A DNA stretch of 56,031 bases from the IMG/VR virus record IMGVR_UViG_3300010885_050120, positions 1 through 56,031 of that record; one strand, given 5' to 3'. Numbering within the stretch: position 1 is the first letter of the stretch; each line of letters begins with the position of its first letter. This DNA comes from a virus. This document shows positions 1-56,031 of this stretch, one piece after another. Under the pieces are notes generated by a model, which made no database searches, was not told the DNA's origin, and saw only the letters and a program-made list of their open reading frames with translations. The translations under genes were made by a program, and so were the position numbers.

Positions 1-590
1 ATCGCAGCAACAGTAATTGCAGATTTGGCACGAGCCGGACTTCTAGTGCAGGCATCGGTAGACTCATTTCCAGCAGCAACCACAACTGGCATCTTCACCG
101 CCAAAGCATTCACAACAGCGTCCAGCTCTGCGCTTGCGTTTCCGCCTAGACTAATATTCACAATGGATGAAGAATATTCAGCGTGAGCATCAACCCATTG
201 GATTGCCGTAATAACCTGAGCAAGCGTTCCTGTTCCATCGCAACCAAGTGCTTTAATACCAACAACGTTGGCTAGGGAAGAAATACCATAGGATGCGCTA
301 TTAATAAGACTTGCCATGAAAGAGCCGTGCCCATGGCAATCGCTCGCACCAACACCCGTATCAATAACGTAGACGGTAATCCCTGCGCCCATTGGCGCCC
401 CAGCAAGTGTCTTTCCATCAGGGCTGTCCCATGGTTGATTTACTCGATCTTGTGCCCATCCGCCGCCAGATGCACTTGGGACATTGTCTACTGCCCTAAA
501 TGTTGCTTTCTTCTTTGCTGCTGCCGCGTCAACTGGCGACGGAAAGAAGAGAATCGCAACCGAAACAAAGAACAGCCAAAACTTTTTCAT
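1..590 (-). CDS. Secreted subtilisin-like serine protease (S8), 3' end outside window
   Basis: Partial: the start is at 590 and the C-terminus runs off the left edge. The first 25 residues form a signal peptide (MKKFWLFF..., hydrophobic core, AAAA cleavage region), so the product is probably exported or cell-surface. The S8 order is visible: catalytic Asp in VIDTGV (about residue 77), catalytic His in CHGHGS (about residue 88), a conserved NISLGG strand and the oxyanion Asn in VVAAGNES. The catalytic Ser (GTSM region) lies beyond the window, so activity cannot be judged. The ATG overlaps the upstream stop as ATGA, placing it last in the visible part of the leftward operon. Possible roles are processing of host surface proteins or lysis; both are inference. 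Confidence 0.88.
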   Translation of the reverse strand, partial: MKKFWLFFVSVAILFFPSPVDAAAAKKKATFRAVDNVPSASGGGWAQDRVNQPWDSPDGKTLAGAPMGAGITVYVIDTGVGASDCHGHGSFMASLINSASYGISSLANVVGIKALGCDGTGTLAQVITAIQWVDAHAEYSSSIVNISLGGNASAELDAVVNALAVKMPVVVAAGNESTDACTRSPARAKSAITVAA

Positions 591-943
591 GATGTCTTGA
601 AAAACCGTCCCGATTTGCAGTTGGGGCAATAGCCAGATTTAATGCCATCCGCAAGCGTAGAAGAGAATGATGCCGCAAAGCCAGAAGAGACAGGATGCCT
701 GCAGGTTGCGCAAAGCCAGTCCCCAGTCTGGCTATTGGCGATTTTGATAATGCGGTACTGCCAGATTGCACGCTTTGGGTCTGGATGCCTGCGCGCCTCA
801 ATCTCGTCTCCGTCTTTGCGAAGCTCCTCAATACGAGCACCAAAGCGGCCGCCGCCAGTATCTGACTGCATCAACTTGTCCCCGCCAACCCACTCGTTTG
901 GCGTCCGCATTAGGATCTCACGAATCTTTTGTTTGCGCGTCAT
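587..943 (-). CDS. Small winged-helix-like protein with C-terminal zinc ribbon
   Basis: 118 residues when started at 943, where GGAGGAGG lies just upstream; a longer reading from 1021 would overlap the previous gene heavily. The N-terminus (MTRKQKIREILM) looks like a helical DNA-binding start followed by a wing-like stretch. The C-terminal part carries CATC and CPNC pairs about 25 residues apart, fitting a zinc ribbon. A DNA-binding or regulatory role is inference. Its stop overlaps the protease start. Confidence 0.65.
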   Translation of the reverse strand: MTRKQKIREILMRTPNEWVGGDKLMQSDTGGGRFGARIEELRKDGDEIEARRHPDPKRAIWQYRIIKIANSQTGDWLCATCRHPVSSGFAASFSSTLADGIKSGYCPNCKSGRFFKTS

Positions 944-1127
944 CTCTAGCCTCCTCCTCGCGAACGATTTCCAGCGCTCGCTTAATGCCAGCAATGTATG
1001 CCATTCTGGCGATAACTTCAATCTTTCCGTTTGCGCCGTCTGCTACACCAACAAGAATCATTGGCAACGGTCCATCAACTGCCCGGTCAAGCAGGTCGCC
1101 AAGGCGCCTCTGCTTCTTGCTTAGCAT
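918..1127 (-). CDS. Hypothetical protein, 69 aa
   Basis: Basic N-terminus (MLSKKQRRLGDLL), a short hydrophobic stretch (LPMILVGVAD) and an acidic helical C-terminus. It overlaps the stop of the upstream gene and the start of the downstream gene by a few bases, typical of this operon. Not recognised. Confidence 0.6.
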   Translation of the reverse strand: MLSKKQRRLGDLLDRAVDGPLPMILVGVADGANGKIEVIARMAYIAGIKRALEIVREEEARDDAQTKDS

Positions 1128-1390
1128 TTGCTGATTCCGTTCGCCCAGAACATTGTCTTAGAGAGGGCATCGTTGAGATCCATTGACGACTGGGAAAACT
1201 CTTGCATCATCCCGTTGATCTCAACTCTTGCCTCAATTGTCCAGACTGGGTCTTTGCCAGTGGGGGCAGTTACGTCAACAAACGACTTTGATCCAGAGAT
1301 CGCGTCAAGGGTCATCTTTACCGACTCCATAGACTCACTTGTCACCTTAGCCTCTCGCTCCTCACTCATCGGCGGGAATGAGATCAACAT
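1121..1390 (-). CDS. Hypothetical protein, about 90 aa
   Basis: The open frame extends to 1564, but that would overlap the upstream gene by over 150 bases. Starts at 1390 (MLISFPP) or 1369 (MSEEREAK) fit the packing better; neither has a strong ribosome site. The protein is polar, with a predicted beta-hairpin region (WTIEARVEING) and a helical end. No family recognised. Confidence 0.5.
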   Translation of the reverse strand: MLISFPPMSEEREAKVTSESMESVKMTLDAISGSKSFVDVTAPTGKDPVWTIEARVEINGMMQEFSQSSMDLNDALSKTMFWANGISKC

Positions 1391-1410
1391 AGACGTAGCC
1401 AGCCAGCGAT

Positions 1411-1620
1411 CTACCCCGAGCTTTCTGGACTTAGGTCCAGTTCTGCGATAAGCATCAGAGTAGTAAATAATTCCTGAGCCGTCTTCGTCGCTGCTTCGCA
1501 GGTTTCTTCCGCTCCGCTGAACGCTACCCTTTTTTCTTGGATATCCCAAATTGCCCATCTCCATTCTCCTTCACTAACTAACTCTATTTTCCAGACTTCG
1601 TATCTCTCTTTGATTTCCAT
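1411..1620 (-). CDS. Hypothetical protein, 69 aa
   Basis: Starts MEIKERYEVWKIEL with GGAGG about 13 bases upstream of the ATG. The N-terminal half looks like short beta strands (WKIELV, WRWAIWD); the C-terminal half is a hydrophobic helix. It overlaps the upstream gene by 37 bases. Function unknown. Confidence 0.55.
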   Translation of the reverse strand: MEIKERYEVWKIELVSEGEWRWAIWDIQEKRVAFSGAEETCEAATKTAQELFTTLMLIAELDLSPESSG

Positions 1621-1808
1621 CGGTTTAATCCAATCGCCTCCATTGCCATAATGAGACCGTCGCGCATTCCGCGATGGTATTGATCGTCATCTGACTTCGC
1701 CTCAGCCCAGTCAGCCAGTTCAATAATGCGCTGGTGCAGATCTTTAATTGCATCAACACGACCGTCTTGTCTGGCTACCTTAATGGCTTGGAGAAGTTGG
1801 TTGTTCAC
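1584..1808 (-). CDS. Hypothetical helical protein, 74 aa
   Basis: Mostly alpha-helical by composition (LLQAIKVARQDGRVDAIKD...), ending in a basic tail. Its ATG overlaps the stop of the Nmad1-like gene, suggesting translational coupling. Function unknown. Confidence 0.65.
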   Translation of the reverse strand: MNNQLLQAIKVARQDGRVDAIKDLHQRIIELADWAEAKSDDDQYHRGMRDGLIMAMEAIGLNRWKSKRDTKSGK

Positions 1809-2182
1809 TTCTTTGGTCGCTCTGGCAAATCGCTCTCAAGTGGTCGTCCCCACTGGCCGCGCTGCAAGGCTACGGCAATAAGCGCGTAGTTTGCAATGTC
1901 TAAAAGGGTGTCGGCAAGCGACTCATCCGTGGTGTGATCTAGCGGGTCAAGGATTACTTGACCGTTCACGATCTTGCCGTTCATGAACTTCTTTGCCCGG
2001 GCAACCTTGTCGTGAGCAATGCGGCTAATAACGCCGTGCAGACCAAGCTGCTCAATGTTTGAGTCGCCATAGCGCTGTTGCTTAGCGACTAAAAGGGCGT
2101 ATGCCTCGTTATAGATCTGTGCAAACGTCTTATCAAACGTTTCGGCATCGTCTTTATAAATCAAATGTTCAATAGGTTCCAT
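1805..2182 (-). CDS. Nucleotide modification associated domain 1 (Nmad1/DUF1599)-like protein
   Basis: 125 residues carrying the pattern I recall for Nmad1/DUF1599: an early helix with NEAYALLVAKQQRYGDSN, an LHGVISRIAHDKVARAKK segment, then ESLADTLLDIANYALIAVAL. Nmad1 proteins occur in phages and are associated with nucleotide or base modification, usually without an assigned reaction. Here it lies next to sugar-nucleotide and glycosyltransferase genes, which is compatible with a base- or sugar-modification pathway, but that link is inference. Confidence 0.72.
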   Translation of the reverse strand: MEPIEHLIYKDDAETFDKTFAQIYNEAYALLVAKQQRYGDSNIEQLGLHGVISRIAHDKVARAKKFMNGKIVNGQVILDPLDHTTDESLADTLLDIANYALIAVALQRGQWGRPLESDLPERPKK

Positions 2183-2219
2183 GATGCCCCCTTTCTGACC
2201 ACATCGTAGTGGCAGGAGG

Positions 2220-3095
2220 TCAATCTGTCAAAAGTGCTCGGCGGATACCTTCCTCAAGAGTAATACGAGGCTTCCATATTTGGAAATTCATCACGGGGTC
2301 GGCAACTCGGTAGAACACGCCAACAGGTTTATCTGGGTGCGTAATGATCTCTGGCGAATAGCCAGCCTGGCTGGTGACAAGGTCTGCAAGTTCAAGGAAC
2401 GAGGTTGGTCGGCCCGTTCCAATATTGAGCGGCTCTCGGTAATCTTGTTCAACAGCAGCATTAACAGTCTGGACAATATCGTCAATATGCACAAAGTCGC
2501 GAGTCTGGAGCCCATCGCCCCAAACATCAAACGGGTCTGCCTTGCGCTTACCCCGGTCAATAAACGACGGGAATGGGTAATCAAGCGCTTGATCTTCCCC
2601 GTAGCCAGAGAATGGTCGGAAGATGTGTGTGCGAACACCCTCAGCCTCCGCAAACTGGGCAAGATACTCCCCAGTGAGCTTTGACCAACCATAAGTAAAG
2701 TCTGGGCTGCGAATGTCGCTAAGATTAATCATGTGCTCTGCAAGAGAAACGTGCTCTTCTCGGGTCTGGAGTTCAATAGGGTAAGCGGCGGAAGACGAGA
2801 AATACACCACACGCTTCTGCTTGGTTCGGATTGACCACTGCCACATCTCCGCGTCAATGGAGAGATCTACGGCAACAGAGAGCGGGTCGCCCTCAATCTT
2901 TGCGCGACCGCCAACTACTGCCGCAAGGTGGATAACTAGATCCCACTGAATGTCGTCCTTGCGGAAGAAGTCTCGAGCATCCCTAGACGGCTCCCCAACG
3001 ATATCAATGCCAAAAACCCGATGCCCCTGACCCTCATAAAACTTTCGGAAGTGTTTTCCGACAAACCCCCTGTGTCCAGTAATGAGAATATTCAC
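2220..3095 (-). CDS. NAD-dependent epimerase/dehydratase (extended SDR)
   Basis: 291 residues, a full-length extended SDR. The Rossmann motif GHRGFVG is at residues 7-13, the Ser strand YFSSSAAYP at about 99-106, and the catalytic YGWSK (Tyr135, Lys139). Later motifs FRPFSGYG, TRDFVHIDD and LNIGTG are typical of nucleotide-sugar epimerases and dehydratases. It should convert an NDP-sugar in the cytoplasm, probably feeding the adjacent glycosyltransferase. The exact sugar cannot be told; GDP-mannose or UDP-sugar types are the nearest by pattern. The ATG overlaps the upstream stop. Confidence 0.9.
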   Translation of the reverse strand: MNILITGHRGFVGKHFRKFYEGQGHRVFGIDIVGEPSRDARDFFRKDDIQWDLVIHLAAVVGGRAKIEGDPLSVAVDLSIDAEMWQWSIRTKQKRVVYFSSSAAYPIELQTREEHVSLAEHMINLSDIRSPDFTYGWSKLTGEYLAQFAEAEGVRTHIFRPFSGYGEDQALDYPFPSFIDRGKRKADPFDVWGDGLQTRDFVHIDDIVQTVNAAVEQDYREPLNIGTGRPTSFLELADLVTSQAGYSPEIITHPDKPVGVFYRVADPVMNFQIWKPRITLEEGIRRALLTD

Positions 3096-3745
3096 AAGAG
3101 GACCTTGTGGATGTCTTTATCAAATTGACCGGATTGATAAAGCGCATAGGCAATTCGGTCATTCTCATAGACGTGGGAGGCATTTACCTCCTGATACTGC
3201 AAGTCGTTAACCGCTTTGCCAGCTAGATAGTGCAGGTGTTCAAGGATTACATCTGGAAGATATTGAAGGTTTCCCAGTTTATCTCCAAAGTCTCGCCAAA
3301 AATTGTCCATGTACATATGGACAAGCGTTGGCGGCACCATATAGCCAATGCGCTGAACAATCTTGGATGAAAGGACCACTGCCGTTGGCAGGTTTGCCCC
3401 CTGAAGAAGGTCGTTGCCGTATGCAACGCCCGGCTTGTTGCCAATTGCTTCGCACAGCTTCACGTCCCATCCCTCAGTCCTCGGGCGGTGATCGTCACCC
3501 ATAAAGCCAAGATATTCGTACTGGCTGGCGTACTTATTGGCAAGAAGGTTTAATGTTCCGCCCATCCTCAGCCTCGGGTTGATCTCGGCTCGCTCAAGGA
3601 CTTCTGGAGCGTACTCGCTCTTGTCGTCTTCATCAAGGCCAAACAAGATGTCCGAGTCTGTAGAGTTTTTCTTGAACTCCTCCAAGACCTCAGCGCATGC
3701 CTTTGGGCGCTTGCGGCTTGGAACGATCATCAGCAAACGGCTCAT
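3092..3745 (-). CDS. GT-A type glycosyltransferase-like protein
   Basis: About 217 residues from the ATG at 3745, which has AGAAAGG ten bases upstream; a longer frame reaches 3775. The N-terminal strand LLMIVPSRKRP and the later LGFMGDDHRP (a DxD-like metal and nucleotide-sugar site) fit a GT-A fold. The C-terminal region is rich in His, Tyr and Asp (LEHLHYLAGK). It probably uses the sugar made by the adjacent epimerase. The acceptor (virion protein, DNA base or host surface) is unknown. Confidence 0.7.
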   Translation of the reverse strand: MSRLLMIVPSRKRPKACAEVLEEFKKNSTDSDILFGLDEDDKSEYAPEVLERAEINPRLRMGGTLNLLANKYASQYEYLGFMGDDHRPRTEGWDVKLCEAIGNKPGVAYGNDLLQGANLPTAVVLSSKIVQRIGYMVPPTLVHMYMDNFWRDFGDKLGNLQYLPDVILEHLHYLAGKAVNDLQYQEVNASHVYENDRIAYALYQSGQFDKDIHKVLL

Positions 3746-3972
3746 CGGATTCCGACCTTTCTTGCAAGGAGCCATGAGGTCTCCTCGTCACTTAGCCGAC
3801 AAAGCGGCTCTTTTGCATCTCCAACAGTCACCAAATATGGAAGATCGTCCTGTCCGTTTCTTTGATCAAAAGTAATGGACATGGGGAAATCTTGGGCATA
3901 CAAAACCCAGATAGCCCAAACCCGATCCGTAGGGGCATTGCCCTTCTCTCCCGACATGCTGGCAGTATACAT
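3742..3972 (-). CDS. Hypothetical protein, about 76 aa
   Basis: ATG at 3972 (a GTG one codon earlier and an internal ATG at 3957 are alternatives). The stop overlaps the glycosyltransferase start as ATGA. The sequence has a beta-rich look (RVWAIWVLYAQDFPMSITF) and ends with a helix. Not recognised. Confidence 0.6.
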   Translation of the reverse strand: MYTASMSGEKGNAPTDRVWAIWVLYAQDFPMSITFDQRNGQDDLPYLVTVGDAKEPLCRLSDEETSWLLARKVGIR

Positions 3973-3996
3973 CACGATGGTGTAGTATCTCCGGGT

Positions 3997-4027
3997 CGCT
4001 GGGGCTTGAACTCCTTTCTCCCCAGCG
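3997..4027 (-). promoter_or_regulatory. Intergenic hairpin enclosing a Shine-Dalgarno-like sequence
   Basis: Perfect 8-bp inverted repeat CGCTGGGG / CCCCAGCG with a 15-base loop. Read on the minus strand, the loop contains AGAAAGGAG, a strong ribosome-site sequence. No start codon lies at the right distance, so this may be a processing or termination structure rather than a translation switch. Confidence 0.4.
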
Positions 4028-4030
4028 GCA

Positions 4031-4759
4031 CTACCCTTTAATTTGAGGCTTAGACTTTAGTGTTTTTGCAAGCGCGGTGATTGGATCTGAATTAAGCGGC
4101 TGGACAAATTTCTTCTCTGCCTTTGCATCTTGCGTTTCGTAGTTCCAAGAGTCTTCTGCACCAAGTTGCCAGCGAGCCCCTTCCGCCGCAAATTCTTTTG
4201 TGCTGACCCTGAAGTCCGGCATTTTTGTTTCCTTGTAGACAAGTGCCTCATCCAGCCAAAGGATGCGATTGTTTGGCTGGGCTGCATATTGACCGTTATC
4301 CAATCGGATAAAGTTATATGACTTATGCTCAGCAGGGAGGCTTGCCCAGTTAGCGTTGATCTCATTTGGATCGCTATGAACCATGTCTACGGTAAACATG
4401 TAGTGTCCCTCGTTCCATTTACCGCTAGAGGTCCGGAACTTGCAGCGCATGTTTTTCAGGACTGCTTTCTCAATCACGGCAAGTTGGGTTGAGTTTGCGT
4501 CCCACAGTTGCAGCTCCCCTAGACTGAGGTCGGTCTTTGGAGTATTTGGTGTTTGTACAAACGCGCTAAGCGGGAGCTTGTCGTAGAGCGCACCGTACTC
4601 AGGAAGAAATGCCTCAATGTATAGGGCGCGGTGGCGGATGGCTTTAACGGTTACCCAATATGCTGGGGTGAACTCTCCAAATCCGTCCCGCAGATCACGC
4701 AGGTACTCCCGGCGGACGTAGCAACCGATTGGTGGCACATTGGCAAGGGCATACGACAT
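4031..4759 (-). CDS. Hypothetical protein, 242 aa
   Basis: Globular, Trp/Tyr-rich protein beginning MSYALANVPPIGCYVRREYL and ending with a Lys-rich tail. It has strands and loops throughout and no membrane segment or metal motif. Its start shares one base with the upstream stop (TAATG), so the two genes are coupled. No family recognised. Confidence 0.7.
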   Translation of the reverse strand: MSYALANVPPIGCYVRREYLRDLRDGFGEFTPAYWVTVKAIRHRALYIEAFLPEYGALYDKLPLSAFVQTPNTPKTDLSLGELQLWDANSTQLAVIEKAVLKNMRCKFRTSSGKWNEGHYMFTVDMVHSDPNEINANWASLPAEHKSYNFIRLDNGQYAAQPNNRILWLDEALVYKETKMPDFRVSTKEFAAEGARWQLGAEDSWNYETQDAKAEKKFVQPLNSDPITALAKTLKSKPQIKG

Positions 4760-5112
4760 TACTCTGCTCCTTCTGCTTCTGTGACGCTATCAAGTTCATT
4801 GGGGCTTGAAAGTTCCTTTTCGTTTCGGAACTCAAGGTCAACTCGAGTATCATGGATTGCCTTTGCAAGGTTCTCGTGCCTGCGGTAAGCAATGGTCTCA
4901 AACTTGTCTGAGGAGTAGATGGGTCTGTCAATCTCCTCTGGGTTGGGCCACTGGTGCTCTGGGAGATCTCGGACTATCCCAACGCCCCAAACGCCTGACT
5001 CAGATCGCTCAATCAGCCAAATGCGCTGTGTTGCCAATAAAACGTTGTCAAGCTCTTTTAGTTCGGCGTCAATGCTTAGTTCTTCAATCGGGGTTAGATT
5101 GTCTGTTGACAT
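4759..5112 (-). CDS. Hypothetical protein, 117 aa
   Basis: I chose the ATG at 5112 (MSTDNLTPIEE) because GAGGTG lies five bases upstream; the frame is open to 5145. The first half is an acidic helix followed by a strand (QRIWLIERSESGVWGVGIV); the C-terminus is acidic. Function unknown. Confidence 0.68.
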   Translation of the reverse strand: MSTDNLTPIEELSIDAELKELDNVLLATQRIWLIERSESGVWGVGIVRDLPEHQWPNPEEIDRPIYSSDKFETIAYRRHENLAKAIHDTRVDLEFRNEKELSSPNELDSVTEAEGAE

Positions 5113-5119
5113 GTTCACC

Positions 5120-5275
5120 TCAATAATAATCCGAGCACGAAGCAAAGTATCCGCATTCGCACACTAGTTTGCACTTTAACTCGTCCATCTTAGCACCGCA
5201 GTTAAGACAGGTCAAAATTAGTTCTTCGGGGTCGGCTGGAGATTCTTTTGGGCTTGACACAGTTTCTTGATCCAC
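5120..5275 (-). CDS. Tiny zinc-ribbon protein, 51 aa, GTG start
   Basis: Reading from GTG at 5275 (GGTGGAGG just upstream) gives 51 residues beginning MDQETVSSPKES. Two Cys pairs, CLNCGAK and CECGY, with further Cys residues near the C-terminus, form a likely zinc knuckle or ribbon. The stop lies inside the ribosome site of the next gene, consistent with the operon's tight packing. Confidence 0.65.
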   Translation of the reverse strand: MDQETVSSPKESPADPEELILTCLNCGAKMDELKCKLVCECGYFASCSDYY

Positions 5276-5288
5276 TTAGCCTCCACCT

Positions 5289-5591
5289 ATGACTGTCAAG
5301 AGCAGACCATCAGAGCAACTGCCGGATTGGGCGATTGAAGAGCCAGTTCGGGAGTCCTGCCATCCCAAGTGGGTGCGCACTGGCTGGATGTGGGGTCCGG
5401 AGTGTCCGATTGAGCCTGGGCATGGAGCCATGGTTGACCTCAAAGGTGGTGGCTGGTACTGCCGGCACCAATACCACGATATTGATAGTACAAGGACTTC
5501 GTGGACAGATGAGTCCCTAAAAGACCTTACCTACGAGCGTGCTCTCAAAGCTTGGCAGGAACGACCTAAGGCTGATCAGACTACCGAGTAA
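5289..5591 (+). CDS. Hypothetical protein on opposite strand, 100 aa
   Basis: The only plus-strand candidate inside the leftward operon. The protein looks natural (MTVKSRPSEQLPDWAIEEP...), with a Cys/His/Trp-rich middle (ESCHPKW, GGGWYCRHQYHD) that could bind a metal. The ribosome site is weak and no clear promoter is visible in the 13 bases shared with the divergent small gene. It overlaps the convergent gene end by 11 bases. No longer minus-strand frame covers the stretch. Confidence 0.55.
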   Translation: MTVKSRPSEQLPDWAIEEPVRESCHPKWVRTGWMWGPECPIEPGHGAMVDLKGGGWYCRHQYHDIDSTRTSWTDESLKDLTYERALKAWQERPKADQTTE

Positions 5592-6111
5592 AGGCGCTAA
5601 TCAGCCAAAGGCAGCCATCATCGCCAATGCGCGTGTAATCGCCCTTTGTGACTTTCTTTACTGCCAAGATAGAGTAGTCGTCATAGATCCCAATGACCCT
5701 GCCGCCCACGACTAGTTTCTGCGTCCAGTCCCAGAGCAAGCGCTCAACCTGAGCAGCAGTCTTGGCGTTAATAATAATTAAGTTGAATGACCCGTCCTCA
5801 ACGTCATCTGCGGCTTCTTCCACATTGTGATTGAAGAATCGGATGTACTCCTCAAAGCCCTGATCTCGGATTGTCTCTGCCATGCCGTGATCAAACGTCT
5901 CGTTAAACGAGAGGAATTCTGGGCGGGCAGACTTTTCTATCTCGGAGCAGATCTGCGCTACGGCAACAGTGACCTGCGGGTTATGCCGACCGATCTCTGC
6001 AATGACTGGAGAATCTGCGCCTTCGCACTCGGCAGAAATTTCATTAATTAACTCCTCAAACGCAAAGTGATGCGCCTCAGTTAGGTCGCCAGGTAGCTCA
6101 TCCCAGATCAC
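5581..6111 (-). CDS. Degenerate class I methyltransferase-like protein
   Basis: 176 residues with the layout of a Rossmann methyltransferase of the Methyltransf_24 type: SPVIAEIGRHNPQVTVAV sits where motif I (EIGxxxGxST) would be, and FNLIIINAKTAAQVERLL then KLVVGGRVIGIYDD matches the usual DLIFIDGxH ... LxxGGxxxxHD region. The Gly-rich loop is altered and the FIDGxH Asp/His are missing, so catalysis is doubtful. It could be a decayed enzyme or a fold reused for binding. The resemblance is by eye only. Confidence 0.5.
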   Translation of the reverse strand: MIWDELPGDLTEAHHFAFEELINEISAECEGADSPVIAEIGRHNPQVTVAVAQICSEIEKSARPEFLSFNETFDHGMAETIRDQGFEEYIRFFNHNVEEAADDVEDGSFNLIIINAKTAAQVERLLWDWTQKLVVGGRVIGIYDDYSILAVKKVTKGDYTRIGDDGCLWLISAFTR

Positions 6112-6341
6112 TTGTTTTCCTCACCAAGCCCAGGCGTGGCTTTGTTCGCTAGGCCTCGGATTGCAGAAAGTAAAAACTGCTCGGTATCTCTAGCTCCGGA
6201 AGCAACGGTGCCGTACTCCCTGACTGCGTACAGGGTTTTTGACAACCCCTGAATAACCTCGCGCGCTTCATCTTGCGTCAAGGTCTTGGCGGCTACCTCG
6301 CCAAACGCTCGTCCTTCCTCTTCTGCGGAGCCTTTTTCCAT
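6108..6341 (-). CDS. Hypothetical helical protein, 77 aa
   Basis: Begins MEKGSAEEEGRAFGEVAAK, is Ala/Glu-rich and ends GLGEENK. It is probably helical and soluble. ATGA overlap with the next gene. No family recognised. Confidence 0.6.
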   Translation of the reverse strand: MEKGSAEEEGRAFGEVAAKTLTQDEAREVIQGLSKTLYAVREYGTVASGARDTEQFLLSAIRGLANKATPGLGEENK

Positions 6342-6527
6342 TTAGTATCCAAAGATCTTTCCAACAATAAAGAGAAACCCGACAAAAAGTAGGGCTCCAA
6401 CAATCCGCATGAACGGCTCGCTATTTGCCCAGTCGGTCTTTGCTGATGGCTTCTCAACGTAGTAGTACCGATTAACTTGAGTGGCATCAACCTTCTTGGT
6501 TGACGGCTTTTGCTTGATGCTGCTCAT
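6342..6527 (-). CDS. Small single-pass membrane protein, 61 aa
   Basis: A polar basic N-terminus (MSSIKQKPSTKK) is followed by a single C-terminal membrane helix (FMRIVGALLFVGFLFIVGKI). By the positive-inside rule the N-terminus should face the cytoplasm. It ends directly before the next start. Possible inner-membrane effector; function unknown. Confidence 0.65.
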   Translation of the reverse strand: MSSIKQKPSTKKVDATQVNRYYYVEKPSAKTDWANSEPFMRIVGALLFVGFLFIVGKIFGY

Positions 6528-6852
6528 CGCTTGTTCTCCCTGACGGTCGGAGCCTGACTGCTCGTGTTGTCACGAATTCAGACACAACCACTTCTTCCCC
6601 GCTAACCTCAAAGAGGTCAGCGACCTCCCCCCAGAAGCTTTCGTTCTCGCCCCACCATCGGAGCCAGAACCATCCCTTCGGGGGTTCAATGCCGTCAATA
6701 TTACACGACAGTTGAGCAAATGGAAGACTGTCAACATCTGATACAAGGCAGGTTGTTCCTTCTTGGCGAATCTTCACCCATTGACCTTGGGCGAAGACAA
6801 ACCGGTGGTGGCCGCGAAACGCTTCAGCGCTGGTTTCTAGGAGGCCCCACAT
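6487..6852 (-). CDS. Hypothetical protein, 121 aa
   Basis: Starts MWGLLETSAEAFRGHHRF and contains a Trp-rich strand block (GWFWLRWWGENESFWGEV), suggesting a small beta-barrel-like domain, then a basic tail. It overlaps the membrane protein gene by 41 bases. No family recognised. Confidence 0.62.
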   Translation of the reverse strand: MWGLLETSAEAFRGHHRFVFAQGQWVKIRQEGTTCLVSDVDSLPFAQLSCNIDGIEPPKGWFWLRWWGENESFWGEVADLFEVSGEEVVVSEFVTTRAVRLRPSGRTSDEQHQAKAVNQEG

Positions 6853-6874
6853 TCACCCTCCTTTTCTCAGCAGC

Positions 6875-7243
6875 CTAGATATAGGTGCTGCGCTCTTCAT
6901 CTCCCTGAAGTTCGTTGGCGGTGTGCTCCCAGCTCATCTTAATCACCTTGTAAATCCGCGTGTAGTCACGGATTAAGTCTATGGAGATTTCGGGGGCTGC
7001 AATCAGCTTTTCGTGGAACTCTGAAAGGTCCACAAGAAAACCGTGTTGGAATTCCTGAAAGAAGGCGACTAGCGCTTGCTGCTCAACCTCTGTGAGATTC
7101 TGCTTTGTCTCTGCCACGTTGGCTCCTTTCTTACCGCCGCCTTGGCGACGGAACTCGTTATAGGAGAGGAACTCCTCTGCCTGTTCTTTGAGCATCCCGT
7201 CCCTCTTCATCAAGAGCTGAACGGTCTCTCTCTTCTGTGCCAT
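6875..7243 (-). CDS. Hypothetical protein, 122 aa
   Basis: I start it at 7243 (MAQKRETVQLLMKRDG), where TGATG overlaps the upstream stop; the frame is open to 7288. Mostly helical, with a Gly/Lys-rich bend (RRQGGGKKGANVAE) near residue 40 and an acidic C-terminus. The N-terminal third resembles a helical adaptor or HTH-like segment, but I cannot assign it. Confidence 0.65.
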   Translation of the reverse strand: MAQKRETVQLLMKRDGMLKEQAEEFLSYNEFRRQGGGKKGANVAETKQNLTEVEQQALVAFFQEFQHGFLVDLSEFHEKLIAAPEISIDLIRDYTRIYKVIKMSWEHTANELQGDEERSTYI

Positions 7244-7770
7244 CAGAACGGAAGGATTGCGCTGGAGATTTCCTTGTGCCCACAGCAATCAGGGATTGTG
7301 TAGACGCCCGGACGGATAGTCTTTGCCTCAGCGTCAGTGCGCCTAACGCACAGTTCGCAGGCACAAACGGCACAGAAGACATAGTTAGAGCGCAGACCAG
7401 ATGCTTGGTAGCGCTCGCCAAATCCCTCGCTCATCAACGCCTTGGCGGCGCGCAAAAAGGTTGCTTGACCGTTGTCATAGATACCGAAGCCATAGCGCTG
7501 CGTGGCAACCTCAATGATCCTGCCTAAGTCAGAAATAAGTTCATCTTGCCGCTTGATCAGGTTCGCACGCTCTTCAGCAAGCGAGACTGCTCGGTTAGCA
7601 AACTCTTCGGTGTCCTTGACTGGCTGACGGAACCTTGCTCGGTAGTCGTAGCCATAGTCTTCGTCAAAGAGGAGATCGCCCGTGTCTGGGGTCACTTCCT
7701 TCTTGGCGCGAAGAGCGTCGTCTAGTAGTTCGTCTAGGGGTTTGCCCGAAGGCTTCTTCTTCACCATCAT
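7243..7770 (-). CDS. Hypothetical protein with C-terminal Cys cluster, 175 aa
   Basis: The N-terminal half is acidic and disordered-looking, followed by a long helix (TEEFANRAVSLAEERANLIKR). The C-terminal region holds FCAVCACELC and later CCGH, a probable zinc site of four or more Cys/His ligands. It lies directly downstream of the winged-helix gene. Function unknown. Confidence 0.68.
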   Translation of the reverse strand: MMVKKKPSGKPLDELLDDALRAKKEVTPDTGDLLFDEDYGYDYRARFRQPVKDTEEFANRAVSLAEERANLIKRQDELISDLGRIIEVATQRYGFGIYDNGQATFLRAAKALMSEGFGERYQASGLRSNYVFCAVCACELCVRRTDAEAKTIRPGVYTIPDCCGHKEISSAILPF

Positions 7771-7776
7771 TCCCTC

Positions 7777-8004
7777 CTATGCCGTTTTTGCAGGGACAAT
7801 CCCCCGCGCAATCCTCTTCTGGATACTGATCTGACGATCCTTCTCCAGTTGGGCTACCGCCCGTTGAATGGTGCTATGCCCACAGTCGAGCAGGTTTGCC
7901 AGCTCCCGAACTGTCGGGGCAAAACCAAAATTGCCGATGTGGCTTCGGATCGCCTGTAGTACTTCGTCTGGTCGCGCTGCGCCAGTCGCACGTCGTGCTT
8001 TCAT
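7777..8004 (-). CDS. LexA-type winged-helix DNA-binding protein, 75 aa
   Basis: Starts at 8004 with AAAGGAG seven bases upstream. The sequence EVLQAIRSHIGNFGFAPTVRELANLLDCGHSTIQRAVAQLEKD, reported here in parts by position (residues about 15-57), matches the LexA DNA-binding domain pattern (GFAPTVREL, then HSTIQRAV as recognition helix). There is no protease domain, so it cannot self-cleave. Likely an operon or phage regulator; its target is unknown. Confidence 0.8.
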   Translation of the reverse strand: MKARRATGAARPDEVLQAIRSHIGNFGFAPTVRELANLLDCGHSTIQRAVAQLEKDRQISIQKRIARGIVPAKTA

Positions 8005-8135
8005 TGTGAACTCCTTTCTAACCACCAGTGAGCCTCGGGCTCGGCCCGAAAACACCGAAGGTGGTTGAGCCGTGAGGCGAGGGTCACGGTGCCGTGAGGC
8101 AGGTGCCAACAGCACCGTTTCCCCTACGCCGATAC
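8005..8135 (-). promoter_or_regulatory. Structured leader between basic-protein gene and winged-helix gene
   Basis: 131 bases without a gene inside the leftward operon. On the minus strand it holds several hairpins: GGTGC/GCACC, TCGGGC/GCCCGA (loop CGA) and an outer AACCACC/GGTGGTT pair, plus two copies of CCTCACGG. A short CACC-TTC-GGTG stem is followed by TTTT. This looks like an attenuator or partial terminator that could set the ratio of the basic protein to downstream genes. Confidence 0.4.
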
Positions 8136-8294
8136 TTACTTCTTCTTAGAAGAGACAGACTTCTTTACCGGAGCCGCCTTCTTTACGACAGCAGCCTTCT
8201 TGAGCGCCACCTTCTTGGTGACCGACGGAGTGGCTACCGCACGCTTGACCGTGACTGGCTTCTTCTTGCCAAAGAGCTTTCCAAAGATAGACAT
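8136..8294 (-). CDS. Small Lys-rich basic protein (histone H1 tail-like), 52 aa
   Basis: Starts at 8294 with GGGAG eight bases upstream. After an amphipathic start (MSIFGKLFGKKK) the protein is built of Lys, Ala, Val and Pro, with repeats such as VTKKV, LKKAAVVKKAAPVKKS and a KKK end. Such compositions bind nucleic acid through charge. It is the first gene of the leftward operon and so probably expressed early and highly. A role in DNA binding or host nucleoid interference is inference. Confidence 0.72.
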   Translation of the reverse strand: MSIFGKLFGKKKPVTVKRAVATPSVTKKVALKKAAVVKKAAPVKKSVSSKKK

Positions 8295-8341
8295 GTGTGT
8301 TCTCCCTTGCTTCTATACCAGAAGATACTGGCGTACCACGC

Positions 8342-8370
8342 ACGGTACAGCACGATAATACGCGTGTCAA
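8342..8370 (-). promoter_or_regulatory. Promoter of the leftward operon
   Basis: Read on the minus strand: TTGACA, 17-base spacer, TACCGT. The same pair of hexamers with the same spacing recurs at 9855-9883. It lies 48 bases upstream of the first leftward gene. Confidence 0.6.
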
Positions 8371-8833
8371 GTTCTGTATCCACGGTGAATGTTGTGGAGA
8401 TTGTGGAGAGATGGGCTGAGCGTGGATAGGGGAGATGTATGGGCAGTGTTTATGAGAGAAAGGGGGGTGGTGGTGGCGGCGCCGTTTTTCCTTGGCCGAA
8501 GACACGCCGATTGTCAACTTTCTTAAACATGCCACTTGGCGCGCATTCCCACGCATTCCAAGCACGAAGTGTCAATACGAGGCAGCCAATTTCCCTAGGG
8601 TTTGCCTGCTATTTACAGATTTACCACCGCTTGCATACGTTGTAACAATCCAGCACACTCAGCAGGCTAATCTGGCTTCCGATTGCTGGGTTAGTCGGTG
8701 TCGTCTCCGTCTAAACGACTCAAGGGTACGGGGTGCCGCCCGTCGGACGCGGCTCGTGCGATAGGTGACCTCCCCACCTCCGCGCTGCTCGTACCTGGAC
8801 TACTGGGAGAGTTATGGCACAGGAGGTTATGGC
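8371..8833. other. Intergenic junction between leftward operon and rightward genes
   Basis: No convincing gene. It contains a TTGTAACAA element at 8640-8648, a poly-G tract at about 8462, and short hairpins (GTCGT/ACGAC near 8700; GCCGC/GCGGC near 8735). Long plus and minus frames here have low-quality translations. No clear plus-strand promoter was found. Confidence 0.4.
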
Positions 8834-9010
8834 ATGGCAGCAAAAGTATCCGTGAAGAAAGAGAAGGCCAAGCCGGTCCTGACCGGGATGTCCTGTGAGA
8901 AGTGCGGTGAGCGCATGATGAGTGACAAGGTGCAGACGACCTTGGTGATCCGCTTTGTCGGAGCGAAGCGCTCAAGCCTCTTTGAGCACCGCCACAAGAC
9001 CTGCGCATGA
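8834..9010 (+). CDS. Small zinc-finger-like protein, 58 aa
   Basis: Starts at 8834 behind AGGAGG. A Lys-rich N-terminus (MAAKVSVKKEKAK) precedes CEKCGERM and a C-terminal HRHKTC, giving a probable Cys2-His/Cys metal site. Its stop overlaps the next ATG. Confidence 0.7.
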   Translation: MAAKVSVKKEKAKPVLTGMSCEKCGERMMSDKVQTTLVIRFVGAKRSSLFEHRHKTCA

Positions 9011-9084
9011 GCGATTACATCCTTGGTGCCCTACTGGGCTTCATCTTGTTGAGAATCATCTGGTGGGGCATCAGCGAAGACTGA
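9007..9084 (+). CDS. Tiny single-pass membrane peptide, 25 aa
   Basis: ATGA overlap with the upstream stop. The peptide is essentially one membrane helix (YILGALLGFILLRIIWWG) with an acidic end. It resembles in design the 23-residue membrane peptide at 15532. Confidence 0.55.
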   Translation: MSDYILGALLGFILLRIIWWGISED

Positions 9085-9152
9085 GTGGTATCTAGAGCCA
9101 CTTCCCCCCGAAACGCCCAACAGCGTGGCGCGTTGGTGGCAGTAGGAGGATT

Positions 9153-9356
9153 CTAGAAGCGCTCTCCCAGTGTCCCATCCATGTCCAGCCGCTTCATGAC
9201 GTCTTTGAGGCAGCGGAGGCAGACAAGGAAGAGTGCCCGGTAATCGTCCTCTTGTTCATACACCGGACCGAGCTCGGCGCAGAAGTTGCACATCCCAAGT
9301 TTGCGGCTGTCGTCCTTTCGCCGTCGAGAGAACGTTTGCTTCGGTTTGTCGTCCAC
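9153..9356 (-). CDS. Small zinc-finger-like protein, 67 aa
   Basis: GTG at 9356 has AAGGGTG upstream; a TTG at 9374 is the alternative. The N-terminus is basic (KQTFSRRRKDDSRK). Two Cys pairs, CNFC and CLRC, lie about 25 residues apart in a zinc-knuckle arrangement. Convergent with the tiny membrane gene to its left. Function unknown. Confidence 0.62.
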   Translation of the reverse strand: MDDKPKQTFSRRRKDDSRKLGMCNFCAELGPVYEQEDDYRALFLVCLRCLKDVMKRLDMDGTLGERF

Positions 9357-9409
9357 AGGCCCGTCACCCTTCAACCTTCATCCGTCGTCGGAACCCCACC
9401 CCGCTGCGC

Positions 9410-9438
9410 AGCCTAGCACAGGTATTTCTGGCGTGCAA
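9410..9438 (-). promoter_or_regulatory. Promoter for the zinc-finger gene at 9153
   Basis: Minus strand: TTGCAC, 17-base spacer ending in TG-rich bases, TAGGCT. The predicted start is about 45 bases upstream of the GTG codon. Confidence 0.5.
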
Positions 9439-9616
9439 CTGCTGCGTTGTGGTCAGAGTTATAACACGAAAATGCACCGCGCGCTTTCTTGTCAAGTAGG
9501 GTAGGTAATAGGCCCTGAACCCTGAGACCTGATTCCCGAGTCGGCTATCCCCACCCCCCCTCCTTAAGGTTCCCCCCCTCCCCTTACTTTTGAGCACGGG
9601 CAGCCCCGGATAGGCT

Positions 9617-9856
9617 GGGGTTATTCTTCGTGCAGTTATGGTACGTACCGTATCAATGTCGTTGATAGGGTTGGTTAAGAAAACTTACTCTGGCGTATCA
9701 TTAAGTTTTCTTAACTATTTGGATCTGTTGCACCAGGCGCAACAACCGGGTTTTTAGCGGCAGTTATTTGTTAAGGGTTATGCCTTGTGGGGTTATTCCC
9801 GTGCAGTTATGTTTCGCGCAGTTATGTAGTAGTGGGTTATTGCTCGTGGGGTTATT
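9617..9856 (+). repeat. Iteron-like GTTAT repeats with a perfect 14-bp inverted repeat
   Basis: Nonamers of the form G(C/G)(A/G)GTTAT(G/T) occur at 9617, 9632, 9760, 9774, 9789, 9803, 9818, 9833 and 9848, many about 15 bases apart, and continue at 10024. An AT-rich perfect inverted repeat (GTTAAGAAAACTTA at 9674-9687 and its complement at 9702-9715) lies among them. A TGTTGC/GCAACA hairpin at 9726-9744 followed by TTTTT could be a terminator. This is the best candidate here for a replication origin or a multi-site regulator, but no single reading is proven. Confidence 0.5.
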
Positions 9857-9883
9857 GACAGCCCATAAAGGCGGGTGTACCGT
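9855..9883 (+). promoter_or_regulatory. Promoter of the RlpA-like lipoprotein gene
   Basis: TTGACA, 17-base spacer, TACCGT. It overlaps the last iteron-like repeat and is followed by an unusually long leader of about 110 bases. Confidence 0.65.
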
Positions 9884-9885
9884 TG

Positions 9886-9986
9886 ATCTCCCGCTGGGGG
9901 AACAATTTGGAAATCGGGTGAGGAAAAGCTTCGTAAGAGGTGTACTCTGCTCGGGAGATGAATCGGTTCGCCATAACCCCAGCGGG
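9886..9986 (+). promoter_or_regulatory. Leader with two mutually exclusive long-range stems
   Basis: ATCTCCCG (9886-9893) can pair with CGGGAGAT (9952-9959), or CCCGCTGGGG (9890-9899) can pair perfectly with CCCCAGCGGG (9977-9986). The two left arms overlap, so only one stem can form at a time. The second stem ends 16 bases before the start codon. This is the architecture of an attenuator or riboswitch, but no known aptamer is recognised. Confidence 0.45.
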
Positions 9987-10002
9987 AAGAAAGAGGTGAG
10001 TT

Positions 10003-10515
10003 ATGCGCAGAGTTATATCTGGCGCAGTTATGGTCGCACTGCTTATTGCGTGTGTCCCTAGCCCCACTCGAGTGCTGGCTCCGTCCTACGGGCCGGTTGC
10101 CGACCAACCCCAGGCGCCCATCGCCGTCCTCACTGGGATTGCGACGTGGTATGACGCCTCTCGGAACCATGCGTGGTATACCCGGAAGACCAGCCATGGT
10201 GCGCCTATCAAGTTCTACGCTGCTGCTGGGCCGGAGCTGCGGAAGTACACCCCGAACTCCTATCTGATGAAACCTTATCACATTATTGTAAAGTCTGTCA
10301 AGACAGGTCGAGTGATAGATGTGTGGATCGTAGATTGGTGCGGGTGCTATGGGAGGACGGATTCTGGGAAGCGAACGATGGTGGACTTTGCCCCGGCTGT
10401 CTGGAAGGCGCTCGGCGTGCCACTGGGCCTCGGCATCATGGCGGTTGAGATCACCATCCCCAAGCCCCGACTTGACGGCTCCGCCCCTTGCCCTTATGCT
10501 GCGGGTTGCCCCTAG
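10003..10515 (+). CDS. RlpA-like double-psi beta-barrel lipoprotein
   Basis: 170 residues. The first 17 residues (MRRVISGAVMVALLIAC) are a lipoprotein signal with a plausible lipobox ending at Cys17. After a linker, GIATWYDASRNHAWYTR begins a double-psi beta-barrel; VIDVWIVDWCGCYG and VDFAPAVWKALGVPLGLG supply the conserved Asp and the barrel end seen in RlpA/expansin-like domains. RlpA-type barrels bind or cleave peptidoglycan glycan strands. In a phage it may act on the cell wall from outside the membrane or alter the surface against superinfection; this is inference. Confidence 0.8.
   Translation: MRRVISGAVMVALLIACVPSPTRVLAPSYGPVADQPQAPIAVLTGIATWYDASRNHAWYTRKTSHGAPIKFYAAAGPELRKYTPNSYLMKPYHIIVKSVKTGRVIDVWIVDWCGCYGRTDSGKRTMVDFAPAVWKALGVPLGLGIMAVEITIPKPRLDGSAPCPYAAGCP
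10472..10500 (+). promoter_or_regulatory. Promoter of gene 10550
   Basis: TTGACG, 17-base spacer, TATGCT, inside the end of the lipoprotein gene. A GCCC/GGGC hairpin follows at 10508-10521, near the predicted start of the RNA. Confidence 0.6.
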
Positions 10516-10549
10516 TAGGGCGTAGGTAGTAGAGAGAAGGGAGTACGCA

Positions 10550-10753
10550 ATGGACGCGATTGACTTTGGGTACGCAACAGAGGTCGTACGAAAGAGCCAG
10601 AAGCCAAAGCGACGCCGTCAGCACGGCTACGGGATGTTCGCGGGTGGTCGTCGTACCGACTCTGAGGGGCGACCGCTCCGTAAGAGCAGCAAGCGGCAGA
10701 AGATCGCGAAGTTGGCAGTCTTCGGTCTGATCTTTGGCGGCTTCGGGAGTTGA
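10550..10753 (+). CDS. Small basic protein with hydrophobic C-terminus, 67 aa
   Basis: AGGGAG precedes the ATG. The middle is strongly basic (RKSQKPKRRRQ, RKSSKRQK) and the last 15 residues (LAVFGLIFGGFGS) are hydrophobic, suggesting a membrane-associated or tail-anchored peptide. Its TGA stop lies inside the -35 box of the next promoter. Confidence 0.65.
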   Translation: MDAIDFGYATEVVRKSQKPKRRRQHGYGMFAGGRRTDSEGRPLRKSSKRQKIAKLAVFGLIFGGFGS

Positions 10754-10778
10754 CGAGTCAAGCAACTAGTAGTAGACT
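10750..10778 (+). promoter_or_regulatory. Promoter of the Api92-like gene
   Basis: TTGACG, 17-base spacer, TAGACT. A GGGC-GTA-GCCC hairpin begins one base after the -10 element. Confidence 0.65.
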
Positions 10779-10821
10779 GGGCGTAGCCCGATTGGGTGTA
10801 GTAGTAGAAAGGAGGAGTTAG

Positions 10822-11511
10822 ATGCCAAACTGGTGCGTGAACCAAGTGGACATTCAGGGCGACGAGGTGGAGGTCGCAAAGCTCGTGGCGTTCGTCAAGA
10901 GTGAGGACTCAGTCTTCTCCTTTGAGAAGATCATTCCACCACCAGATACCGATGCGTATCGTGGCTCGGCAAGCAGCAGCGGGTATATCTGCGGCTGCAC
11001 GTCGGAGTATGTGGACGGCAAGTGGCAGATCAACGGCAAGACGCTCGTTGACCGCAAGTGCCCAGAGCATCTTGCGATTGCAGTGCTGGACTCGCCAGAC
11101 AACTGGTACAACTGGAACATTGAGCACTGGGGTACCAAGTGGTCGGCAGCCGAGGGTTGGAACGACCGCGCTGATGACTCGGTTGTTGAGGGCAAGACCT
11201 CGTACAACTTTGATACGGCGTGGAGCCCCGCAGAGCCAGTCGTGGCAGCACTCGCCGCTCAGTTTCCAATGCTGACGATGCAGCATCGCTACTGCGAAGC
11301 CGGAATGGGCTTTGCGGGAGAGATTGCCTATGTCGGTGGCAAGCAGGTCTCGTTTGAGGAGTACGACATGGGTGATCCGTTGCCCGATGTCGCGTGGCTC
11401 AAGGACGAGGACGGCAGTCCGCTGTACGGCGAGCGAGATTACGTACGCGTTCCGATGAACGCAATGGAACGCTTCTGCGACGAGCACTTTGGCGGTGTCG
11501 TCGGGGGGTGA
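10822..11511 (+). CDS. Api92-like (DUF1281-type) ferredoxin-fold protein
   Basis: 229 residues starting MPNWCVNQVDIQGDEVEV, the hallmark start of the Api92/DUF1281 family, followed by FSFEKIIPPPD. A Cys insertion (YICGCTSEY ... DRKCPEH) may bind zinc. The central NWYNWNIEHWGTKW and the AAQFPMLTMQHRYCEAGMGF region also match the family as I remember it. Family members occur on phages and plasmids with no established function. AGGAGG precedes the start. Confidence 0.8.
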   Translation: MPNWCVNQVDIQGDEVEVAKLVAFVKSEDSVFSFEKIIPPPDTDAYRGSASSSGYICGCTSEYVDGKWQINGKTLVDRKCPEHLAIAVLDSPDNWYNWNIEHWGTKWSAAEGWNDRADDSVVEGKTSYNFDTAWSPAEPVVAALAAQFPMLTMQHRYCEAGMGFAGEIAYVGGKQVSFEEYDMGDPLPDVAWLKDEDGSPLYGERDYVRVPMNAMERFCDEHFGGVVGG

Positions 11512-11518
11512 TGACTTC

Positions 11519-11552
11519 GGGGGAGGATGTTTCGGCGGTTTCGTCCTCCCCC
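11519..11552 (+). terminator. Terminator-like hairpin
   Basis: GGGGGAGGA / TCCTCCCCC, perfect 9 bp with a 16-base loop, eight bases after the stop codon. No T-run follows. Confidence 0.5.
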
Positions 11553-11622
11553 ACTAACACTCTTAGCGGAGTGCAATGCAGTTATGGCTTGTGCGCTAAC
11601 ACAGGCCACGAAGGGAGTTCTT

Positions 11623-12099
11623 ATGGAAGAGCACGCAACAACAGCTCGCAACCTAGAGATGGTTGCGTTGTACAAGACCGGGAAGACAATGGAGGAGATC
11701 GGCACGCAGTACGGCATCAGCCGTCAGCGCATCTGCCAGATCTTCAAGCGACATGGGGTTTCCACGGAAGGGGCGCGACGTGGTCGCAAGCCAACCGACC
11801 CTCAGAAGCTCGCAGCCTACGCGCAAGAGGCAATCACCTCTGGCTCTAAGAAGGTGGCGGCTGAGAAGTTCGGAGTTAGTGTGGACACCATTGGGCGTGC
11901 ACTTAGGTTCTCGGGCATTAGCCTGCGCTCCACGAAGTTCACGAGCGATGAGACTCGATCAGACATCGTCAAGCGATATCTGCAGGGTGAGCGCCTTCGG
12001 GTTATCGCCGAGAGTTATGGGACGCGCCCACAGCACATCAACTCGCTGCTCCGTAAGTGGGGCGTTGAGCCACAGGGCTGGGGTCGCGGCACCAAGTAG
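11623..12099 (+). CDS. Protein with three tandem helix-turn-helix modules
   Basis: 158 residues from the ATG at 11623 (GAAGGGAG upstream); the longer open frame to 11527 lacks support. Three successive units each read like a homeodomain-like HTH: ALYKTGKTMEEIGTQYGIS then RQRICQIFKRHGV; AITSGSKKVAAEKFGVSVD then TIGRALRFSGI; RYLQGERLRVIAESYGTRP then QHINSLLRKWGV. Each ends in a hydrophobic-Gly-Val/Ile step. Such arrays bind long DNA sites. It is a candidate regulator of the surrounding array. No catalytic domain is present, which argues against a recombinase. Confidence 0.78.
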   Translation: MEEHATTARNLEMVALYKTGKTMEEIGTQYGISRQRICQIFKRHGVSTEGARRGRKPTDPQKLAAYAQEAITSGSKKVAAEKFGVSVDTIGRALRFSGISLRSTKFTSDETRSDIVKRYLQGERLRVIAESYGTRPQHINSLLRKWGVEPQGWGRGTK

Positions 12100-12137
12100 T
12101 TATGACCGCCCGGGTTATGCCCAGGCGCGTTATGGGG

Positions 12138-12167
12138 TTGACAAGTTGGGCTCTCCCGCGTTATGGT
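12138..12167 (+). promoter_or_regulatory. Promoter of gene 12215, -10 box in a hairpin loop
   Basis: TTGACA, 18-base spacer, TATGGT. A 9-bp stem (GGCTCTCCC at 12149-12157 with GGGGGAGCC at 12168-12176) flanks the -10 element, which therefore lies in the loop. Confidence 0.5.
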
Positions 12168-12214
12168 GGGGGAGCCAAACTTTTGGTATGAAGGGTTAGA
12201 GAAGGAGGGGTTAT

Positions 12215-12538
12215 ATGTATGTGCATAAGGAGTGCCCAAAACCGGCCGCGAGAAATTGGGAAGGCGTACTGGACGGGATCTACCTGAATGGTTGCTCGCC
12301 CATGTCGTTTAACCCGAGCGAGTTTAGCAAGCGGGACTTTGTTCCAGATGGGGACTTTCATGAGGGCGGAATCGTTGACACGATCAACTGCCTAGATTGC
12401 GAAGCCGTAGTCGAGTACGTGTCCGAGGTGCTCGGCGATGAGCACAGCGGCAAAGAGCTCTGGCTCGTGGAGCGCCGACTCAAAGAGGGGTACTACTCCA
12501 CGATTGAGTGGGTTGACTTATCCGCGATTGTCGGTTAG
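12215..12538 (+). CDS. Hypothetical protein, 107 aa
   Basis: AGGAGG precedes the ATG. Acidic protein with a few Cys (HKEC near the start, INCLDCEA in the middle) that could bind a metal. The C-terminal half is helix then strand (GKELWLVERRLKEGYY). Function unknown. Confidence 0.7.
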   Translation: MYVHKECPKPAARNWEGVLDGIYLNGCSPMSFNPSEFSKRDFVPDGDFHEGGIVDTINCLDCEAVVEYVSEVLGDEHSGKELWLVERRLKEGYYSTIEWVDLSAIVG

Positions 12539-12541
12539 AGT
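12513..12541 (+). promoter_or_regulatory. Promoter of the 12586-13867 operon
   Basis: TTGACT, 17-base spacer, TAGAGT, within the last codons of gene 12215. A short CCCA/TGGG hairpin follows at 12550-12559. Confidence 0.6.
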
Positions 12542-12585
12542 CGTAGTAGCCCAGTTGGGTGAGTGTAGTAGATAGGAGGTGCTAG

Positions 12586-12864
12586 ATGAACGGACTGGTT
12601 GATCACGATGCGCTCGTCAAGGAGCGCGCAGGATTGCTCCCAGAGGATCGGGAGTTCCATTACATCTCAAGCGAGATGGTTGAGCCGCTCATTGGCGGCG
12701 TCATCATTGGCGGTCGCGTGGAAGAGGCTGATGGGCTTACCCCATTCCCAGTCTTGCGCGTGATGCTCAAGGGTGCGGTCTATTCCGTCGTTGTTTCTAT
12801 GGACGACGAGCAGAACGGCGGCGGTCGCCTAATGATTGAGAAAGAGGAGGTGTCCAATGGATAA
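12586..12864 (+). CDS. Hypothetical protein, 92 aa
   Basis: AGGAGG precedes the ATG. Begins MNGLVDHDALVKERAGLLP and contains a Gly/Ile-rich strand pair (LIGGVIIGGRVEEAD) and a hydrophobic strand (AVYSVVVSMDDE), suggesting a small beta sheet. First gene of the four-gene operon that includes a RadC-like protein. Overlaps the next gene by eight bases. Confidence 0.68.
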   Translation: MNGLVDHDALVKERAGLLPEDREFHYISSEMVEPLIGGVIIGGRVEEADGLTPFPVLRVMLKGAVYSVVVSMDDEQNGGGRLMIEKEEVSNG

Positions 12865-13126
12865 CAGGCAGTACAGGTTCTCTATGAAGTTCGCGGTAGA
12901 GCGCGACGTGATTATTGAGGCTGAGGACTTGGTGGAGGCGATGGCGCTTCTCACCAACGTCAGCCCAGAGATGTGCCTCGCCGAGATTGACGGCACAGGC
13001 ATCACGTTTCCAAGCAACATCAACGACCAGACGCAGGTCTACCCAGAGCACGATTTCCTTTATCGTTGCGATGAGGACGGCGCCGAGATTGACGGCGACC
13101 TGCTAGACGACAAGGACGAAGTATGA
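12857..13126 (+). CDS. Hypothetical acidic protein, 89 aa
   Basis: Start at 12857 chosen because AGGAGG lies six bases upstream. The N-terminal half (RFSMKFAVERDVIIEAEDLVEAM) looks like a beta-alpha unit; the C-terminal half is very acidic (DEDGAEIDGDLLDDKDEV). Such charge could mimic DNA. That is speculation from composition only. Confidence 0.68.
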   Translation: MDNRQYRFSMKFAVERDVIIEAEDLVEAMALLTNVSPEMCLAEIDGTGITFPSNINDQTQVYPEHDFLYRCDEDGAEIDGDLLDDKDEV

Positions 13127-13683
13127 CCGAGATTGCATTCAGGCCATACGAGGTGGTCATCACGCGTTCGCGACTGGAGTCGCAGCGCATCATTGTGAAC
13201 GACACCCCAGCTCTGGTTGAGGTGTTCAGGTCGTACTACGACGGACTCGACCGCGAGATGGTCTTGGCTGCTGTGCTAGACGATGTGAACGGATTGCTCG
13301 GTGTGTACGAGGTGTCGCGTGGCGGCACATCCGAATCGCCGATTGACCCGAACAACGTCTTCCGCCCTGCGATTCTGCTTGGCGGTAGCAAGGTGCTACT
13401 CGTACACAACCACCCGACTGGCGACCTTCGCCCGTCCGATGGAGATGTGCGCTCAGCGAAGGCGCTCTTTATGTTGGCGTCGCTCCTTGACTTGGAGGTG
13501 TCCGACAACATCGTGATCAACGCAGAAACCGGGGAGCACGAATCTGTTCACGCCCACCCAGAGTTCCGACGATGGTTAGGCAAGGATCTGATTCGCATTG
13601 CTGGGATTATGGCGGGTGGCGATTTGACGGACGAGCAGTTGGCTGCATCCGAGGAGTTGGAGAAGGTTGCTGCGAATGTCTGA
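13123..13683 (+). CDS. RadC-like JAB/MPN domain protein
   Basis: 186 residues with an ATGA start overlap. The JAMM metal motif is intact: HNHPTGD at about 95-101 followed by RPSDGD. The preceding GGSKVLLV strand and the following helix match RadC. A C-terminal extension of about 50 residues beyond the JAB domain is present. RadC-like proteins are common on mobile elements and suspected metal-dependent peptidases or isopeptidases with roles around DNA; the reaction is not established. A second copy occurs at 18487. Confidence 0.85.
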   Translation: MTEIAFRPYEVVITRSRLESQRIIVNDTPALVEVFRSYYDGLDREMVLAAVLDDVNGLLGVYEVSRGGTSESPIDPNNVFRPAILLGGSKVLLVHNHPTGDLRPSDGDVRSAKALFMLASLLDLEVSDNIVINAETGEHESVHAHPEFRRWLGKDLIRIAGIMAGGDLTDEQLAASEELEKVAANV

Positions 13684-13867
13684 CGCTATGGAGAAGCGGG
13701 TTATGTCCGCACTCGAAAGCACCAAGGCAGCACGCAAGGAGTTAGGGGTTATGGTCTTATCCATAACGCCCGACGAGGGGCTGGTCGGAGCATACGAGCA
13801 GATGTTCGCGCTCAGGAACACAGAGTCATGGCTGCAGAGGTGGCTTGACCGAATCCGCCAGAGGTAG
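13676..13867 (+). CDS. Small helical protein, 63 aa
   Basis: The ATG at 13676 overlaps the RadC-like stop by eight bases. Predicted helices (SDAMEKRVMSALESTKAARKE; ESWLQRWLDRIRQR) with a short strand between. Last gene of the operon. The next promoter lies within its final codons. Confidence 0.6.
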   Translation: MSDAMEKRVMSALESTKAARKELGVMVLSITPDEGLVGAYEQMFALRNTESWLQRWLDRIRQR

Positions 13868-13873
13868 TAGTAT
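13845..13873 (+). promoter_or_regulatory. Promoter of gene 13920
   Basis: TTGACC, 17-base spacer, TAGTAT. A TTGGG/CCCAA hairpin follows within a few bases, then AGAGTGAGAGGAGG. Confidence 0.65.
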
Positions 13874-13919
13874 CAGTGTGTTGGGGCTTCCCAACGTAGA
13901 GTGAGAGGAGGGACTAGAG

Positions 13920-14234
13920 ATGGCAGCAGCAACAAGCTGGGCTAAGGTAGAGGTCGCCGTTGAGATGGCGAAGGGCATCGCGTTTGACGAGTGCCACAAG
14001 ATCTATGTGCTTCTTGATGACGCACAGATGGATCAGATGAAGGAGTGGGGCTATGACCCGCTGCTCTCGTCGGATGATCTGACGGCGAAGGAGATGTTGG
14101 CAACGCTTCGCAAGTGGTACCACGACTCCTGCGGGCTTCGGTTTATCTCGGCGGTTCGCACCGTTGAGGGCGATCCAAATGACGGGTTCATTACCCTCAT
14201 CGGTCAGGGCGAGGACTACGACGACGCAAACTAA
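13920..14234 (+). CDS. Hypothetical protein, 104 aa
   Basis: Begins MAAATSWAKVEVAVEMAKG, followed by HKIYVLLDDAQMDQMKEWGY and a helical stretch; ends acidic (GEDYDDAN). It looks like a small alpha/beta domain. No family recognised. Confidence 0.7.
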   Translation: MAAATSWAKVEVAVEMAKGIAFDECHKIYVLLDDAQMDQMKEWGYDPLLSSDDLTAKEMLATLRKWYHDSCGLRFISAVRTVEGDPNDGFITLIGQGEDYDDAN

Positions 14235-14246
14235 GTAGCGGCGGTT

Positions 14247-14273
14247 ATGGGCGGGGGTTATGCTCCCGCCCAT
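14247..14273 (+). terminator. Terminator-like hairpin
   Basis: ATGGGCGGG / CCCGCCCAT, perfect 9-bp stem with a 9-base loop, 12 bases after the stop of gene 13920. The next gene has no promoter of its own, so read-through is likely. Confidence 0.5.
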
Positions 14274-14297
14274 ACGCCAGTTAGGAGGTTCTAGGTT

Positions 14298-14477
14298 ATG
14301 GCTAAGAGCGAATGGGCGAAGGCGTCTGAGGCCGAAAAGCGGCCGGCCTGTCCGAACAACACGCGTCATGGTGAGCTTGTGCCTCACGCAAAGGGTGGCC
14401 TTGTGTGTGTCGAGTGCGAAGAAGCTCATGCCGGGACACGCAGCCGGGAACCACACCGCTGGGCCGATCCTCGCTAG
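14298..14477 (+). CDS. Small Cys/His protein, 59 aa
   Basis: Starts at 14298 behind AGGAGG. Contains CPNNTRHG, LVCVEC and a later His-rich end, suggesting a zinc-bound mini-domain. Reading depends on the upstream promoter. Confidence 0.6.
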   Translation: MAKSEWAKASEAEKRPACPNNTRHGELVPHAKGGLVCVECEEAHAGTRSREPHRWADPR

Positions 14478-14482
14478 GGGGG

Positions 14483-14511
14483 TTGACTCATTGCGAGATA
14501 GCGAGTAGTAT
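14483..14511 (+). promoter_or_regulatory. Promoter of gene 14556
   Basis: TTGACT, 17-base spacer, TAGTAT. A TCGGG-GACTT-CCCGA hairpin is at 14519-14533. Confidence 0.7.
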
Positions 14512-14555
14512 TCGGTAGTCGGGGACTTCCCGATGTAGAGAGTGAAGGAGGGACT

Positions 14556-15035
14556 ATGGGTCAGTATCACGGACTATTCAACATTGACAAGAAGGAGATG
14601 TTGTTCCCACACGAGTTGGGCTTCGGCGCGAAGCAGTGGGAGCACACGGGCTTCGCAGGGTCGCTGTCGGACATCCTCTATGCGCTCTGCGCGTATCAGG
14701 TGAATCGCGGCGGCGGCGATTTCGGCAACGATGGCGGTATCTTCAAGGGGCGTTGGCACGGCGACCGCGTTGCGGTCGTCGGCGACTACGCTGCCTTCGG
14801 TGATCTGCCTGCGGCGTGGAACGATGCGTTCGTAGACCACGAGTACAACGGCGAAACGCACAAGGTGTTCAACATGGCTCGCGACAATGAAGACGGCACC
14901 GAGCCGTTCTTCACGGACATTGGCGACGAGATCCGCGCAAGCGTCGCGACGCTCTGGGAGAAGGATGAGCAGAAGTACATCTCTCTCCGCCAGAAGTACG
15001 CGCATGGAGCGATCTCCCCAGTACCAGTGGGTTGA
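14556..15035 (+). CDS. MGQYH-type conserved phage protein
   Basis: 159 residues opening MGQYHGLFNIDKKEMLFPHE, a start I associate with a conserved uncharacterised family in actinobacteria and their phages. It has a Gly-rich central loop (NRGGGDFGNDGGIFKGRW) and several Trp, His and Asp residues. Its TGA stop is part of the next -35 box. Function unknown. Confidence 0.72.
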   Translation: MGQYHGLFNIDKKEMLFPHELGFGAKQWEHTGFAGSLSDILYALCAYQVNRGGGDFGNDGGIFKGRWHGDRVAVVGDYAAFGDLPAAWNDAFVDHEYNGETHKVFNMARDNEDGTEPFFTDIGDEIRASVATLWEKDEQKYISLRQKYAHGAISPVPVG

Positions 15036-15060
15036 CGAAATCGGACTCCCCTGCTATCCT
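15032..15060 (+). promoter_or_regulatory. Promoter of gene 15107
   Basis: TTGACG, 17-base spacer, TATCCT. The TGA stop of gene 14556 forms part of the -35 box. A short GGG/CCC hairpin follows. Confidence 0.65.
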
Positions 15061-15106
15061 TCGGGGTAGCGGGGGATGTTCCCAAGCAGAGTGAGAGGAG
15101 GACAAC

Positions 15107-15535
15107 ATGAGTAAGTGGAAAAACATTCATTCAGAAGCGCCAAGCGGCAACATTACGATTGAGTCTTGGTACAACGCGGACAAGAATGCGCTGTTGTTCC
15201 TGCGCGACAACGCAGCAACGACATTCGGCATCTTCACCTGCGTTGAGGATGTGGTAGAGAACAACACAGACTTCGCTGTTGCTGAGGTCTGCTACGGCTA
15301 CTACACCTTCCTTTGGGAGACCGAGAACGAAAGCGCGCACGACGACTTCCTAGACGATTGTTGGGAGCGCAGCGCACACTTCACGGGCGTAGAGCACCAG
15401 TTCTCGTGCCACGAAAACTTGGGCGACTGCGAGGACGCGTACCACGCCATCCAAGTGAAGTTGGAGAACGAGGAGTGCGACGGCTGCGACATCTGTACCG
15501 AGTACCGAGTGTCCGTACCAGAGAGCCTAGCATGA
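15107..15535 (+). CDS. Hypothetical protein with Cys-rich C-terminus, 142 aa
   Basis: Aromatic-rich, acidic protein. The N-terminal two thirds looks like an alpha/beta fold (SWYNADKNALLFLRDN...), and the end carries CDGCDICTEY with upstream single Cys residues, so metal binding is possible. ATGA coupling to a tiny membrane peptide. Confidence 0.7.
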   Translation: MSKWKNIHSEAPSGNITIESWYNADKNALLFLRDNAATTFGIFTCVEDVVENNTDFAVAEVCYGYYTFLWETENESAHDDFLDDCWERSAHFTGVEHQFSCHENLGDCEDAYHAIQVKLENEECDGCDICTEYRVSVPESLA

Positions 15536-15603
15536 TAGAAATCTTCTGGGGCTTATTCGGCTCGTTGATTATGTTAGGATTAGTTATGCTACGCAGGAGT
15601 TAG
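15532..15603 (+). CDS. Tiny single-pass membrane peptide, 23 aa
   Basis: ATG overlaps the previous stop. The sequence is one hydrophobic helix (IFWGLFGSLIMLGLVML) with an RRS end. Small size leaves room for doubt, but coupling and composition support it. Confidence 0.5.
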   Translation: MIEIFWGLFGSLIMLGLVMLRRS

Positions 15604-15621
15604 GCGTAGCGCGTTATCTAC

Positions 15622-15691
15622 GAGCTGCGGGTGGGCGTCCTCCCGTCCCACAGCTCCTTCCCCCCCGGCATGTGCACTCCATGTCGGGGGG
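15622..15691 (+). terminator. Double terminator
   Basis: First hairpin at 15622-15656 (GAGCTG/CAGCTC with inner GGG/CCC pairs), second at 15661-15691 (CCCCCCGGCATG paired with CATGTCGGGGGG around a short loop) followed by a CTTCTTT stretch. Confidence 0.65.
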
Positions 15692-15710
15692 ACTTCTTTA
15701 TCTAGGGGGG

Positions 15711-15740
15711 TTGACAGATTTCACAGAGCGGGTGTAAGAT
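15711..15740 (+). promoter_or_regulatory. Promoter of gene 15785
   Basis: TTGACA, 18-base spacer ending TG, TAAGAT. A CCGC-GACTT-GCGG hairpin is at 15748-15760. Confidence 0.7.
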
Positions 15741-15784
15741 GGCAAAGCCGCGACTTGCGGTGTGTAGAGTGAAGGAGGACAACG

Positions 15785-16294
15785 ATGGGCTACTACGTTT
15801 CTGGGAACGGCTCACTCCGAATCAAGGCTGAGAACCTTGGCAAGGCGTATGAGGCGCTGATGGCGCTCCAAGACGCACCACCAAAGGCAAAGCGCGGTGG
15901 GTCGTCAGGCGGCGATCAGGCTCCACGCTTCTGGTATTCGTGGATGCCAGAGGACTTGCGAACGCTGCCAGACACCAAAGCGGTGTTTGCAGAGTTGGGA
16001 TTTGAGACCATCATTGACGACCGCAATGGCGATCTCGTGATTACCTGCTACGAAAACAAGACAGGTCAGGAAGAAGTGTTCTTCGCAGCCGCTGCGCCGT
16101 TCATTGAGGACGACGAGTACGAGTGGACTGGCGAGGACAACGACTTCTGGATGTGGAAGTTTGAGGACGGCAGGATGTTTGTCCGCTACGGCAAGCGAGA
16201 ATACGGCGAGAGGGAGGAGATTGTGCTCGCAGACCTTCACCGCCAGCAGATTGAGATGGTGGAGCGCATTGAGGCGGTTTACGCCAAGAAGTAG
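15785..16294 (+). CDS. Hypothetical protein, 169 aa
   Basis: Opens MGYYVSGNGSLRIKAENLG, has a Lys/Gly-rich linker near residue 40 (KAKRGGSSGGDQ), then a Trp/Asp-rich domain. The C-terminus is helical (HRQQIEMVERIEAVYAKK). Similar MGYYV-type proteins occur in phages in my recollection, without a known role. Confidence 0.7.
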   Translation: MGYYVSGNGSLRIKAENLGKAYEALMALQDAPPKAKRGGSSGGDQAPRFWYSWMPEDLRTLPDTKAVFAELGFETIIDDRNGDLVITCYENKTGQEEVFFAAAAPFIEDDEYEWTGEDNDFWMWKFEDGRMFVRYGKREYGEREEIVLADLHRQQIEMVERIEAVYAKK

Positions 16295-16312
16295 TTAGAG
16301 GTTATGGGTTAT

Positions 16313-16337
16313 GGGGTTAGGTGTTATGCCTAACCCC
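16313..16337 (+). terminator. GGGGTTAGG/CCTAACCCC hairpin
   Basis: Perfect 9-bp stem with a 7-base loop. The left arm belongs to a GGGGTTA-type tract. Confidence 0.6.
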
Positions 16338-16397
16338 GTAATCTGTTAGGCCCCTGGGCAGCCGGCGGCACAGCTCGGCAGATTTGAGTAGGGGGGC

Positions 16398-16426
16398 TTG
16401 ACCGAATCGCAGAGAGGCCGTACGAT
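16398..16426 (+). promoter_or_regulatory. Promoter of gene 16468
   Basis: TTGACC, 17-base spacer, TACGAT. A CCAC-ATTT-GTGG hairpin is at 16434-16445. Confidence 0.7.
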
Positions 16427-16467
16427 TGGCTTGCCACATTTGTGGTTGAGAGTGTAGGAGGTGTGTA

Positions 16468-16653
16468 ATGAGCGGTGAGCTGACGACATGCAAAGAGTGC
16501 AATGATGTTCTGTTCTACGACGACGAGAAGGTCTACATCAAGCGCGACACCGAAGGGTTAGCCTTCGCGGTCAAGGTTGATCCCCTAGCGGACATCTACT
16601 GCAACTCGTGCGCCGAGTTCCTGCTAGATGACCCCGAGGAAGTGGGGTATTGA
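16468..16653 (+). CDS. Zinc-ribbon-like protein, 61 aa
   Basis: CKEC near the N-terminus and CNSC about 35 residues later flank a small beta sheet (KVYIKRDTEGLAFAVKV). This spacing fits a Cys4 zinc ribbon. Its TGA stop lies in the next -35 box. Confidence 0.72.
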   Translation: MSGELTTCKECNDVLFYDDEKVYIKRDTEGLAFAVKVDPLADIYCNSCAEFLLDDPEEVGY

Positions 16654-16677
16654 CTTTCGCGCCATAACTGGTAAGAT
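16650..16677 (+). promoter_or_regulatory. Promoter of gene 16723
   Basis: TTGACT, 16-base spacer, TAAGAT. The upstream stop codon is part of the -35 box. A GCCACT-CAGAGC-AGTGGC hairpin is at 16685-16702. Confidence 0.7.
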
Positions 16678-16722
16678 GGCATTAGCCACTCAGAGCAGTG
16701 GCAAGAGTGTAGGAGGTGTTAG

Positions 16723-17148
16723 ATGGACACAACGAAGTGCGCATACTGCAACCCAGAGACCAGCGCAGAGGCGTGGGTCATCATTGACGAGACCTATGGT
16801 GGTCCGTACAAGGCACGCGTCCGAACCGACTATCGTTGGAACGGATTCTCCGTCCCTGCGTTTGACTTCGCAGAGGCGTTGCGCGTCGCAGCCGACACGC
16901 ACCTTCTTGGTGCTAAGTACAACGACAAGGGCGACAGCGTGGAGTTCGCTTCGTACGATGCGAGCCGCGATGCGTTCGTGATGACGGGCGGCGGACGCGA
17001 TGCGGACGATGAGCCGTTCGTGAACACCGCAACGACTTGCTGCGGTCGCTACGACATCGGCGCGATGAACTGGACTTGGGTGGAGGCAGACGAGCCAGAG
17101 ATTGGCGACCTCCCCCAGTTCACAAAAGCGCACCTCACGGAGGTGTAG
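16723..17148 (+). CDS. Hypothetical protein with Cys pairs, 141 aa
   Basis: Starts MDTTKCAYCNPETSAEAW; a CxxC pair near the N-terminus and TTCCGRYD in the C-terminal third may share one metal. The middle (FDFAEALRVAADTHLLGAKY) is helical. Followed two bases later by another Cys-rich gene in the same transcript. Confidence 0.7.
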   Translation: MDTTKCAYCNPETSAEAWVIIDETYGGPYKARVRTDYRWNGFSVPAFDFAEALRVAADTHLLGAKYNDKGDSVEFASYDASRDAFVMTGGGRDADDEPFVNTATTCCGRYDIGAMNWTWVEADEPEIGDLPQFTKAHLTEV

Positions 17149-17150
17149 TT

Positions 17151-17342
17151 ATGGCTTGCGAGCATACGGTTATTCGTTGGCTACATAACGCGCGGGTTAT
17201 CGGTTGTGAGGATTGCGATAACGCGACGGAGTACGAGCAGGGGGAACTTACGCCTTGCTCACTTATTGTCTGCGCGGATTGCGAGGAGTTCACGGAGCCG
17301 ACTAGGCCAGAGCACCACGAGCAACTGTTCAGGGGGGCTTGA
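17151..17342 (+). CDS. Small Cys-rich protein, 63 aa
   Basis: GGAGGTG lies upstream. Cys pairs CEDC and CADC plus isolated CEH and PC residues form a possible zinc ribbon. The stop TGA is inside the following -35 box. Confidence 0.65.
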   Translation: MACEHTVIRWLHNARVIGCEDCDNATEYEQGELTPCSLIVCADCEEFTEPTRPEHHEQLFRGA

Positions 17343-17367
17343 CTATTACCCCCGCCTGTGGCACACT
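17339..17367 (+). promoter_or_regulatory. Promoter of gene 17415
   Basis: TTGACT, 17-base spacer, CACACT (a weaker -10). A GGGG-AGACA-CCCC hairpin follows. Confidence 0.5.
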
Positions 17368-17414
17368 CTCCATAGGCGGGGAGACACCCCACCAAGAGTG
17401 ATAAGGAGGACACG

Positions 17415-17825
17415 ATGGGAGCTTTTGCACTAACGATCCGCAACGGCGAGATCAGCATCACGACCCGAGGCGAGGGTCTGGCTGGCTTGTACGCTGCCAC
17501 AGAGTGCTCAATGGTTGAGGTCGCTGCGGTCGGCACGCTTGGCGGCGTGAAGGTTGCGCTTCTCTGCGACGAGGAGGGGCTTCTGATTCAGAACCCAGAG
17601 CAGAACCTCACGGCGGCAGACCTTCGCGCAGAGATGAGCGACGGCTTCCCTCAGTACACACTGGTCGGGACTTGTTCACTGGTTGCTGACGATACGAACC
17701 TTCGCGGCTTCACGGCTGACGAACTGGCGAGGATCAAGAAGCAACTCAAGAAGGGCGGCTACCCGATGGCGGCAGAGTCGGTGTTCACACTAGCGGGCAT
17801 TGAGGTTCACGCCTTCAACGGCTAA
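17415..17825 (+). CDS. DUF3846-like protein, 136 aa
   Basis: The stretch MVEVAAVGTLGGVKVALL, then CDEEGLLIQNPEQNLTA and later YTLVGTCSLVADD, resembles the DUF3846 pattern (short strand, DEEG turn, N-x-x-A step, then an I/V-x-G-x-x-x-V strand). DUF3846 is common on phages and plasmids and has no assigned role. The C-terminal 40 residues form helices. Confidence 0.55.
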   Translation: MGAFALTIRNGEISITTRGEGLAGLYAATECSMVEVAAVGTLGGVKVALLCDEEGLLIQNPEQNLTAADLRAEMSDGFPQYTLVGTCSLVADDTNLRGFTADELARIKKQLKKGGYPMAAESVFTLAGIEVHAFNG

Positions 17826-17848
17826 CAGTTAGGGATCGCGTACTTAGG

Positions 17849-17880
17849 GGGAGGGGCTTATGCCTCTCCCTCTTTTGTTT
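17849..17880 (+). terminator. Rho-independent terminator
   Basis: GGGAGGGGC-TTAT-GCCTCTCCC stem followed by TCTTTTGTTT. Confidence 0.8.
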
Positions 17881-17949
17881 GAGCTGCAGTTAGGCCCCGT
17901 GGTTATACGCACCCGGTTATGCGCGATCGAGTAGGCAGCTCTAGATTGT

Positions 17950-17961
17950 TAAGATGTCTTA
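17950..17961. promoter_or_regulatory. Operator-like palindrome TAAGATGTCTTA
   Basis: TAAGA-NN-TCTTA, the same form as at 39606-39617. It lies 35 bases upstream of the promoter of the structured RNA. Confidence 0.45.
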
Positions 17962-17995
17962 CACAAACATTAACCAAATAAGTGGCTCAGGGGGA

Positions 17996-18024
17996 TTGAC
18001 GGGATCGTTTCTATGCCTTATTGT
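17996..18024 (+). promoter_or_regulatory. Promoter of the structured RNA
   Basis: TTGACG, 17-base spacer, TATTGT. The predicted RNA start coincides with the base of the first hairpin at 18031. Confidence 0.7.
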
Positions 18025-18030
18025 AGTGAA

Positions 18031-18255
18031 GTCGGAAGCGATCCTAGGACAGCGACCGACAGGGTGAGACTCGTGGACGAGCGATCAGGTCTGCCGCAGC
18101 CCTAAATGCGGGTAGACGAGAGACATGGCAAGCGATGACGACTAGGGCAGACCCTGTAAGTCTGGGAGTCGTAGGAGTGAAGTAGGGCGGAATGATCCCC
18201 GCCCTGCGGCAAACCGAACAAGAACCCCTCGGAGCGACGGCTCTGGGGGGTTTTT
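18031..18255 (+). ncRNA. Candidate structured noncoding RNA, about 225 nt
   Basis: It sits in the array like a gene, with its own promoter and strong terminator, but no credible ORF. Paired elements: GTCGG/CCGAC at 18031-18060; CTCGT/ACGAG near 18070-18081; GGTCTGCC (18088-18095) with GGCAGACC (18146-18153), enclosing CCGCA/TGCGG; GGGCGG (18185-18190) with CCGCCC (18199-18204); terminator ACCCCTCGGAGC/GCTCTGGGGGGT (18224-18251) with T5. It does not match tmRNA, RNase P, SRP or 6S features that I know. The first hairpin resembles the 5' hairpin of gene 19425. Confidence 0.65.
18224..18255 (+). terminator. Terminator of the structured RNA
   Basis: 12 consecutive pairs including G-U, four-base loop, then TTTTT. 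Confidence 0.85.
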
Positions 18256-18373
18256 GATTTTCCACTTATGGCCGGAGGTTATAGCTCGCGGTTATATGCC
18301 TGGGCGTAAGGTGCAGCCGGGGGTCAGGTCGAGTGCGCAGCTCTGTGCTGGCCGAGGTCGCGATGTGGGGGGC

Positions 18374-18403
18374 TTGACGGATTGCGCGCGGTGGCTGTAA
18401 GAT
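18374..18403 (+). promoter_or_regulatory. Promoter of the second RadC-like gene
   Basis: TTGACG, 18-base spacer ending in TG, TAAGAT. Confidence 0.7.
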
Positions 18404-18405
18404 GC

Positions 18406-18468
18406 TCTTAGCAGTTTGAGGTAAGACCACCGAGCGGCTTCGGCTTCTCGGTGGCACCACTGCTAAGA
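18406..18468 (+). promoter_or_regulatory. Large nested 5' leader hairpin
   Basis: TCTTAGCAGT (18406-18415) pairs with ACTGCTAAGA (18459-18468), and inside it CCACCGAG (18427-18434) pairs with CTCGGTGG (18447-18454). The last paired bases touch the AGAGTG element upstream of the ribosome site. It is the largest leader hairpin in the array. Confidence 0.6.
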
Positions 18469-18486
18469 GTGTGAGAGGAGGACAAG

Positions 18487-18963
18487 ATGGCTAAGGCAAA
18501 GGCTAAGGCGACCGAGTGGAAGCGTTTCCAAGTTGAGGTCGTGCGCCACGCTATCGCAGAGGCGGCTCCCTTCCGAGTGGAGCGACCAGTTGCGGCGGTG
18601 GAGTTGTTCAGAGAGGATGCCGAGCGGCTGACGCAGGAGTCCCTCTGGGTGATGACGCTAGACGGGCGCAATGGACTGATGGGCATTGAGCGCGTCTACA
18701 CGGGGACGGCTACGGGGACGAGCGTCCGTATCGGTGAGTTGTTCCGCTACGCGATTTCGGCAGGTGGCGTAGGCATTGTTCTGGTTCACAATCATCCGAG
18801 CGGTGATCCTGAACCGAGCGACGAGGATGTGAAACTGACGAGCGAAGTTATCGCAGCGGCGCAGTTGCTAGACATCCAAGTTCTAGATCACCTAGTTATC
18901 GGTAGCGATAAGTTTGCGAGCATCCGCTCGCAGCGCGGCGAACTCTGGGAAGTCGCGAACTAG
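18487..18963 (+). CDS. RadC-like JAB/MPN domain protein (second copy)
   Basis: 158 residues. A basic Ala/Lys N-terminus precedes the JAB domain. The JAMM motif HNHPSGDPEPSDED is intact at about residues 101-114, after a GIVLV strand; the C-terminal LLDIQVLDHLVIG matches RadC's end. Compared with the copy at 13123 it lacks the long C-terminal extension and stands alone under its own promoter. Reaction unknown. Confidence 0.87.
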   Translation: MAKAKAKATEWKRFQVEVVRHAIAEAAPFRVERPVAAVELFREDAERLTQESLWVMTLDGRNGLMGIERVYTGTATGTSVRIGELFRYAISAGGVGIVLVHNHPSGDPEPSDEDVKLTSEVIAAAQLLDIQVLDHLVIGSDKFASIRSQRGELWEVAN

Positions 18964-18967
18964 GGGC

Positions 18968-18996
18968 TTGACCGAGTCGCAGTTTAGTAGTAAGAT
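18968..18996 (+). promoter_or_regulatory. Promoter of gene 19041
   Basis: TTGACC, 17-base spacer, TAAGAT, starting four bases after the RadC-like stop codon. A GCGAAGG-AGATT-CCTTCGC hairpin is at 19004-19022. Confidence 0.75.
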
Positions 18997-19040
18997 TAGC
19001 AAAGCGAAGGAGATTCCTTCGCAGAGTGTAGGAGGTACAA

Positions 19041-19229
19041 GTGGACTTTGATTTGGTAAACGGCGGCTCGGTCTTTCTCTTAATCCCTAACACCGAGGAG
19101 GCGAAGGCGTGGGTGGCTGAACACCTCCCTGAGAACCCTCTCACCCTCGGTCGCGGGATCGCGGTGGAGCACCGCTACATCTCCGAGATTATGCAGGGGA
19201 TTATGGCGGACGGGCTTTCCTTCGCATAG
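19041..19229 (+). CDS. Hypothetical protein, 62 aa, GTG start
   Basis: AGGAGG lies seven bases before the GTG. The sequence (MDFDLVNGGSVFLLIPNTEEAKAWVAEHL) reads like a beta-strand then helix; the end is helical. Not recognised. Confidence 0.68.
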   Translation: MDFDLVNGGSVFLLIPNTEEAKAWVAEHLPENPLTLGRGIAVEHRYISEIMQGIMADGLSFA

Positions 19230-19247
19230 TTAGGAGTTAGGGGTTAG

Positions 19248-19273
19248 GGAGTTAGGGGTTATACCCTAACTCC
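19248..19273 (+). terminator. GGAGTTAGGG/CCCTAACTCC hairpin
   Basis: Perfect 10-bp stem with a 6-base loop at the end of a GGGGTTA tract. Confidence 0.65.
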
Positions 19274-19349
19274 TTATCCGCCTAGTGCGGCCATAGCGCA
19301 GATTCGAGCACGCAGCTCGGGATTCCGGGGGCGGGGCCGAGTGGGGGGA

Positions 19350-19378
19350 TTGACGCAATCGCGTTGATGCCCTAATGT
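19350..19378 (+). promoter_or_regulatory. Promoter of gene 19425
   Basis: TTGACG, 17-base spacer, TAATGT. A TGTCGG/CCGACA hairpin is at 19384-19404. Confidence 0.75.
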
Positions 19379-19424
19379 AGTGATGTCGGCAAGGACGACC
19401 GACACAGAGTGAAAGGAGTGAATC

Positions 19425-19715
19425 GTGGAGAACCCAACGATCATTTCCGCTAAGGAGGCAGCAGACCTCCTTACCGCCACCGAGGGGCGCATCTTCTCGG
19501 TACGCTTCATCAAGCGTACGACTGGCGAGGAGCGCGTGATGACCGCTCGCACTGGTGTGAAGAAGCACCTCAAGGGTGGTGATGCCGCCTACTCCTTCTC
19601 CGAGAAGGCACTTCTCTCGGTGTGGGATCTCAACAAGAAGGCATACCGAGCGATCCCGCTAGACGGGATTCTCTCACTCCGCGAAGGCGGGGAGGAGTAT
19701 GTGGTAGTCCGCTAG
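19425..19715 (+). CDS. WYL_2/DUF2693-like Sm-fold protein, copy 1
   Basis: 96 residues from a GTG with AAAGGAG upstream. A short helix (AKEAADLLTA) precedes strands GRIFSVRFIKRTTGEERVM and TARTGVKKHLKGGDA, then LLSVWDLNKKAYRAIPLDGIL. This is the layout of the phage Sm-like SH3-barrel family (WYL_2, formerly DUF2693). A close relative is at 23183, with most residues shared by eye. Possible RNA or protein binding; not established. Confidence 0.7.
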   Translation: MENPTIISAKEAADLLTATEGRIFSVRFIKRTTGEERVMTARTGVKKHLKGGDAAYSFSEKALLSVWDLNKKAYRAIPLDGILSLREGGEEYVVVR

Positions 19716-19723
19716 GACTCCAC

Positions 19724-19751
19724 GGAGGGGGGAGCTTTTGCTCCTCCCTCC
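19724..19751 (+). terminator. Terminator hairpin
   Basis: 12-pair stem GGAGGGGGGAGC/GCTCCTCCCTCC with a TTTT loop. Confidence 0.65.
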
Positions 19752-19764
19752 CCCTCTTGGGGGA

Positions 19765-19792
19765 TTGACTTTCGGCGCAGAACTGATAGACT
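19765..19792 (+). promoter_or_regulatory. Promoter of gene 19836
   Basis: TTGACT, 16-base spacer, TAGACT. A GCGAG-GACTT-CTCGC hairpin is at 19800-19814. Confidence 0.7.
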
Positions 19793-19835
19793 CATTACAG
19801 CGAGGACTTCTCGCAGCAGTATGAAGGAGGACACA

Positions 19836-20093
19836 ATGAACGCAGCAACACCAAAGAAGATTGAGGTCGGTCTGAATACTTGGTATCAGATCCACACCAA
19901 CGGCGGAACGACGACCTTCGCCCGCATCTATCAGGGTCAGGACTCCGACGGCTTCGGGTGCTTCTGGTTTGAGAAGATGTCGGTGGACTCAACGACGCCG
20001 CAGGGCGGGGCGGAGATCTTCGGGCATCAGGATTTCACGGGCGACCTGACCGCGTTTGATCGGCTCACCGCCGCGATTGAGAACGGAATCTAG
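19836..20093 (+). CDS. Hypothetical protein, 85 aa
   Basis: Start at 19836 behind AAGGAGG; an in-frame ATG at 19821 lies inside the ribosome site. Begins MNAATPKKIEVGLNTWYQIH and continues with strand-rich sequence containing aromatics (FGCFWFEKM), suggesting a small beta-barrel. Function unknown. Confidence 0.68.
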   Translation: MNAATPKKIEVGLNTWYQIHTNGGTTTFARIYQGQDSDGFGCFWFEKMSVDSTTPQGGAEIFGHQDFTGDLTAFDRLTAAIENGI

Positions 20094-20103
20094 GAGAGTA
20101 GCT

Positions 20104-20132
20104 GAGGCGGGGGCTTATGCCTCCGCCTCTTT
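20104..20132 (+). terminator. Rho-independent terminator
   Basis: GAGGCGGGGGC-TTAT-GCCTCCGCCTC stem followed by TTTC. Confidence 0.7.
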
Positions 20133-20190
20133 CACTTATGCGCTGGCCACTTATGCCTCGCGCGTAATTGTTACAGTCGAGCGCCCCGGT

Positions 20191-20207
20191 TTGCAACAAT
20201 GTAACAA
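20191..20207. promoter_or_regulatory. TGTAACAA element
   Basis: TTGCAACAATGTAACAA, with an inverted copy TTGTTACA at 20168-20175. It lies 20 bases upstream of the next promoter. Confidence 0.5.
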
Positions 20208-20226
20208 AGCTCCAGCGCAGGGGGGG

Positions 20227-20256
20227 TTGACGAAAACCGCAGCGCGGGTGTATGCT
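20227..20256 (+). promoter_or_regulatory. Promoter of gene 20303
   Basis: TTGACG, 18-base spacer, TATGCT. A GCGGT/ACCGC hairpin follows at 20264-20282. Confidence 0.65.
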
Positions 20257-20302
20257 GCTATCAGCGGTGGAAGTGCTACCGCCAAGAGTGAAGGAGGACG
20301 CA

Positions 20303-20602
20303 ATGGCAAAGAACCTACACGGCAAGACGCGCAGCGTGGATAGCCCGTATCTCATCATCACCTCTGGTGATTGGGAGTGGCGAGTCCTGAAGCGCTACCA
20401 GTCGCCAGACGCGGAGCGCGCCAACCCGTACGCTCGTTGGTTTGTGGCGGTGAAGTCGCCAATGACCTACGGCTCATGGGAGATGGGCGACACCTATATC
20501 CGCGAGATCCCAACCGCTACGGCGGGGATGGACTTCCCCGAAGGCGGAGCGATCCGCAGCGAGGGTGGCTTCAGGATTACGACGGCGCAGGTTATCCGCT
20601 AG
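20303..20602 (+). CDS. Hypothetical protein, 99 aa
   Basis: Start at 20303 with AAGGAGG upstream. Contains several strands with aromatic residues (YLIITSGDWEWRVLKRYQ; ARWFVAVKSP) and a Gly-rich turn near the C-terminus (FPEGGAIRSEGGFR). Not recognised. Confidence 0.68.
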   Translation: MAKNLHGKTRSVDSPYLIITSGDWEWRVLKRYQSPDAERANPYARWFVAVKSPMTYGSWEMGDTYIREIPTATAGMDFPEGGAIRSEGGFRITTAQVIR

Positions 20603-20609
20603 GAGGTTA

Positions 20610-20635
20610 GGGGTTAGGCGGTAACGCCTAACCCC
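20610..20635 (+). terminator. Perfect GGGGTTAGGCG/CGCCTAACCCC hairpin
   Basis: 11-bp perfect stem closed by a GTAA (GNRA) tetraloop. Confidence 0.7.
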
Positions 20636-20660
20636 GCCCCTAGGGGGTGGCCACCTCGAA

Positions 20661-20676
20661 TGTAACAATGTAACAA
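20661..20676. promoter_or_regulatory. Tandem TGTAACAA element
   Basis: Two direct copies, TGTAACAATGTAACAA, 19 bases upstream of the next promoter. Confidence 0.55.
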
Positions 20677-20694
20677 AGCTTCGCGGCGGGGGTA

Positions 20695-20722
20695 TTGACT
20701 TTCCCGCAGTTGGGCGTATAGT
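20695..20722 (+). promoter_or_regulatory. Promoter of gene 20768
   Basis: TTGACT, 16-base spacer, TATAGT. A GGGCGG/CCGCCC hairpin is at 20732-20751. Confidence 0.72.
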
Positions 20723-20767
20723 AAGGGTGTAGGGCGGCAAGTGATCCGCCCACAAAAGGAGGACGCA

Positions 20768-20953
20768 ATGAACGAGCACAAGTGGACGGCGCGAGATCGC
20801 AAGATCGCAAAGCGCGCACGCGGTATGGTGATGAGCGGCAAGGGTACGCTCCGCCAGCAGAACGAACTACGCGAGAAGGCGCGACACGCGGCGAAGGCAA
20901 AGGCTCGCACCGTCGCCTACACCGCGAAGGCGTTTGGCGAGGTGGCAGAGTGA
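20768..20953 (+). CDS. Small very basic helical protein, 61 aa
   Basis: Start at 20768 behind AAGGAGG. Rich in Lys/Arg/Ala (RDRKIAKRARG, REKARHAAKAKARTVAY), so probably nucleic acid-binding. Its TGA overlaps a GTG start (GTGA) of the next gene. Confidence 0.68.
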   Translation: MNEHKWTARDRKIAKRARGMVMSGKGTLRQQNELREKARHAAKAKARTVAYTAKAFGEVAE

Positions 20954-21108
20954 AGCGCGGGGGCTTCCCCCCGCTTCGCGGCACGGCGGCGTGGTATCAG
21001 GCGCAGGACGAGCGGAGAATCCGCCGCATCGCTTTGGCGCTGCTCATCGTCGCAACGCTCGCGGTGCTCGCCTTTGGCGGGTGCAACGGGGCGCACGGGC
21101 GCTGTTAG
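20950..21108 (+). CDS. Small membrane or lipoprotein-like protein, 52 aa
   Basis: GTG start overlapping the upstream stop. After a basic patch (RRIRRIA) comes a membrane helix (LALLIVATLAVLAFGGC) with a lipobox-like Cys, then a short polar tail. Coupled to the basic protein. Confidence 0.6.
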   Translation: MKRGGFPPLRGTAAWYQAQDERRIRRIALALLIVATLAVLAFGGCNGAHGRC

Positions 21109-21123
21109 GGTTAGAGGTTATAG

Positions 21124-21157
21124 GTTAGGGGTTAGGCACTTACGGCCTAGCCCCTAA
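21124..21157 (+). terminator. GGGGTTAGGC-type terminator hairpin
   Basis: GTTAGGGGTTAGGC pairs with GCCTAGCCCCTAAC with one G-T pair. Confidence 0.65.
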
Positions 21158-21223
21158 CGCTTTACGGCCGCAACGCAGCTCCAGGCAGCCGGCGGCGTAG
21201 TCGAGCGGCTGGCCGCAGGGGGG

Positions 21224-21252
21224 TTGCGCGTTTGCGCGGCAGGTTGTAGAGT
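21224..21252 (+). promoter_or_regulatory. Promoter of gene 21294
   Basis: TTGCGC (variant -35), 17-base spacer, TAGAGT. A CGGG-GACTT-CCCG hairpin is at 21260-21272. Confidence 0.6.
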
Positions 21253-21293
21253 AGCAGTGCGGGGACTTCCCGTAAGAGTGAAGGAGGCAACAA

Positions 21294-21554
21294 ATGCGAG
21301 TGACGCAGAAAGATCTAGACGCAGTGCTCAATCTGGTAAACGGCGCGCGAAAGTATCCCGAGATCGGGTACTTCTACCTGATGGGCGCCTACGGCGGGCT
21401 GAAGTTCGTTCAGATCGTGAACGAGAGCGGCGGGGTGCGCGATGTACTCCCCCGCATCGGCTACGTCGGGAAGCGCCAGATGCTAGACGCTCTCACCTCT
21501 TACCTTGAGGGGCGAGGCGAGGCGCGCACGCTAGAGCATTACGGGATCAAATGA
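21294..21554 (+). CDS. Hypothetical protein, 86 aa
   Basis: AAGGAGG precedes the ATG. Begins with a helix (TQKDLDAVLNLVNGARK), then strands (GYFYLMGAYGGLKFVQIV) and a second helix (KRQMLDALTSYLEGRG). Compact alpha/beta protein of unknown family. Confidence 0.7.
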   Translation: MRVTQKDLDAVLNLVNGARKYPEIGYFYLMGAYGGLKFVQIVNESGGVRDVLPRIGYVGKRQMLDALTSYLEGRGEARTLEHYGIK

Positions 21555-21570
21555 GGCGCGGGGCGGGGGC

Positions 21571-21599
21571 TTGACGGCTCCCGCCCGTGCTGCTATCTT
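21571..21599 (+). promoter_or_regulatory. Promoter of gene 21641, overlapping a hairpin
   Basis: TTGACG, 17-base spacer, TATCTT. A GGGCGGG/CCCGCCC stem spans the -35 region and may double as the terminator of the previous unit. A CGGG-GATTT-CCCG hairpin is at 21607-21619. Confidence 0.65.
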
Positions 21600-21640
21600 G
21601 TAGGTGCGGGGATTTCCCGTCAGAGTGTAGGAGGTGCTAA

Positions 21641-21886
21641 ATGTTTAAGGTGTGCATCGTTGATAAGAGCGCGCCAGAGTTCGCGGGCGTTTCCGAGATC
21701 GTCGGGCTCGCAACGCTAGAAGATGCTAACCGCATCGCCCAGCGCGAAGCCTACGACACCGCCGAGGTGCTGCTAGGTGAGTGGCGCGTGGTTCGGGAGT
21801 CAATGAGCGCGGGCAAGTACGGCGCGCGGCTTGAGCCCAGCACGGGCGAGGCGGGCTACATCGTGGTGATGGTAGCGGGGCAGTAG
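21641..21886 (+). CDS. Hypothetical protein, 81 aa
   Basis: Reads strand-helix-helix-strand: MFKVCIVDKSAPEFAGV, LATLEDANRIAQREAYDTA, EWRVVRESM and YIVVMVAGQ, a plausible ferredoxin-like mini-fold. AGGAGG upstream. Unknown function. Confidence 0.7.
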   Translation: MFKVCIVDKSAPEFAGVSEIVGLATLEDANRIAQREAYDTAEVLLGEWRVVRESMSAGKYGARLEPSTGEAGYIVVMVAGQ

Positions 21887-21901
21887 GTTAGAGGTTACGG
21901 G

Positions 21902-21935
21902 TTAGGGGGTTAGGCGTAAACGCCTAGCCCCCTAA
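21902..21935 (+). terminator. Long GGGGGTTAGGCG hairpin
   Basis: 15 pairs (one G-T) with a four-base loop; the stem arms are TTAGGGGGTTAGGCG and its complement. Confidence 0.7.
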
Positions 21936-21982
21936 TGCTATGCAGGCCACAACGAGCTGCAGCTCCGGCACGCGGCAGGGGG

Positions 21983-22011
21983 TTGACGCTATCGCCGCGA
22001 GGTTGTAAAGT
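21983..22011 (+). promoter_or_regulatory. Promoter of gene 22056
   Basis: TTGACG, 17-base spacer, TAAAGT. A GGCGAGG-AGACA-CCTCGCC hairpin is at 22019-22037. Confidence 0.75.
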
Positions 22012-22055
22012 AAGGGTAGGCGAGGAGACACCTCGCCAGAGTGTAGGAGGCAACA

Positions 22056-22193
22056 ATGACGGTAAGCAAAAACTACGCGGGGGCGATCATCATCTCCGAC
22101 ATCATCGGCGGGGAGCGCGTGCAACGCGTCTACATCGGCTACACCAAGCGCGAGGCGATGAGCCGCTTCCGCAAGGAGATGCGCGCGAAGTAA
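22056..22193 (+). CDS. Small protein, 45 aa
   Basis: Starts at 22056 behind AGGAGG. It has two strands (GAIIISDIIGGERV, QRVYIGYT) followed by a basic helix (KREAMSRFRKEMRAK). Unknown function. Confidence 0.65.
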   Translation: MTVSKNYAGAIIISDIIGGERVQRVYIGYTKREAMSRFRKEMRAK

Positions 22194-22200
22194 TCCAAAG

Positions 22201-22266
22201 GCGGGCGGGGGGTTATCCCTCGCCCGCTTAGGGTTAGGGGTTATAGGTTAGGCGTAAACGCCTAAC
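22201..22266 (+). terminator. Two successive terminator-like hairpins
   Basis: GCGGGCG/CGCCCGC at 22201-22227 and GTTAGGCG-TAAA-CGCCTAAC at 22247-22266. Confidence 0.6.
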
Positions 22267-22294
22267 GCGCGCAGGCCCCGAATAGAGCTCGGAG

Positions 22295-22302
22295 TGTAAC
22301 AA
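22295..22302. promoter_or_regulatory. TGTAACAA element
   Basis: Single copy TGTAACAA 31 bases upstream of the next promoter. Confidence 0.4.
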
Positions 22303-22332
22303 TTGAGGCCCGCCGGGGGCGCGGTAGGGGGC

Positions 22333-22361
22333 TTGACGATTCTCGCGCGATGACCGAGAAT
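22333..22361 (+). promoter_or_regulatory. Promoter of gene 22406
   Basis: TTGACG, 17-base spacer, GAGAAT. The whole promoter, spacer included, is identical to that at 24710-24738. A GAGGGG/CCCCTC hairpin follows at 22369-22387. Confidence 0.65.
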
Positions 22362-22405
22362 ACAGGTAGAGGGGCGAGTGACCCCTCATAAGAAAGGAGT
22401 CCACA

Positions 22406-22612
22406 ATGGACTACGAGACGTACGAGATGGATGACCTCGGGACGGGTTTTGAGGAAGCCGCCGAGCGCGAGTATGACCGCCGCGAGGAAGCCGCCATTGA
22501 CGCGGTACGTTTCCCCGATGCGGGCATCATCGCCTTCTTCACACCGCGCTCGTGCGCGGCGAAGACGTGCTGGATCGGCGACAATCACACCATTGACTGC
22601 TTGCCCTTCTAG
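22406..22612 (+). CDS. Small acidic family protein, copy 1, 68 aa
   Basis: Begins MDYETYEMDDLGTGFEEA and ends TCWIGDNHTIDCLPF. The N-terminal half (AEREYDRREEAAIDAVRFPD) is shared with gene 23768, and the C-terminal half (IIAFF-PRSC, AKTCWIGDNH, DCLPF) with gene 25652. Two Cys and a His near the C-terminus may bind metal. Family not recognised outside this window. Confidence 0.7.
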   Translation: MDYETYEMDDLGTGFEEAAEREYDRREEAAIDAVRFPDAGIIAFFTPRSCAAKTCWIGDNHTIDCLPF

Positions 22613-22618
22613 GGCACG

Positions 22619-22644
22619 GGGGGCGGGGGTTATACCCCGCCCCC
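22619..22644 (+). terminator. GGGGGCGGGG/CCCCGCCCCC hairpin
   Basis: Perfect 10-bp stem with a 6-base loop; the same stem recurs at 26800. Confidence 0.7.
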
Positions 22645-22710
22645 TAGCGGTTAGGGGTTATAGGTTATGGATTATGCATAACGCATAATGCGCAGGCCGC
22701 GCCAAAGCTT

Positions 22711-22726
22711 TGTAACAATGTAACAA
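22711..22726. promoter_or_regulatory. Tandem TGTAACAA element
   Basis: TGTAACAATGTAACAA preceded by AAGCTT; 19 bases upstream of the next promoter. Confidence 0.55.
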
Positions 22727-22745
22727 TCGAGTCGGTCACGGGGGA

Positions 22746-22774
22746 TTGACGCGATGCGCTTCCCGTGGTCTAAT
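22746..22774 (+). promoter_or_regulatory. Promoter of gene 22817
   Basis: TTGACG, 17-base spacer, TCTAAT. A GAGGGGC/GCTTCTC hairpin is at 22782-22799. Confidence 0.65.
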
Positions 22775-22816
22775 GGATGCAGAGGGGCGAACGCTTCTCA
22801 GAAGAAGGAGGACGCA

Positions 22817-23002
22817 ATGGGAATGACGAAAACGGGTAGCGGCATCGTGCTTGTCGGCTATCTAGACACCGCGTGCGGGGTTGTATTCTGCCGCGATTGT
22901 GGAGACCACGGCGATGGGACGTGGATGGAGACCATCTACTCCCCCGACGTCAATGAGGACACCCCGCCGTGCTCCTCGTGCGATGCACGGTTGGACGCCT
23001 AG
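22817..23002 (+). CDS. Zinc-ribbon-like protein, 61 aa
   Basis: Start at 22817 behind AAGGAGG. CGVVFCRDCGDHGDG and a C-terminal CSSCD form a Cys4 zinc-ribbon arrangement separated by an acidic loop. Function unknown. Confidence 0.72.
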   Translation: MGMTKTGSGIVLVGYLDTACGVVFCRDCGDHGDGTWMETIYSPDVNEDTPPCSSCDARLDA

Positions 23003-23021
23003 GGTTATCGGTTAGGGGTTA

Positions 23022-23047
23022 GGGGTTAGGTGATAACGCCTAACCCC
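23022..23047 (+). terminator. GGGGTTAGG/CCTAACCCC hairpin
   Basis: Perfect 9-bp stem with an 8-base loop. Confidence 0.6.
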
Positions 23048-23074
23048 TGCCGCCCCGCTGGCCTCCCCAGAGCT

Positions 23075-23091
23075 TTGTAACAATGTAACAA
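23075..23091. promoter_or_regulatory. Tandem TGTAACAA element
   Basis: TTGTAACAATGTAACAA preceded by AGCT, 19 bases upstream of the next promoter. Confidence 0.55.
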
Positions 23092-23110
23092 TCGGGCGGC
23101 CAGAGGGGTA

Positions 23111-23139
23111 TTGACTCTTTGCCCGTTTGGGTGTTCAAT
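23111..23139 (+). promoter_or_regulatory. Promoter of gene 23183
   Basis: TTGACT, 17-base spacer, TTCAAT. An ACGGGA/TCCCGT hairpin is at 23148-23166. Confidence 0.6.
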
Positions 23140-23182
23140 AGGTGTAGACGGGACGAGTGCTCCCGTAGATGTGGAGGGTCAT

Positions 23183-23461
23183 ATGACCATCACAATGAAA
23201 GAGGCGGCAGACATCCTGACCGCTTCCGATGGGCGGATCGTTTCCGTTGTTTTCGTGAAGCGCACCACGGGCGAGACCCGCACGATGGTATGCCGAACGG
23301 GCGTTAAAAAGCACCTGAAGGGCGGGGACGCCGCCTATTCGTTCAGCGCCAATGCGCTCCTGAGCGTTTGGGATATGGGAGTGAAGGGTTATCGCTCCAT
23401 CCCGCTTGATGGGATCGTCTCCCTCAAGAGCGGCGGCGTAGAGTACGCGGTCAAAGGGTAG
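23183..23461 (+). CDS. WYL_2/DUF2693-like Sm-fold protein, copy 2
   Basis: 92 residues from the ATG at 23183 (GGAGGG upstream). It aligns without gaps to gene 19425 over almost its whole length, sharing RTGVKKHLKGGDAAYSF exactly. Differences are mostly conservative, indicating an older duplication kept under selection. Confidence 0.7.
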   Translation: MTITMKEAADILTASDGRIVSVVFVKRTTGETRTMVCRTGVKKHLKGGDAAYSFSANALLSVWDMGVKGYRSIPLDGIVSLKSGGVEYAVKG

Positions 23462-23472
23462 GGCAAAGGGAG

Positions 23473-23491
23473 GAGGGGGACGCGCCCCCTC
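23473..23491 (+). terminator. GAGGGGG/CCCCCTC hairpin
   Basis: Perfect 7-bp stem with a five-base loop shortly after the stop codon. Confidence 0.55.
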
Positions 23492-23532
23492 TCCCCGCCC
23501 GAAAAGCTGACGGCGGGGCCTCGCAAGGGGTA

Positions 23533-23561
23533 TTGACAAACGCGGCGGAGTGTGCTACAAT
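23533..23561 (+). promoter_or_regulatory. Orphan promoter 1 (no gene downstream)
   Basis: TTGACA, 17-base spacer, TACAAT: one of the best consensus matches in the array. The next 130 bases hold only GGGGTTA-type repeats and GC-rich inverted repeats, then the promoter of gene 23768. It looks like a cassette that lost its gene. Confidence 0.65.
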
Positions 23562-23694
23562 AAAGGGGGAAGGGTTATAGGTTACGAGCTTACGGGTTAG
23601 GGGTTATAGGTTACGGCCTAACGCGTAACGCGCCCGGCGCCGCCGGCAGCGGCCTCGACTGAAAAAGCTCTGGCCGTGACGGCCACAAGGGGGG
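23562..23694 (+). repeat. Gene-less spacer with GGTTATAGG/GGGGTTA repeats
   Basis: Contains several copies of GTTA(C/G/T)GGG or GGTTATAGG and CGCGTAACGCG-type palindromes. No ORF or ribosome site is seen. Confidence 0.5.
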
Positions 23695-23723
23695 TTGACG
23701 ATTCTTCAATGATGACGGAGAAT
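23695..23723 (+). promoter_or_regulatory. Promoter of gene 23768
   Basis: TTGACG, 17-base spacer, GAGAAT. A GAGGGG-CAGACG-CCTCTC hairpin is at 23731-23748. Confidence 0.65.
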
Positions 23724-23767
23724 GAGTGCAGAGGGGCAGACGCCTCTCACAAGAAAAGGGGTGCAAC

Positions 23768-23989
23768 ATGTACGACGAACTGGACGACATGGGTACGGGA
23801 TACGAAGAGGCGGCGGAGCGGGAGTACGACCGCCGCGAAGAGGCGGCGATCCACGCCGTACGCTTCCCAGATGAGGCGATTCTGGCATTCTTCGCCCCGA
23901 CCCCCTGCGACTGCGCGAAGGGCGATACCGACGCTGCGGTTGGGGCGCTGCTAACGGGGCGCTGCGCCCGCTGCGGTTGGGGTGCATAG
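23768..23989 (+). CDS. Small acidic family protein, copy 2, 73 aa
   Basis: Start at 23768 (AGGGG upstream). The first 45 residues (MYDELDDMGTGYEEAAEREY...) match gene 22406 closely. The C-terminus differs: PTPCDCAKGD ... RCARCGWGA, giving four Cys in two pairs instead of the CWIGDNH end. It seems to have exchanged its C-terminal module. Confidence 0.7.
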   Translation: MYDELDDMGTGYEEAAEREYDRREEAAIHAVRFPDEAILAFFAPTPCDCAKGDTDAAVGALLTGRCARCGWGA

Positions 23990-24010
23990 CGGTTAGGGGT
24001 TAGGCGAGAG

Positions 24011-24038
24011 GGGGAGGCGCGGGGCGCCTCCCCTTTTT
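24011..24038 (+). terminator. Rho-independent terminator
   Basis: GGGGAGGCGC-GGG-GCGCCTCCCC perfect 10-bp stem followed by TTTTT. Confidence 0.85.
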
Positions 24039-24091
24039 GTTGGCCTGCGCAAAGCTTTGTAACATGTAACAATCTGGGCGGAGCTGGGGTA

Positions 24092-24120
24092 TTGACAAAC
24101 TTCGCTAAACATGCTACTAT
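24092..24120 (+). promoter_or_regulatory. Orphan promoter 2 (no gene downstream)
   Basis: TTGACA, 17-base spacer, TACTAT. No ribosome site or ORF follows before the next promoter 130 bases on. Confidence 0.6.
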
Positions 24121-24251
24121 GGAGCTGGAGAGGGGCCCCGCTTTCTGGCGGCCGGTTAGGGGTTACGGGTTATGTGTTATGTGTAACATGTAACAATCAA
24201 GTGCGCCCCCGGGAATGTAACAAAAGCTCTGGCACCGGCCATGATGCCCCA

Positions 24252-24280
24252 TTGACGATAGCCGCGCTCTATGGGATACT
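24252..24280 (+). promoter_or_regulatory. Promoter of gene 24327
   Basis: TTGACG, 17-base spacer, GATACT. A GCGAGGG-AGACT-CTCTCGC hairpin is at 24288-24306. Confidence 0.65.
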
Positions 24281-24326
24281 AGGTGCAGCGAGGGAGACTC
24301 TCTCGCAAGAGTGAAAGGGGTACGCA

Positions 24327-24536
24327 ATGGAAAGCGCAATCCTGAACATTACGCGCGGCGAGGCGCAAGAGTCGCGATGGTTGGCGGGGATCGCAACCGA
24401 CCAACTAAAGGGCGCGCAGGATGCAATGCTTGCGGGCGACCTAGACGATGCGGCGGCGGCGATCCGCCGTGCGGTAACCGCGCTAGGGATGATCGCCAAT
24501 AGCCAGACGGCAATCCTGAAGCGCACGGATCGCTAG
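24327..24536 (+). CDS. Small helical protein, 69 aa
   Basis: Predicted long helices with Ala-rich faces (QDAMLAGDLDDAAAAIRRAVTALGMIAN), suggesting a two-helix hairpin or coiled coil. No motif recognised. Confidence 0.68.
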   Translation: MESAILNITRGEAQESRWLAGIATDQLKGAQDAMLAGDLDDAAAAIRRAVTALGMIANSQTAILKRTDR

Positions 24537-24542
24537 TACTAA

Positions 24543-24580
24543 GAGGGAGGGGGAAGCGCCCCCTCCCTCTCTCTTTCTTT
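24543..24580 (+). terminator. Rho-independent terminator
   Basis: GAGGGAGGGGG-AAGCG-CCCCCTCCCTC perfect 11-bp stem followed by a T-rich tract (TCTCTTTCTTTT). Confidence 0.85.
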
Positions 24581-24709
24581 TCTAGCTGCTAGGTGTTATG
24601 GATTATGAGTTAGGGGTTATAGGTTATGGGTTAGGTGTAACGCGTAATGCGCGGGAGGGCCGGCCCGAGCATCCACACTTGAGATTCCGGCTACCCGCCA
24701 TCTACCCCC

Positions 24710-24738
24710 TTGACGATTCTCGCGCGATGACCGAGAAT
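24710..24738 (+). promoter_or_regulatory. Promoter of gene 24786
   Basis: Same sequence as the promoter at 22333, including spacer. A GCAGAGG-ACAAT-CCTCTGC hairpin is at 24746-24764. Confidence 0.7.
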
Positions 24739-24785
24739 AGGTGTAGCAGAGGACAATCCTCTGCAAGAGTGAAGGGAGACCAGAG

Positions 24786-25040
24786 ATGGTAGACCAGAAG
24801 GAACTGGCGGCAATCATCGCCAGCACCCCCGCCGAGGGTGCAGTCCGCGAGGCGGCAGTAATCGGCGAAGTGGATCGCAACGACGATGCGCTCCTCGGCA
24901 CGCTCTTCAAGCAGGTGGCAGGTGGTCTGCTCTCGGTGGCGGCGTATGAGACCATCTACGCTAAGACTGACAAGCACGGGAAGTTTGTGGATGACGCGTG
25001 GCGCCTCATCGCCATCCGCACCATCCGCTACGGGTTGTAG
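24786..25040 (+). CDS. Hypothetical protein, 84 aa
   Basis: GGGAG upstream. Helical, with AAVIGEVDRNDDALLGTLFK and a hydrophobic segment (QVAGGLLSVAAYETIY), ending IRTIRYGL. Probably a small soluble helical bundle. Unknown family. Confidence 0.68.
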   Translation: MVDQKELAAIIASTPAEGAVREAAVIGEVDRNDDALLGTLFKQVAGGLLSVAAYETIYAKTDKHGKFVDDAWRLIAIRTIRYGL

Positions 25041-25046
25041 CAGAGA

Positions 25047-25073
25047 GGGAGAGGGGGATACGCCCCCTCTCCC
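25047..25073 (+). terminator. GGGAGAGGGGG/CCCCCTCTCCC hairpin
   Basis: Perfect 11-bp stem with a five-base loop. Confidence 0.75.
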
Positions 25074-25090
25074 CCCTCGGGGGCTATCGG

Positions 25091-25130
25091 TTAGGGGTTA
25101 GGGGTTAGAGGTTAGGGGTTATAGGTTATC
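25091..25130 (+). repeat. Longest telomere-like GGGGTTA tract
   Basis: GGTTAGGGG repeated with GAGG and ATAGG variants, giving at least three G4 runs separated by TTA within 40 bases, so a G-quadruplex on the plus strand is possible. Confidence 0.6.
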
Positions 25131-25201
25131 GCGTATGGCGTATGACGCGTGCGGGCCAGCATCTTGAGCCCGCTACCAGCTCCGAGCCCGGGCTAGACCC
25201 C

Positions 25202-25230
25202 TTGACGCTATCCGCTTGAGGGTGTTTAAT
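25202..25230 (+). promoter_or_regulatory. Promoter of gene 25274
   Basis: TTGACG, 17-base spacer, TTTAAT. A GAGGGGC-AGAC-GCTCCTC hairpin is at 25238-25255. Confidence 0.65.
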
Positions 25231-25273
25231 AGGTGCAGAGGGGCAGACGCTCCTCGAGAGTGTAGGAGGAACC

Positions 25274-25423
25274 ATGGACAAGGAGACTCGACTAGCCGAG
25301 CATGAGGGTCATACGATCCGCATCGCTCGAGACGCCGAGACGGGGATCAGCACCCTTGAATGCGACTCCTGCGGGGAATACCTGCTCGAGCAGTACGATG
25401 ATGGAATGGTGCTCTGGGGGTAG
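25274..25423 (+). CDS. Small Cys protein, 49 aa
   Basis: Starts at 25274 with AGGAGG upstream. Contains LECDSCGEYLLEQY, a single CxxCG knuckle, and an early His pair (EHEGH) that could complete a metal site. Confidence 0.65.
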   Translation: MDKETRLAEHEGHTIRIARDAETGISTLECDSCGEYLLEQYDDGMVLWG

Positions 25424-25430
25424 GTGCAAC

Positions 25431-25454
25431 GGGGAGGGGCTCGAGCCCCTCCCC
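25431..25454 (+). terminator. GGGGAGGGGC/GCCCCTCCCC hairpin
   Basis: Perfect 10-bp stem with a TCGA loop. Confidence 0.7.
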
Positions 25455-25576
25455 CCTTCGGGGGTTATAGCCCGGGTTAGGCGTTATGGGGTTAGGTGTT
25501 ATGGCGTATCGCGTATGGCCTGCGCGGAGCTGGGCAGGGTAGCCGGCTCGGGCGGGTACGGGCTCGAGTGTGCCCC

Positions 25577-25605
25577 TTGACAATAGCCGCGCCGTACCTG
25601 AGAAT
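25577..25605 (+). promoter_or_regulatory. Promoter of gene 25652
   Basis: TTGACA, 17-base spacer, GAGAAT. A GAGGGG-CAGACG-CCTCTC hairpin, identical to that of gene 23768, is at 25613-25630. Confidence 0.65.
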
Positions 25606-25651
25606 AGAGGTAGAGGGGCAGACGCCTCTCATGAGTGAAGGGAGAACCGAG

Positions 25652-25849
25652 ATGGACTGGATGAACGAGATGGGCGAGATGATCGCGGTGGATGCGCCAG
25701 AGCGCGAGGATGCGCACGATGCGATGGTGGACTCGCAGATCGCAATCATCCGCGATGAGCAGATCATCGCGTTCTTTGCCCCGCGATCCTGCGAGGCTAA
25801 GACCTGCTGGATCGGCGACAACCACGGGAACGATTGTCTCCCGTTCTAG
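25652..25849 (+). CDS. Small acidic family protein, copy 3, 65 aa
   Basis: Start at 25652 with GAAGGGAG upstream; an ATG at 25631 overlaps the leader hairpin. The C-terminal half (IIAFFAPRSCEAKTCWIGDN, then H and DCLPF) is nearly the same as in gene 22406; the N-terminal half is diverged. Cys and His positions are kept. Confidence 0.7.
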   Translation: MDWMNEMGEMIAVDAPEREDAHDAMVDSQIAIIRDEQIIAFFAPRSCEAKTCWIGDNHGNDCLPF

Positions 25850-25855
25850 GGGTTA

Positions 25856-25878
25856 GGGGCGGGGGTTATCCCCGCCCC
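25856..25878 (+). terminator. GGGGCGGGG/CCCCGCCCC hairpin
   Basis: Perfect 9-bp stem with a five-base loop. Confidence 0.65.
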
Positions 25879-25974
25879 GCCCTTAGGGGTTAGGGGTTAG
25901 AGGTTAGGGGTAAACGCATACCGCGCCAGCGCCTATGGGCAGGGGCTACCTCGCCGGCTACTCAATCGGGGCTC

Positions 25975-26003
25975 TTGACATACTCGCCGCGATGCCCGAC
26001 AAT
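25975..26003 (+). promoter_or_regulatory. Promoter of gene 26065
   Basis: TTGACA, 17-base spacer, GACAAT. A GAGGG-GATGCA-CCCTC hairpin is at 26011-26026. Confidence 0.65.
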
Positions 26004-26064
26004 AGAGGCAGAGGGGATGCACCCTCTACGCATCGGGAGCGTATGAATCCCGGGGAGGGTCATC

Positions 26065-26352
26065 ATGACCAGACCAACAAACGAGGGGCGTATCATCGGC
26101 GACATGTTCGCCCCCCGCGATACCTGGGCGGCGCTCAACGCAGCCCGGGGCGTAGAAGAGGCGCGCGCTTTTGCGCTTCTGGTAGAGGCAGAGCGTATTA
26201 TGCTCGCCACTCAGCATCCGGGCGTGGCGTACGACATCAGCGCCGCCGCAGAGGCGTTGCAGAGTGTCTGCACCGATGAGGCGGACATCATCATCCGCCA
26301 GCAGGGGCTAACGCCCCGCCAGCGCCAAGAGGCGGGCGAGGCTATCGCCTAG
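26065..26352 (+). CDS. Hypothetical helical protein, 95 aa
   Basis: GGAGGGTC precedes the ATG. After a short basic start, helices dominate (TWAALNAARGVEEARAFALLVEAERIM reported by position, residues about 20-46; ISAAAEALQSVCTDEAD). The end is LTPRQRQEAGEAIA. No family recognised. Confidence 0.68.
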   Translation: MTRPTNEGRIIGDMFAPRDTWAALNAARGVEEARAFALLVEAERIMLATQHPGVAYDISAAAEALQSVCTDEADIIIRQQGLTPRQRQEAGEAIA

Positions 26353-26378
26353 CACCTAGCCCGCCGGCGGGCACCTAG

Positions 26379-26410
26379 CACCCCTCGCCTACGGGCGGGG
26401 GGTGTTTTGT
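26379..26410 (+). terminator. Rho-independent terminator
   Basis: CACCCCTCGCC pairs throughout with GGCGGGGGGTG (one G-T), followed by TTTTGTT. Confidence 0.8.
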
Positions 26411-26524
26411 TATGTGCCCCGGTTATCGGTTAGGTGTTATGGGTTAGAGGTTAGGGGTTAGGGTGTATCGCGTATGCCGCGCGCGGTGCTGGTTGTCTGG
26501 TAGCCGGCGCCCTAGTGAGGGTGC

Positions 26525-26553
26525 TTGACGATACGCGCGGGGCGTGTTCTAAT
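26525..26553 (+). promoter_or_regulatory. Promoter of gene 26602
   Basis: TTGACG, 17-base spacer, TCTAAT. A GGCGGAGG-ACAAT-CCACCGCC hairpin with one internal mismatch is at 26563-26583. Confidence 0.68.
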
Positions 26554-26601
26554 AGGTGCAGAGGCGGAGGACAATCCACCGCCCAAGAGGAGGACTGAAC
26601 G

Positions 26602-26793
26602 ATGGAACGATGCGAGGCACGAACGAACGAGGAGATGGGAACCTACCAACCAGACGCCATTGACGGGGATTGCGAGAATCCCGTGGTGACACACTTCACT
26701 AATGAGGAGTCTGGCGCGGTAGTACCCTTCTGCGAGTATCACCGCGATGAGATGCACGACATCGCCCACGCGATTATGGCGCTTTACTGCTAG
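26602..26793 (+). CDS. Small Cys/His protein, 63 aa
   Basis: GAGGAGG upstream. Has C at 4, DCENP, FCEYHRDEMHD and a final Cys; the FCEYH step with upstream Cys suggests a Cys3-His zinc site. Function unknown. Confidence 0.68.
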   Translation: MERCEARTNEEMGTYQPDAIDGDCENPVVTHFTNEESGAVVPFCEYHRDEMHDIAHAIMALYC

Positions 26794-26799
26794 GGGATA

Positions 26800-26825
26800 G
26801 GGGGCGGGGGTTATACCCCGCCCCC
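26800..26825 (+). terminator. GGGGGCGGGG/CCCCGCCCCC hairpin
   Basis: Same perfect stem and loop as at 22619. Confidence 0.7.
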
Positions 26826-26966
26826 TAGCCGCCGGCTATGGGTTAGAGGTTAGGCGGTTAGAGGTTAGAGGTTAGGCAGTTAGGGGTTATGGCGTACCGC
26901 GTACGGCCCGCGAGAGCTGCGGGCGATCCAGCCCGTAGCCGGCACCTAGCGGCCGTATCCGCCCTC

Positions 26967-26995
26967 TTGACAATAACCGCCCGCCGTGGTCTAAT
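26967..26995 (+). promoter_or_regulatory. Promoter of gene 27046 (last of the array)
   Basis: TTGACA, 17-base spacer, TCTAAT. A GAGG-type hairpin with a bulge is at 27003-27025. Confidence 0.65.
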
Positions 26996-27045
26996 AGACG
27001 CAGAGGGGAGGCACTAGACCTCCTCCAAAGAAAAGGAGCACTAAG

Positions 27046-27240
27046 ATGGACAACTTCACAGAGGGCTGGTACGCAGGAATGGACACTAAGAGCCTCCGCG
27101 AGGAAGCGGCAAGAGCAGAGAAGGAGGCGCAGGAATGGGAGAAGCAGCGCCAGAGGGACAACGAGGACGCAGCGGAGCGCCGCAGCCTCATCGCCCGGAT
27201 TGACGCGGCGAAGCGAAAACTCATCAGCCGAGCACTCTAA
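27046..27240 (+). CDS. Small coiled-coil protein, 64 aa
   Basis: After MDNFTEGWYAGMD the protein is a continuous charged helix (SLREEAARAEKEAQEWEKQR...), a likely coiled coil. It is the last gene of the array. Confidence 0.68.
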   Translation: MDNFTEGWYAGMDTKSLREEAARAEKEAQEWEKQRQRDNEDAAERRSLIARIDAAKRKLISRAL

Positions 27241-27247
27241 ACGGGAC

Positions 27248-27275
27248 GGGGAGGGGGGGTACGCCCCCCCCTCCC
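27248..27275. terminator. Strong bidirectional terminator-like hairpin
   Basis: GGGGAGGGGGGG-TACG-CCCCCCCTCCCC, perfect 12-bp stem between the array and the converging minus-strand operon. Confidence 0.7.
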
Positions 27276-27424
27276 CCCAACCCCCCCGCACCGCCCTAAA
27301 CAGCCCCCCCGCCTAGTCTTGGGCGGCACCTGCCAATTTTGTATCAACCCCCCAAACGAGTGTCAAGAGCAGACCCCCCAACATCGGCACTCCCATTTTT
27401 TTTCGCGCTACCCCCGAAGGAGTG

Positions 27425-27841
27425 TCAAGAGGAGGCAGGCTGAATCGGATCTAGGCGACCACCGTAATACTTGCAGGTCCGGCATTCCCGCTCCCCATCC
27501 GGATATCGGTAGGTATTGGACTCCGTATAGGCGTGTCCGTGGACGCAGCTTGTAACGCGAGGTCCGGACGCATCACCCCGTTCTGCATTGACCTTCGGTG
27601 TGACTGCTTCTAGGTGGACGACGTTGACACACTTTCGGACCCGGCACAAATGATCAACCCACTCCCAACGCGTAAGGGCACCACGATGCTGCTGGTAGAT
27701 CCACCGATGGGCGTTGACCTTCTTCCCCTGGTACTTGAAGGCGCCGTATCCGCTTGGGTCCATCGCGCCAGTCCACTCCCAGCACCCTGTTTCTGGGTTG
27801 ACCGAAACGTATTTCAGGAACCGAGCAATGCTCTCCTGCAT
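27425..27841 (-). CDS. HNH endonuclease (HNH_3-like)
   Basis: 138 residues from ATG at 27841 (TGATG overlap with the previous stop). N-terminal CWEWTGAMDPSGYGAFKYQG, then AHRWIYQQHRG and the HNH core WVDHLCRVRKCVNVVHLEAV are typical of phage HNH_3 homing or replication-linked nucleases. The C-terminus has additional Cys (SCVHGHAYTES, CRTC), a zinc-stabilised extension. Confidence 0.87.
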   Translation of the reverse strand: MQESIARFLKYVSVNPETGCWEWTGAMDPSGYGAFKYQGKKVNAHRWIYQQHRGALTRWEWVDHLCRVRKCVNVVHLEAVTPKVNAERGDASGPRVTSCVHGHAYTESNTYRYPDGERECRTCKYYGGRLDPIQPASS

Positions 27842-28110
27842 CACTTGCCTAGCCCCACGCTCTTCTTATACTCTTTCCGACGTGCTTCCTTAGATCGAGA
27901 AGGCGCCATACTTTTCACTTCGTACTTGCAGGCTCGGCAATTCTTGTCCGTCGGCTTGAAGTAGAACTCCTCGTCCGGCGGCCACTCTTCTTTGCAGCGC
28001 CCACAGACTTTGTAGACCATCAAGCGATACCGAAGGTGACAGCAATTCCCTGGGCGGTTTCCTGCCAGACACGCGCAATCGTCAAAGGCTCTAGCGGGAA
28101 TCAGTCGCAC
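27841..28110 (-). CDS. Zinc-ribbon protein, about 89 aa
   Basis: The GTG at 28110 overlaps the MazG stop by 10 bases, matching the operon's packing; the first ATG is at 28020 (MVYKVCGRCKEEWPP). CGRC and CRACKYE flank EEFYFKPTDKN, a pattern common in small phage zinc proteins near HNH genes. The C-terminus is basic. Confidence 0.62.
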   Translation of the reverse strand: MRLIPARAFDDCACLAGNRPGNCCHLRYRLMVYKVCGRCKEEWPPDEEFYFKPTDKNCRACKYEVKSMAPSRSKEARRKEYKKSVGLGK

Positions 28111-28481
28111 GAGCGGGATCGCGGCTTTTCGTAGACGAGGGTCTCGTCAGTCCGGGTGATGCTTTTGGCAACGGTGAAGCCGTCCGGATAGCGGAGGCGC
28201 AGCTTCGCCTCATTTTTCTCTGCTACCTCATCCAGACCGATGCCGAGGGCTGTACCAAGTTCGGCAAGGTACCAGAGGACGTCCCCCATCTCCTTAACAA
28301 TTTCTTCACGGTCAAAGGGATGATCGTGTCCTACCCACTTCTTTAGGGCGTCCACTACCTCTCCAGTCTCGCCTGCAAGGCCCATAGCAGCCACGGAGAC
28401 GCGAGTTTTGAGTAAATCCATATCTACAGACCCCCGAGCGGTTTGCGCGGCTGCCTGCTGGTATTTCTTGAAATCGGTCAT
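28101..28481 (-). CDS. MazG-like nucleotide pyrophosphohydrolase
   Basis: 126 residues. The MazG core is intact: GLAGETGEVVDALKK (residues 34-48, Glu38 and Glu41) and KEMGDVLWYLAE (63-74, Glu64 and Asp67), ending with KLRLRYPDGF. It should hydrolyse NTPs or related nucleotides to NMP and pyrophosphate in the cytoplasm. Phage MazG homologues have been proposed to alter nucleotide pools or (p)ppGpp signalling. Confidence 0.92.
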   Translation of the reverse strand: MTDFKKYQQAAAQTARGSVDMDLLKTRVSVAAMGLAGETGEVVDALKKWVGHDHPFDREEIVKEMGDVLWYLAELGTALGIGLDEVAEKNEAKLRLRYPDGFTVAKSITRTDETLVYEKPRSRSCD

Positions 28482-28934
28482 TTAGCCCTCCCGAGCTACT
28501 TTTACCTTTCGCTGTCGGCGCTTGAACACCCGTTCAGCCGCCTTATAGTCCTTGACCAGATCCGCATGTGCCTTCTCCAACGCCTTCCCAGTCAGATACT
28601 TCTCATGCAGATCAATCAGTTTTCCGGCCCAGATCTCATTGTGTTCGGTCTCTTTGTACTCCAGATGGGCAATCTCGTGCAGCATCGTCTCAATGTCGTT
28701 GCCAGAGCAGAATGCCATCCGCTTGTCATCAAGATACGTCACGCCACAGTAGTGCGTCAACTCGGGGTCTTCGTGCCAGTGGATGTACACATGGTAGAGG
28801 TCCAACTTGTGTTCACGCAGGATGCGGTCAAGAAAGAGGATGGATTCTTGCCATGTGGCGAGAATGCGTGGCGGCATACCTTTTTGCACGCTCAACGCGA
28901 AGGAAAGACCTTTGAACCAAGTGGGTTTTGCCAT
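28482..28934 (-). CDS. SprT-like zinc metallopeptidase
   Basis: 150 residues with HEIAH at 86-90 and a downstream His in EYKETEHNEIWAGKL, the HExxH plus third-ligand pattern of SprT/WLM-type peptidases. Strands LYHVYIHWHED and GVTYLDDKRMAFC precede it. The C-terminus is basic and helical. SprT-like proteins act at DNA-bound proteins in other systems; a role here is inference. Confidence 0.75.
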   Translation of the reverse strand: MAKPTWFKGLSFALSVQKGMPPRILATWQESILFLDRILREHKLDLYHVYIHWHEDPELTHYCGVTYLDDKRMAFCSGNDIETMLHEIAHLEYKETEHNEIWAGKLIDLHEKYLTGKALEKAHADLVKDYKAAERVFKRRQRKVKVAREG

Positions 28935-28968
28935 GGGGGTAGTCTAGCCGAATGTAGACGGGAAGGCA

Positions 28969-29253
28969 ATGGGAAGCGGGGCTTCTCAGGGGTACACTGG
29001 ACTCGTGCAGGACTATCGAGTATCGTACGTCCGTTCCGCGTTCCCGTTCTGGGTGGTTGAGCATCCGGACGGGGAAGAGATTGCCTCGTCCCCCGAGCAG
29101 GTGATGGCGCACGTTGGGCGCTTGGTACGGGATAAGATTAAAGACGGTGGGTCTAGCGAATTTCGGATCTTTTGGGATACTATTCCAGATGGGTTCAAGG
29201 CCCCGGATCTGCAACTGACGCTGGAGGAGACGAAGCCTACCTCCCGGCATTGA
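28969..29253 (+). CDS. Hypothetical protein on opposite strand, about 94 aa
   Basis: The ATG at 28969 has GGAAGG too close to be ideal. A GTG at 29005 (VQDYRVSYVRSAFPFWVV) is in frame and has a TACACT seven bases upstream, so the true start could be a leaderless GTG. The protein is strand-helix-strand with a PDGEEIASSPEQVMAHVGRL helix. It overlaps the ParB-like gene end by 17 bases. Confidence 0.6.
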   Translation: MGSGASQGYTGLVQDYRVSYVRSAFPFWVVEHPDGEEIASSPEQVMAHVGRLVRDKIKDGGSSEFRIFWDTIPDGFKAPDLQLTLEETKPTSRH

Positions 29254-29725
29254 CCTTTGTCCCGCACTTCGGACAAATGATCTCTGGCTTTGGCTGCGGA
29301 TCTGCAGGGGTTGGCATCTCGTTCAGCAGCTTCTCTAAGTCCTCTTTGTCGTAGCCCGTCTCCAAGAGCATGTCTGCTGCGTCCAAGCCCACAAGGATGT
29401 CTTTCAGGACCTCCTCATCCCATGAACCAATATCGCTCGTTCGGTTGTCAGCGATTAGGATCGCAAGAGCACGCTGATCGTCACACTCCACCCAGAACAC
29501 AGGCACATGGGTCATCCCAACCTGTACGGCTGCTTGGAAGCGATGGTTGCCTGCAAGGATGTAGCGGGTAGACTTCTGCGCGACGACCGTGCCAAACCAG
29601 CCATTCTTCTGAATGCTGGTGATGATCGCACCGATATCACCCTGTCGTGCATTGTTTGGGTGGGTCTTGAGCGTACTGACTTCTACATACTCAATAAGCG
29701 TTGACTCAGGTTGTTGGTGAGTCAT
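29237..29725 (-). CDS. ParB-like nuclease-domain protein with C-terminal zinc ribbon
   Basis: 162 residues. The ParB/Srx N-terminal fold is clear: EYVEVSTLKTHPNNARQGD, SIQKNGWFGTVVAQ, then YILAGNHRFQAAVQVG (GNHR at 59-62) and LADNRTSDIG. The C-terminus adds CPKCGTKV, half of a zinc ribbon. Such phage proteins often sit near DNA methyltransferases and may bind or nick DNA. It lacks the HTH of chromosomal ParB. Confidence 0.88.
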   Translation of the reverse strand: MTHQQPESTLIEYVEVSTLKTHPNNARQGDIGAIITSIQKNGWFGTVVAQKSTRYILAGNHRFQAAVQVGMTHVPVFWVECDDQRALAILIADNRTSDIGSWDEEVLKDILVGLDAADMLLETGYDKEDLEKLLNEMPTPADPQPKPEIICPKCGTKVNAGR

Positions 29726-29807
29726 CGGCAACCCACTGACCTGCGACAGCAGGGAAGGAGGGGTGACGGTACCCTAAAAATAAAAAATTTACCGTCCGTG
29801 TGGGGGA

Positions 29808-30137
29808 TCATCGCGTACCGACGACTGTGTCCAACTCAAACTTTGAGGCAATAGTTTTGGCACTAGCCATTCCCATTACACCAAGCGGAGCGCCGGACTT
29901 GGGAAAGAAGACGAGCGCTGGAATGCTCGTAATGTTGAGCTCCCGAACATTCTGCTGGTTCTCATCCACATTGAGCTTGACAATGCGCACCTGTGGATAC
30001 TTTGCCGCGAGGATGTCTAGTTCCTTGGAGATCTGCTTGCAGGGCTGGCACCATGGCGCCCAGAAGTCCACGATGACAGGACCATTTGCAATCTCTTCCT
30101 TGAAAGTTGCGTCGGTAATAGACTTGACGTCCGCCAT
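29808..30137 (-). CDS. trxA: Thioredoxin
   Basis: 109 residues, full length. Active site WCQPCK (Cys30, Cys33), followed by TSIPALVFFP with the cis-proline. The usual central Asp region (VDFWAPW) is present. A cytoplasmic disulfide reductase that could serve phage ribonucleotide reduction or act as a polymerase processivity partner as in T7; neither partner is in this window. QP in place of GP is a known variant. Confidence 0.93.
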   Translation of the reverse strand: MADVKSITDATFKEEIANGPVIVDFWAPWCQPCKQISKELDILAAKYPQVRIVKLNVDENQQNVRELNITSIPALVFFPKSGAPLGVMGMASAKTIASKFELDTVVGTR

Positions 30138-30188
30138 AGATCCTCCGCTTGATATGTGTTGTGGGGACGAGATTGTAGCAGCAACGAG

Positions 30189-30548
30189 CTAGTCTTTCAC
30201 CATCTTGCCGTGCTGCACAGGTTTAAACATTCGCATCAATGTAGCAAGGGCTGTGGCGTCCGGTTCCGCAGATCCTTTCCAGACGTCACTCAAGATTTGT
30301 TGCGTTTGGGAGATGGGATAGAAGTTCACCAGTTCGGGAAAGGCTTCGTTATTGACGAGTCGCAATCCGTCTGCAAACTCTTCAAACCGCACTGTCCATC
30401 CCTCACCAAGCACATCCATGCTGTCGGGATCAATGCGGAGTTCATCTAATGCGACTAGGCGAAACACTCCGCCTGCCCGGAGCACCCCAAGAAAGGGATG
30501 CCCCGTAAGCAGGTAGAGCGCAATCTTCGGATTGGATGGAGGGATCAT
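30189..30548 (-). CDS. Hypothetical protein, 119 aa
   Basis: Begins MIPPSNPKIALYLLTGHPFLGVL; alternating strands and helices with FRLVALDELRIDPDSMDVLG in the middle and a helical C-terminus. Lies between SSB and thioredoxin genes. No family recognised. Confidence 0.65.
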   Translation of the reverse strand: MIPPSNPKIALYLLTGHPFLGVLRAGGVFRLVALDELRIDPDSMDVLGEGWTVRFEEFADGLRLVNNEAFPELVNFYPISQTQQILSDVWKGSAEPDATALATLMRMFKPVQHGKMVKD

Positions 30549-30563
30549 CCAAGATGCTCGAGA

Positions 30564-30959
30564 TTAGAACGGAAGGTCGTCAAACGCTGAAGCCGCAGTA
30601 GCAGACACTTCTGCCTCTGCTTCTGGCTCTGCGCCCTGACGCTTGTTGCTGCGAGCGAGAAGCTGCAGATACTTGCAATGAACGGCGAGTTCAATGTGAT
30701 CCTCACCCTTCTTGTCCTGCCACGAGCTGACCTCTGGCGAACCCTCAATCATGACAAGGTCTCCCTTCTCAAGGAGCTTGACTGCGAGTTCAGCGCGACC
30801 ATCCCAGCAAGTGATTGGGTACCACTTAGAGACGTACTCTCCATTGGCGTCCTTGCCAGCGCTGACTGCGACATTGAAATTCACGACGGGTCGCCCCGCC
30901 TTGGTGGCGCGCTGCTCAGGCTTTGAGCCAACGCGTCCGATAAGCGTAACCTTAATCAT
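30564..30959 (-). CDS. ssb: Single-stranded DNA-binding protein
   Basis: 131 residues. OB-fold start MIKVTLIGRVGSKPEQR, then VVNFNVAVSAGKD, WYPITCWDGRAELAVKLLEKGDLV (given by residues 46-69) and IELAVHCKYLQLL match bacterial SSB. The acidic linker ends in DDLPF, the partner-binding tip for replication and repair proteins. It coats single strands during phage replication. Confidence 0.95.
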   Translation of the reverse strand: MIKVTLIGRVGSKPEQRATKAGRPVVNFNVAVSAGKDANGEYVSKWYPITCWDGRAELAVKLLEKGDLVMIEGSPEVSSWQDKKGEDHIELAVHCKYLQLLARSNKRQGAEPEAEAEVSATAASAFDDLPF

Positions 30960-30962
30960 CTT

Positions 30963-31400
30963 CTATTCCTTCCAAATCTCTACTGCAACTCCCGGAAGGC
31001 TCCCTTCGCCAGCCGGTGTCGTGTAGTTCTTACTGGCCGTCAAGCGGACGACCTGCGCATCATCTTGCCACAACCCTGCGTCCGTCCCCGCGTCCAAGAT
31101 GGCTCGCACCAACTTGTCCAGATCTGGCTTCACGATGTGGCTCGTACTGTACCCCTTCCGCAGCGTTCCGCTGCCGTTGAGGTGTGACTTCGGTCGCTCA
31201 AAGAAGAATGAGAGGCTCACGCCGACCGGTCCGTCAATGTTCGGTTGCCCGATACCACGACGAAACGCGAACGAGGTAAACTCCCGCCACTTCTTTAGAT
31301 TGACATTGTCGCTGGTAACGACAACTTTCCCGCCACGATTAAAGGCACGCGCCGATCCTTGCGGAACGGGAATGCCATAGATATAGGTGCGCCCGATCAT
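30963..31400 (-). CDS. RusA-like Holliday junction resolvase
   Basis: 145 residues from the ATG at 31400, which overlaps the methyltransferase stop as ATGA. RusA features: early strand YIYGIPVPQGSARAF, then SHIVKPDLDKLVRAILDAG, followed by WQDDAQVVRL, containing the conserved Asp residues. It would resolve four-way junctions before packaging. Neighbours SSB, DnaC-like and Cas4-like genes support a recombination/replication role. Confidence 0.88.
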   Translation of the reverse strand: MIGRTYIYGIPVPQGSARAFNRGGKVVVTSDNVNLKKWREFTSFAFRRGIGQPNIDGPVGVSLSFFFERPKSHLNGSGTLRKGYSTSHIVKPDLDKLVRAILDAGTDAGLWQDDAQVVRLTASKNYTTPAGEGSLPGVAVEIWKE

Positions 31401-32764
31401 AAGCGCGCGTCCACTTCTGCCAACCGTACGCCAATCCACTCGGCGACGTTGGAGACTACTCCGTTGCCGCACACCTTGTAGCGGTTGGAGTCCATGCCCT
31501 CTGGGTTGAGCTCGTCATTCGCCTGGCTGAACGATCCAACCACTGCGTGCGTGGTGCGGATGTCCGTGGTGTCAAAGGTGTTGAGCGTATTCGCTACACC
31601 GTCGTCTACCCACGTCTCTGGCGAACCGGGCGTACTGACCCGTGAGGACTTCCGATACGCAGCAGCAATAAAGGTCTGCGCGTGGTGGCTCTGTGGGCTC
31701 GGCCAGACTGCGTTGAGCGACAACGCCGTATCAATCGGTGTTGCCGAGAAGTTGCCAGCCTTGGCATCCTCACGAATGCTGTAGGCGTGCTGCTCTACTT
31801 CTTCTTTGCTCGGGACCGCTGCGCCCATTGCCCTAGCGCTGGAATTGTCCAGCCCTCCGGCCAACCCATCAGACGCTCGCACTCCATCGGCGAGAGTCTT
31901 CGGACTGATAACGAGCTTATTCCCTTGGGCATCGTTGTCGTCTGCTCCGAATCCTCCACCGAGTCCGCCTCGGGTGAGGGCTGTGGTGACAACGAGCTGT
32001 CCGTCTTCAACGGTGCTGGTTGGTCCCTTGTGGTATCTGGCGAGGAGTGCGCCAGCGACGTGAGGGCGTTCATCAGAGGCGCCGGAAGAATCCTGCCACG
32101 ACGTCCTGCGCGAGATAGAATGCCCGCAGCCGCCTTCGCACTCAAATAGAACCTCTGCGGAGCGGTCACTTCCAAGACTCGCGACAAGGAATACTCGACG
32201 GCGTCGTTGGGGGACTCCGAAGTAGCGCGCATCCAAAGTTCGCCACGATACGCCATACCCGAGTTCGTCCATTTCACGGAGAAGTCTGGCGAGGTCTCGT
32301 CCGTTATTGGACGAGAGGAGCCCAGGGACGTTTTCAAGCACGAGCCACCGAGGGCGGAATCGTTCCACAAGGTTAAGGAAGGTGAAGGCGAGGACTGATC
32401 GTTCTCCATCGGTGAATCCTTTCCGCTTTCCAGCGACTGAGAGGTCTTGGCAGGGGAATCCTCCTGACCAGATGTCTGCGTTTCTCCAATCCACACTGCT
32501 GGTGGTCCCGCCTTCACTGTCAGCGGGTCCGCCACGTCGTTGAAGTGGGTCGGCTGATTGCTGAACCACGCCGGAAAGCTCATGATTTGCAAGTGCGACG
32601 ATGTCCCCGAGTTGTGGGACTCCGGTGAATCGGCTGGCAAGGACGGATCTGGCGAAGGGGTCAATTTCGCTGACGCTGACTGTTTTGATTCCTGCTCGTT
32701 CAAATCCAAGATCAAGCCCTCCAACTCCGCTAAAGAATGATGCGTGGGTCAATGTTTTGGTCAT
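31397..32764 (-). CDS. C5-cytosine DNA methyltransferase
   Basis: 455 residues. Motif I FSGVGGLDLGFERAG (11-25), motif IV PCQDLS with catalytic Cys105, motif VI ENV (144-146), motif VIII QRRRR (186-190) and, at the far end, motif X NRYKVCGNGVVSNVAEWIG. Motif IX (RRLTPxExxRLQGFP) is not found in this frame, but a match lies in the overlapping frame described next. The variable region between VIII and X is long and Gly/Ser-rich. It should methylate cytosines in specific sites to guard phage DNA; the site cannot be read from sequence. Confidence 0.88.
   Translation of the reverse strand: MTKTLTHASFFSGVGGLDLGFERAGIKTVSVSEIDPFARSVLASRFTGVPQLGDIVALANHELSGVVQQSADPLQRRGGPADSEGGTTSSVDWRNADIWSGGFPCQDLSVAGKRKGFTDGERSVLAFTFLNLVERFRPRWLVLENVPGLLSSNNGRDLARLLREMDELGYGVSWRTLDARYFGVPQRRRRVFLVASLGSDRSAEVLFECEGGCGHSISRRTSWQDSSGASDERPHVAGALLARYHKGPTSTVEDGQLVVTTALTRGGLGGGFGADDNDAQGNKLVISPKTLADGVRASDGLAGGLDNSSARAMGAAVPSKEEVEQHAYSIREDAKAGNFSATPIDTALSLNAVWPSPQSHHAQTFIAAAYRKSSRVSTPGSPETWVDDGVANTLNTFDTTDIRTTHAVVGSFSQANDELNPEGMDSNRYKVCGNGVVSNVAEWIGVRLAEVDARL
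31795..32724 (-). CDS. Long overlapping reading frame inside the methyltransferase gene
   Basis: 309 codons in the +1 frame relative to the methyltransferase, same strand. Unlike a chance shadow, it has recognisable protein-like segments: VEYSLSRVLEV, FYLSAKAAAGILSRAGRRGR (residues about 192-211) and VRRLSPMECERLMGWPEGWT (274-293), the last matching C5-methyltransferase motif IX. I recall FLSxKACxGILRRAxxRG-type sequences in other phage proteins. It may be an overprinted gene or a frame used by ribosomal frameshifting. No ribosome site is obvious at its ATG. Confidence 0.4.
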   Translation of the reverse strand: MEGLILDLNEQESKQSASAKLTPSPDPSLPADSPESHNSGTSSHLQIMSFPAWFSNQPTHFNDVADPLTVKAGPPAVWIGETQTSGQEDSPAKTSQSLESGKDSPMENDQSSPSPSLTLWNDSALGGSCLKTSLGSSRPITDETSPDFSVKWTNSGMAYRGELWMRATSESPNDAVEYSLSRVLEVTAPQRFYLSAKAAAGILSRAGRRGRILPAPLMNALTSLAHSSPDTTRDQPAPLKTDSSLSPQPSPEADSVEDSEQTTTMPKGISSLSVRRLSPMECERLMGWPEGWTIPALGQWAQRSRAKKK

Positions 32765-33432
32765 CGGCTCTTCGCTCCCTTTTCTGGGCGATAGTCCGAT
32801 GCCTCAACCCGCACGATTCGGCAGGTTTCCTGAAGCCGGCTCACCGCTGCCCCATATCCTAGATCATCTAGTTCGTCTAGTGTGCGGTTGCTTGTTACGA
32901 CAGTCGGCAGAAGGTTCTGGTATCGGCTTTCAATGAGGACATACAGTCGCTCGGTTGCCCAGTCGGTCGCCTTCTCCTTGCCAAAGTCGTCAAGGATCAC
33001 GACGGATGCAGTACCAAGGCAGTACTCATAGAGGTCTTGCGCCTTGGATTCCGTCCACTTCATGCCCTGACGGAGTTCGTCAAGCAAGATAGGGGCATTG
33101 ATGAAGCGATATTTGCGCTCCTCAAGGGAATTCGGGTCAAGATAGACGTCAGAGTTGGCGTCATGCTGGCGAATGGTGGCAAATTTGCGTGCGCGCTCGC
33201 GAAGAGCGGCCACAGCAAGGTGTGTTTTGCCCGTTCCTGGCTCGCCAAGCAGCATAAATCCACGATCTTTGAGGTTTTCTAGGGCTGCCCACTCTTTTGC
33301 AACCTCAACCGCCTTGTCCGTCTTTGGTCGAGCAGTGAAATTCTCAAATGTGTGCGTGAAATATCGCGCTGGCACCCCAGCACGGGTCAAAATCTTGTCT
33401 TCGTACTGCTTTGTGCTCTCAGGACTCAACAT
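32761..33432 (-). CDS. DnaC/IstB-like AAA+ helicase loader
   Basis: About 223 residues from the ATG at 33432 (a GTG at 33441 is an alternative). Walker A GEPGTGKT at 63-70, Walker B VVILDDFGKE, sensor-like TVVTSNRTLDEL and C-terminal arginine region CRIVRVEASDYR. This is the layout of DnaC-type loaders, which place a replicative helicase on DNA. No DnaB-like helicase is present in the window, so it may load the host helicase. Confidence 0.87.
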   Translation of the reverse strand: MLSPESTKQYEDKILTRAGVPARYFTHTFENFTARPKTDKAVEVAKEWAALENLKDRGFMLLGEPGTGKTHLAVAALRERARKFATIRQHDANSDVYLDPNSLEERKYRFINAPILLDELRQGMKWTESKAQDLYEYCLGTASVVILDDFGKEKATDWATERLYVLIESRYQNLLPTVVTSNRTLDELDDLGYGAAVSRLQETCRIVRVEASDYRPEKGAKSR

Positions 33433-33826
33433 AATCGTCACGACTAAACCCTTTCTCGCGCTTTGGGGCGCTGTTCCATTGCTTTTGCCTAGAAACACTC
33501 ATCCGAGTGAGATAGGACACCTGATCTCCCTTCGGTTCCTTTAGCGCAACGAAGCAAATTGCTCCAAGTAGCGCCTCAAGCCCCCCAGGGAACTCTTTAT
33601 AGAGCTTTGCGATCCTTCCGTACTGCGATTTATCTAGTGGTCTGCCAGAAACCGCTGACATAAAGTCACCGACGCGACCCTGAGGGTTCTTACCAGTGAC
33701 AATGTACTCAAGCCATTGAGGAAGCGTCTTACCGCCTACCCCTTGGACTCCTTCTGGTCGCGCAGTCCCGGAACTAGCACTTTCAGAATCTTGCGCTCTG
33801 GTAGTTGCTGCGGATGACTCTCCCAT
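33419..33826 (-). CDS. Hypothetical protein upstream of DnaC-like gene, 135 aa
   Basis: AAGGAG lies 12 bases before the ATG at 33826; no later start fits. The first 30 residues are Ser/Thr-rich, then LPQWLEYIVTGKNPQG starts a helical domain with LYKEFPGGLEALLGAICFVALK, and a basic C-terminus. Position suggests a replication partner of the loader. It overlaps the upstream gene by 91 bases, which is unusual. Confidence 0.62.
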   Translation of the reverse strand: MGESSAATTRAQDSESASSGTARPEGVQGVGGKTLPQWLEYIVTGKNPQGRVGDFMSAVSGRPLDKSQYGRIAKLYKEFPGGLEALLGAICFVALKEPKGDQVSYLTRMSVSRQKQWNSAPKREKGFSRDDYVES

Positions 33827-34611
33827 TTATCACAAATCTCCTTATACTCACACGTCGCGTGCGCCCACGACGAAGGATTAGGGTATACGCCCTTCTCCTG
33901 CGCGTCAAGGAACGCCCTTGCCGTGATGTAGAGCTTATCAATCTCATTCTGTCCACGGTGTGTCACACGCCGATCAACAACTGGAGCCTTAGCGTTCTTG
34001 CTGATGATATTGAACGTGATCTCTGGGTTGTGCCCATAGTTCTCGCGAACAGCGAGAGCATATGCCGTTGCCTGCACATCGCCATGCTCACGACCTTCCT
34101 CCCAACGACGCGAAGCAGTCTTGTGCTCCACGACGTCATGATTCTTGGTGATCATGTCAACCTGCGCCTTGAGTTTGATTGGCAACTTACCAAGTCGGCT
34201 GTGACTGATCTCAGCAAACATCGTGTGCTCCACGAACTTTGCCTCCCAGTCATCACCAATGGTGATGGCTTCCCGAAGCATCTCCTGCCCCATTGCCTGC
34301 TGCCCAATTGGATCGGCATCCTTCTCGGACATCCAATCTACCTTGGCAGACTCAATGGAGTAGGTGCGCTTGTACGCCTCGTACGCTTTGCCAAGATCAC
34401 CAGCCCTCTTCCCGCCGCCAATCGGCTCATACCAGTTTTGCAATCCGGCATGCACCGAAGTACCGAGGGCGAAGAATGGCGTCGTCTTATCGGTCCAGAG
34501 ACCAAGACGATACTTGTACCACCAGCGCAGCGGGCAGGAGAGGAACTCCCGCAGTTCGCTTACGCTGACGTGCTCTGGGTGGCGTTCTGGGTAGCGAATC
34601 AGTTCGCTCAC
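33736..34611 (-). CDS. Cas4/RecB-like PD-(D/E)XK nuclease
   Basis: About 291 residues when started at GTG 34611, which overlaps the upstream stop as GTGA; a TTG at 34638 is the alternative. SELREFLSCPLRWWYKYRLGL with Cys, then ALGTSVHAGLQNWYEP, and the nuclease core AQVDMITKNHDVVEHKTASR contain the expected His, Asp and E-x-K (EHK) residues. A late C-x5-C element (TCEYKEICDKW) may hold part of an iron-sulfur cluster as in Cas4. Likely an exonuclease in phage recombination with the neighbouring gene at 34608. Confidence 0.85.
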   Translation of the reverse strand: MSELIRYPERHPEHVSVSELREFLSCPLRWWYKYRLGLWTDKTTPFFALGTSVHAGLQNWYEPIGGGKRAGDLGKAYEAYKRTYSIESAKVDWMSEKDADPIGQQAMGQEMLREAITIGDDWEAKFVEHTMFAEISHSRLGKLPIKLKAQVDMITKNHDVVEHKTASRRWEEGREHGDVQATAYALAVRENYGHNPEITFNIISKNAKAPVVDRRVTHRGQNEIDKLYITARAFLDAQEKGVYPNPSSWAHATCEYKEICDKWESHPQQLPERKILKVLVPGLRDQKESKG

Positions 34612-35198
34612 GCGAACTTGGCTCGCTTGTTCTTCCAAGCGCTCTGAAGGGCGCCGCGCTCGTTGTCGCTCAGCGTCAAGTTGGCGATCTCGCCACCGAT
34701 GCGCTGAAGTTCAGCAGCGTCGCCTGCCCCGTCAATGGCATCAAGCCAGCCAAGAACAACAGGGCTGTCCTTCTGCTCTGGCTCGTCAAAGAGTTGCTTG
34801 GCTGCAGCAACGACTGGATCAGCCTTTGGTGCGGAACCGCCCTTGGCTCGGATCTCGTCGCCCGATGCGATCTTCTTTGAGGGAAGACCGGCCATCACAA
34901 GTGCTCGACCTGCAGCGCTCGTCTCTGTGTTCTCAAGTTCTGAGCCACGAGTATATGGCGTGCTGCCGGGAATGTTCATGGACGAATGCCCGATGCCTGC
35001 TGGCTTCTCGTCTGGCGTCTCGCCACGGAATGCCTGAGCCTTGACAACCACAAGCTTGTCGGAGATTGAGATAATCTCAGTCTCAATACGTGCGTTTGGA
35101 TACGCCTCATACCATGCTCGGATTCGGTCTGCGACTTCCACGTAGTCTGCAGCAAATGCCTTGCGCTTCTCCGGCGCTGGTGAGTTTCCATAAGCCAT
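34608..35198 (-). CDS. Phage protein of the ETSAxGRAL type, recombination-associated
   Basis: 196 residues. FAADYVEVADRIRAWYEAYP, the strand IETEIISISDKLVVVKAQAF and SELENTETSAAGRALVMAGL form a pattern that I recall from phage proteins next to Cas4-like exonucleases. The C-terminus is helical and basic. A single-strand annealing or exonuclease-partner role is inference from position. Confidence 0.7.
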   Translation of the reverse strand: MAYGNSPAPEKRKAFAADYVEVADRIRAWYEAYPNARIETEIISISDKLVVVKAQAFRGETPDEKPAGIGHSSMNIPGSTPYTRGSELENTETSAAGRALVMAGLPSKKIASGDEIRAKGGSAPKADPVVAAAKQLFDEPEQKDSPVVLGWLDAIDGAGDAAELQRIGGEIANLTLSDNERGALQSAWKNKRAKFA

Positions 35199-35201
35199 TT
35201 C

Positions 35202-35483
35202 TTACTCCCTACCTTTCTTTAACACTGCGCTCTCGCGCAGATAATCACCGAACAGCGATTCCACAGATACCCCGAAGAACTCGCTGATCTTTTCCATCAT
35301 AGGTCCACTCATCGGTACTTGTCCATACCTCATATCATCAAGATATTTTGGATGGCAGCCCAAGTACTTGGCGATGGCTTCCCACTTAATACCACTGTCG
35401 TCCATAATCTGCCAAACGGGCGCAGTGGCTGCCCGTTGCATCCGACGCCACTCTCTCCGAGCGTCTCCGTTGAGTCTAGACAC
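35202..35483 (-). CDS. Cro/CI-type helix-turn-helix protein, 93 aa
   Basis: GIKWEAIAKYLGCHPKYLDD and YGQVPMSGPMMEKISEFFGV make a HTH_3-like domain with a basic N-terminal arm (RLNGDARREWRRMQR). Probably a transcription regulator; a possible binder of one of the repeated operators described here, though nothing links them directly. Confidence 0.75.
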   Translation of the reverse strand: MSRLNGDARREWRRMQRAATAPVWQIMDDSGIKWEAIAKYLGCHPKYLDDMRYGQVPMSGPMMEKISEFFGVSVESLFGDYLRESAVLKKGRE

Positions 35484-35763
35484 CTTCTAGGGTAGCGTCA
35501 AGCGGCTCTAGGAGCCACTCCTCACAGGCAAGGCTGATTCCCCTGTCTACGGCGTGACGCTCTTCCTCGCTGAGGTTTTCACCCAACTGGGCAATACTTG
35601 CCTCAAGCAGTTCGTGCGCCTGCTCAACGATAGAGAGCAATGCGCCCTCTTTCTCAAGCTTCGTAGCCTTCAGTAGGAACTCCTTATCACCTGCTGAATG
35701 CAAAGCAGCAATAAAGCAACTCTGCCCACGCAGTTCCAAGTCAATCTCTCGCTTCTCAGTCAT
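35476..35763 (-). CDS. Hypothetical helical protein, 95 aa
   Basis: Start at 35763 (GAAAGGG upstream). Acidic, helical throughout (EKREIDLELRGQSCF; IVEQAHELLEASIAQLG; DRGISLACEEWLLEP). No motif recognised. Overlaps genes on both sides by eight bases. Confidence 0.65.
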   Translation of the reverse strand: MTEKREIDLELRGQSCFIAALHSAGDKEFLLKATKLEKEGALLSIVEQAHELLEASIAQLGENLSEEERHAVDRGISLACEEWLLEPLDATLEGV

Positions 35764-35986
35764 TCTTACCCTTTCCGAGGATCTGGTATACCCGTTGGCG
35801 GCTGATTCCGAGCTTCCTCGCAATGTCCACCATCGTCATCCCAGATGCCTTCAGTGCCGTAATCTCGCTTGCCCGAATGGTTAGTGACTTCTTTGCGCTA
35901 GTTGAGCGGTGCTTATGATTGCACCACCAGCAACGGGCAGCATCATCTGATGCTAGTTCTTTCCCGCACATAACGCAAGCTGCCAT
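35756..35986 (-). CDS. Zinc ribbon plus helix-turn-helix protein, 76 aa
   Basis: Two Cys pairs, CVMCGKEL and CWWCNHKH, are followed by a homeodomain-like HTH (ITALKASGMTMVDIARKLGI then SRQRVYQILGKG). The HTH closely resembles the first module of the triple-HTH protein at 11623. Likely a DNA-binding regulator. Confidence 0.75.
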   Translation of the reverse strand: MAACVMCGKELASDDAARCWWCNHKHRSTSAKKSLTIRASEITALKASGMTMVDIARKLGISRQRVYQILGKGKND

Positions 35987-36055
35987 TTCCCCTCCTTCTA
36001 GGTTTACCAGGTAATCCTACACCCCTCCCATTGTCATGTCAATAGAAGGCAGGTC

Positions 36056-36376
36056 TTACGGGTAAAACTTCTCCAAATATGAGTTAAGTTCTGCTCTCCA
36101 GCGCTTTGAGGACTCGGTTTTTACCCTGTGGTGAAGCCCACAAAGCAGCACAGTATTCTCTGGGGTTGATGGCCCACGCTTGCCAAGTCCAGCGGAGTTG
36201 ACGTGGTCAACCTCAAGCCCGAAGACTCTAGATGGGCCGAACTGGGTGCCGCATTCCCCCGGCATCCCGACCTTGACCCCCACGCAGCCTCCGTCACGAA
36301 TGCGCAGAAGAGCAACAAGGTCAGGTGTTACTGGGTCGGCGTGTCCAGGCGTCCTTCGGATGTATGAACGCTTCAT
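36056..36376 (-). CDS. HNH endonuclease, 106 aa
   Basis: FGLEVDHVNSAGLGKRG then TPENTVLLCGLHHRVKTES holds the HNH core (His of VDH, Asn of PEN, final His pair). The N-terminus is basic (MKRSYIRRTPG). Small HNH proteins of this kind can nick DNA or assist packaging. A lone Cys pair may not form the usual zinc site. Confidence 0.85.
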   Translation of the reverse strand: MKRSYIRRTPGHADPVTPDLVALLRIRDGGCVGVKVGMPGECGTQFGPSRVFGLEVDHVNSAGLGKRGPSTPENTVLLCGLHHRVKTESSKRWRAELNSYLEKFYP

Positions 36377-36402
36377 TGAGCACCCCCATCAACTTTGTGC
36401 GG

Positions 36403-36633
36403 TCAGCCTATTTCTGCTGCTCTCCCGCTGTGATACAACTCGTCAATCATTTCAATGTCAGCAGCCAGACTGAATAGTTTATCAGAAACCGCGTCTAGGG
36501 CAATTTCCTCTTCCTCGGTGAGTTCTAGTTTGCTACTGATTCTTCCGAGCGAAGCCGCGACGAACCTTAGATCCCTTTTTGTTGCGCTGAGAATCGCTGG
36601 CACTATCTGCTTCCGCTTCACTACCTCGGACAT
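36403..36633 (-). CDS. Hypothetical helical protein, 76 aa
   Basis: Basic start (MSEVVKRKQIVPAILSATKR) then acidic helices (LTEEEEIALDAVSDKLFSLAAD). It overlaps the next frame by 101 bases, so one of the two may be spurious; this one looks more natural. Confidence 0.6.
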   Translation of the reverse strand: MSEVVKRKQIVPAILSATKRDLRFVAASLGRISSKLELTEEEEIALDAVSDKLFSLAADIEMIDELYHSGRAAEIG

Positions 36634-36718
36634 CAGAGGGCTTTACCTTGTGTTCCGTTTTCAAGACTCTGCATGGAATGCAAAAGCATGGCTGCTGGTG
36701 ATAAAGCTTTTCGCTCAA
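36533..36718 (-). CDS. Possible small protein, 61 aa
   Basis: ATGA overlap with the portal stop supports a start at 36718. The sequence begins MSEKLYHQQPCFCIPCRVLK with a CxCxxC cluster and ends basic (KGSKVRRGFARKNQ). The long overlap with gene 36403 makes it uncertain. Confidence 0.42.
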   Translation of the reverse strand: MSEKLYHQQPCFCIPCRVLKTEHKVKPSDVRGSEAEADSASDSQRNKKGSKVRRGFARKNQ

Positions 36719-38889
36719 CCCTTGCGCTCGCGTGCTTCCACTTGGCGCATGACTTTATTAGACCAAGACATTCCTGCGTCTCCACCCCAGAGAGCCCACG
36801 CAATTCTTCCAGCGGATGGGAAACCAGACTGACCCGGCTTGAATCCCTCGCCCTGCTTGTCTACCTCATGCCGAGCAAGGAACGCGCGCATCTTGCGGAC
36901 ACGAGCAATAGTCATTGTGTTGCTAATCAGCATGTGGGCGGTGTGTTGACCAGGTCCGATACCGCCTCGCCCAAACTCCTTGCGCCAATCAAGTCCGCGT
37001 TGAGCCTCAGCCTTAACCGATGCAGGAACACTAAGGCTGATTCCAGAGTAATCAAACGCCTTGTATGAAGCCGATACCTCTTCTGGGCCATGAACATGGG
37101 GCACGCCAAGTGACTTATAGGCAGCCCGTACATCCGCATCATTTTCAATTGCCTCAACGACACGACCATTTTCCTTGAGGATCTTGGTCATCTTGTACTT
37201 CTTAAATTGTAGTCCGGCTCCGACTGGGAAGTCGCTAAGGTGCAAAGCATCATGAGGGATGTCATTTTCCTCTAGCCATTGCCGAGTTTCTTCAAGGCGC
37301 TTAATTGAACGGGCACTTACAATAAAAATCCGATGAGTATCAGACTTTTGCTGGAGGTATCCAGCAACAGCCTCATTTACCTGGTCGCTACCGTCATGGA
37401 TTGTGAGCGTACCGTCAATGTCGCAGACAATGATTGGGTCCCCCTCAGCCTTTGTCTCATCGGCTGGGATCTGGCTCGGCTCTGTGGTAGCACCCGGTTG
37501 TGGTGTCATATCCTCACCTCCTGGAATTGGTGCAGGCGATGACCCATCTGGGGTTGGGGGAGTATTGGGGGTGTCCTTGGGCTCTGCAAAAACAACCGAA
37601 TCCAAATATTCTTGATAGCGATCTGATGGGACGTAACCCTTTGGAGTTTGGAACATAATTTGATCGCCAATCTCACCAATGCCGTCCTGACCGCGCTCGC
37701 GCAAGGCGTCGTTGATGCGCAGCCAAGGAAGACCGCCAAGTGCCATCTTGTTGTATTCGGCAATAGCCTGTTGATTTGTTCGCCCAACTTCGGTGAACAC
37801 AAATCGGAGATCCTCGTCGTATCGAGCAACAATTTCGCGGGTTAGGTATTCGGCAACAAGGTCGCAGAGTGGAACAACGCCGTTATCCCATGTAAAGGCC
37901 GCACCGGTCTCGGAAGTGCTCTTGTTGATGTCAAACGAGATGCCAATGTCTTGCGGCTGGACGGCAAAGACGGCGCAGATCTTTCGGGCAAGGTAGACCT
38001 GCCATTCCATGAACTGCATATCTCGGTTTGAGGAAGCAAGAGGGAGCCACTGCATACCCTTGCCACCGCCCGTAATTGCCATTTGGCTCTTGCCTGCAAC
38101 TTCAGCTTCCCAATAAGCCTTAAATGAGTCAACTTGATCTGGACGCACGCCCTCACCAAGGTGCAAAACACCTGGAGGGGTAGCCTGCTGAACCGCCTTT
38201 GCGTTATATGCGGCTGCATTAAGGTCTGCTTCAATCGTTTCCGAAAGAACCTCAAGCGGGGATAGACCAATCGGGCTATACGTAACTGGGTTAGCAATGA
38301 TAACAATCAATTCATCATTGTAATACTCGGCTGTTTGCTTTCCAGCGCTGTCAAGTTCGTAATATCGCACCTGCTTCAGATCGCGACCGTCCCATGTGGT
38401 GTCAAATGCAATGCGCGCAGCATCTTTATTCCAGAGATACGCAATCGGGTTGACGCTGCTCAGCCTTGCGCCAGCAGTCTTCTCTACTTCAATTGCACCT
38501 TGGTCAAGGACCAGAATGTCCTCAATGACTGGCTCAATGAACGAACGCCAAGACTCACCCTTTGGATTCGGGCTACGCAGAAGCGCCTTAATGCGCTCTA
38601 CCGTCTTTGGGTTAGCGACCATTCCCGCATCTACCGTGGTGATGTCCCACTTAGCGCGGCTTACCTGAGTGCGGCGAAGGTTGATAGCAGCACGAATCCA
38701 TGGGTTGTTTCGCGACCAGCGGCGGAGCTGTTCGGTGCTCATCTTTGTAATAGCCTGCATGCCAAATGCGCCACGAGCGTATGGAGCCATTTCTGGCATC
38801 AATGCAGGAAGAGCCTTGGTTGTATCAGATCCATTATTGGCAGATCCCCCGCCAAATACCCTCTGAAATAGTGATCGCTGCTCAGCCAT
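36715..38889 (-). CDS. Portal protein fused to HAD phosphatase-like and phage C-terminal domains
   Basis: 724 residues from the ATG at 38889 (GAGGT upstream). Residues about 1-420 are a phage portal protein (LRRWSRNNPWIRAAINLRR; QDIGISFDINKSTSETGAAF). After a Pro-rich linker, DPIIVCDIDGTLTIHDG opens a HAD/polynucleotide-phosphatase-like domain with IFIVSARS and ENDADVRAAYKSLGV. The end (RKEFGRGGIGPGQHTAHM ... PSAGRIAWALWGGDAG) matches a domain that I recall at the C-termini of phage head proteins. The portal forms the dodecameric DNA gate. Encoded opposite to the capsid genes. Confidence 0.85.
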   Translation of the reverse strand: MAEQRSLFQRVFGGGSANNGSDTTKALPALMPEMAPYARGAFGMQAITKMSTEQLRRWSRNNPWIRAAINLRRTQVSRAKWDITTVDAGMVANPKTVERIKALLRSPNPKGESWRSFIEPVIEDILVLDQGAIEVEKTAGARLSSVNPIAYLWNKDAARIAFDTTWDGRDLKQVRYYELDSAGKQTAEYYNDELIVIIANPVTYSPIGLSPLEVLSETIEADLNAAAYNAKAVQQATPPGVLHLGEGVRPDQVDSFKAYWEAEVAGKSQMAITGGGKGMQWLPLASSNRDMQFMEWQVYLARKICAVFAVQPQDIGISFDINKSTSETGAAFTWDNGVVPLCDLVAEYLTREIVARYDEDLRFVFTEVGRTNQQAIAEYNKMALGGLPWLRINDALRERGQDGIGEIGDQIMFQTPKGYVPSDRYQEYLDSVVFAEPKDTPNTPPTPDGSSPAPIPGGEDMTPQPGATTEPSQIPADETKAEGDPIIVCDIDGTLTIHDGSDQVNEAVAGYLQQKSDTHRIFIVSARSIKRLEETRQWLEENDIPHDALHLSDFPVGAGLQFKKYKMTKILKENGRVVEAIENDADVRAAYKSLGVPHVHGPEEVSASYKAFDYSGISLSVPASVKAEAQRGLDWRKEFGRGGIGPGQHTAHMLISNTMTIARVRKMRAFLARHEVDKQGEGFKPGQSGFPSAGRIAWALWGGDAGMSWSNKVMRQVEARERKG

Positions 38890-38891
38890 TG

Positions 38892-39119
38892 CTACCTCAT
38901 GCTCCTTTGCTGTCGGCGGATTGCGTCTGTCCAAATGCTTTCAAGTGCATCAGTATTAACGAAATCGCGCATTTCCGCAAGACTGCAATCTACTACGCGA
39001 ATTCCGTTAATGTAGTTAACTGTTCTCCTGTTAAGCGCCTTTGCCCAGTAAACTGGGACTACGAAGGTCCCATCTGAAAACTGAACCTCAAGAGTTGAGT
39101 CAACGCTCGGTGTCGTCAT
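38892..39119 (-). CDS. Hypothetical protein before portal, 75 aa
   Basis: Start at 39119 (MTTPSVDSTLEVQFSDG) preferred over 39140. Strand-rich first half (TFVVPVYWAKALN), helical second half with a basic end (RRQQRSMR). Overlaps the stop of the gene at 39100. Confidence 0.6.
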   Translation of the reverse strand: MTTPSVDSTLEVQFSDGTFVVPVYWAKALNRRTVNYINGIRVVDCSLAEMRDFVNTDALESIWTDAIRRQQRSMR

Positions 39120-39561
39120 TGTCTTCTTCAAGGTCATCAAACTCGCTCAATGAGGCGGCTACGATCTCATTGTGGACCTGATGAATCAAACTGTCAATAT
39201 CAGTGTCTCCTGCCTCGGAATCGTCCCCCTTGAGCATGGCGTCTACCCGCACGTTGATCTTATGGCGCTGCGGCACGCTTTGGCGCATCTTGTGAAGGTT
39301 GGTATAACAGAAATCGCAGACCGAGTAGCGCTTCTGCCCTCGCGCTCGTGGAACCATTGGCTCCGGAACCAGGTCTGTAACCTCATGTTCTCGACCAGCA
39401 AGGATGCCGCAGAGTGCGCATCGGATGTGTGACCGCCTTGCTTTTTGGTAAGAATCAATTACTGGCTGGATTTGTCGCTGAAGTCGGAGGAGTGCCCGGG
39501 CCAACTCCTTGAGCTGGTCGCCAGTGTAATTAATCTCGTCACAAAGTACGCATTTAGCCAT
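39100..39561 (-). CDS. Protein with three Cys pairs, 153 aa
   Basis: Start at 39561 (MAKCVLCDEINYTG), a likely leaderless start. CVLC, CALC and CDFC pairs suggest a zinc-binding core; a helix (LKELARALLRLQRQIQPV) lies between the first two. The C-terminus is very acidic (EFDDLEEDNDDTER). First gene of the leftward operon that carries the portal. Function unknown. Confidence 0.72.
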   Translation of the reverse strand: MAKCVLCDEINYTGDQLKELARALLRLQRQIQPVIDSYQKARRSHIRCALCGILAGREHEVTDLVPEPMVPRARGQKRYSVCDFCYTNLHKMRQSVPQRHKINVRVDAMLKGDDSEAGDTDIDSLIHQVHNEIVAASLSEFDDLEEDNDDTER

Positions 39562-39568
39562 GGGTGTG

Positions 39569-39598
39569 AGTATAGCACCCTTTTGAAGGCTATGCCAA
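39569..39598 (-). promoter_or_regulatory. Leftward promoter of the portal/replication operon
   Basis: Minus strand: TTGGCA, 18-base spacer, TATACT. Only seven bases separate the -10 from the ATG, so the mRNA would be leaderless or nearly so. Confidence 0.6.
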
Positions 39599-39605
39599 AA
39601 TAGGT

Positions 39606-39617
39606 TAAGATTTCTTA
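39606..39617. promoter_or_regulatory. Operator-like palindrome TAAGATTTCTTA
   Basis: Second copy of TAAGA-NN-TCTTA, in the divergent control region between the leftward and rightward structural operons. Confidence 0.5.
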
Positions 39618-39646
39618 GCCAAAAATTAATCGCAGAACAACAAACC

Positions 39647-39654
39647 TGTAACAA
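39647..39654. promoter_or_regulatory. TGTAACAA element in divergent control region
   Basis: TGTAACAA just upstream of a TATAGT that could be a further -10. Confidence 0.5.
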
Positions 39655-39727
39655 TGGTGTATAGTGTCTTGCTATGGGGTCCGAAACCCCTCCGAAATGA
39701 CGCAATAAGTCATAGAAATGCCACCTA

Positions 39728-39757
39728 TTGACGGTCATAAACTTGTAGGCGTACATT
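39728..39757 (+). promoter_or_regulatory. Promoter of the capsid operon
   Basis: TTGACG, 18-base spacer, TACATT, 28 bases before the GTG start of the protease gene. Confidence 0.65.
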
Positions 39758-39785
39758 AGTAAACCAATCAAGCAATGGAGGCTTC

Positions 39786-42245
39786 GTGGACTTTAAGCTC
39801 TACACCAATGCCCTGAAGGCATACACCGCAGACAATGGTGACCTTCACGTTCGGGGCACAACCTCATCCACCATCGTAGATATGCACGGCGACGAGATGA
39901 CCCTTGCGGCCCTCAAGTCTATGGAAGAGACCGCCAAGCAGAACATGACCGTCTTCCTTAACCACAACTACAATGTTCCTGACGACCTTTTTGGCTCAGT
40001 AACGGACGCGCGTATTGTTAAGCGATACGATCAGGAGTTGGGCACCGAGGTCTATGACCTTGATATTGATGTCCGAGTTGTTGGCGAAGACGAAAACCCA
40101 CTTGCCATGAAGACCTACCGTGCTATTAAGCGCGGCGTAAAGCTTGGTCTCTCCATTGGCGCCCGAGTTGAGAAGGTTGCCAAGCGCAAGGCCAACGACG
40201 GCAAGGAGACCTACGTCATTGACAGCGTCCGGCTCCTTGAGTCGTCCGTAGTTGGTATCCCGGCAAATCAGCGTTCATACTTACAGAGCGCCCTAAAGAG
40301 CCTCCGCTCGCCAGGCGTTGGGGAAAGCCTTGAGAAGGCTGCCGCCGATGGCATTAAAGAAGGAGACTTTGTTTCTTGGGATTCTAGCGGCGGTGCCGCC
40401 CGTGGTCGAGTTGAGCATGTGATGCGTGAGGGCACCCTTGGCATTCCTGATTCTGACTTCAAGATCAATGCAACGCCAGAAGACCCAGCAGCCTTGATCC
40501 GAATTTGGAGCAAGAGCGGCGATGGCTGGGCTGAAACCGACAAGTTGGTTGGGCATAAGTTCTCAACCCTGCGCAAGATTGAATCGCTTAAGGCGTTTGG
40601 CGATCTTGTTGTTAAGGCCGTGGAGCTAGAGGGTCAGCCAGCACCAGAGCGCGCTGCGTTGATTGAATCGCTTCAGGATCTGCTTGCGGACAGCACCGCC
40701 TTTTATCTCAAGGCCCATGGGGCGCACTGGAACGTGGTCGGTGAGGATTTCACCGAGTATCACGTTCTATTTGAAGAGATCTATAAGGACGTTCAGGAGG
40801 CAATTGATCCAACTGCGGAACTGCTTCGCAAACTGAATGCCCCAACGCTTGCAGACATTACCGAAATTGCCGCCCGCGCCAAGGGCGAGCCAGTTGCTGA
40901 CGACAATGACCCAGAGAGTCTTGCCGAGGCAGTTTATGCTGCCAACGAAACCGTGCTTGACTGCATCATTCGTGCTATCAATGAGGCTGCCAAACTGAAC
41001 CAGCAGGGAGTTTTGAACTTCCTAGCCGAGCGTCAGGATATGCACCAGAAGTGGTCATGGCAGCTCCGAGCCTCGCTGGCACCCGAGGAAACTGAGCCGG
41101 AACCGGCTGAGACCCCAGAGGCGCCTGGCGACATGCCAGAGGTTGAGGATTCATTGAAGGCTGCATCCAAGATTGAGATGGGAAACTATGTTTCTTGGAA
41201 GCAGGTAGAAGGCGCCGATGGCGTAGGCGAGGTTGAGCAGGTTGTTAAGGATGGCAAAGTCACGGTTCCGCCTAAGGGCGATACTGTGGCATCTAAGCCA
41301 AACGACCCTGCGGTACTTGTCCGTGTCTGGAATCCAGAGAACGGTGGGTACAAGCCAAGCAACGAATTCATGGGCTTCAATGCGTCCCAGTTGACGATTG
41401 TGCCCGATTTGGGTAAGGGCGGTAAGAAGCCCGATGCCACAACTGTACCGGGCTTGGAAATTACCAACCCGCAAGAGGAGAAAAAGTCCATGGAAGATCT
41501 AGAGCAGAAGAAGACTCGTGTGACCGTTACGGTCAGCACGGAAGGCGACGGCGCTGCTGTCGCCACTCAGCCTGCCCCTGCGGCGGAGCCTGAGGATACG
41601 GAGGAGGTCGCCCCAGAGGCGGTCACCGCCTCCGCCGAGAATGATTGCGACTGCGCCGAAGGCGCTTGCGCTTGCGAGGGTGAGATTGTGGAGAAGGCTT
41701 TTGAGTCTGCTCCGTCTGCCACCCCAGCACCAGCGCCTGCCCCAGAGCCAGAGCCAGCACCTGTTGTTGACCCGAAGCCTGCCGACGCCCCCAAGGCGTC
41801 AGAAGGCGAAGAGAACAAGAGCCCACGCTACAAGAGTGGCGTGAGCGATCAGGTTCTCTCCGGAATCAACGGCATTCTTGCAGACCTTACCGACGAGGAC
41901 CGCGATGCGGTTCTCTCCGGTCTTGGCGTCCAGAAGGATGGCGAGCCAGAGGTTGCCCCAATTTCTGATTCCACTGCGGCTGTTGAAGTCGCTGAGGATG
42001 TTGCCCCTGCTGCGGAAGAGGTTGCCGTTGAGGTAGCCCCTGCCGAAGTTGAGGCAGTTCCAGCCGAAGGCGAAAGCACCACCTCTCTGGAGGAGGTAGC
42101 CGCTATTGCCAAGTCGGCACTCGATGCAGCCATCGCTGCGCAACAGGAGGTCGTTTCCTTCAAGAAGGAACTGACCGAACTGGCTGCGGACAAGGCCAAG
42201 GTCGAGGAGAACTTGCTAAGGCTTTGGATGTTGTTGGTCGTATGA
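39786..42245 (+). CDS. Prohead protease-scaffold fusion with Dps ferritin-like and two Tudor-like domains
   Basis: 819 residues, GTG start with GGAGG upstream. Residues 1-170: HK97-type (S78) protease, with candidate His60 (FLNHNYN), Ser123 (GLSIG) and an acidic residue near 152. 192-265 and 464-540: Hva1/DUF2945-like Tudor domains. 285-432: Dps-like domain with HWNVVG, where His314, His326, Glu330, Asp341 and Glu345 match Dps ferroxidase ligands in identity and spacing. Then a Cys-rich patch (about 620-632), a Pro/Ala/Glu linker and a scaffold-like coiled coil. The frame ends early; see the frameshift note at 42200. Confidence 0.87.
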   Translation: MDFKLYTNALKAYTADNGDLHVRGTTSSTIVDMHGDEMTLAALKSMEETAKQNMTVFLNHNYNVPDDLFGSVTDARIVKRYDQELGTEVYDLDIDVRVVGEDENPLAMKTYRAIKRGVKLGLSIGARVEKVAKRKANDGKETYVIDSVRLLESSVVGIPANQRSYLQSALKSLRSPGVGESLEKAAADGIKEGDFVSWDSSGGAARGRVEHVMREGTLGIPDSDFKINATPEDPAALIRIWSKSGDGWAETDKLVGHKFSTLRKIESLKAFGDLVVKAVELEGQPAPERAALIESLQDLLADSTAFYLKAHGAHWNVVGEDFTEYHVLFEEIYKDVQEAIDPTAELLRKLNAPTLADITEIAARAKGEPVADDNDPESLAEAVYAANETVLDCIIRAINEAAKLNQQGVLNFLAERQDMHQKWSWQLRASLAPEETEPEPAETPEAPGDMPEVEDSLKAASKIEMGNYVSWKQVEGADGVGEVEQVVKDGKVTVPPKGDTVASKPNDPAVLVRVWNPENGGYKPSNEFMGFNASQLTIVPDLGKGGKKPDATTVPGLEITNPQEEKKSMEDLEQKKTRVTVTVSTEGDGAAVATQPAPAAEPEDTEEVAPEAVTASAENDCDCAEGACACEGEIVEKAFESAPSATPAPAPAPEPEPAPVVDPKPADAPKASEGEENKSPRYKSGVSDQVLSGINGILADLTDEDRDAVLSGLGVQKDGEPEVAPISDSTAAVEVAEDVAPAAEEVAVEVAPAEVEAVPAEGESTTSLEEVAAIAKSALDAAIAAQQEVVSFKKELTELAADKAKVEENLLRLWMLLVV

Positions 42246-42361
42246 TCAACGTTCCAATGGGCCGAAAGCATGTGGCTGTAGAAACCACTAAGTCCACGAA
42301 CGGTGAGAAGGCCCCATGGCTTGACCCGTTTATCGCGCGTCTTCTTGACGCACAGGAGTAA
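42200..42361 (+). other. Out-of-frame C-terminal end of the protease-scaffold gene
   Basis: In the -1 frame the sequence continues ELAKALDVVGRMINVPMGRK and ends WLDPFIARLLDAQE before a stop at 42359-42361, giving a more natural coiled-coil and tail than the in-frame ending LLRLWMLLVV. Restoring one base near 42215 joins the two. This points to a one-base deletion (real or sequencing) or a frameshift; no classic slippery heptamer is present. Confidence 0.6.
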
Positions 42362-42367
42362 AAAATT

Positions 42368-43603
42368 ATGAGCGACGCACTTCGCGAGAAGCTGCAGGAC
42401 GTTCACAAGGGACTTGAGTCCCTGAACGACACCGCAATCGTCAGCCGTGAGGGTGGCGATAATCTGGACGTTGCCGAAGCCTATGCTGTTCAGCGCGAAC
42501 TTCGCAAGAAGTTTGGCAAGATGAACACGTCGGAACTCGGTGAGGCCCTTGACATTCAGGCCGGTCGCGAGACGGGGAAGCAGGCTTCGGCTGATATCCT
42601 CAATCGCCTTGCGGCAGCCAATCCGAACATCACCAAGTTGCTGGACGCCAGCGGTGGTGCGGCTCTTATCCGTCAGGACCTTGAGCCAATCCTTTATTCG
42701 CTGTTTGTAAAGCGCTTCCCAATGTTTGAGCGCATTCGCAAGGAGCCGGCAAACGGTCTTGTGCACGCGTTCAACCAGCAGACCGCTTACGGTGACGCAG
42801 TCTTCCAGACGGAGACCGGTACCGTAACCGATGACGCCGCGACCTACGCTCGCCAGACGACTAACGTCGCTGTGCTTGCGACCCGCCGTGGTATCACGCT
42901 GAAGAGCCAGTTCGCCCTTACGCAGGGTGGCTCGCCTTTCAACGGTCTTTCTTCGGAGCTTGCCTCTGGCGTAACCGCCATTGCGCACAAGCTTCAGAAG
43001 ACTCTTTTCCAGGGTAACGCCACAGTCACCTCGGGTGCAGGCGCGACCACCGAGCTCGGCGCGTATGACGCGAACGGGTTTGACGGTCTCCGCAAGCTCT
43101 TGGGCTCGGCTGCAGCACAGGGCATTATCGCGACGAAGGGAACTGCTTCCTATCTCGCCACGATTAACAGCGCTGTTGGCTCAATCCTTGACAACGGTGG
43201 TAACCCATCGGCAATTGTTTGCTCGCCAACGGACTACGCTGGTCTTGTAAACGAGCTGACGAACCTTGTCCGCTACAACGCACCAGCGCAGACCGATCAG
43301 GCTGCAGGCGCGACGTTCGGCCAGGTTGTTACCGCTGCTGGAGCGCTCCCAATCCTTGCGGTTGCGGGCGATTCCATCGGCTCGTACACGGTAACGTCGC
43401 CAACGACGGCGAACTACCGCGATATGTACGTCATTGATGAGGATGCGTGGAGCATGCCGTACCTCGGTGCGGATAGCATCACGACCCTTGAGATCCCAGT
43501 CGGGGTCAATGGTGCCCTTTCGCGACTCTACATTATGTATGTAATGTTTGGTCTCTCAAACAAGGCGCCACAGTTCAACGCGAAGATCCGCGTAACCGTC
43601 TAA
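42368..43603 (+). CDS. Major capsid protein (HK97 fold)
   Basis: 411 residues; AGGAG lies nine bases before the ATG. The N-terminal 100 residues are helical and charged (a delta-like scaffold segment), then RKEPANGLVHAFNQQTAYGD and ETGTVTDDAATYARQTTNVA (E-loop and strand regions), an A-domain with GNPSAIVCSPTDYAGLVNEL, and a C-terminal LEIPVGVNGALSRLYIMYVM. Forms the icosahedral shell. The upstream protease may cleave the N-terminal segment. Confidence 0.9.
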   Translation: MSDALREKLQDVHKGLESLNDTAIVSREGGDNLDVAEAYAVQRELRKKFGKMNTSELGEALDIQAGRETGKQASADILNRLAAANPNITKLLDASGGAALIRQDLEPILYSLFVKRFPMFERIRKEPANGLVHAFNQQTAYGDAVFQTETGTVTDDAATYARQTTNVAVLATRRGITLKSQFALTQGGSPFNGLSSELASGVTAIAHKLQKTLFQGNATVTSGAGATTELGAYDANGFDGLRKLLGSAAAQGIIATKGTASYLATINSAVGSILDNGGNPSAIVCSPTDYAGLVNELTNLVRYNAPAQTDQAAGATFGQVVTAAGALPILAVAGDSIGSYTVTSPTTANYRDMYVIDEDAWSMPYLGADSITTLEIPVGVNGALSRLYIMYVMFGLSNKAPQFNAKIRVTV

Positions 43604-43625
43604 TCTCCGCTAGGAGCCTAGATGA

Positions 43626-43662
43626 GCAGAGGGCTGGCAGAAATGCCAGCCCTCTGCTATTT
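43626..43662 (+). terminator. Terminator after the capsid gene
   Basis: Perfect 14-bp stem GCAGAGGGCTGGCA with GAAA tetraloop, followed by TATTTT. It probably lowers downstream transcription relative to capsid protein. Confidence 0.88.
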
Positions 43663-43669
43663 TATAAAC

Positions 43670-43906
43670 ATGGACGATAACCGACTTTACCAAGCAGCCA
43701 AAAAGATTGCTCAAATGGCGGCAAGAGAATATGACCCGATGCAACGCATTGAGGTCCGTGGACCTTTTGAGGGTCTTATCTCATTCCCAGATGGTCAGTA
43801 TTACAATTTCTCCAATGGGAAGGCAATGATCCACAGAAAAAACCTATCGCAAGCCATCAATATGGGCTGCCGAAGGGTTGTTAAGAAGCGATATCCTCAG
43901 GGCTAA
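43670..43906 (+). CDS. Hypothetical basic protein, 78 aa
   Basis: ATG at 43670, just after the terminator; the longer frame from 43622 reads through the hairpin. Helical start (MDDNRLYQAAKKIAQMAARE), then strands (LISFPDGQYYNFSNGK) and a basic end (CRRVVKKRYPQG). No ribosome site. Convergent overlap of 26 bases with the glycosyltransferase. Confidence 0.6.
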   Translation: MDDNRLYQAAKKIAQMAAREYDPMQRIEVRGPFEGLISFPDGQYYNFSNGKAMIHRKNLSQAINMGCRRVVKKRYPQG

Positions 43907-44750
43907 GCTTACTAGCCAGCGGCTGAAGTGCCCCAGCGTCAAAAGTAAAATGGGTTGTCCCATAGTGTCGGGTAACCGCATCAACCTTTAGCCAGATATC
44001 ACCACCAGTGCTAAGCCAATCGTTACAGAACGTAAAGTCCTCACCGATAAAGAACTTTTTATCGTCAAGGGTATAACGGAAATATTCAAATGATTCAGTT
44101 GGTGGCTTAGCCTTGGCTTCTTCCCCAACCCCATCTGGCTCAAGATAGGAGCGCCCAGGGAATGCTTCTTGGAATTTTTCAAATACTGATCGGTGCAAAA
44201 TTACGCATCCAGTACCAACCTTTGTCGCCTTAACAAGGTTTAGTGCCTTAGCATCTTCATCAAGTCCGTCATTCATACCAACCTCAACAACAAAGTTTGG
44301 GGCACAAAAATATGATGTAAGAGATTCTGCAGGTGCCTCCGGTCCTGCGGCGATAGTGAACTGCTGAAGCCGGCTAACATCCATTGCTCGCTTTGAGCAT
44401 GGAATTCCAATAAATTGCTTCCCGCTAACAACAGCGCCAATGACGTCTTTTGCGTCAACTTCAATATCCCCATCAAGCATTACAAGATAGTCGTATCCAC
44501 TTGCCATAAACTGTGAAACAATTTTATTCCGAGCAAGGGGCAAGATTGAGTTTCCCCAAACTACTCGCCAACCAAATTTCATACCCCACTTGATGCAGGT
44601 GCGCTGAATATCAAGAACAGTCTTTACGTACCCCCAACTCATATTCCCATCCAAAGAAGGGGTTGAAACGTAGATTTTTGGCATTGGAACATCTGCAGCC
44701 GCTTCTTGCGCAAGCTGCTCTTCCCGATTCTGCCTAGACTTCTTGCTCAT
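43881..44750 (-). CDS. GT-A glycosyltransferase
   Basis: 289 residues on the minus strand among structural genes. MPKIYVSTPSLDGNMSW, then NSILPLARNKIVSQFMASG, then YDYLVMLDGDIEVD with a DxD motif, and IGEDFTFCNDWLSTGG near the C-terminus fit a GT2-like GT-A enzyme. Its position suggests addition of sugars to capsid or tail proteins. GGGAGG precedes the start. Confidence 0.85.
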   Translation of the reverse strand: MSKKSRQNREEQLAQEAAADVPMPKIYVSTPSLDGNMSWGYVKTVLDIQRTCIKWGMKFGWRVVWGNSILPLARNKIVSQFMASGYDYLVMLDGDIEVDAKDVIGAVVSGKQFIGIPCSKRAMDVSRLQQFTIAAGPEAPAESLTSYFCAPNFVVEVGMNDGLDEDAKALNLVKATKVGTGCVILHRSVFEKFQEAFPGRSYLEPDGVGEEAKAKPPTESFEYFRYTLDDKKFFIGEDFTFCNDWLSTGGDIWLKVDAVTRHYGTTHFTFDAGALQPLASKLSPEDIAS

Positions 44751-44838
44751 TTAAGCCTCCCTATATATTGCCTATGCCCCTAGATTAGCAGATCGTCTGG
44801 CCGTAGACGAAAGGCTTACTTTTGACGACAATCTAGGT

Positions 44839-45753
44839 ATGATTCGTTTGACTATCCCTGTTTCAGATATCGCCACGCAGATCCTATCTTACAACAAAAT
44901 TGAGATCGGCAGGGCGAACACCAAGGCAGATGCCGATGCCCGCACTGGGACATGGGCAAATATTGGTCAGGTTATTACCCTTGTACCAAACGTCAGCGCT
45001 TATACCTACGACGACGACGGCGCGGCAGATGGGCAGTTCCACACCTACCGACTCATTAACAGTTCAACAAGCGCTGCGGGGTCGTATACGACGGTTGTTG
45101 GGCGCTCACTTGGGTACCTCACTGCCGAGGAGTTCCGCTCCTATCAAATGGGCGACCTTAGCGACCCATCGGGCAACCCGCTGACCGACGCCACTATTGA
45201 CTCGTTCATTGGAATTGCCTCTAGGCTGGTTGACTCATACGTTGGCTATTCTTTTGCCCTAAAGCAGACTACTGAGCGCCATAACTGGTCGCAGAAGACT
45301 CGTCGTGTCTACCCGCGCCAAAAGCCAATTGTCTCGGTCAGCACTTTCCGGGTGTATGTCAGCAATCAGCAGAATGCAGCGTTTACCGTCAATGACGTAT
45401 TTGTTAACTCCGACCGTGGATACGTTGAGGTCACAAGCCTTGCAACGGTCACGTATTCCCTCTTCCCGGCAATTGTAGCCCTTGGGCTGATTGAGCCAGT
45501 TGCAGAGATTGTTTACACGCACGGGTATCAGTACATCCCAAGTGATGTTAAAGATGCAATTGCGCTTATCACCGTTGATCTCATCGCCAAGGATAGCCTT
45601 GCAAAGCAAGGTATGAATGGCTTGACCAGACTTCGCGTCGGAGATATGGAAATGCAGGGAACAATGCCCGCAAAGGGCGGCGCTCTGCCCGGAGCCATCC
45701 CAAATGCTGCGCTTACAATGTTGGATAACTATCGTTTCCTTGCGGTGCGATAA
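44839..45753 (+). CDS. Head-tail connector/adaptor protein with N-terminal extra domain
   Basis: 304 residues. The first 95 residues form a fibronectin/beta-sandwich-like domain (YNKIEIGRANTKADADA, VSAYTYDDDGAADGQFHTYR), the rest is the gp6-like adaptor: TAEEFRSYQMGD, SFIGIASRLVDSYVGYSF and DVKDAIALITVDLIAKDS. It binds the portal's lower face. The extra domain may sit outside the neck. Confidence 0.8.
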   Translation: MIRLTIPVSDIATQILSYNKIEIGRANTKADADARTGTWANIGQVITLVPNVSAYTYDDDGAADGQFHTYRLINSSTSAAGSYTTVVGRSLGYLTAEEFRSYQMGDLSDPSGNPLTDATIDSFIGIASRLVDSYVGYSFALKQTTERHNWSQKTRRVYPRQKPIVSVSTFRVYVSNQQNAAFTVNDVFVNSDRGYVEVTSLATVTYSLFPAIVALGLIEPVAEIVYTHGYQYIPSDVKDAIALITVDLIAKDSLAKQGMNGLTRLRVGDMEMQGTMPAKGGALPGAIPNAALTMLDNYRFLAVR

Positions 45754-46082
45754 TGGCCTTGCCGGGATTCAGGACCTCGGTTCAACTTATTCGGGTAGGT
45801 CAAACTGGTCACGCTGCTGACGGCACCCCAACGATCTCCACAACCACTGTTTGGACTAAGTTGGGACATTATCAGCAACAGCAAGGCACGTTCAATGGCG
45901 CAGACACTGGGTATTCAGAGTACGAAGTCTACCGGTTCTGGTTGCCATTCCTAACGGGAGATGACCGACCCGTCCAGACCGATATCCTTCGGGCTGACGG
46001 CTATGACTTTACCTTTATCGGCATTGCGCAGGAAACGCTTAACCACCATGTCATTGTGAAGGCGCAGCGAGTAGAGCGATAA
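45753..46082 (+). CDS. Head closure (head-tail joining) protein
   Basis: 109 residues, starting in the stop codon of the adaptor gene. Strand-rich: FRTSVQLIRVGQTGHAAD, TVWTKLGHYQQQQGTF, YEVYRFWLPFLTGDD and a final HVIVKAQRVER, the pattern of small SPP1 gp16-like stoppers. Assigned mainly by order and size. Confidence 0.72.
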   Translation: MALPGFRTSVQLIRVGQTGHAADGTPTISTTTVWTKLGHYQQQQGTFNGADTGYSEYEVYRFWLPFLTGDDRPVQTDILRADGYDFTFIGIAQETLNHHVIVKAQRVER

Positions 46083-46627
46083 TGGCACGCGCCACAATCG
46101 GCTCTAGGGGTGCCATTTCTGGTCTTGAGGGAATGGTTCGCGAGCTGCAGAATCTTAGCAAAGCCTTGCGCAGCGATGCCTCTCTGGGCGCAATTGAAAG
46201 AATGCAAGATATTGCCTTTGAGAAACTTGAGGAAGCAGTATACGGGGTGCAGTACGGAACCAGCCTTGCTGAGATTTTTCATCGCACTCGACCAAAGGGA
46301 AGCATGGCGGAGAACGCTGGTACGCCAGTTAAAACTGGTCGCCTACAAAAAGCATTAGTATCAGAAAGTGCTCCGTATAGCATCTTTGAGCGCAATCGGG
46401 GTCGGAGAGGTCACTTTAGCGTTACCTACGGTGCTGATCCGCAAGACCCATCCCAAGGAGGAGAACGTTATTTCCCCCGCGTTGAAGCAAGATACGGGTT
46501 TTTTGCAGAGGGTATAGATGAATTTGACCGAACGGAGACAATGAAAAACCTGAGCGCTGATCTCGCTCAGGTCTTCACTAAAGAGGTCCGAAATCGCCTA
46601 GCGCGACAGATCAGGTCGGGTCGCTAG
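46082..46627 (+). CDS. Neck/minor capsid protein (HK97 gp10-like)
   Basis: 181 residues, coupled to the upstream gene. GLEGMVRELQNLSKALRSD and VKTGRLQKALVSESAPYSIF with YFAEG-like ARYGFFAEGIDEF match the gp10 family pattern (helix, TGxL, strand, F-x-E-x-G). Completes the head-tail joint. Confidence 0.78.
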   Translation: MARATIGSRGAISGLEGMVRELQNLSKALRSDASLGAIERMQDIAFEKLEEAVYGVQYGTSLAEIFHRTRPKGSMAENAGTPVKTGRLQKALVSESAPYSIFERNRGRRGHFSVTYGADPQDPSQGGERYFPRVEARYGFFAEGIDEFDRTETMKNLSADLAQVFTKEVRNRLARQIRSGR

Positions 46628-47832
46628 TCGCAGTTAATAACCTTTAGGTCGTCCCAGCCGTCCGCCCCAACCGTGAGGGTGAGGAGACCGCCTGGTGACT
46701 CAATCCCAGTCATCTCAGTAAACCACTGAGATCCACCATCAAGCGAGGGCGCCTGAATGTGCGTCCTGTGCCCGTGTGTGGCGACCTGCAACGAGTGGAA
46801 GTGCCCTGTAAGCAGTAGCGTGGCGTCCCCGGTTGGGCGCTCACCAAATGCCTGACCCTTCCACCAGTTTGCGATTTTGGCAATTGGACCAGCGCCGCCT
46901 GATCGTGCCTGATGCCCGTGCGCTAGGCCGATGATGGTGCCGTGCACATCAATCGTGATGGTCAGGTCATTGTCTGGCATCACAAAAGATACGTGTCCGT
47001 ATGCCTCTGGGTTTGCGGCAAGGATCTCAGCAACCTGCTCAAATACAGCCACGTCATCGTTATCCCCGAAGGTGGTGTATGCCTTGCCGTTCTTTCGGTT
47101 CTCGCCGTGGTTGCCGGGAATGGCAGCGACGATGACCTTAGGGGCAAGTTTTGACCAGCGCTCTAATGCCCTCACAAGCAATCGGCGCATGACCTTTACC
47201 TGCTCCCTGCGATCTAGGTCAACTTGGAATCCCTGCATGGCATAGTGCCCGTCAGTGCTTTCCACAAGGTCACCAAGCCCAGTCACAACGACTCGGTCAA
47301 ATGAACGCCCAGACTTTGCGAGCTCCTTGAAGCGCTGCTCAACGAGCCCGATGCCACGGACAAATCGGTCAACAACGCCTGCCGAACCGCCGCCCTCACC
47401 CTTGCCCATCTGTGTGTCTGAGATGGCGATAACGAACGCCCGGTCGCCGCCAGAAGTGACGGTGATTGGCTTGTGCTTTTTGATCTCGGCAATCAGGGCA
47501 TTGACGTCAGTGTCGGGACGATTCTGCCGGGTGCGGATCGTTGCTCGATAGTAGTAGAAGCGCTGGGTGTTTCCGTCGCCGATGTTGGCATCCCACGTTC
47601 GGAACTGGATAGTGTCATCCGAGATCTCAAACTCCTCTGGGTCAAATCCCCACTCAAGGAGGAGGGAGTCCCAGTCTGGGCGTGGACCATTCTGCTTGAC
47701 GGTGATATCACCACTTCTGCTGTTCTGATCCCAGCGTACGCCCGGCTCCCAGCCCTCTGGGTGATCCTTCTTTGGTCGTCGTGCGTTTTCTTTGGCAGAC
47801 TGAACTGCCCTAAGCTTTTCTAGCTCACTCAT
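46624..47832 (-). CDS. Calcineurin-like metallophosphoesterase
   Basis: 402 residues on the minus strand within the structural operon. All five metal motifs are visible: AISDTQMGK, TGLGDLVEST, AIPGNHGENR, LAHGHQARSG and LTGHFHSLQ. An N-terminal region of about 150 residues with helical and Trp-rich parts precedes the enzyme domain. Could act on nucleic acid ends or nucleotides. The insert of minus-strand genes suggests acquired cargo. Confidence 0.87.
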   Translation of the reverse strand: MSELEKLRAVQSAKENARRPKKDHPEGWEPGVRWDQNSRSGDITVKQNGPRPDWDSLLLEWGFDPEEFEISDDTIQFRTWDANIGDGNTQRFYYYRATIRTRQNRPDTDVNALIAEIKKHKPITVTSGGDRAFVIAISDTQMGKGEGGGSAGVVDRFVRGIGLVEQRFKELAKSGRSFDRVVVTGLGDLVESTDGHYAMQGFQVDLDRREQVKVMRRLLVRALERWSKLAPKVIVAAIPGNHGENRKNGKAYTTFGDNDDVAVFEQVAEILAANPEAYGHVSFVMPDNDLTITIDVHGTIIGLAHGHQARSGGAGPIAKIANWWKGQAFGERPTGDATLLLTGHFHSLQVATHGHRTHIQAPSLDGGSQWFTEMTGIESPGGLLTLTVGADGWDDLKVINCD

Positions 47833-48083
47833 CGCTGTTCACACGAGCACAAGCCGCGTCGGTGACGGTTAACCGTCCACGAGTTAACCTTATGACCCTT
47901 TGAGGTCAGCCACGTAGCAATAGTGACCGAGTCAATAGTCTCTTCGGCAAATGCCTCAGAGAGGGCTGACAGCGCCTCTTTGTCCAGATTGCGCTTGAGC
48001 GCCTGAACGCTGCAGGAGGCTCCGTGGTGCTTTTTCTCCTGCAGTTGGCGAATCTCGCCTAGCAGGTTGTTGCTTGCCGACAT
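47829..48083 (-). CDS. Small HTH-like protein, 84 aa
   Basis: ATG at 48083 with GGGGAG upstream. IATWLTSKGHKVNSWTVNRHRRGLC resembles a helix-turn-helix of replication or regulatory proteins, ending in CSCEQR. Coupled to the metallophosphoesterase gene by ATGA. Confidence 0.65.
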   Translation of the reverse strand: MSASNNLLGEIRQLQEKKHHGASCSVQALKRNLDKEALSALSEAFAEETIDSVTIATWLTSKGHKVNSWTVNRHRRGLCSCEQR

Positions 48084-48194
48084 AATCTCCCCTTCCCCCG
48101 TCAATAGTATGACGGACTATATTCCTCACAGGGGAGATCATACCACGGCAATAAGATAAAACAAGCCCGCGCACACAACTTGTGTGGAGGAGTT

Positions 48195-48494
48195 TTAGGG
48201 AATGAACCTCAGGACAATGGCAAGGACGCCAAGCCCAACAGCAATAGCAACAGTTGCGTCTGGAAGCAACCATCGGATGGCGCTTTTTGCCTGCTGCTCG
48301 GTTGCTTCTTTGGCGTTCATATCGGAGGCAATCTTCTGCACAACTTCATGAATGGTATTGACCTTTTCGTCAATATTGCTAACCCTTCGTGAGAGGTCAT
48401 CCATACGAGCGTCCATGTGTCCCCTCCAATAGGCTAGGGCGACAACCTCCTCCTGGGAGGTGGCAAGGTCGTCAGGGATTTGTGATTTCGCCAT
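48195..48494 (-). CDS. Coiled-coil protein with C-terminal membrane helix (XhlA-like)
   Basis: 99 residues. A helical coiled coil (MDARMDDLSRRVSNIDEKVN, then TIHEVVQKIASDM) precedes one membrane span (LLPDATVAIAVGLGVLAIVL). This order resembles XhlA-type holin partners. A lysis role is plausible but there is no endolysin in the window. Confidence 0.55.
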   Translation of the reverse strand: MAKSQIPDDLATSQEEVVALAYWRGHMDARMDDLSRRVSNIDEKVNTIHEVVQKIASDMNAKEATEQQAKSAIRWLLPDATVAIAVGLGVLAIVLRFIP

Positions 48495-48502
48495 AAAACG
48501 GA

Positions 48503-48538
48503 TTGTTACGCAAATTGCGGCTATTGTCTATGTAACAA
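48503..48538. promoter_or_regulatory. Inverted TTGTTAC/GTAACAA pair
   Basis: TTGTTAC at 48503-48509 and GTAACAA at 48532-48538, inverted copies of the recurring TGTAACAA element between divergent genes. Confidence 0.5.
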
Positions 48539-48562
48539 ACATCTGCGTAGAACCAAAGAGGG

Positions 48563-48591
48563 TTGATGATTTAGCGCAACAGTCGTAAAGT
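48563..48591 (+). promoter_or_regulatory. Promoter of the tail operon, leaderless
   Basis: TTGATG, 17-base spacer, TAAAGT. The ATG of gene 48598 begins seven bases after the -10, exactly where the RNA should start. Confidence 0.65.
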
Positions 48592-48597
48592 TGCAGC

Positions 48598-48993
48598 ATG
48601 GTTGGTGTGTATGAGGCTCTCTTTTCCGCGCTGAGCGGCGATAGCTCTCTCCAGGGGCTTCTGGCTGCTACGGCTACGGACAAGAAAGTCTATCCCATCG
48701 CCCACGTAGGGAAGTCAAATCTTCCCGCCGTGAGGGTTGCCGTCCTTAACGGCAGAAGCGATGTAGGTCTAGCGATTGATCGGATTACTGTGGATTTGCT
48801 TGTCTCCAGCAAGGTCAGCGCCACGGAACTTAATACGATCTCGGCGCGGATTGATACATTGCTAAATCGCAAACGTATCACTACGGGATCAACGGTCATG
48901 CATCTACTCCATAAGGTTTATGAAGCCGATGGGTACGATGATCAGACCCTTGAATTCCGACGGTTGATGCGGTTTTATATCATCAAGACATAA
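48598..48993 (+). CDS. Tail terminator/completion protein (DUF3168-like)
   Basis: 131 residues. VYEALFSALSGDSSLQGLL, YPIAHVGKSNLPAVRVAVL and the LEFRRLMRFYIIKT end match the small alpha/beta tail terminators. No ribosome site is seen, in line with a leaderless message. It caps the tail tube. Confidence 0.78.
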   Translation: MVGVYEALFSALSGDSSLQGLLAATATDKKVYPIAHVGKSNLPAVRVAVLNGRSDVGLAIDRITVDLLVSSKVSATELNTISARIDTLLNRKRITTGSTVMHLLHKVYEADGYDDQTLEFRRLMRFYIIKT

Positions 48994-49010
48994 AGTAAGG
49001 AGCACGGAAC

Positions 49011-49628
49011 ATGCTTAGCCTTGGTTCTGGCGTACTGGAAGTCGCATACTGGGTGAGCGGCCGCGCGAAGGGAACGTCGGGTTATTTCGGCGTCACCGCA
49101 GGCGGCTACACCACTGTTTATACGATTGGTCAGATCGCTGGCGATGTCGAGTTTGACATCAATTTTCAGGAAAAGGAATTCTTCGGTCAGTACAACTACG
49201 CTATTGCAAAGGCCTTCTACGGTGGTAAGGTTGAGGCGCGAGCCCGACGTGTTGAGCTAAATGTCGCGAGCCTGAAGAACTTCTTCAACGCGAACAGCAC
49301 AAACACCTTCCTCACAATCGGTCAGGGCGAGAGCGGGACTATGGTCTTTGATCCGGCAGTTGCCGGCGGAAGCGGTCAGGCAGCGACTTCTGGCGCGGGT
49401 CTCCCACGCCCTCTGTACGTTCGCTTTACCCATTCGCGTTCGGATGACTCAACCAAGACGGTCAAGATCCACCTTCCAAAGGCGTACACGGCTGCGCTAA
49501 ACATTCCATTCACCCGCGAAGACATCATCGTTCAGGATGTTGACTTCATGGCTGTTGTGGATACGTCGCTCTTGACGCTGTCAAGCGGCGGAACGGTTGA
49601 GCCAAGCGTTGTCCTCATTGAGGCGTAA
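49011..49628 (+). CDS. Major tail protein
   Basis: 205 residues, AAGGAG upstream. VYTIGQIAGDVEFDINFQEK, EARARRVELNVASLKNFF and LYVRFTHSRSDDSTKTVKIH form the beta-rich tail-tube fold. Ends with a short Ser/Gly linker and VVLIEA. Makes the non-contractile tail tube. Confidence 0.85.
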   Translation: MLSLGSGVLEVAYWVSGRAKGTSGYFGVTAGGYTTVYTIGQIAGDVEFDINFQEKEFFGQYNYAIAKAFYGGKVEARARRVELNVASLKNFFNANSTNTFLTIGQGESGTMVFDPAVAGGSGQAATSGAGLPRPLYVRFTHSRSDDSTKTVKIHLPKAYTAALNIPFTREDIIVQDVDFMAVVDTSLLTLSSGGTVEPSVVLIEA

Positions 49629-49652
49629 TAGTAAAGCCTAGGGCTTTCCTAA

Positions 49653-49722
49653 ACGGGTCGGGAGCTTCGGCTCTCGGCCCGTTAAAACACCCAGAAAATA
49701 AATAACGCCAACTGGCGTTTTT
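49653..49722 (+). terminator. Tandem terminators after the major tail gene
   Basis: ACGGGTCGGGAGC-TTCG-GCTCTCGGCCCGT (49653-49682), then AACGCC-AACT-GGCGTT with TTT (49704-49722). Confidence 0.82.
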
Positions 49723-49729
49723 CTGTTGG

Positions 49730-49735
49730 TATACT
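49730..49735 (+). promoter_or_regulatory. Possible -10 box for chaperone/tape measure genes
   Basis: TATACT just after the second terminator; no good -35 is seen, so this is tentative. Confidence 0.35.
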
Positions 49736-49822
49736 TCATCCGTCCCCGTTGAGGGAAACCCCTTTATGCGGACTTAGTTCAAGTTGCGGCTACCCAATGG
49801 TATGTCGCCTAGTGGGAGAAAA

Positions 49823-50119
49823 ATGGCAGATCTAGCAGAACTTAAGGCAAAGCGAGCACTCAACCTTAACGACCTAGCGGAGATTGAGGATCAGTTCGGG
49901 CCACTCGACAAGATTGACCTTGGACGATTCGGAGTTGTTCGGAAGATCCTTTGGCTTGTCATCCGCAAGGAAGAGCCAGCAATCACCGAGCTTCAGGTCG
50001 GCGAGCGTTTTAATGTGCAGACGATGCAGACAGAAGTAGACAAGGTGCTCCGAGCCAGCGGGCTTCTCGGGACTGATGAGGTCTCCGAGGGAAAAGCGGA
50101 AGCGGCTGGGGAAGTATAG
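49823..50119 (+). CDS. Tail assembly chaperone G
   Basis: 98 residues from the ATG at 49823 (GGGAG upstream). Helical (LAELKAKRALNLNDLAEIED), with FGVVRKILWLVIRKEEPAIT in the middle and an acidic end. Position between major tail and tape measure genes and the slippery site near its end identify it. Confidence 0.85.
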   Translation: MADLAELKAKRALNLNDLAEIEDQFGPLDKIDLGRFGVVRKILWLVIRKEEPAITELQVGERFNVQTMQTEVDKVLRASGLLGTDEVSEGKAEAAGEV

Positions 50120-50376
50120 ATTGGGGTGGCCTGATGGCGTCCTATACGGACGCCTTCGGGTTCACGCCTGAGCAATTTCTCCAACTCACTCTCCCCCAGC
50201 TCAAGATGTTCGCAGAATATGCGGAAAAGCGTGATGCTGAGATGGAGAAGAAGAGCAAGTCGCCGCGATCAGGCAGTTCCAGCAGCACCTTTGCAAGCAC
50301 AGGATCGTCGTTTGAGAGCCTTGTGCACCAATTCGGGTCACCAGAAGTAAAGGCGAAGTTGCTGAATAATGGCTGA
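49823..50376 (+). CDS. Tail assembly chaperone GT fusion made by -1 frameshift
   Basis: Ribosomes slipping back one base at 50089-50095 continue without stop through SGSGWGSIDWGGL into the frame of 50134-50376, giving a protein of about 184 residues. The added T part begins MASYTDAFGFTPEQFLQLT and ends before the tape measure start. G and GT coat the tape measure during tail assembly in lambda-like phages. Confidence 0.85.
50089..50095 (+). other. Programmed -1 frameshift site GGGAAAA
   Basis: Phased as G GGA AAA relative to the G frame, a canonical X XXY YYZ heptamer, ten codons before the G stop. Confidence 0.88.
50134..50376 (+). CDS. T domain of the tail chaperone (-1 frame)
   Basis: 80 codons from the first ATG of the T frame; probably made mainly as the GT fusion. 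Helical part QLKMFAEYAEKRDAEMEKKS, then a Ser/Thr/Gly-rich stretch and a final helix. Overlaps the tape measure start by eight bases. Confidence 0.75.
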   Translation: MASYTDAFGFTPEQFLQLTLPQLKMFAEYAEKRDAEMEKKSKSPRSGSSSSTFASTGSSFESLVHQFGSPEVKAKLLNNG

Positions 50377-53300
50377 CGATCAAGTCACAAAAATCCAGCT
50401 TGAACTTGACGCAAGTGTTAAAAATCTTGCTCAACTTCAAGGCGCCGAAAAGCAGATTCTTGCGCTTCTTGCTGCTTACAAAAAACTCAATGAAGCGGCC
50501 TCCGCTGGCGCCAAGGCAGCATCCGCTAGGGTTGCTGCAGACAAGTCTGGTGGCGCCACAACTGGCCCCAACGCTGAGTCGTTCAAGGTCGCCCTAGCCG
50601 ATGCTAAGGCAGGTCTTCAGCAACTTGAGGCAATGGCAAAAAAAGTCCCAGTTACCGCCTCTACTGAGGCATTGCATAAACAAGTTTCTGCGCTCAAGGA
50701 AAATATCACTGCCCTATCCGACCCAATGCGCGGGGCAGGAACAATTGGCAAGGTGCTTGGCGAGAGCGCTGTCGGAGCACAATCAAAAGTTGCAGGTCTA
50801 AGGGCTGGTCTAGAAAAACTCCAAGGTACACTTTCCGAAGGCGGAAAACCAGCAAAGACGGGGATGATTGAATCTGCGGCGCAGCAGGTTCGCTCTCTTG
50901 AAGAGAAAGTCGGTAAACTTTCTACCCCGAAAGCACAGGCAGAGGCGATTAGGCAGCAGGCCATTGATCGCGGAGAGGCGCCAGGAGTTGCTGCTGCAAG
51001 AACAGAGGCAACTCGCTCGGCAGCAGCGGCAGCAGAGGCTGCAAAAACTGAATCTGTTGCCAAAGCAGAAACTGCTAAGGCTTCTAAGGTTGTTTCCGAG
51101 GAAACAGGAAAGACGGCAAAAAGCGCAAAGGTTGTTGCCGAGCAGACAACCGCAACGACTAAGGCTGCCACAAAGATTGCAGCGCAGGCTGCCCCAGCAG
51201 AAAGTGCAGCAGCGCTTCAGGCGCGACTTGGTGGAGGTCTTCGCTCGCTGCTTAAGCAGGCGTCCTATGACCCAACGGGACCAGTCAATCGCCCAACGCG
51301 CCGGGAACTTGAGGGCGCATCTAACCTTCCAATTGCCAACAAACTTGCTGGGAAGAACCTTGGTGGCGGTGCTCAAGGTGGAGATGGCGGAGCAAGCAAT
51401 GCCCTTCGCGCCCTAGCAGTATCTGCAGAGCGAGCCTCTTCTGCGCTCTCTCGACTAGCAAGCAGCACCGCAGGATCTGCTAAGTCAGCAGTCAGCGGCG
51501 CAACGTCCGCATCTGTAGGTGGCGGGGCATCGGCAGCGACGTCAAAGAGCGCTATCGTACAACTACAGCAGGAGGCTGCGGGCAATAGGGAGGCAGCAGC
51601 TGCCCTTCACAAGACCCTTCGCCAGCAGGAGGCGCTGTCTAACCCGCGCTATAAGCAAGCAGTGCAAGAGCGCGCCGCCGCACAGGTAACTTACTCACAA
51701 TCAGTAAACTCTGTTGCTGCCGCTTCAAATAATGCGGGACGCTCTATCCAGGGCATGGCACGTCAACAAGATGCCATTATCGGTCAAGTAAAAAACGTTA
51801 TTGGCATGGCTGCTGGCTATCAAGTCCTACAAGGAATTGCCTCTCAGCTTGGGCAGATTTTTGGACATCTGCAGGGGGGAATCATTGGATTCAACTCTAT
51901 GCTTGAGCAAGCTGAGGTTGGATTCACCACACTGTTTAAGAATCAAGAGAAGCAACTTCTCGCAACTGGTGAGGGCCTAACAAAGCAACAGGTCCTTCTC
52001 GCTGATGTCGGTGGAAAAATTGACTATATCCGGATGGGATACAGCAGTGCGAACGAAGCCGCCACTGGCATGATTTCAACGATTCGTGACTTTGCAAACG
52101 TTACACCTTTCCGATTTGCTGAGCTCCAAGAATCTGCACTCCGAATGCGCGCGTTTGGATTTGAGTTGGACGAAGTTCTTAAAAAGAATAAGGAAACTGG
52201 CGAATTCACAGGAGGGATCGTAGCCGTAGGAAACGCCGTATCGGCGCTCGGCGGCGGCGCCGATTCTTTCCGTCGCATCACATATGCCTTGGGTCAGATG
52301 AAGCAGGCTGGTCGCGTATACCAAAACGACATGATGCAGCTCGCAAATGCTGGTATTGGCGGATATAAATATATTGCTGATCAGTTAAAGAGGGAAATTA
52401 CCACAGACGGATCTGGTTCTCGTACTGCTGTTAAAAAGGGCTACGAGAAAATGTTTAATGAACTTGAGTCAAACGCCATTGAGGCGGTTCGCCGGCTGAC
52501 GACAAATGGAAAAATTTCAGGAGAGGCAGCATCACGCGCTATTATCGCCGGACTTGAGCGAGACTTTGGCGGTGGAATGGAAGCCCAGGCAAAGACATTT
52601 GCCGGAGCATTTAGCACGGTTGCCGACACATCTCAATCCCTTGTGGCTGATGCGTTTAAGCCTCTTTATGACTCAATTAGAGATACAACGTACGCACTTG
52701 GAATGTTCTTGCAGAAAGATGACGTAAAAAAGCGAGCACAAGAATTTGGAAAAGTTATTTCTGGGGTTGTTGAAGCATTAAATAATATTGGAAACACGGT
52801 AAAGAATGTTGTTGTTGCAACATTTGGAGATTTCTCAAGGGCTCTTGATGCAGTCACCGATAGCAGCAAGACCCTTGGTCAAACCGGAACGGCTGTTTTT
52901 GGTGGATTCTTTAACGGGATTTACGCATTAACTAAACTCATGGAAAACGATCTTATTAGGCAAATGACCTTAACGATTGGTCTCGTAAAACTACTTTTTG
53001 CCTTCCAAGGATCAAACCCACTTCTTACCCAGATCATGCTCGTTGTCACTGCGGTTGGGATTCTTTCTGAGGCGTATAAGAGCAATTTCCTTGGGTTTGC
53101 AGATGCAGTCAACAATCTTGCAAGGCTATTTATGCCAATGGTCAAGGATATTCAAACGCAAATTATTCCAGTGTTGCTTGATCTTGGGCAAGTGTTTAGC
53201 GGCGTGGTATACGGAACAATCATTGAAGGGTTTAGATTGATTGAGCCAGCAATTAGCCTTGTGATTCGCGCCCTTTCAATCTTACTTAGGTTTGTCCAAT

Positions 53301-55900
53301 ACTTCAAGGGCCCGCTAACGGTTCTTGCTGTTGCGTTTGCTGGAGCTTTTGTATTTGGGAAGATTGTTGCTGGGTTTGCCCTTGTAAACCGATCAATCCA
53401 AAAAATGATTATGAATCTTGACCTGATGGCGCAAAGTGCACGAGCGGCAAGCCAGGGGTTGATGCTGGGCGGTTATGGGGCTGCTCCATTTGGTGGTCCT
53501 ATCAAGATGATCGGACCGGCTGGGGCCTCATCTCCAGTGGTGACTGGAAAAAGCGTTCTTGGTGGATTTGCTAATAAGGGCAGCGCAATTGGTATGGGTG
53601 GGTTTGCGCTTGGGATGGGGCTTGAGGCACTTGGCGTTGATCAGCAAATCACTCAAACTGTTACCAATGTAAGCACCGCACTGCTTGGATTTAGCGCCTT
53701 GAAGATGTTGTTCCCAGCGGGAACGCTATCAAAGGCAAGCGAGGGCATCAAGATGATTGCATCAAGCGTGAGCACGCTTGTTGCATCCAATATGCCAGCA
53801 GCGGCAAATGGCCTGAAGGCCATGGGTCTTTCTGCAGCGTTTGTCACCAAGACTACTGCTGGCATAACAACGTTCTTTACTGCACTTGCCGCTGGTGTTA
53901 GGGCTCTCTTTAGCCTAGGGGGACTTATGGCAACGCTTGGCGCTGCGGCAGCAAGTGGCGGGGCTGGACTATTTCCACTGTTTGATCCGAACGTTCCGGG
54001 ATCACTTACTGGGCCAGATGGTCCGCTTGCTTTCTTAAACGCAAGCGATAACGAAAGAAATAAAACTCGCGGCGAAATTGTTGCTGGGTTAACCAGTGGC
54101 GAAAATGCAAAATACGTTCCAACTGATACTTACACAAACAAGCAAACTACAATTTATCAAATTGCCGATGTTGAGATGCAACTCAAAGACGGCAAAAGCC
54201 TTCAAGAGATCTTTAAGACTCTGCCTGAACTAAGCAAAAAGTCTTTCCTTGAGTATCGAGCAAATCTTCGCGCTGGTGTTGAGGAAGCCTCAAGGCTTGC
54301 TGCAAATACTGGTAAAGGCGCCGGTGCAACTAAAGATATGACGGATGCAATGAAGCTCTTGGTTAATGCCCAAGATACGGTTAATGCCAATCAAGAATAC
54401 CTAAATTGGTTGCTTAGCGTTGCAAAAACTCAAATGGGCGAGATGACTTCTCTTGTAACGCAACTTGCGGAGGGCGCATTGCAGGACCTCTTGAATCCAG
54501 AGGTTCAGACAAATCCATATACCGGCCTTGAGGAGGTCGGTTTGACAATGGATGAAATTATTAACATGGAAAAAGAAATGGGTTTTGCTCAATTTGAAAA
54601 TTCCCAAGGGCTTGTTAAAAATTTTGATGAGTATAGGGGGATTCTTGATTCCATTTTGCCGATTACAGAGGCAGATCTTGCAAACGGTCAACTTAGCGTT
54701 AAGGCAGTTGAAACTCGCTTAAAGATTGAAAAGGAACGCAAGCGGGAACTTGAGCATATCAAGGCAATTGCCGAGGCTGAATATGACCTTGGAATGGCGC
54801 AACTGTCAATGTACGACGAATCCATTGATCCTCTTCAGCGCGGAATGCAGATGCGACAAGCGCAGATGAAATATACCGAGGACATTAACAAACTTCAAAT
54901 GGAAGGTATTGACATTATCCTTGACGAAGCCAAGGCGTCAAACCAATGGGCGTCTGCCACAAAAGCTGCCCAGAAGCGCCTTGAAGATTATAAAAAGGGT
55001 CAGCAGCTCATCATTAATGAAATGAAACTAATGTTTGATGATTACAATAAAGACATTGCTGATATTCTTTCAAACCCAAAATTGACCTCTGCGCAGCGCC
55101 AAGATGCAGTCAAGAAGCGACTAGAGCAGTTATACATAGATCTTGAAAAGCAGTTTGGTATCACAAAGGATATGCTCTCTGCCCAGCAGATTGAGATGAA
55201 CAGTCTTATTGATTCAACGCTTCAGCAGCTTGGCAACCCAGCAATCCCCAATATTGATTGGGGCGGAGAGTACGCGAAGGCAATGGAGGCTGGCGGGTTT
55301 GGCGTACTTGCCTCGTATTTGTCAAAGAAAGCAGTTGAGGTTGCTCGCCTAACAAGTGCAGCCCTTGCCGCAGCAAACCCTGAGTCAGCCTTTAACGCTC
55401 AGGTCATTAAAAGCCGAGACGTTGTTGTAAAGCTTTTCCGTGCGCGCCTTGCCGCCTCTAAATTCACTATGGGCAAGGAGGGAAATGGCTACCTTGCTAG
55501 TGACACTAAGAAAAAGCTTTCTACTTATATTGAGGGATTCTCTAGTCTTACCGACTTTACTGCTCTTATTAAGCGACAAAATGAAATTGATTCTCAGCTT
55601 TCTAGTTATGGGCTTGCTCGCGGTGGCTACACTGGGGCTGGTCGTCTCCGACTTGTTGGCGAGCAGGGCCCAGAGCTGTTTATGCCCCGCTCAAATGGCA
55701 TGGTGCTAAGCAACAGCATTTCCTCTAAGTTAATGGGCATGCTCGGTGGCGGCGGGATGGCAATGGCGGGCGCTAACAATGTTACAATCAACGTCAACAA
55801 TCCAGTTATCCGAAGCGACAATGACATCCGCAAGCTTGCCAACGAGATTTCCAAGGCTCAGGCAAGCCAGTTCCGAGTCAATGGGGGGAGGCTCTCCTAA
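50369..55900 (+). CDS. Tape measure protein
   Basis: 1843 residues. The first 450 are Ala/Lys/Gln-rich helices and coiled coils. Around 460-780 lies the conserved tape-measure core (NSMLEQAEVGFTTLFKNQ, IRDFANVTPFRFAELQES). Hydrophobic segments lie at roughly 860-890, 970-1000 and 1150-1200, and the C-terminus has GGYTGAGRLRLVGEQGPELF. It sets tail length and enters the cell envelope at ejection. At about 0.15 nm per residue the tail would be near 270 nm; this is a rule-of-thumb estimate. Confidence 0.93.
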   Translation: MADDQVTKIQLELDASVKNLAQLQGAEKQILALLAAYKKLNEAASAGAKAASARVAADKSGGATTGPNAESFKVALADAKAGLQQLEAMAKKVPVTASTEALHKQVSALKENITALSDPMRGAGTIGKVLGESAVGAQSKVAGLRAGLEKLQGTLSEGGKPAKTGMIESAAQQVRSLEEKVGKLSTPKAQAEAIRQQAIDRGEAPGVAAARTEATRSAAAAAEAAKTESVAKAETAKASKVVSEETGKTAKSAKVVAEQTTATTKAATKIAAQAAPAESAAALQARLGGGLRSLLKQASYDPTGPVNRPTRRELEGASNLPIANKLAGKNLGGGAQGGDGGASNALRALAVSAERASSALSRLASSTAGSAKSAVSGATSASVGGGASAATSKSAIVQLQQEAAGNREAAAALHKTLRQQEALSNPRYKQAVQERAAAQVTYSQSVNSVAAASNNAGRSIQGMARQQDAIIGQVKNVIGMAAGYQVLQGIASQLGQIFGHLQGGIIGFNSMLEQAEVGFTTLFKNQEKQLLATGEGLTKQQVLLADVGGKIDYIRMGYSSANEAATGMISTIRDFANVTPFRFAELQESALRMRAFGFELDEVLKKNKETGEFTGGIVAVGNAVSALGGGADSFRRITYALGQMKQAGRVYQNDMMQLANAGIGGYKYIADQLKREITTDGSGSRTAVKKGYEKMFNELESNAIEAVRRLTTNGKISGEAASRAIIAGLERDFGGGMEAQAKTFAGAFSTVADTSQSLVADAFKPLYDSIRDTTYALGMFLQKDDVKKRAQEFGKVISGVVEALNNIGNTVKNVVVATFGDFSRALDAVTDSSKTLGQTGTAVFGGFFNGIYALTKLMENDLIRQMTLTIGLVKLLFAFQGSNPLLTQIMLVVTAVGILSEAYKSNFLGFADAVNNLARLFMPMVKDIQTQIIPVLLDLGQVFSGVVYGTIIEGFRLIEPAISLVIRALSILLRFVQYFKGPLTVLAVAFAGAFVFGKIVAGFALVNRSIQKMIMNLDLMAQSARAASQGLMLGGYGAAPFGGPIKMIGPAGASSPVVTGKSVLGGFANKGSAIGMGGFALGMGLEALGVDQQITQTVTNVSTALLGFSALKMLFPAGTLSKASEGIKMIASSVSTLVASNMPAAANGLKAMGLSAAFVTKTTAGITTFFTALAAGVRALFSLGGLMATLGAAAASGGAGLFPLFDPNVPGSLTGPDGPLAFLNASDNERNKTRGEIVAGLTSGENAKYVPTDTYTNKQTTIYQIADVEMQLKDGKSLQEIFKTLPELSKKSFLEYRANLRAGVEEASRLAANTGKGAGATKDMTDAMKLLVNAQDTVNANQEYLNWLLSVAKTQMGEMTSLVTQLAEGALQDLLNPEVQTNPYTGLEEVGLTMDEIINMEKEMGFAQFENSQGLVKNFDEYRGILDSILPITEADLANGQLSVKAVETRLKIEKERKRELEHIKAIAEAEYDLGMAQLSMYDESIDPLQRGMQMRQAQMKYTEDINKLQMEGIDIILDEAKASNQWASATKAAQKRLEDYKKGQQLIINEMKLMFDDYNKDIADILSNPKLTSAQRQDAVKKRLEQLYIDLEKQFGITKDMLSAQQIEMNSLIDSTLQQLGNPAIPNIDWGGEYAKAMEAGGFGVLASYLSKKAVEVARLTSAALAAANPESAFNAQVIKSRDVVVKLFRARLAASKFTMGKEGNGYLASDTKKKLSTYIEGFSSLTDFTALIKRQNEIDSQLSSYGLARGGYTGAGRLRLVGEQGPELFMPRSNGMVLSNSISSKLMGMLGGGGMAMAGANNVTINVNNPVIRSDNDIRKLANEISKAQASQFRVNGGRLS

Positions 55901-56031
55901 ATGGCAACTCTGAGGGTATACATCCAACCCCGGCTTTCTGGCGCAACGGACCAAGGCGCCTTCTATGACTTTAGCAATCACGTCCAGTTTGATACCCTTG
56001 AGTGGGAGCAAAACGACCAAGGACAGTCGTC
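55901..56031 (+). CDS. Distal tail protein, partial (5' end)
   Basis: Begins MATLRVYIQPRLSGATDQGA right after the tape measure stop and runs off the window. GGGAGG precedes the start. Position fits a distal tail or minor tail protein; only 43 residues can be seen. Confidence 0.6.
   Translation, partial: MATLRVYIQPRLSGATDQGAFYDFSNHVQFDTLEWEQNDQGQS

Follow-up and report, generated by a model that had tools for sequence, protein, structure and literature searches.

Results

Organization of the array

The window, the whole stretch of viral DNA analysed here, spans positions 1 to 56,031 of the IMG/VR record IMGVR_UViG_3300010885_050120. It is a fragment that carries, between positions 9855 and 27275, a 17.4 kb array of 39 small genes (median 85 aa), along which 35 σ70/SigA-type promoters are predicted, all on the plus strand. 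Thirty-two of the 39 genes have their own promoter, and the seven starting at 11584, 12857, 13123, 13676, 14298, 17151 and 20950 lack one. The promoter at 17996 leads into a non-coding RNA, and those at 23533 and 24092 lead to nothing within 200 nt. An earlier note made from the sequence alone had arrived at the same number of plus-strand promoters, and it had likewise given 32 genes their own promoter, one promoter to an RNA and two to nothing; its eight coupled genes and total of about 40 become seven and 39. The individual features are the following.

9855–10515, +: unit 1, promoter (−35 at 9855), 114 nt structured leader, gene 10003–10515
10472–10753, +: unit 2, promoter 10472, gene 10550–10753
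10750–11511, +: unit 3, promoter 10750, gene 10822–11511, DUF1281_C, Api92-like
11584–12099, +: gene without recognisable own promoter, repeated helix-turn-helix, sigma70_r4-like
12138–12538, +: unit 4, promoter 12138, gene 12215–12538
12513–12864, +: unit 5, promoter 12513 within the 3′ end of the preceding ORF, gene 12586–12864
12857–13126, +: coupled gene
13123–13683, +: coupled gene, RadC-like JAB domain
13676–13867, +: coupled gene
13845–14234, +: unit 6, promoter 13845, gene 13920–14234
14298–14477, +: coupled gene
14483–15035, +: unit 7, promoter 14483, gene 14556–15035
15032–15535, +: unit 8, promoter 15032, gene 15107–15535
15711–16294, +: unit 9, promoter 15711, gene 15785–16294
16398–16653, +: unit 10, promoter 16398, gene 16468–16653
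16650–17148, +: unit 11, promoter 16650, gene 16723–17148
17151–17342, +: coupled gene
17339–17825, +: unit 12, promoter 17339, gene 17415–17825, DUF3846
17996–18260, +: unit 13, promoter 17996, non-coding RNA of ~225 nt (18030–18256)
18374–18963, +: unit 14, promoter 18374, 78 nt leader with the two-stem element GAGGTAAG...GGCACC, gene 18487–18963, RadC-like JAB
18968–19229, +: unit 15, promoter 18968, gene 19041–19229
19350–19715, +: unit 16, promoter 19350, gene 19425–19715, weak WYL_2 match
19765–20093, +: unit 17, promoter 19765, gene 19836–20093
20227–20602, +: unit 18, promoter 20227, gene 20303–20602
20695–20953, +: unit 19, promoter 20695, gene 20768–20953
20950–21108, +: coupled gene
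21224–21554, +: unit 20, promoter 21224 (TTGCGC), gene 21294–21554
21571–21886, +: unit 21, promoter 21571, gene 21641–21886
21983–22193, +: unit 22, promoter 21983, gene 22056–22193
22333–22612, +: unit 23, promoter 22333, gene 22406–22612, similar to 23768 and 25652
22746–23002, +: unit 24, promoter 22746, gene 22817–23002
23111–23461, +: unit 25, promoter 23111, gene 23183–23461, paralogue of 19425–19715
23533–23561, +: orphan promoter, 11/12 consensus (best match in the array), leads into spacer repeats
23695–23989, +: unit 26, promoter 23695, gene 23768–23989
24092–24120, +: orphan promoter, 10/12 consensus, leads into spacer repeats
24252–24536, +: unit 27, promoter 24252, gene 24327–24536
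24710–25040, +: unit 28, promoter 24710, gene 24786–25040
25202–25423, +: unit 29, promoter 25202, gene 25274–25423
25577–25849, +: unit 30, promoter 25577, gene 25652–25849
25975–26352, +: unit 31, promoter 25975, gene 26065–26352
26525–26793, +: unit 32, promoter 26525, gene 26602–26793
26967–27240, +: unit 33, promoter 26967, gene 27046–27240, with a 12 bp GC hairpin 3′ of the gene (~27248–27276)

The −35 element contains TTGAC in 34 of the 35 promoters, the spacer measures 17 nt in 28 of them, 18 nt in four and 16 nt in three, and the last T of the −10 element is kept in 35/35, which bears out the TTGAC-type −35 and 16–18 base spacer proposed before. A plain consensus scan of positions 9500–27500 returned 29 promoter sites (26 on the plus and 3 on the minus strand), compared with 5.7 (sd 2.5) expected from the same scan on dinucleotide shuffles. 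TTGAC occurs 51 times on the plus and 9 times on the minus strand of the array; the plus/minus counts in the two flanks are 15/24 and 48/65. With promoter numbers far above both the shuffle and the strand controls, the array is confirmed as a real feature of this DNA. Upstream of the −35 element, G is found in 26–29 of the 35 promoters at each of four adjoining positions. This G-run was ruled out as a universal promoter part, as CCCC replaces it in several late units (24252–25577).

Leaders, downstream hairpins and the RNA of unit 13

Perfect stems of five or more pairs, starting at +1 to +6, are present in 26 of 31 array leaders (4.6 expected) and, taking 13 arrays together, a 5′ hairpin is found in 155 of 187 leaders (38 expected). 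The leaders are mostly 36–45 nt long. Stem pairing is kept in orthologous leaders while both arms change, as in TGTCGG/CCGACA versus GATCGGA/TCCGATC or GCGAAGGA/TCCTTCGC versus GTGAGG/CCTCAC. The 5′ hairpin attributed to nearly every gene in the earlier note is well supported by these compensatory changes and by the excess over expectation. Leader length, hairpin position and ribosome-site context form a shell that is uniform within and between phages.

At the 3′ side the picture is less regular than the note's terminators implied. GC-rich hairpins of at least 7 pairs do lie behind 28 of the 40 units, but a T-rich stretch (5 or more T among the 8 nt that follow the stem) accompanies only about six unit-end hairpins, and 8 of the 40 units have no room for a 3′ hairpin, as the ORF runs into or right up to the next promoter. 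With about one third of the units not followed by a hairpin, and with a U-tract missing from most hairpins, transcription probably runs on from unit to unit in places. The RNA of unit 13 (18030–18256) ends in a U-tract terminator and is conserved in 10 relatives; an Rfam search with it gave nothing above chance.

Array proteins

For most array proteins no match was found, and 26 of the 39 have a pI below 5.5. The product of gene 10003–10515 is secreted and has a weak double-psi beta-barrel/RlpA-like match (PF03330, E 1.8e-4, below the Pfam cut-off). The product of 12586–12864 is the best conserved array protein; the predicted structure of its family is a fair model (pLDDT 81) without significant match in the PDB, and that of the 16723 family is a poor one (pLDDT 43). 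Isolate homologues of gene 15785–16294 were found in Arthrobacter phages only, where the gene is located in an operon, and no cassette array was found in these phages. The RadC/JAB, DUF1281, DUF3846 and helix-turn-helix matches are compatible with host takeover, which they fit but do not prove.

The array in related phages

An array occupies the same genome place in 12 relatives, all of them uncultured phages. INPHARED contained no near-identical isolate phages, and there were no capsid relatives among phage contigs binned in GTDB genomes. The similarity to isolates is distant for both the capsid (27–28% to Bacteroides phages) and the portal (about 24–26%). In relatives G001 and G002 the array runs to the contig ends, which may reflect circular permutation.

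With genes called by a home-made caller in the relatives, 187 of 296 genes inside the arrays have their own promoter, compared with 71 of 891 outside. Gene content turns over and is shared patchily. Gene order in the array is scrambled, with 17 of 69 adjacencies kept in distant relatives, compared with 102 of 142 outside, where genes are largely collinear; the gene 12215 orthologue, for example, has a different array position in L005. An own promoter is kept in 57 of 69 array orthologues, compared with 3 of 16 orthologues located elsewhere, and these three probably represent one event. The idea that outside orthologues always keep the shell is thereby false. Gene 16723 lies in four relatives on the other strand, away from the array, and has kept its promoter, hairpin and ribosome site there. 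The orthologues of gene 11584 in G014 and L005 are, like the gene itself, without own promoter.

In some close pairs the exchange can be followed at the junctions, where some indels are bounded precisely by repeats of shared regulatory parts. Seamless gene gain or loss is seen between G007 and G009 at the 18 nt repeat AGTAGGAGGAAGTTATGG, between G013 and G012 at a sequence equivalent to AGTAGGAGGAAGTTATGG, and between G003 and G010 at ACTAGAACCTCTTGAC; the chance of a shared 16-mer is about 0.3%. Most of the listed array indels have no junction repeat of at least 10 nt, and a minority lie at shared parts.

The check proposed in the earlier note, a search of related phages for the same unit format with different genes inside, came out positive. 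This format and the promoter and leader anatomy support the cassette reading, and the turnover, the scrambled order and the junctions in some close pairs support a platform for gene gain and loss. The separate tuning of genes that the note also suggested is weakened by the eight units with no terminator between them, where transcription probably continues in places.

The spacers differ among the relatives. They carry one-strand GTTAGG/GTTATG repeats in the clade of the window and TAGAAC palindromes in G001 and others, so that spacer motifs vary by subclade and the promoter is constant. Nearly every spacer of the sister clade has a 38 nt hairpin shortly upstream of the −35 element; these palindromes have a fixed geometry and almost only Watson-Crick pairs, and their arms differ in nearly every unit.

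Comparison with known systems

Integron cassettes are promoterless and come with attC sites and an integrase. An integron cassette array was ruled out here, as 32 of the 39 genes have promoters. The sister-clade palindromes were rejected as attC sites: their ends are oriented opposite to those of attC, and the cassettes carry promoters. Morons of tailed phages are single genes with own promoter and terminator, scattered among phage genes, whereas in the array one standard shell is common to about 35 units.

In phage SPO1 the host-takeover module holds about 26 early genes, most of them small; its host-type promoters and ribosome sites are strong, and many of the genes form units of their own (Stewart 1998; PMC6873191). 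The array resembles it as a cluster of mostly small genes with host-type promoters and strong ribosome sites. A simple scan assigned an own promoter to 13 of 28 genes of the SPO1 module and to 23 of 39 in the window array, and 5 of 12 SPO1 leaders have a 5′-terminal hairpin (0.33 expected). The SPO1 module forms two opposed blocks in the terminal redundancy of an AT-rich Bacillus phage (PMC6873191), and no sequence relation between it and the array was seen in general searches.

According to the account in PMC4503421 (citing Arbiol 2010 and Comeau 2014), PeSLs of T4-type phages are repeats of an early promoter plus stem-loop that mediate gene shuffling between relatives. Compared with PeSLs as described there, the array likewise has a promoter, presumably early, beside a stem-loop, repeated between small genes (with the 38 nt hairpin near the −35 element in the sister clade), and the shell lies at gene-shuffling junctions for a minority of indels. 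It differs from that description in that the shell adds a 5′ leader hairpin and a ribosome site, equips nearly every gene of a contiguous array, and has junctions also at the ribosome-site repeat. In two groups of actinobacterial phages, the cluster K mycobacteriophages and the cluster EF Microbacterium phages, numerous small non-structural genes carry a repeated motif, SAS or ESAS, at their starts; the 13 bp SAS is a motif of sequence, and the arms of ESAS do not support RNA pairing (PMC3203893, PMC7302621). In the array, by contrast, the stems stay paired despite sequence drift and come with a promoter, and the start-associated motifs GGGATAGGAGCCC and GGGAAAGGACCCC are absent from the listed array start contexts. 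Staphylococcus kayvirus has 58 sigma70 early promoters and 26 transcription units holding 81% of its genes (PMC7698491), and so resembles the array in its many sigma70 early promoters but has mostly multi-gene units.

The SPO1 takeover module and the T4-type PeSLs are close precedents, and a view of the array as without precedent would be too strong. The best reading by analogy is that the array would work like these two systems, in a more thorough version.

Discussion

We consider it probable that the array is an early host-takeover-type module of standard expression cassettes, whose regulatory parts double as recombination homology. Each cassette consists of a host-type sigma70/SigA promoter, a 5′ hairpin, a strong unpaired ribosome site ~10 nt after it, one small gene and often a GC-rich 3′ hairpin. 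Transcription by host RNA polymerase would set in at all units together on DNA entry, with neither phage factors nor long messages required. The 5′-terminal hairpin most likely guards the short messages against 5′-end-dependent decay and most likely also shields the ribosome site from upstream sequence. Homologous recombination between shared parts would drop, add or move whole genes with expression intact; such swaps would not break expression because the ribosome site with start codon, the leader hairpin, and the spacer with the −35 element are alike across units. The takeover label we infer from the small size and acidity of the proteins, the RadC, DUF1281 and DUF3846 matches and the SPO1 parallel. 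The phage is probably virulent.

An artefact of chance or composition in a GC-rich region has a negligible probability: we found no point in its favour, and the shuffle and strand controls, the conservation in relatives and the compensatory changes all refute it. More serious is a read-through model in which long messages come from a few strong promoters, with minor additions from the others, and are cut down to single genes at hairpins acting as RNase processing or stability sites, as in T7 early RNA. The eight units without terminator, the hairpins lacking a U-tract and the many genes flanked by 5′ and 3′ hairpins fit this model, but we regard it as unlikely, as the promoters are well formed and kept in 57 of 69 orthologous array units, where idle ones would not persist, and a leader hairpin starting from the predicted +1 is what one expects of a primary 5′ end. 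Alternatively, the promoters might not be immediate-early but a middle or repressible set, with a phage factor reading the G-run or the GGTTAKR spacer repeats. The frequent G upstream of −35 (26–29 of 35), the one-strand GTTAGG/GTTATG repeats in the window clade and a helix-turn-helix gene without own promoter point in this direction; yet the −35/−10 elements already make up a full sigma70-type promoter, for which no helper is required, CCCC stands for the G-run in 24252–25577, and spacer motifs differ by subclade while the promoter stays, which makes such a factor distinctly improbable.

The origin of the array could also lie in moron accumulation, with genes that arrived singly with own promoter and terminator and piled up here without a common platform. 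High turnover, patchy sharing and the promoter and hairpin retained by gene 16723 on the other strand outside the array would agree with this, but the shell hardly varies within one phage or from phage to phage, 13 of 16 orthologues elsewhere are without promoter and the homologue in Arthrobacter phages belongs to an operon. The shell therefore follows the place more than the gene, and moron accumulation appears quite unlikely. A further alternative, which we think rather unlikely, is that the shell is itself a gene-capture system, in which selection for gene insertion and removal by recombination would keep promoter, leader hairpin, ribosome site and spacer palindrome uniform, and the sister-clade 38 nt palindromes would be dedicated DNA-level sites for capture or insulation. 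If true, phages would have a cassette platform of a new kind, distinct from integrons.

As a module of standard expression cassettes, the array is a clear example from nature of phage accessory genes that turn over as complete expression cassettes, and in close relatives the junctions can be traced to the base. Within this group of uncultured phages it shows where new anti-host and anti-defence proteins might be sought, and it supplies natural, diversified sets of promoter-hairpin-ribosome-site parts. That the SPO1 takeover module has the 5′ hairpin in common with the array suggests that early phage messages follow a convergent rule.

The window and its relatives

With its 56,031 bases, the record is probably a fragment. 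It codes for a portal protein, a capsid protein (42368–43603), a tape measure protein, SSB, MazG, a cytosine methylase, a DnaC-like loader and exonucleases, and its array forms a plus-strand island flanked by minus-strand genes on both sides. Among the 50,697 phage records in INPHARED there was no near match to the window, and the closest isolate capsid matches reach 27–28%. At least 107 capsid relatives exist in IMG/VR, many on contigs of 79–91 kb; 20 related records (handles beginning with G or L) were examined in stretches no longer than 20 kb.

Outside the array, positions 4031–4759 hold an auxiliary metabolic gene that strongly matches a family of phage ferredoxins. The portal protein (36715–38889) contains a polynucleotide-kinase-like or LNS2-like domain at residues ~490–610, and 39786–42245 encodes a fusion of a head maturation protease with a domain that matches a 'DNA binding protein' family.

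Promoters and RNA genes of the array

A plain promoter scan returned 26 plus-strand and 3 minus-strand sites, where the expectation for the two strands together is 5.7. In the alignment, 34 of 35 promoters contain TTGAC, the spacing is 17 nt in 28 and the −10 element is TANNNT-like; a G run is usual just upstream of the −35, with C instead in some late units. Judged by sequence, the promoter style is that of actinobacterial SigA, and we infer the host group solely from this style and an Arthrobacter-phage homologue. Genes follow 32 promoters, an RNA follows one, and two precede spacer repeats only. These two orphan promoters rank among the best consensus matches and resemble cassettes that may have lost their gene. 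The window itself served to train the promoter model, which makes the window counts slightly generous and those in relatives conservative where sites have diverged.

The structured RNA at 18030–18256 (~225 nt) is conserved in 10 relatives, matches no Rfam family and has its own promoter and a terminator hairpin that covaries strongly; hence, the array format also holds RNA genes. Two further structured RNA candidates occur in relatives' arrays (L094:~9490–9770; G018:1105–1300, oriented; L099:~3354–3650); those compared with Rfam gave no convincing match.

Leaders, unit ends and spacers

Leaders, from predicted message start to start codon, mostly measure 36–45 nt. Perfectly paired stems of 5 or more pairs, starting within +1 to +6, are present in 26 of 31 window leaders (4.6 expected from shuffling) and, across 13 arrays, in 155 of 187 (38 expected), the loops in relatives often being ACUU, GCUU or AGUU. 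In orthologous leaders of G000, G014 and L005 the stem sequences differ and pairing is kept on both sides, which argues that the pairing itself is under selection and is not simply a sequence shared by descent. The AGGAGG ribosome site lies 3′ of the hairpin and is unpaired in most leaders. The few longer leaders include one type that precedes different genes in different phages and could be a regulatory RNA element:

Window 18409–18470; also L003, L005 and L099: long-leader element GAGGTAAG...GGCACC within a closing outer stem

The earlier note gave nearly every gene a terminator. The unit ends do not support a terminator at every unit: a GC-rich hairpin stands behind 28 of 40 units, 8 have no room for one, and a clear U-tract is found in only about six. 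Hairpins lacking this tract may instead act on the message's 3′ end.

Between 9600 and 27000, spacers are filled with heptad-like GGTTAGG/GGTTATR repeats, mostly on the plus strand, that frequently form part of the terminal hairpin fold; this holds for the clade of the window, and other subclades have different spacer motifs. In the arrays of G001, G003, G008, G010 and G019 (e.g. the array at L094:2298–12040) nearly every spacer carries a 38 nt element of fixed geometry, GTTC-3-(10 bp)-4-(10 bp)-3-GAAC, ending just upstream of the −35. The strict pattern yielded 67 copies, with different arms in nearly all units. Their perfect pairing and the near-absence of G-T pairs (1 of 670) suggest selection on DNA rather than RNA.

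Conservation and turnover of the array

In 12 further phages the plus-strand promoter cluster occupies the corresponding position, the genes of relatives being called with a simple home-made caller. Counted by a single method, 187 of 296 genes in the arrays have their own promoter, compared with 71 of 891 genes elsewhere on the same contigs; at the standard distance of 30–50 nt the numbers are 163 and 26. G014 and L005 match the window nearly unit by unit, with unrelated genes in several units, and the unit of gene 12215 is placed differently in L005. The eight distant relatives retain only 7–11 of 38 array genes in near random order; summed over them, 17 of 69 adjacencies are kept in the array versus 102 of 142 outside it. 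An own promoter was kept by 57 of 69 orthologues located inside an array and by 3 of 16 located elsewhere. These three exceptions, from related phages, are all copies of gene 16723, which lies on the opposite strand and still carries its promoter, hairpin and ribosome site; the same arrangement was seen directly in one more phage, G009.

Close pairs of phages reveal some junctions. A 62 aa gene, present or absent in the pairs G007/G009 and G013/G012, is bounded exactly by two copies of ribosome site plus start (AGTAGGAGGAAGTTATGG, 18 nt, in G007); where it is missing, its promoter and hairpin serve the next gene. Compared with G010, G003 has an extra ~980 nt with three genes, flanked on each side by a copy of ACTAGAACCTCTTGAC, which spans the spacer end and the −35. 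In some remaining pairs the leader hairpin or the ribosome site holds a shorter repeat, and most pairs have no repeat. Randomly paired stretches of sequence had 16 nt in common in ~0.3% of trials. The junctions at repeated parts support the view that gene turnover proceeds, by one of its routes, through recombination at regulatory parts that units share.

Array proteins and known systems

Array proteins have a median length of 85 aa, and the pI is below 5.5 in 26 of 39. Matches comprise two RadC-like JAB proteins, DUF1281_C, DUF3846 and an HTH repeat protein, plus weak ones to WYL_2 and a double-psi beta-barrel; the others have no assigned match. Such a repertoire would fit an anti-host or anti-defence set, which is not proof of it. 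The JAB pair (13123–13683 and 18487–18963) cross-matches each other's orthologues at ~30–34%.

By analogy, the best functional parallel appears to be the host-takeover module of Bacillus phage SPO1, in which our scan assigned an own promoter to 13 of 28 genes and found a stem of 6 or more pairs at the start of 5 of 12 leaders (0.33 expected). GC-rich leader hairpins from ~+5 are present in SPO1 genes 41, 43, 45, 47 and 51; the literature searched contained no mention of host-takeover leader hairpins in this phage. The best evolutionary parallel appears to be the PeSLs of T4-type phages, units of an early promoter and a stem-loop. Morons share the single-gene unit. In Arthrobacter phages, the only isolates with a homologue of one array gene, this gene lies within an ordinary operon.

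Follow-up and report, generated by a model that had tools for sequence, protein, structure and literature searches.

The 56,031-nt stretch of viral DNA analysed here (the window) almost certainly contains a functional non-coding RNA gene at 18031..18256, and the RNA that it encodes is a new viral family, which occurs in the window in a compact form. The best explanation as a whole, to which we give about even chances, is a free-standing gene of this new family whose product would act in trans, with putative binding to the host. The original prediction of a structured non-coding RNA occupying a gene slot was supported by the comparative evidence, and the promoter and terminator that it had placed around about 225 nt, TTGACG-17-TATTGT and a 17-bp hairpin, are present. 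That prediction included neither the presence of the 5' hairpin in almost all of the mRNA leaders nearby nor the longer versions of the RNA in relatives. The features of the gene are collected in Table 1.

Table 1. Elements of the RNA gene in the window (helices are given as 5' strand/3' strand)
Feature	Position	Strand	Remarks
Sigma-70-type promoter, TTGACG-17-TATTGT	17996..18024	+	-35 and -10 retained in homologues, spacer divergent
Non-coding RNA gene	18031..18256	+	Monocistronic; predicted transcript ~226 nt
P1, 5'-terminal hairpin	18031..18060	+	GUCGG 18031-18035/CCGAC 18056-18060; inner GC pairs 18038-18039/18052-18053; helices 1-2
Self-complementary loop UCCUAGGA within P1	18042..18049	+	Possible kissing loop
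GGUGAGA, 3' of P1	18063..18069	+	GGUGAG common to all three types; position corresponds to AGAGUGA of mRNA leaders
P2 domain	18070..18120	+	CUC 18070-18072/GAG 18118-18120; GUCU 18089-18092/AGAC 18114-18117; CCGCA 18094-18098/UGCGG 18107-18111; helices 3-5, compensatory changes
P3	18139..18171	+	CGACU 18139-18143/AGUCG 18167-18171; CAGAC 18148-18152/GUCUG 18160-18164; helices 6-7
P4 hairpin	18182..18207	+	18182-18190/18199-18207; pairing kept despite sequence differences between members
Terminator hairpin	18219..18256	+	17 bp, 18219-18235/18240-18256; loop GACG 18236-18239

Homologues and distribution

The RNA is carried by 34 records including the window, and the others, at least 33 in number, are all uncultured viruses of bacteria. 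The first homologue contigs were reached when the RadC-family protein encoded next to the RNA was used as a query; pattern scans gave ten contigs of type I, nineteen of type II, and further L164, assigned to type II, and L165 and L166, assigned to type III. A covariance model (R1) run on whole records gave matches that included G009 (type I) as well as G018, G022, G031 and G035 (type II), the latter four of which were also returned by the type II pattern scan. Nine of the ten capsid-linked clade records of at least 70 kb hold the RNA (G009, G010, G014, G022, G024, G028, G029, G031 and G035), and it was not found in the remaining one, G025. The search of isolated phages and plasmids found no copy of the RNA, and among bacteria, with each species represented by one genome, pattern scanning returned nothing beyond chance matches. 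Several other matches were set aside: four in bacterial genomes to a 20-base pattern, which were chance matches in unrelated contexts; L002 and L003, chance pattern matches with just 17-18 bases in common; and model matches in L123/L124, inside or beside the capsid gene, and in L158, in a promoter-leader region, which were false positives.

The core of the RNA is 86-87% identical to those of L007 and L008, with the shared RadC gene at 74% and the gene order differing. No close relatives of the window, which is an IMG/VR virus record, were found among 50,697 phage records. The capsid and portal proteins of the window are approximately 24-28% identical to those of phages of unrelated hosts, and host assignment through these proteins was dropped because the identities were too low. 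The portal protein (Phage_portal), encoded at 36715-38934, has an LNS2-like match in its C-terminal part, and 39786-42245 encodes a predicted 819-aa protein with prohead-protease, Tudor-like Hva1 and ferritin-like (Dps-type) domains, an unusual fusion among virion genes.

Gene signals

The limits of the transcript were inferred, the start from the -10 box and the end from the terminator hairpin. The promoter is one of 22 promoter-like sites across 14-26 kb, where 3.8 were expected, and TTGAC(A) with a -10-like box at an equal distance was found in the RNA homologues for which upstream sequence is present. A T-rich tract with five U follows the terminator hairpin, whose loop, cGACGg, is invariant among members and whose stem covaries; the GACG loop is also kept in type II, without a U-tract. 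The terminators of protein genes at 17846-17873 and 20104-20129 have a common GCTTATGC loop, in contrast to GACG in the RNA. The folding energy of the RNA region was -104.5 kcal/mol compared with -78.8 +/- 5.0 kcal/mol for shuffled sequences (z = -5.2), a value to which the terminator contributes.

Folded core and covariation

The paired elements proposed originally are genuine and covary among relatives. In an alignment of 14 sequences (A5), 95.9% of the cells for the 27 core pairs of seven helices were paired, and when the partners were slid by one to three columns, this fell to 29-51%. Compensatory changes were found in 11 of the 27 core pairs, and the covariation score was reached by none of 500 shuffles, which leave the relatedness between the sequences in place. 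Since A5 was fitted to a model of nearly the same structure, its counts lean towards the structure tested; a plain sequence alignment of fewer sequences (A3) gave the same direction, with 5 pairs and none of 500 shuffles reaching the score. P3 is the strongest helix, with 6 pairs changed on both sides and one pair that occurs as three Watson-Crick types (GC in 8, UA in 4 and AU in 2). Furthermore, an inner C-G pair of P1 is G-C in L118, and the P2b helix GUCU/AGAC is GUCA/UGAC in L007. The loops and junctions are conserved across members, and UGGACGAGCGA(G/U)CA at 18074-18087, on the 5' side of the P2 domain, is near-invariant.

The exception was an 8-bp long-range stem drawn between 18088-18095 and 18146-18153, whose strands are complementary in the window but in relatives are paired in 59% of cells, with zero compensatory changes. 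Each strand belongs instead to a local helix that covaries, the first to 18089-18092/18114-18117 and the second to 18148-18152/18160-18164. An alternative hairpin UGG..CCA suggested by RNAalifold was dropped, being without covariation, as was a long-range pairing of 5' UCGG with CCGA before the terminator, which is invariant in type I and missing from type II.

The statement that no open reading frame with a ribosome site is present holds in general, with the exception of one 10-codon GTG frame (VDERSGLPQP). This frame, with GGTGA upstream, is found in the window, L007 and L008, and has 14 codons in L015, which would be the basis for regarding the locus as a small-protein gene or leader peptide. 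However, the frame is missing from L005, L016, L018, L020 and L021, half of the type I members, and the substitutions within it are non-synonymous and helix-compensatory. Indels of 1-2 nt shift the frame between close relatives (for example, ACTC-TGG versus ACTCGTGG), which argues against a peptide. Frame-preserving substitutions, named originally as what would speak against an RNA, were looked for among the homologues; what was found were frame-breaking indels and helix-compensatory changes. A coding function is therefore the least probable of the explanations considered here.

Longer forms in relatives

The RNA of the window is regarded as a compact version because the forms in relatives are longer. 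In type II, conserved non-coding sequence runs on past the GACG hairpin to a later terminator, giving a predicted RNA of 440-540 nt, and the 3' part has more stems with covariation, seen in 14 of the 124 pairs predicted in an uncalibrated RNAalifold structure. Some type II members have an extra terminator-like hairpin mid-way, and in these it is possible that there is either one long transcript or two shorter ones. The predicted RNA of type III is approximately 367 nt. At the long-form loci, such as L128 (8276-8810) and L163 (9150-9515), the extra covarying domains lie 3' of the segment that the window also has. The homology of the 3' parts of types II and III rests on short common motifs, ACGATAAGG and GGGTCTA, recognized by eye, and is put forward with that qualification.

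Comparison with catalogued RNAs

The original impression that the RNA resembles none known was borne out, in that Rfam 15 gave no match to the entire window at the gathering cut-off. With relaxed thresholds, the best scores for the RNA region were 17.5-23.9 bits, far below the cut-offs, and the top match, His_leader, spans the terminator; the type II and type III loci were likewise negative against Rfam. The covariance models of GOLLD and ROOL matched neither the window RNA nor types II and III, and ARAGORN found no tRNA in the 56-kb window. Like GOLLD, for which palindromic kissing loops have been reported (PMC12286853), the RNA is phage-borne and free-standing and has an elaborate covarying structure. 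In contrast, GOLLD is often longer than 800 nt and located near tRNA islands, whereas the RNA described here has 226 nt and the window is tRNA-free. ROOL is also phage-borne, an ornate RNA that assembles as an RNA-only multimer, but it differs in sequence and structure, in length and in layout, and no tRNA is located near the RNA of the window. Phage-encoded trans-acting sRNAs that act on host mRNAs are expressed from the phage genome with their own promoter and terminator. The window RNA likewise has both, but is larger and more structured than these sRNAs, and the U-tract of its relatives is weak or absent: most members of type I have an interrupted tract, and type II lacks one. The RNA is therefore not a typical Hfq RNA.

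Genomic setting

Nearly all promoter-leader units detected at 10472-26053 consist of a host-type promoter, a hairpin formed by the very start of the transcript, AGGAGG and a start codon, and most of the leaders, approximately 40-46 nt in total, have an AGAGTG-type element between the hairpin and AGGAGG. This shared architecture may serve mRNA stabilisation or aid translation. The 5' part of the RNA matches this cassette, with GTCGG...CCGAC followed by GGTGAGA, and the core of the RNA takes the place of the ribosome site and reading frame; the nearest leader by sequence is that at 19384, GTCGG...CCGACACAGAGTGA. This likeness in sequence between the start of the RNA and the array leaders points to use of the standard cassette of the array by the RNA gene, which may also derive from it.

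The neighbours of the RNA encode RadC-family, DUF932, DUF7249 and DUF3846 proteins. Two RadC-family JAB proteins are encoded in the array, at 13123-13683 and 18487-18963, with the RNA just upstream of the second. A cis-acting leader or attenuator of a downstream RadC-family gene might be considered, since such a gene is the next likely downstream gene in the window, L005, L006 and L008. However, the RNA ends in a strong terminator, 18487-18963 has a separate promoter, and the downstream genes vary among 15 loci. At these loci, some of the listed antisense ORFs are probably spurious, as the ORF caller was simple. The slot of the RNA, among small early-type genes, varies between genomes with no constant neighbour, making regulation in cis very improbable.

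Proposed mode of action

In the explanation that we prefer, host RNA polymerase would transcribe the RNA early in infection from the host-type promoter, the early timing being one that we infer from the host-type promoters and the types of neighbours (RadC, DUF932 and DUF3846). The RNA would then act in trans as a folded object, and may bind a host macromolecule, either a protein or the ribosome, as a putative decoy or scaffold. For this last step the chances appear to be slightly below even. Binding to a host protein or the ribosome is nevertheless the most likely mode, because what is conserved in this compact fold are its loops and junctions and because the setting of the gene within the array is consistent with a takeover of the host; a peptide, control in cis and pairing with leaders of the phage itself are less likely. 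Two candidates were dropped: antisense action on the phage's own mRNA leaders, since no excess of pairing was found among the 23 leaders, and a CsrA decoy through GGA motifs, since neither the window nor L020/L021 has retained the GGA of the P3 loop.

Alternatively, the RNA could be a base-pairing regulator, in which the conserved unpaired GGUGAGACUC(G)UGGACGAGCGAGCA of type I pairs with host mRNAs and GGUGA maybe pairs with the 3' end of 16S rRNA. The 14-nt segment is near-invariant, forms one strand of an internal loop and has no conserved partner; it could equally be an antisense seed, which counts against a decoy or scaffold. Furthermore, GGUGAG is present in all types, and AGGUGA is complementary to UCACCU of the 3' end of bacterial 16S rRNA. 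On the other hand, the 14-nt segment is missing from types II and III, there is no excess of pairing with the phage's own leaders, and the U-tracts are weak in many members, with none in type II; we therefore consider a base-pairing regulator unlikely.

Similarly unlikely is a homo-oligomer formed via the self-complementary 5' loop, which would be a small functional analogue of ROOL or GOLLD. All types have a palindromic P1 loop, which switches between UCCUAGGA, UCUAGA (in L008/L015/L016) and GCGUACGC (in type III, L165/L166), although the alignment of P1 across types depends on its stem alone. In OLE and GOLLD, palindrome switching of this kind was used as evidence of intermolecular contacts (PMC12286853). 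The best hint at a homodimer comes from type III, where the loop centre has switched from CUAG to GUAC, since those bases cannot all pair inside one chain; the statistical support for this loop is modest, with shuffle p values of 0.03 and 0.008 for the 8-mers and 0.19-0.26 for the hexamer. The self-complementarity would thus permit homodimers without proving them. The long multi-domain forms of relatives (~367-540 nt) also fit an oligomer. However, a single palindromic loop was found in the compact form, the UCUAGA subgroup can make a local UUC/GAA stem and its palindrome alone is not significant, and the Rfam comparison showed no link to ROOL or GOLLD. Less likely still is the fuller proposal of self-assembly through the palindromic 5' loop into a particle or scaffold made of RNA alone, which would work early in infection, with the family growing from 226 to approximately 540 nt by covarying domains.

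To our knowledge, few structured phage RNAs are known besides tRNAs, and the large ones, GOLLD and ROOL, are of unknown function. Nearly every near-complete member of this uncultivated phage clade has kept the family described here, which, reduced to approximately 226 nt in the lineage of the window, offers a small object for work on structure and function. If binding to a host factor is true, the RNA would be an RNA-based tool of host takeover, encoded alongside RadC- and DUF932-type genes in the same array.

Follow-up and report, generated by a model that had tools for sequence, protein, structure and literature searches.

The stretch of viral DNA analysed here (the window: 56,031 nt of the 56 kb record IMGVR_UViG_3300010885_050120, to which all window coordinates refer) very probably encodes a two-chain C5 cytosine methyltransferase of the M.EcoHK31I kind, in which a smaller chain (beta) is nested in the +1 frame of the gene for the larger chain (alpha) and supplies both motif IX and the connector piece that follows motif VIII, here named the hinge. 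The two-chain principle is already known from M.EcoHK31I; what looks new is its spread among phages, the selection acting on both frames, a recognition-like element that changes frame, and the presence of hinge-only nested ORFs under 'complete' enzymes. The features of the locus are as follows, p1 and p3 denoting divergence at the first and third codon positions of the main (alpha) frame:

31397..32764, minus strand: alpha, C5 cytosine methyltransferase ORF of 455 aa with an ATG start
32447..32455, minus strand: alpha motif IV, PCQ, with catalytic cysteine 105
32189..32209, minus strand: alpha motif VIII, QRRRRVF
31430..31483, minus strand: alpha motif X, RYKVCGNGVVSNVAEWIG, 3' of the beta stop and with a main-frame-only pattern of divergence
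31795..32724, minus strand: open +1 frame of 309 codons from a mechanical TTG start, containing beta
31795..32583, minus strand: beta in its probable extent, 262 aa from ATG 32583, a conserved start at which +1 constraint begins
32485..32583, minus strand: target-recognition-like element in beta, MSFPAWFSNQPTHFNDVADPLTVKAGPPAVWIG, overlapping an alpha insertion predicted to be disordered, p1>p3
32047..32259, minus strand: hinge (connector) in beta, GMAYRGEL...SLSRVLEVTAPQRFYLSAKAAAGILSRAGRRGR..., overlapping alpha around motif VIII and downstream
31846..31905, minus strand: beta motif IX, VRRLSPMECERLMGWPEGWT

The start of alpha overlaps the upstream gene, which encodes a DnaC-like helicase loader, by four bases, and a RusA-like resolvase gene lies downstream. 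Alpha matches Pfam DNA_methylase (PF00145, E 1e-46) and TIGR00675 (dcm), and its chain carries motifs I, IV (PCQ, codons 104-106), VI (ENV, codons 144-146), VIII (QRRRR, codons 186-190) and X (codons 428-445), which place it among the C5 cytosine methyltransferases; motif IX, expected in the same chain of such an enzyme, is absent from it. The assignment of motifs I-VIII and X, without IX, to the main frame in the first-pass annotation was thus borne out by motif inspection and by the two family matches. The large domain of alpha is modelled confidently by AlphaFold and aligns to M.HhaI (Z 21.8 over 206 residues), while nothing in residues 226-424 is confidently modelled; mean AlphaFold confidence is low for the alpha and beta models alike, at about 58.

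The missing motif had been attributed to the nested frame, and this attribution held. A motif IX model built solely from relatives less than 45% identical to the window's ORF gave 45.7 bits in the +1 frame and zero in the main and +2 frames; the highest score among 1000 synonymous shuffles of the alpha gene, which preserve the alpha protein and its codon usage, was 15.0 bits. Additionally, the +1 frame is free of stop codons from codon 61 to the beta stop, a stretch in which the shuffles contain four stops on average and 0.7% of them have none. Motif IX lies in the +1 frame and is absent from the main frame in all 16 of the aligned S-type relatives, with motif X staying in the main frame. A pattern search of the fetched loci located motif IX in the +1 and not the main frame at 122 loci (duplicates included) and in the main and not the +1 frame at 20, and left 28 loci uncalled, many of them with a divergent motif.

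The divergence of close relatives separates the overlap from the remainder of the gene. Across codons 1-60 and 331-455 the third position is the most variable (p3>>p1), which is the ordinary one-frame pattern, whereas codons 61-90, 211-240 and 271-330 display the reverse (p1>p3, the first position of the main frame being the third position of the +1 frame), and codons 121-210 are constrained in both frames. In ten-codon bins the reversal sets in at codon 61 and ends at the beta stop, and the swap of variable and constrained codon positions was seen across dozens of independent contigs. Within the overlap, +1 identity exceeded the synonymous-shuffle expectation by about 10 SD in relatives with roughly 60% alpha identity and by 4-7 SD in those near 50%; in the tail of the alpha gene it was near that expectation. 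The comparison of z-scores among the +1, +2 and antisense frames is indecisive alone, since wobble conservation lifts several frames, and the question was settled by the position-specific rates. These substitution patterns indicate that both frames of the alpha/beta overlap are under purifying selection. The proposal that two overlapping proteins are under selection is therefore supported by codon-position divergence, by synonymous shuffles and by homologues of the +1 frame, and the suggested resemblance of the nested frame to other phage proteins extends to homologues across phages and cellular genomes; the contrary outcome named in the first-pass annotation, a nested frame lacking homologues together with synonymous-only constraint on the main frame, was looked for and not found. 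A sequencing error or a local frameshift mutation is ruled out by the recurrence of the arrangement in dozens of independent contigs.

The +1 protein was detected by tblastn in 81 phage records, and scans yielded 28 viral loci with the +1 protein, 41 with alpha and 80 with the profile (contigs being partly shared), as well as 34 loci in bacterial and archaeal genomes. The cellular relatives, for example those in Xenorhabdus, Undibacterium, Methylococcaceae and Methanoculleus, have an alpha of about 300-340 aa and a nested ORF of about 185-220 codons, and their codon-position rates reverse as in the phage loci. A two-chain arrangement retained in this manner across deeply diverged phages and cellular genomes would represent an unusually clear natural case of overlapping genes that encode the partners of one enzyme. 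Very long nested +1 ORFs, of 348-482 codons from stop to stop, were also observed in the methyltransferase genes of loci L122, L124, L126 and L141.

With respect to the extent of beta, the first-pass annotation had described a 309-codon +1 ORF at 31795..32724 on the minus strand containing two quoted peptides. Both peptides were found there and the open frame exists, but TTG 32724 is merely its first mechanical start, and beta is more likely to begin at ATG 32583, since codon 61, the onset of constraint on the +1 frame, coincides with a conserved start codon (ATG or GTG in 10 of the 10 compared sequences aligning there). No Shine-Dalgarno match of at least four bases was present upstream of the window's beta ATG. 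In a sister group that lacks the alpha insertion described below, the arrangement GGAGGTG-7 nt-ATG is conserved before the nested ORF, with its ATG in the alignment column of the window's beta ATG. Shine-Dalgarno enrichment before the nested ATG is clear in the phage S-type loci; no clear enrichment was observed in the cellular loci, which have GTG candidates instead. A standalone nested protein without an overlapping methyltransferase was not encountered among the loci examined in a non-exhaustive look.

In the window's lineage, beta opens with the pattern SFPxxYSxQPTxFNDxxDPLTxxAGxPAV, encoded in the +1 frame where alpha has an insertion predicted to be disordered (residues 67-89, AlphaFold pLDDT about 35). 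Other relatives (e.g. L010, L017 and L049) carry the same recognition-like element in the main frame of alpha. Among distinct loci it occurred in the +1 frame only in 23, in the main frame only in 11-12 and in both frames in none, an exclusivity that fits two chains forming one enzyme. The simplest account of the shared start column in the sister group would be that a recognition-like module was inserted directly after the start codon of beta. As alpha retains conserved recognition-like elements of its own, the share of the small domain contributed by beta is uncertain.

The hinge of the window scored 119 bits in the +1 frame against a shuffle maximum of 50. A beta profile gave a weak match (E 0.018) to Shigella Dcm (3lx6/3me5) spanning the hinge and motif IX, the matched pieces of Dcm being TLAQLLDPMVEAKYILTP, just after motif VIII, and RRLTPRECARLMG, which is motif IX. 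E. coli Dcm similarly has a hinge-like segment (weak match) followed by motif IX, but both lie in the main frame of a single chain, and its +1 frame scores zero for the hinge, as does that of locus L174. A search of the PDB with a hinge-only profile returned nothing meaningful, and Pfam holds no model for the nested hinge. Modelled alone, beta is mostly of low confidence and much of it is predicted to be disordered, with confident structure only in the hinge helices and motif IX. Based on the Dcm alignment and on the complementary confident regions of the two AlphaFold models, alpha and beta are predicted to hold jointly the parts of one enzyme.

From this layout we infer internal initiation, assembly of the chains, their joint activity and a biological role. 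A single mRNA would be translated both from the alpha start and from the internal +1 start. Alpha would constitute the catalytic large domain, with the AdoMet site, the PCQ cysteine, motif VIII and the motif X helix, while beta would provide the hinge, leading from motif VIII to the small DNA-binding domain, and motif IX, thereby completing that domain; in the window's lineage the N-terminus of beta would add the recognition-like element. The putative alpha-beta assembly would then act as one enzyme, methylating the phage DNA at a specific site and probably protecting it from host restriction.

Compared by motif layout, the window system resembles M.EcoHK31I, with motifs I-VIII and X on alpha and motif IX on the small chain, and the two hallmarks of that type, the split of the motifs and selection on both chains, were both found. 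The beta gene of M.EcoHK31I lies inside its alpha gene in another frame and encodes 176 aa. The window system differs in being phage-borne, in its longer beta (about 262 aa versus 176 aa) and in the recognition-like N-terminal element of beta, which relatives keep in alpha. The cellular loci, with an alpha of about 300-340 aa and a beta of about 185 aa, are near the subunit sizes of M.EcoHK31I. M.AquI is likewise a split C5 enzyme for which two polypeptides are needed, but its break lies in the variable region and its small subunit bears both motif IX and motif X (PMC3404938), whereas motif X of the window stays on alpha, downstream of the beta stop, and the locus is consequently not of the M.AquI type.

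Beyond the window, we consider it likely on balance that many of the phage C5 methyltransferases that carry a single-chain annotation, P1 Dmt and the streptococcal, clostridial, mycobacterial and Vibrio phage enzymes among them, consist of two chains, with the hinge (with or without motif IX and the recognition-like element) in a nested +1 ORF, and that modules can switch frames. Phages whose main frame keeps motif IX, Vibrio phages included, have a shorter +1 ORF that still carries the hinge, and in one 20-codon bin of these hinge-only loci +1 identity was 0.60 versus 0.23 in the main frame. The hinge scored 105 bits in the +1 frame of P1 dmt, 97 in a Providencia phage, 89 in Pseudanabaena phage Pan4, 40 in Clostridioides phage phiC2, 36 each in a Streptococcus agalactiae phage and Lactobacillus phage SAC12B, and 32 in a Tenericutes phage; each of the seven lay above all 500 synonymous shuffles, and the training set of the hinge model included the window and P1 sequences and none of the other scored sequences. 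In P1 dmt (AF234172; L071 2794-3282) the hinge occupies an unannotated +1 ORF of 163 codons (shuffle maximum 43 bits), and the main frame of Dmt retains motif IX. In most hinge-only enzymes the +1 frame is open upstream of the hinge for longer than shuffles predict, an effect that is clear in low-GC phages and weak in several GC-rich ones, and several hold it open for 60-110 codons. The nested protein of phiC2 has relatives in 210 phage records.

In two streptococcal phages a nested +1 ORF is already annotated inside the methyltransferase gene, namely ORF14 inside ORF13 of S. pneumoniae phage MM1 (L187 1833-2258; both labelled 'DNA methyltransferase') and gp40, annotated as a DNA methyltransferase, inside gp39 of S. 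thermophilus phage P0091 (L188 1827-2246). They share this arrangement with the window, but their motif IX lies in the main frame and only the hinge is found in the nested ORF. Of 26 such nested proteins, 17 match PHROGs family 16143. A literature search, with REBASE and most subscription papers outside its scope, found no report of the nested frames in P1 dmt or MM1. The two-chain arrangement is probably far more widespread than recognised; if so, part of the small domain has been missed in the annotation, and perhaps in the cloning, of a common class of phage enzymes, and the uncertain cytosine methylation by P1 Dmt becomes directly testable.

Programmed frameshifting would produce a single chain in which motifs I-VIII of alpha run on into the +1 hinge and motif IX. 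The most conserved part of beta does start at motif VIII, where a +1 shift gives the order VIII-hinge-IX. However, selection on the second frame, which under this explanation is expected only downstream of the shift site, begins at the conserved start codon at codon 61, upstream of motif IV, and the fusion would lack motif X unless a second shift led back; these two points render frameshifting improbable. The long +1 openings upstream of the hinge in several hinge-only enzymes likewise argue against it. A second chain is favoured, since +1 selection sets in at a conserved start codon, some 120 codons before motif VIII, since the sister group conserves an internal Shine-Dalgarno sequence and ATG before the nested ORF, which also speaks against a shift, and since in M.EcoHK31I, a known two-polypeptide C5 methyltransferase (YGGCCR), the larger chain has motifs I-VIII and X and the smaller only motif IX (PMC3404938). 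Thus, where the first-pass annotation had left overlapping proteins, frameshifting and a second chain as alternatives, selection on both frames and the second chain stood, while frameshifting lost ground.

The predicted disorder of much of beta, and the hinge-only nested ORFs that some phages have under an enzyme already holding motif IX, might alternatively reflect a genuine overlapping protein that serves a separate function (e.g. anti-restriction or regulation), unrelated to the methyltransferase fold. Such a role is very unlikely for a protein that carries the methyltransferase motif IX lacking from alpha, whose hinge sits in the main frame of E. coli Dcm (albeit as a weak match) and whose recognition-like element is exclusive between frames. 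It is scarcely credible that conservation of the main frame, together with codon bias, produced the +1 similarity as a by-product. Motif VIII of the main frame (RVFIV) does mechanically give CSLS-like +1 peptides, and the +2 and antisense frames also exceed shuffles, since wobble bases are conserved; yet the rates reverse, +1 identity beats main-frame identity in whole blocks (as in the bin cited above), the motif IX and hinge scores lie above every synonymous shuffle, and little or no effect is seen in the gene's tail. An origin as a by-product, by chance or from codon bias is refuted by the shuffles and the position-specific rates for motif IX, for the hinge and for the recognition-like block. 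The two-chain reading of the window locus is accordingly retained as the most probable one.

Two further phage loci depart from these layouts. Mycobacterium phage Lucky2013 (L072 2275-3475) has an enzyme apparently in three pieces: motifs I-VIII lie in gp113, the hinge is nested in the +1 frame, and motif IX, together with a motif X-like end, lies in gp114, a separate ORF further downstream. In Lactococcus phage 4268, the methyltransferase ORF (orf14; L190 1682-2239) ends after 185 aa, immediately beyond motif VIII, and a +1 hinge is nevertheless present (40 bits).

Elsewhere in the window, the N-terminus of an 819-aa ORF at 39786-42245 on the plus strand matches head maturation protease families, and residues 291-431 of this ORF match a DNA-binding protein family. 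Furthermore, a 739-aa ORF at 36715-38934 on the minus strand matches portal proteins over residues 21-521, polynucleotide kinase families at about 490-614 and another, unknown family at 634-736, and from these matches it may possibly be a portal protein with an enzyme-like extension.
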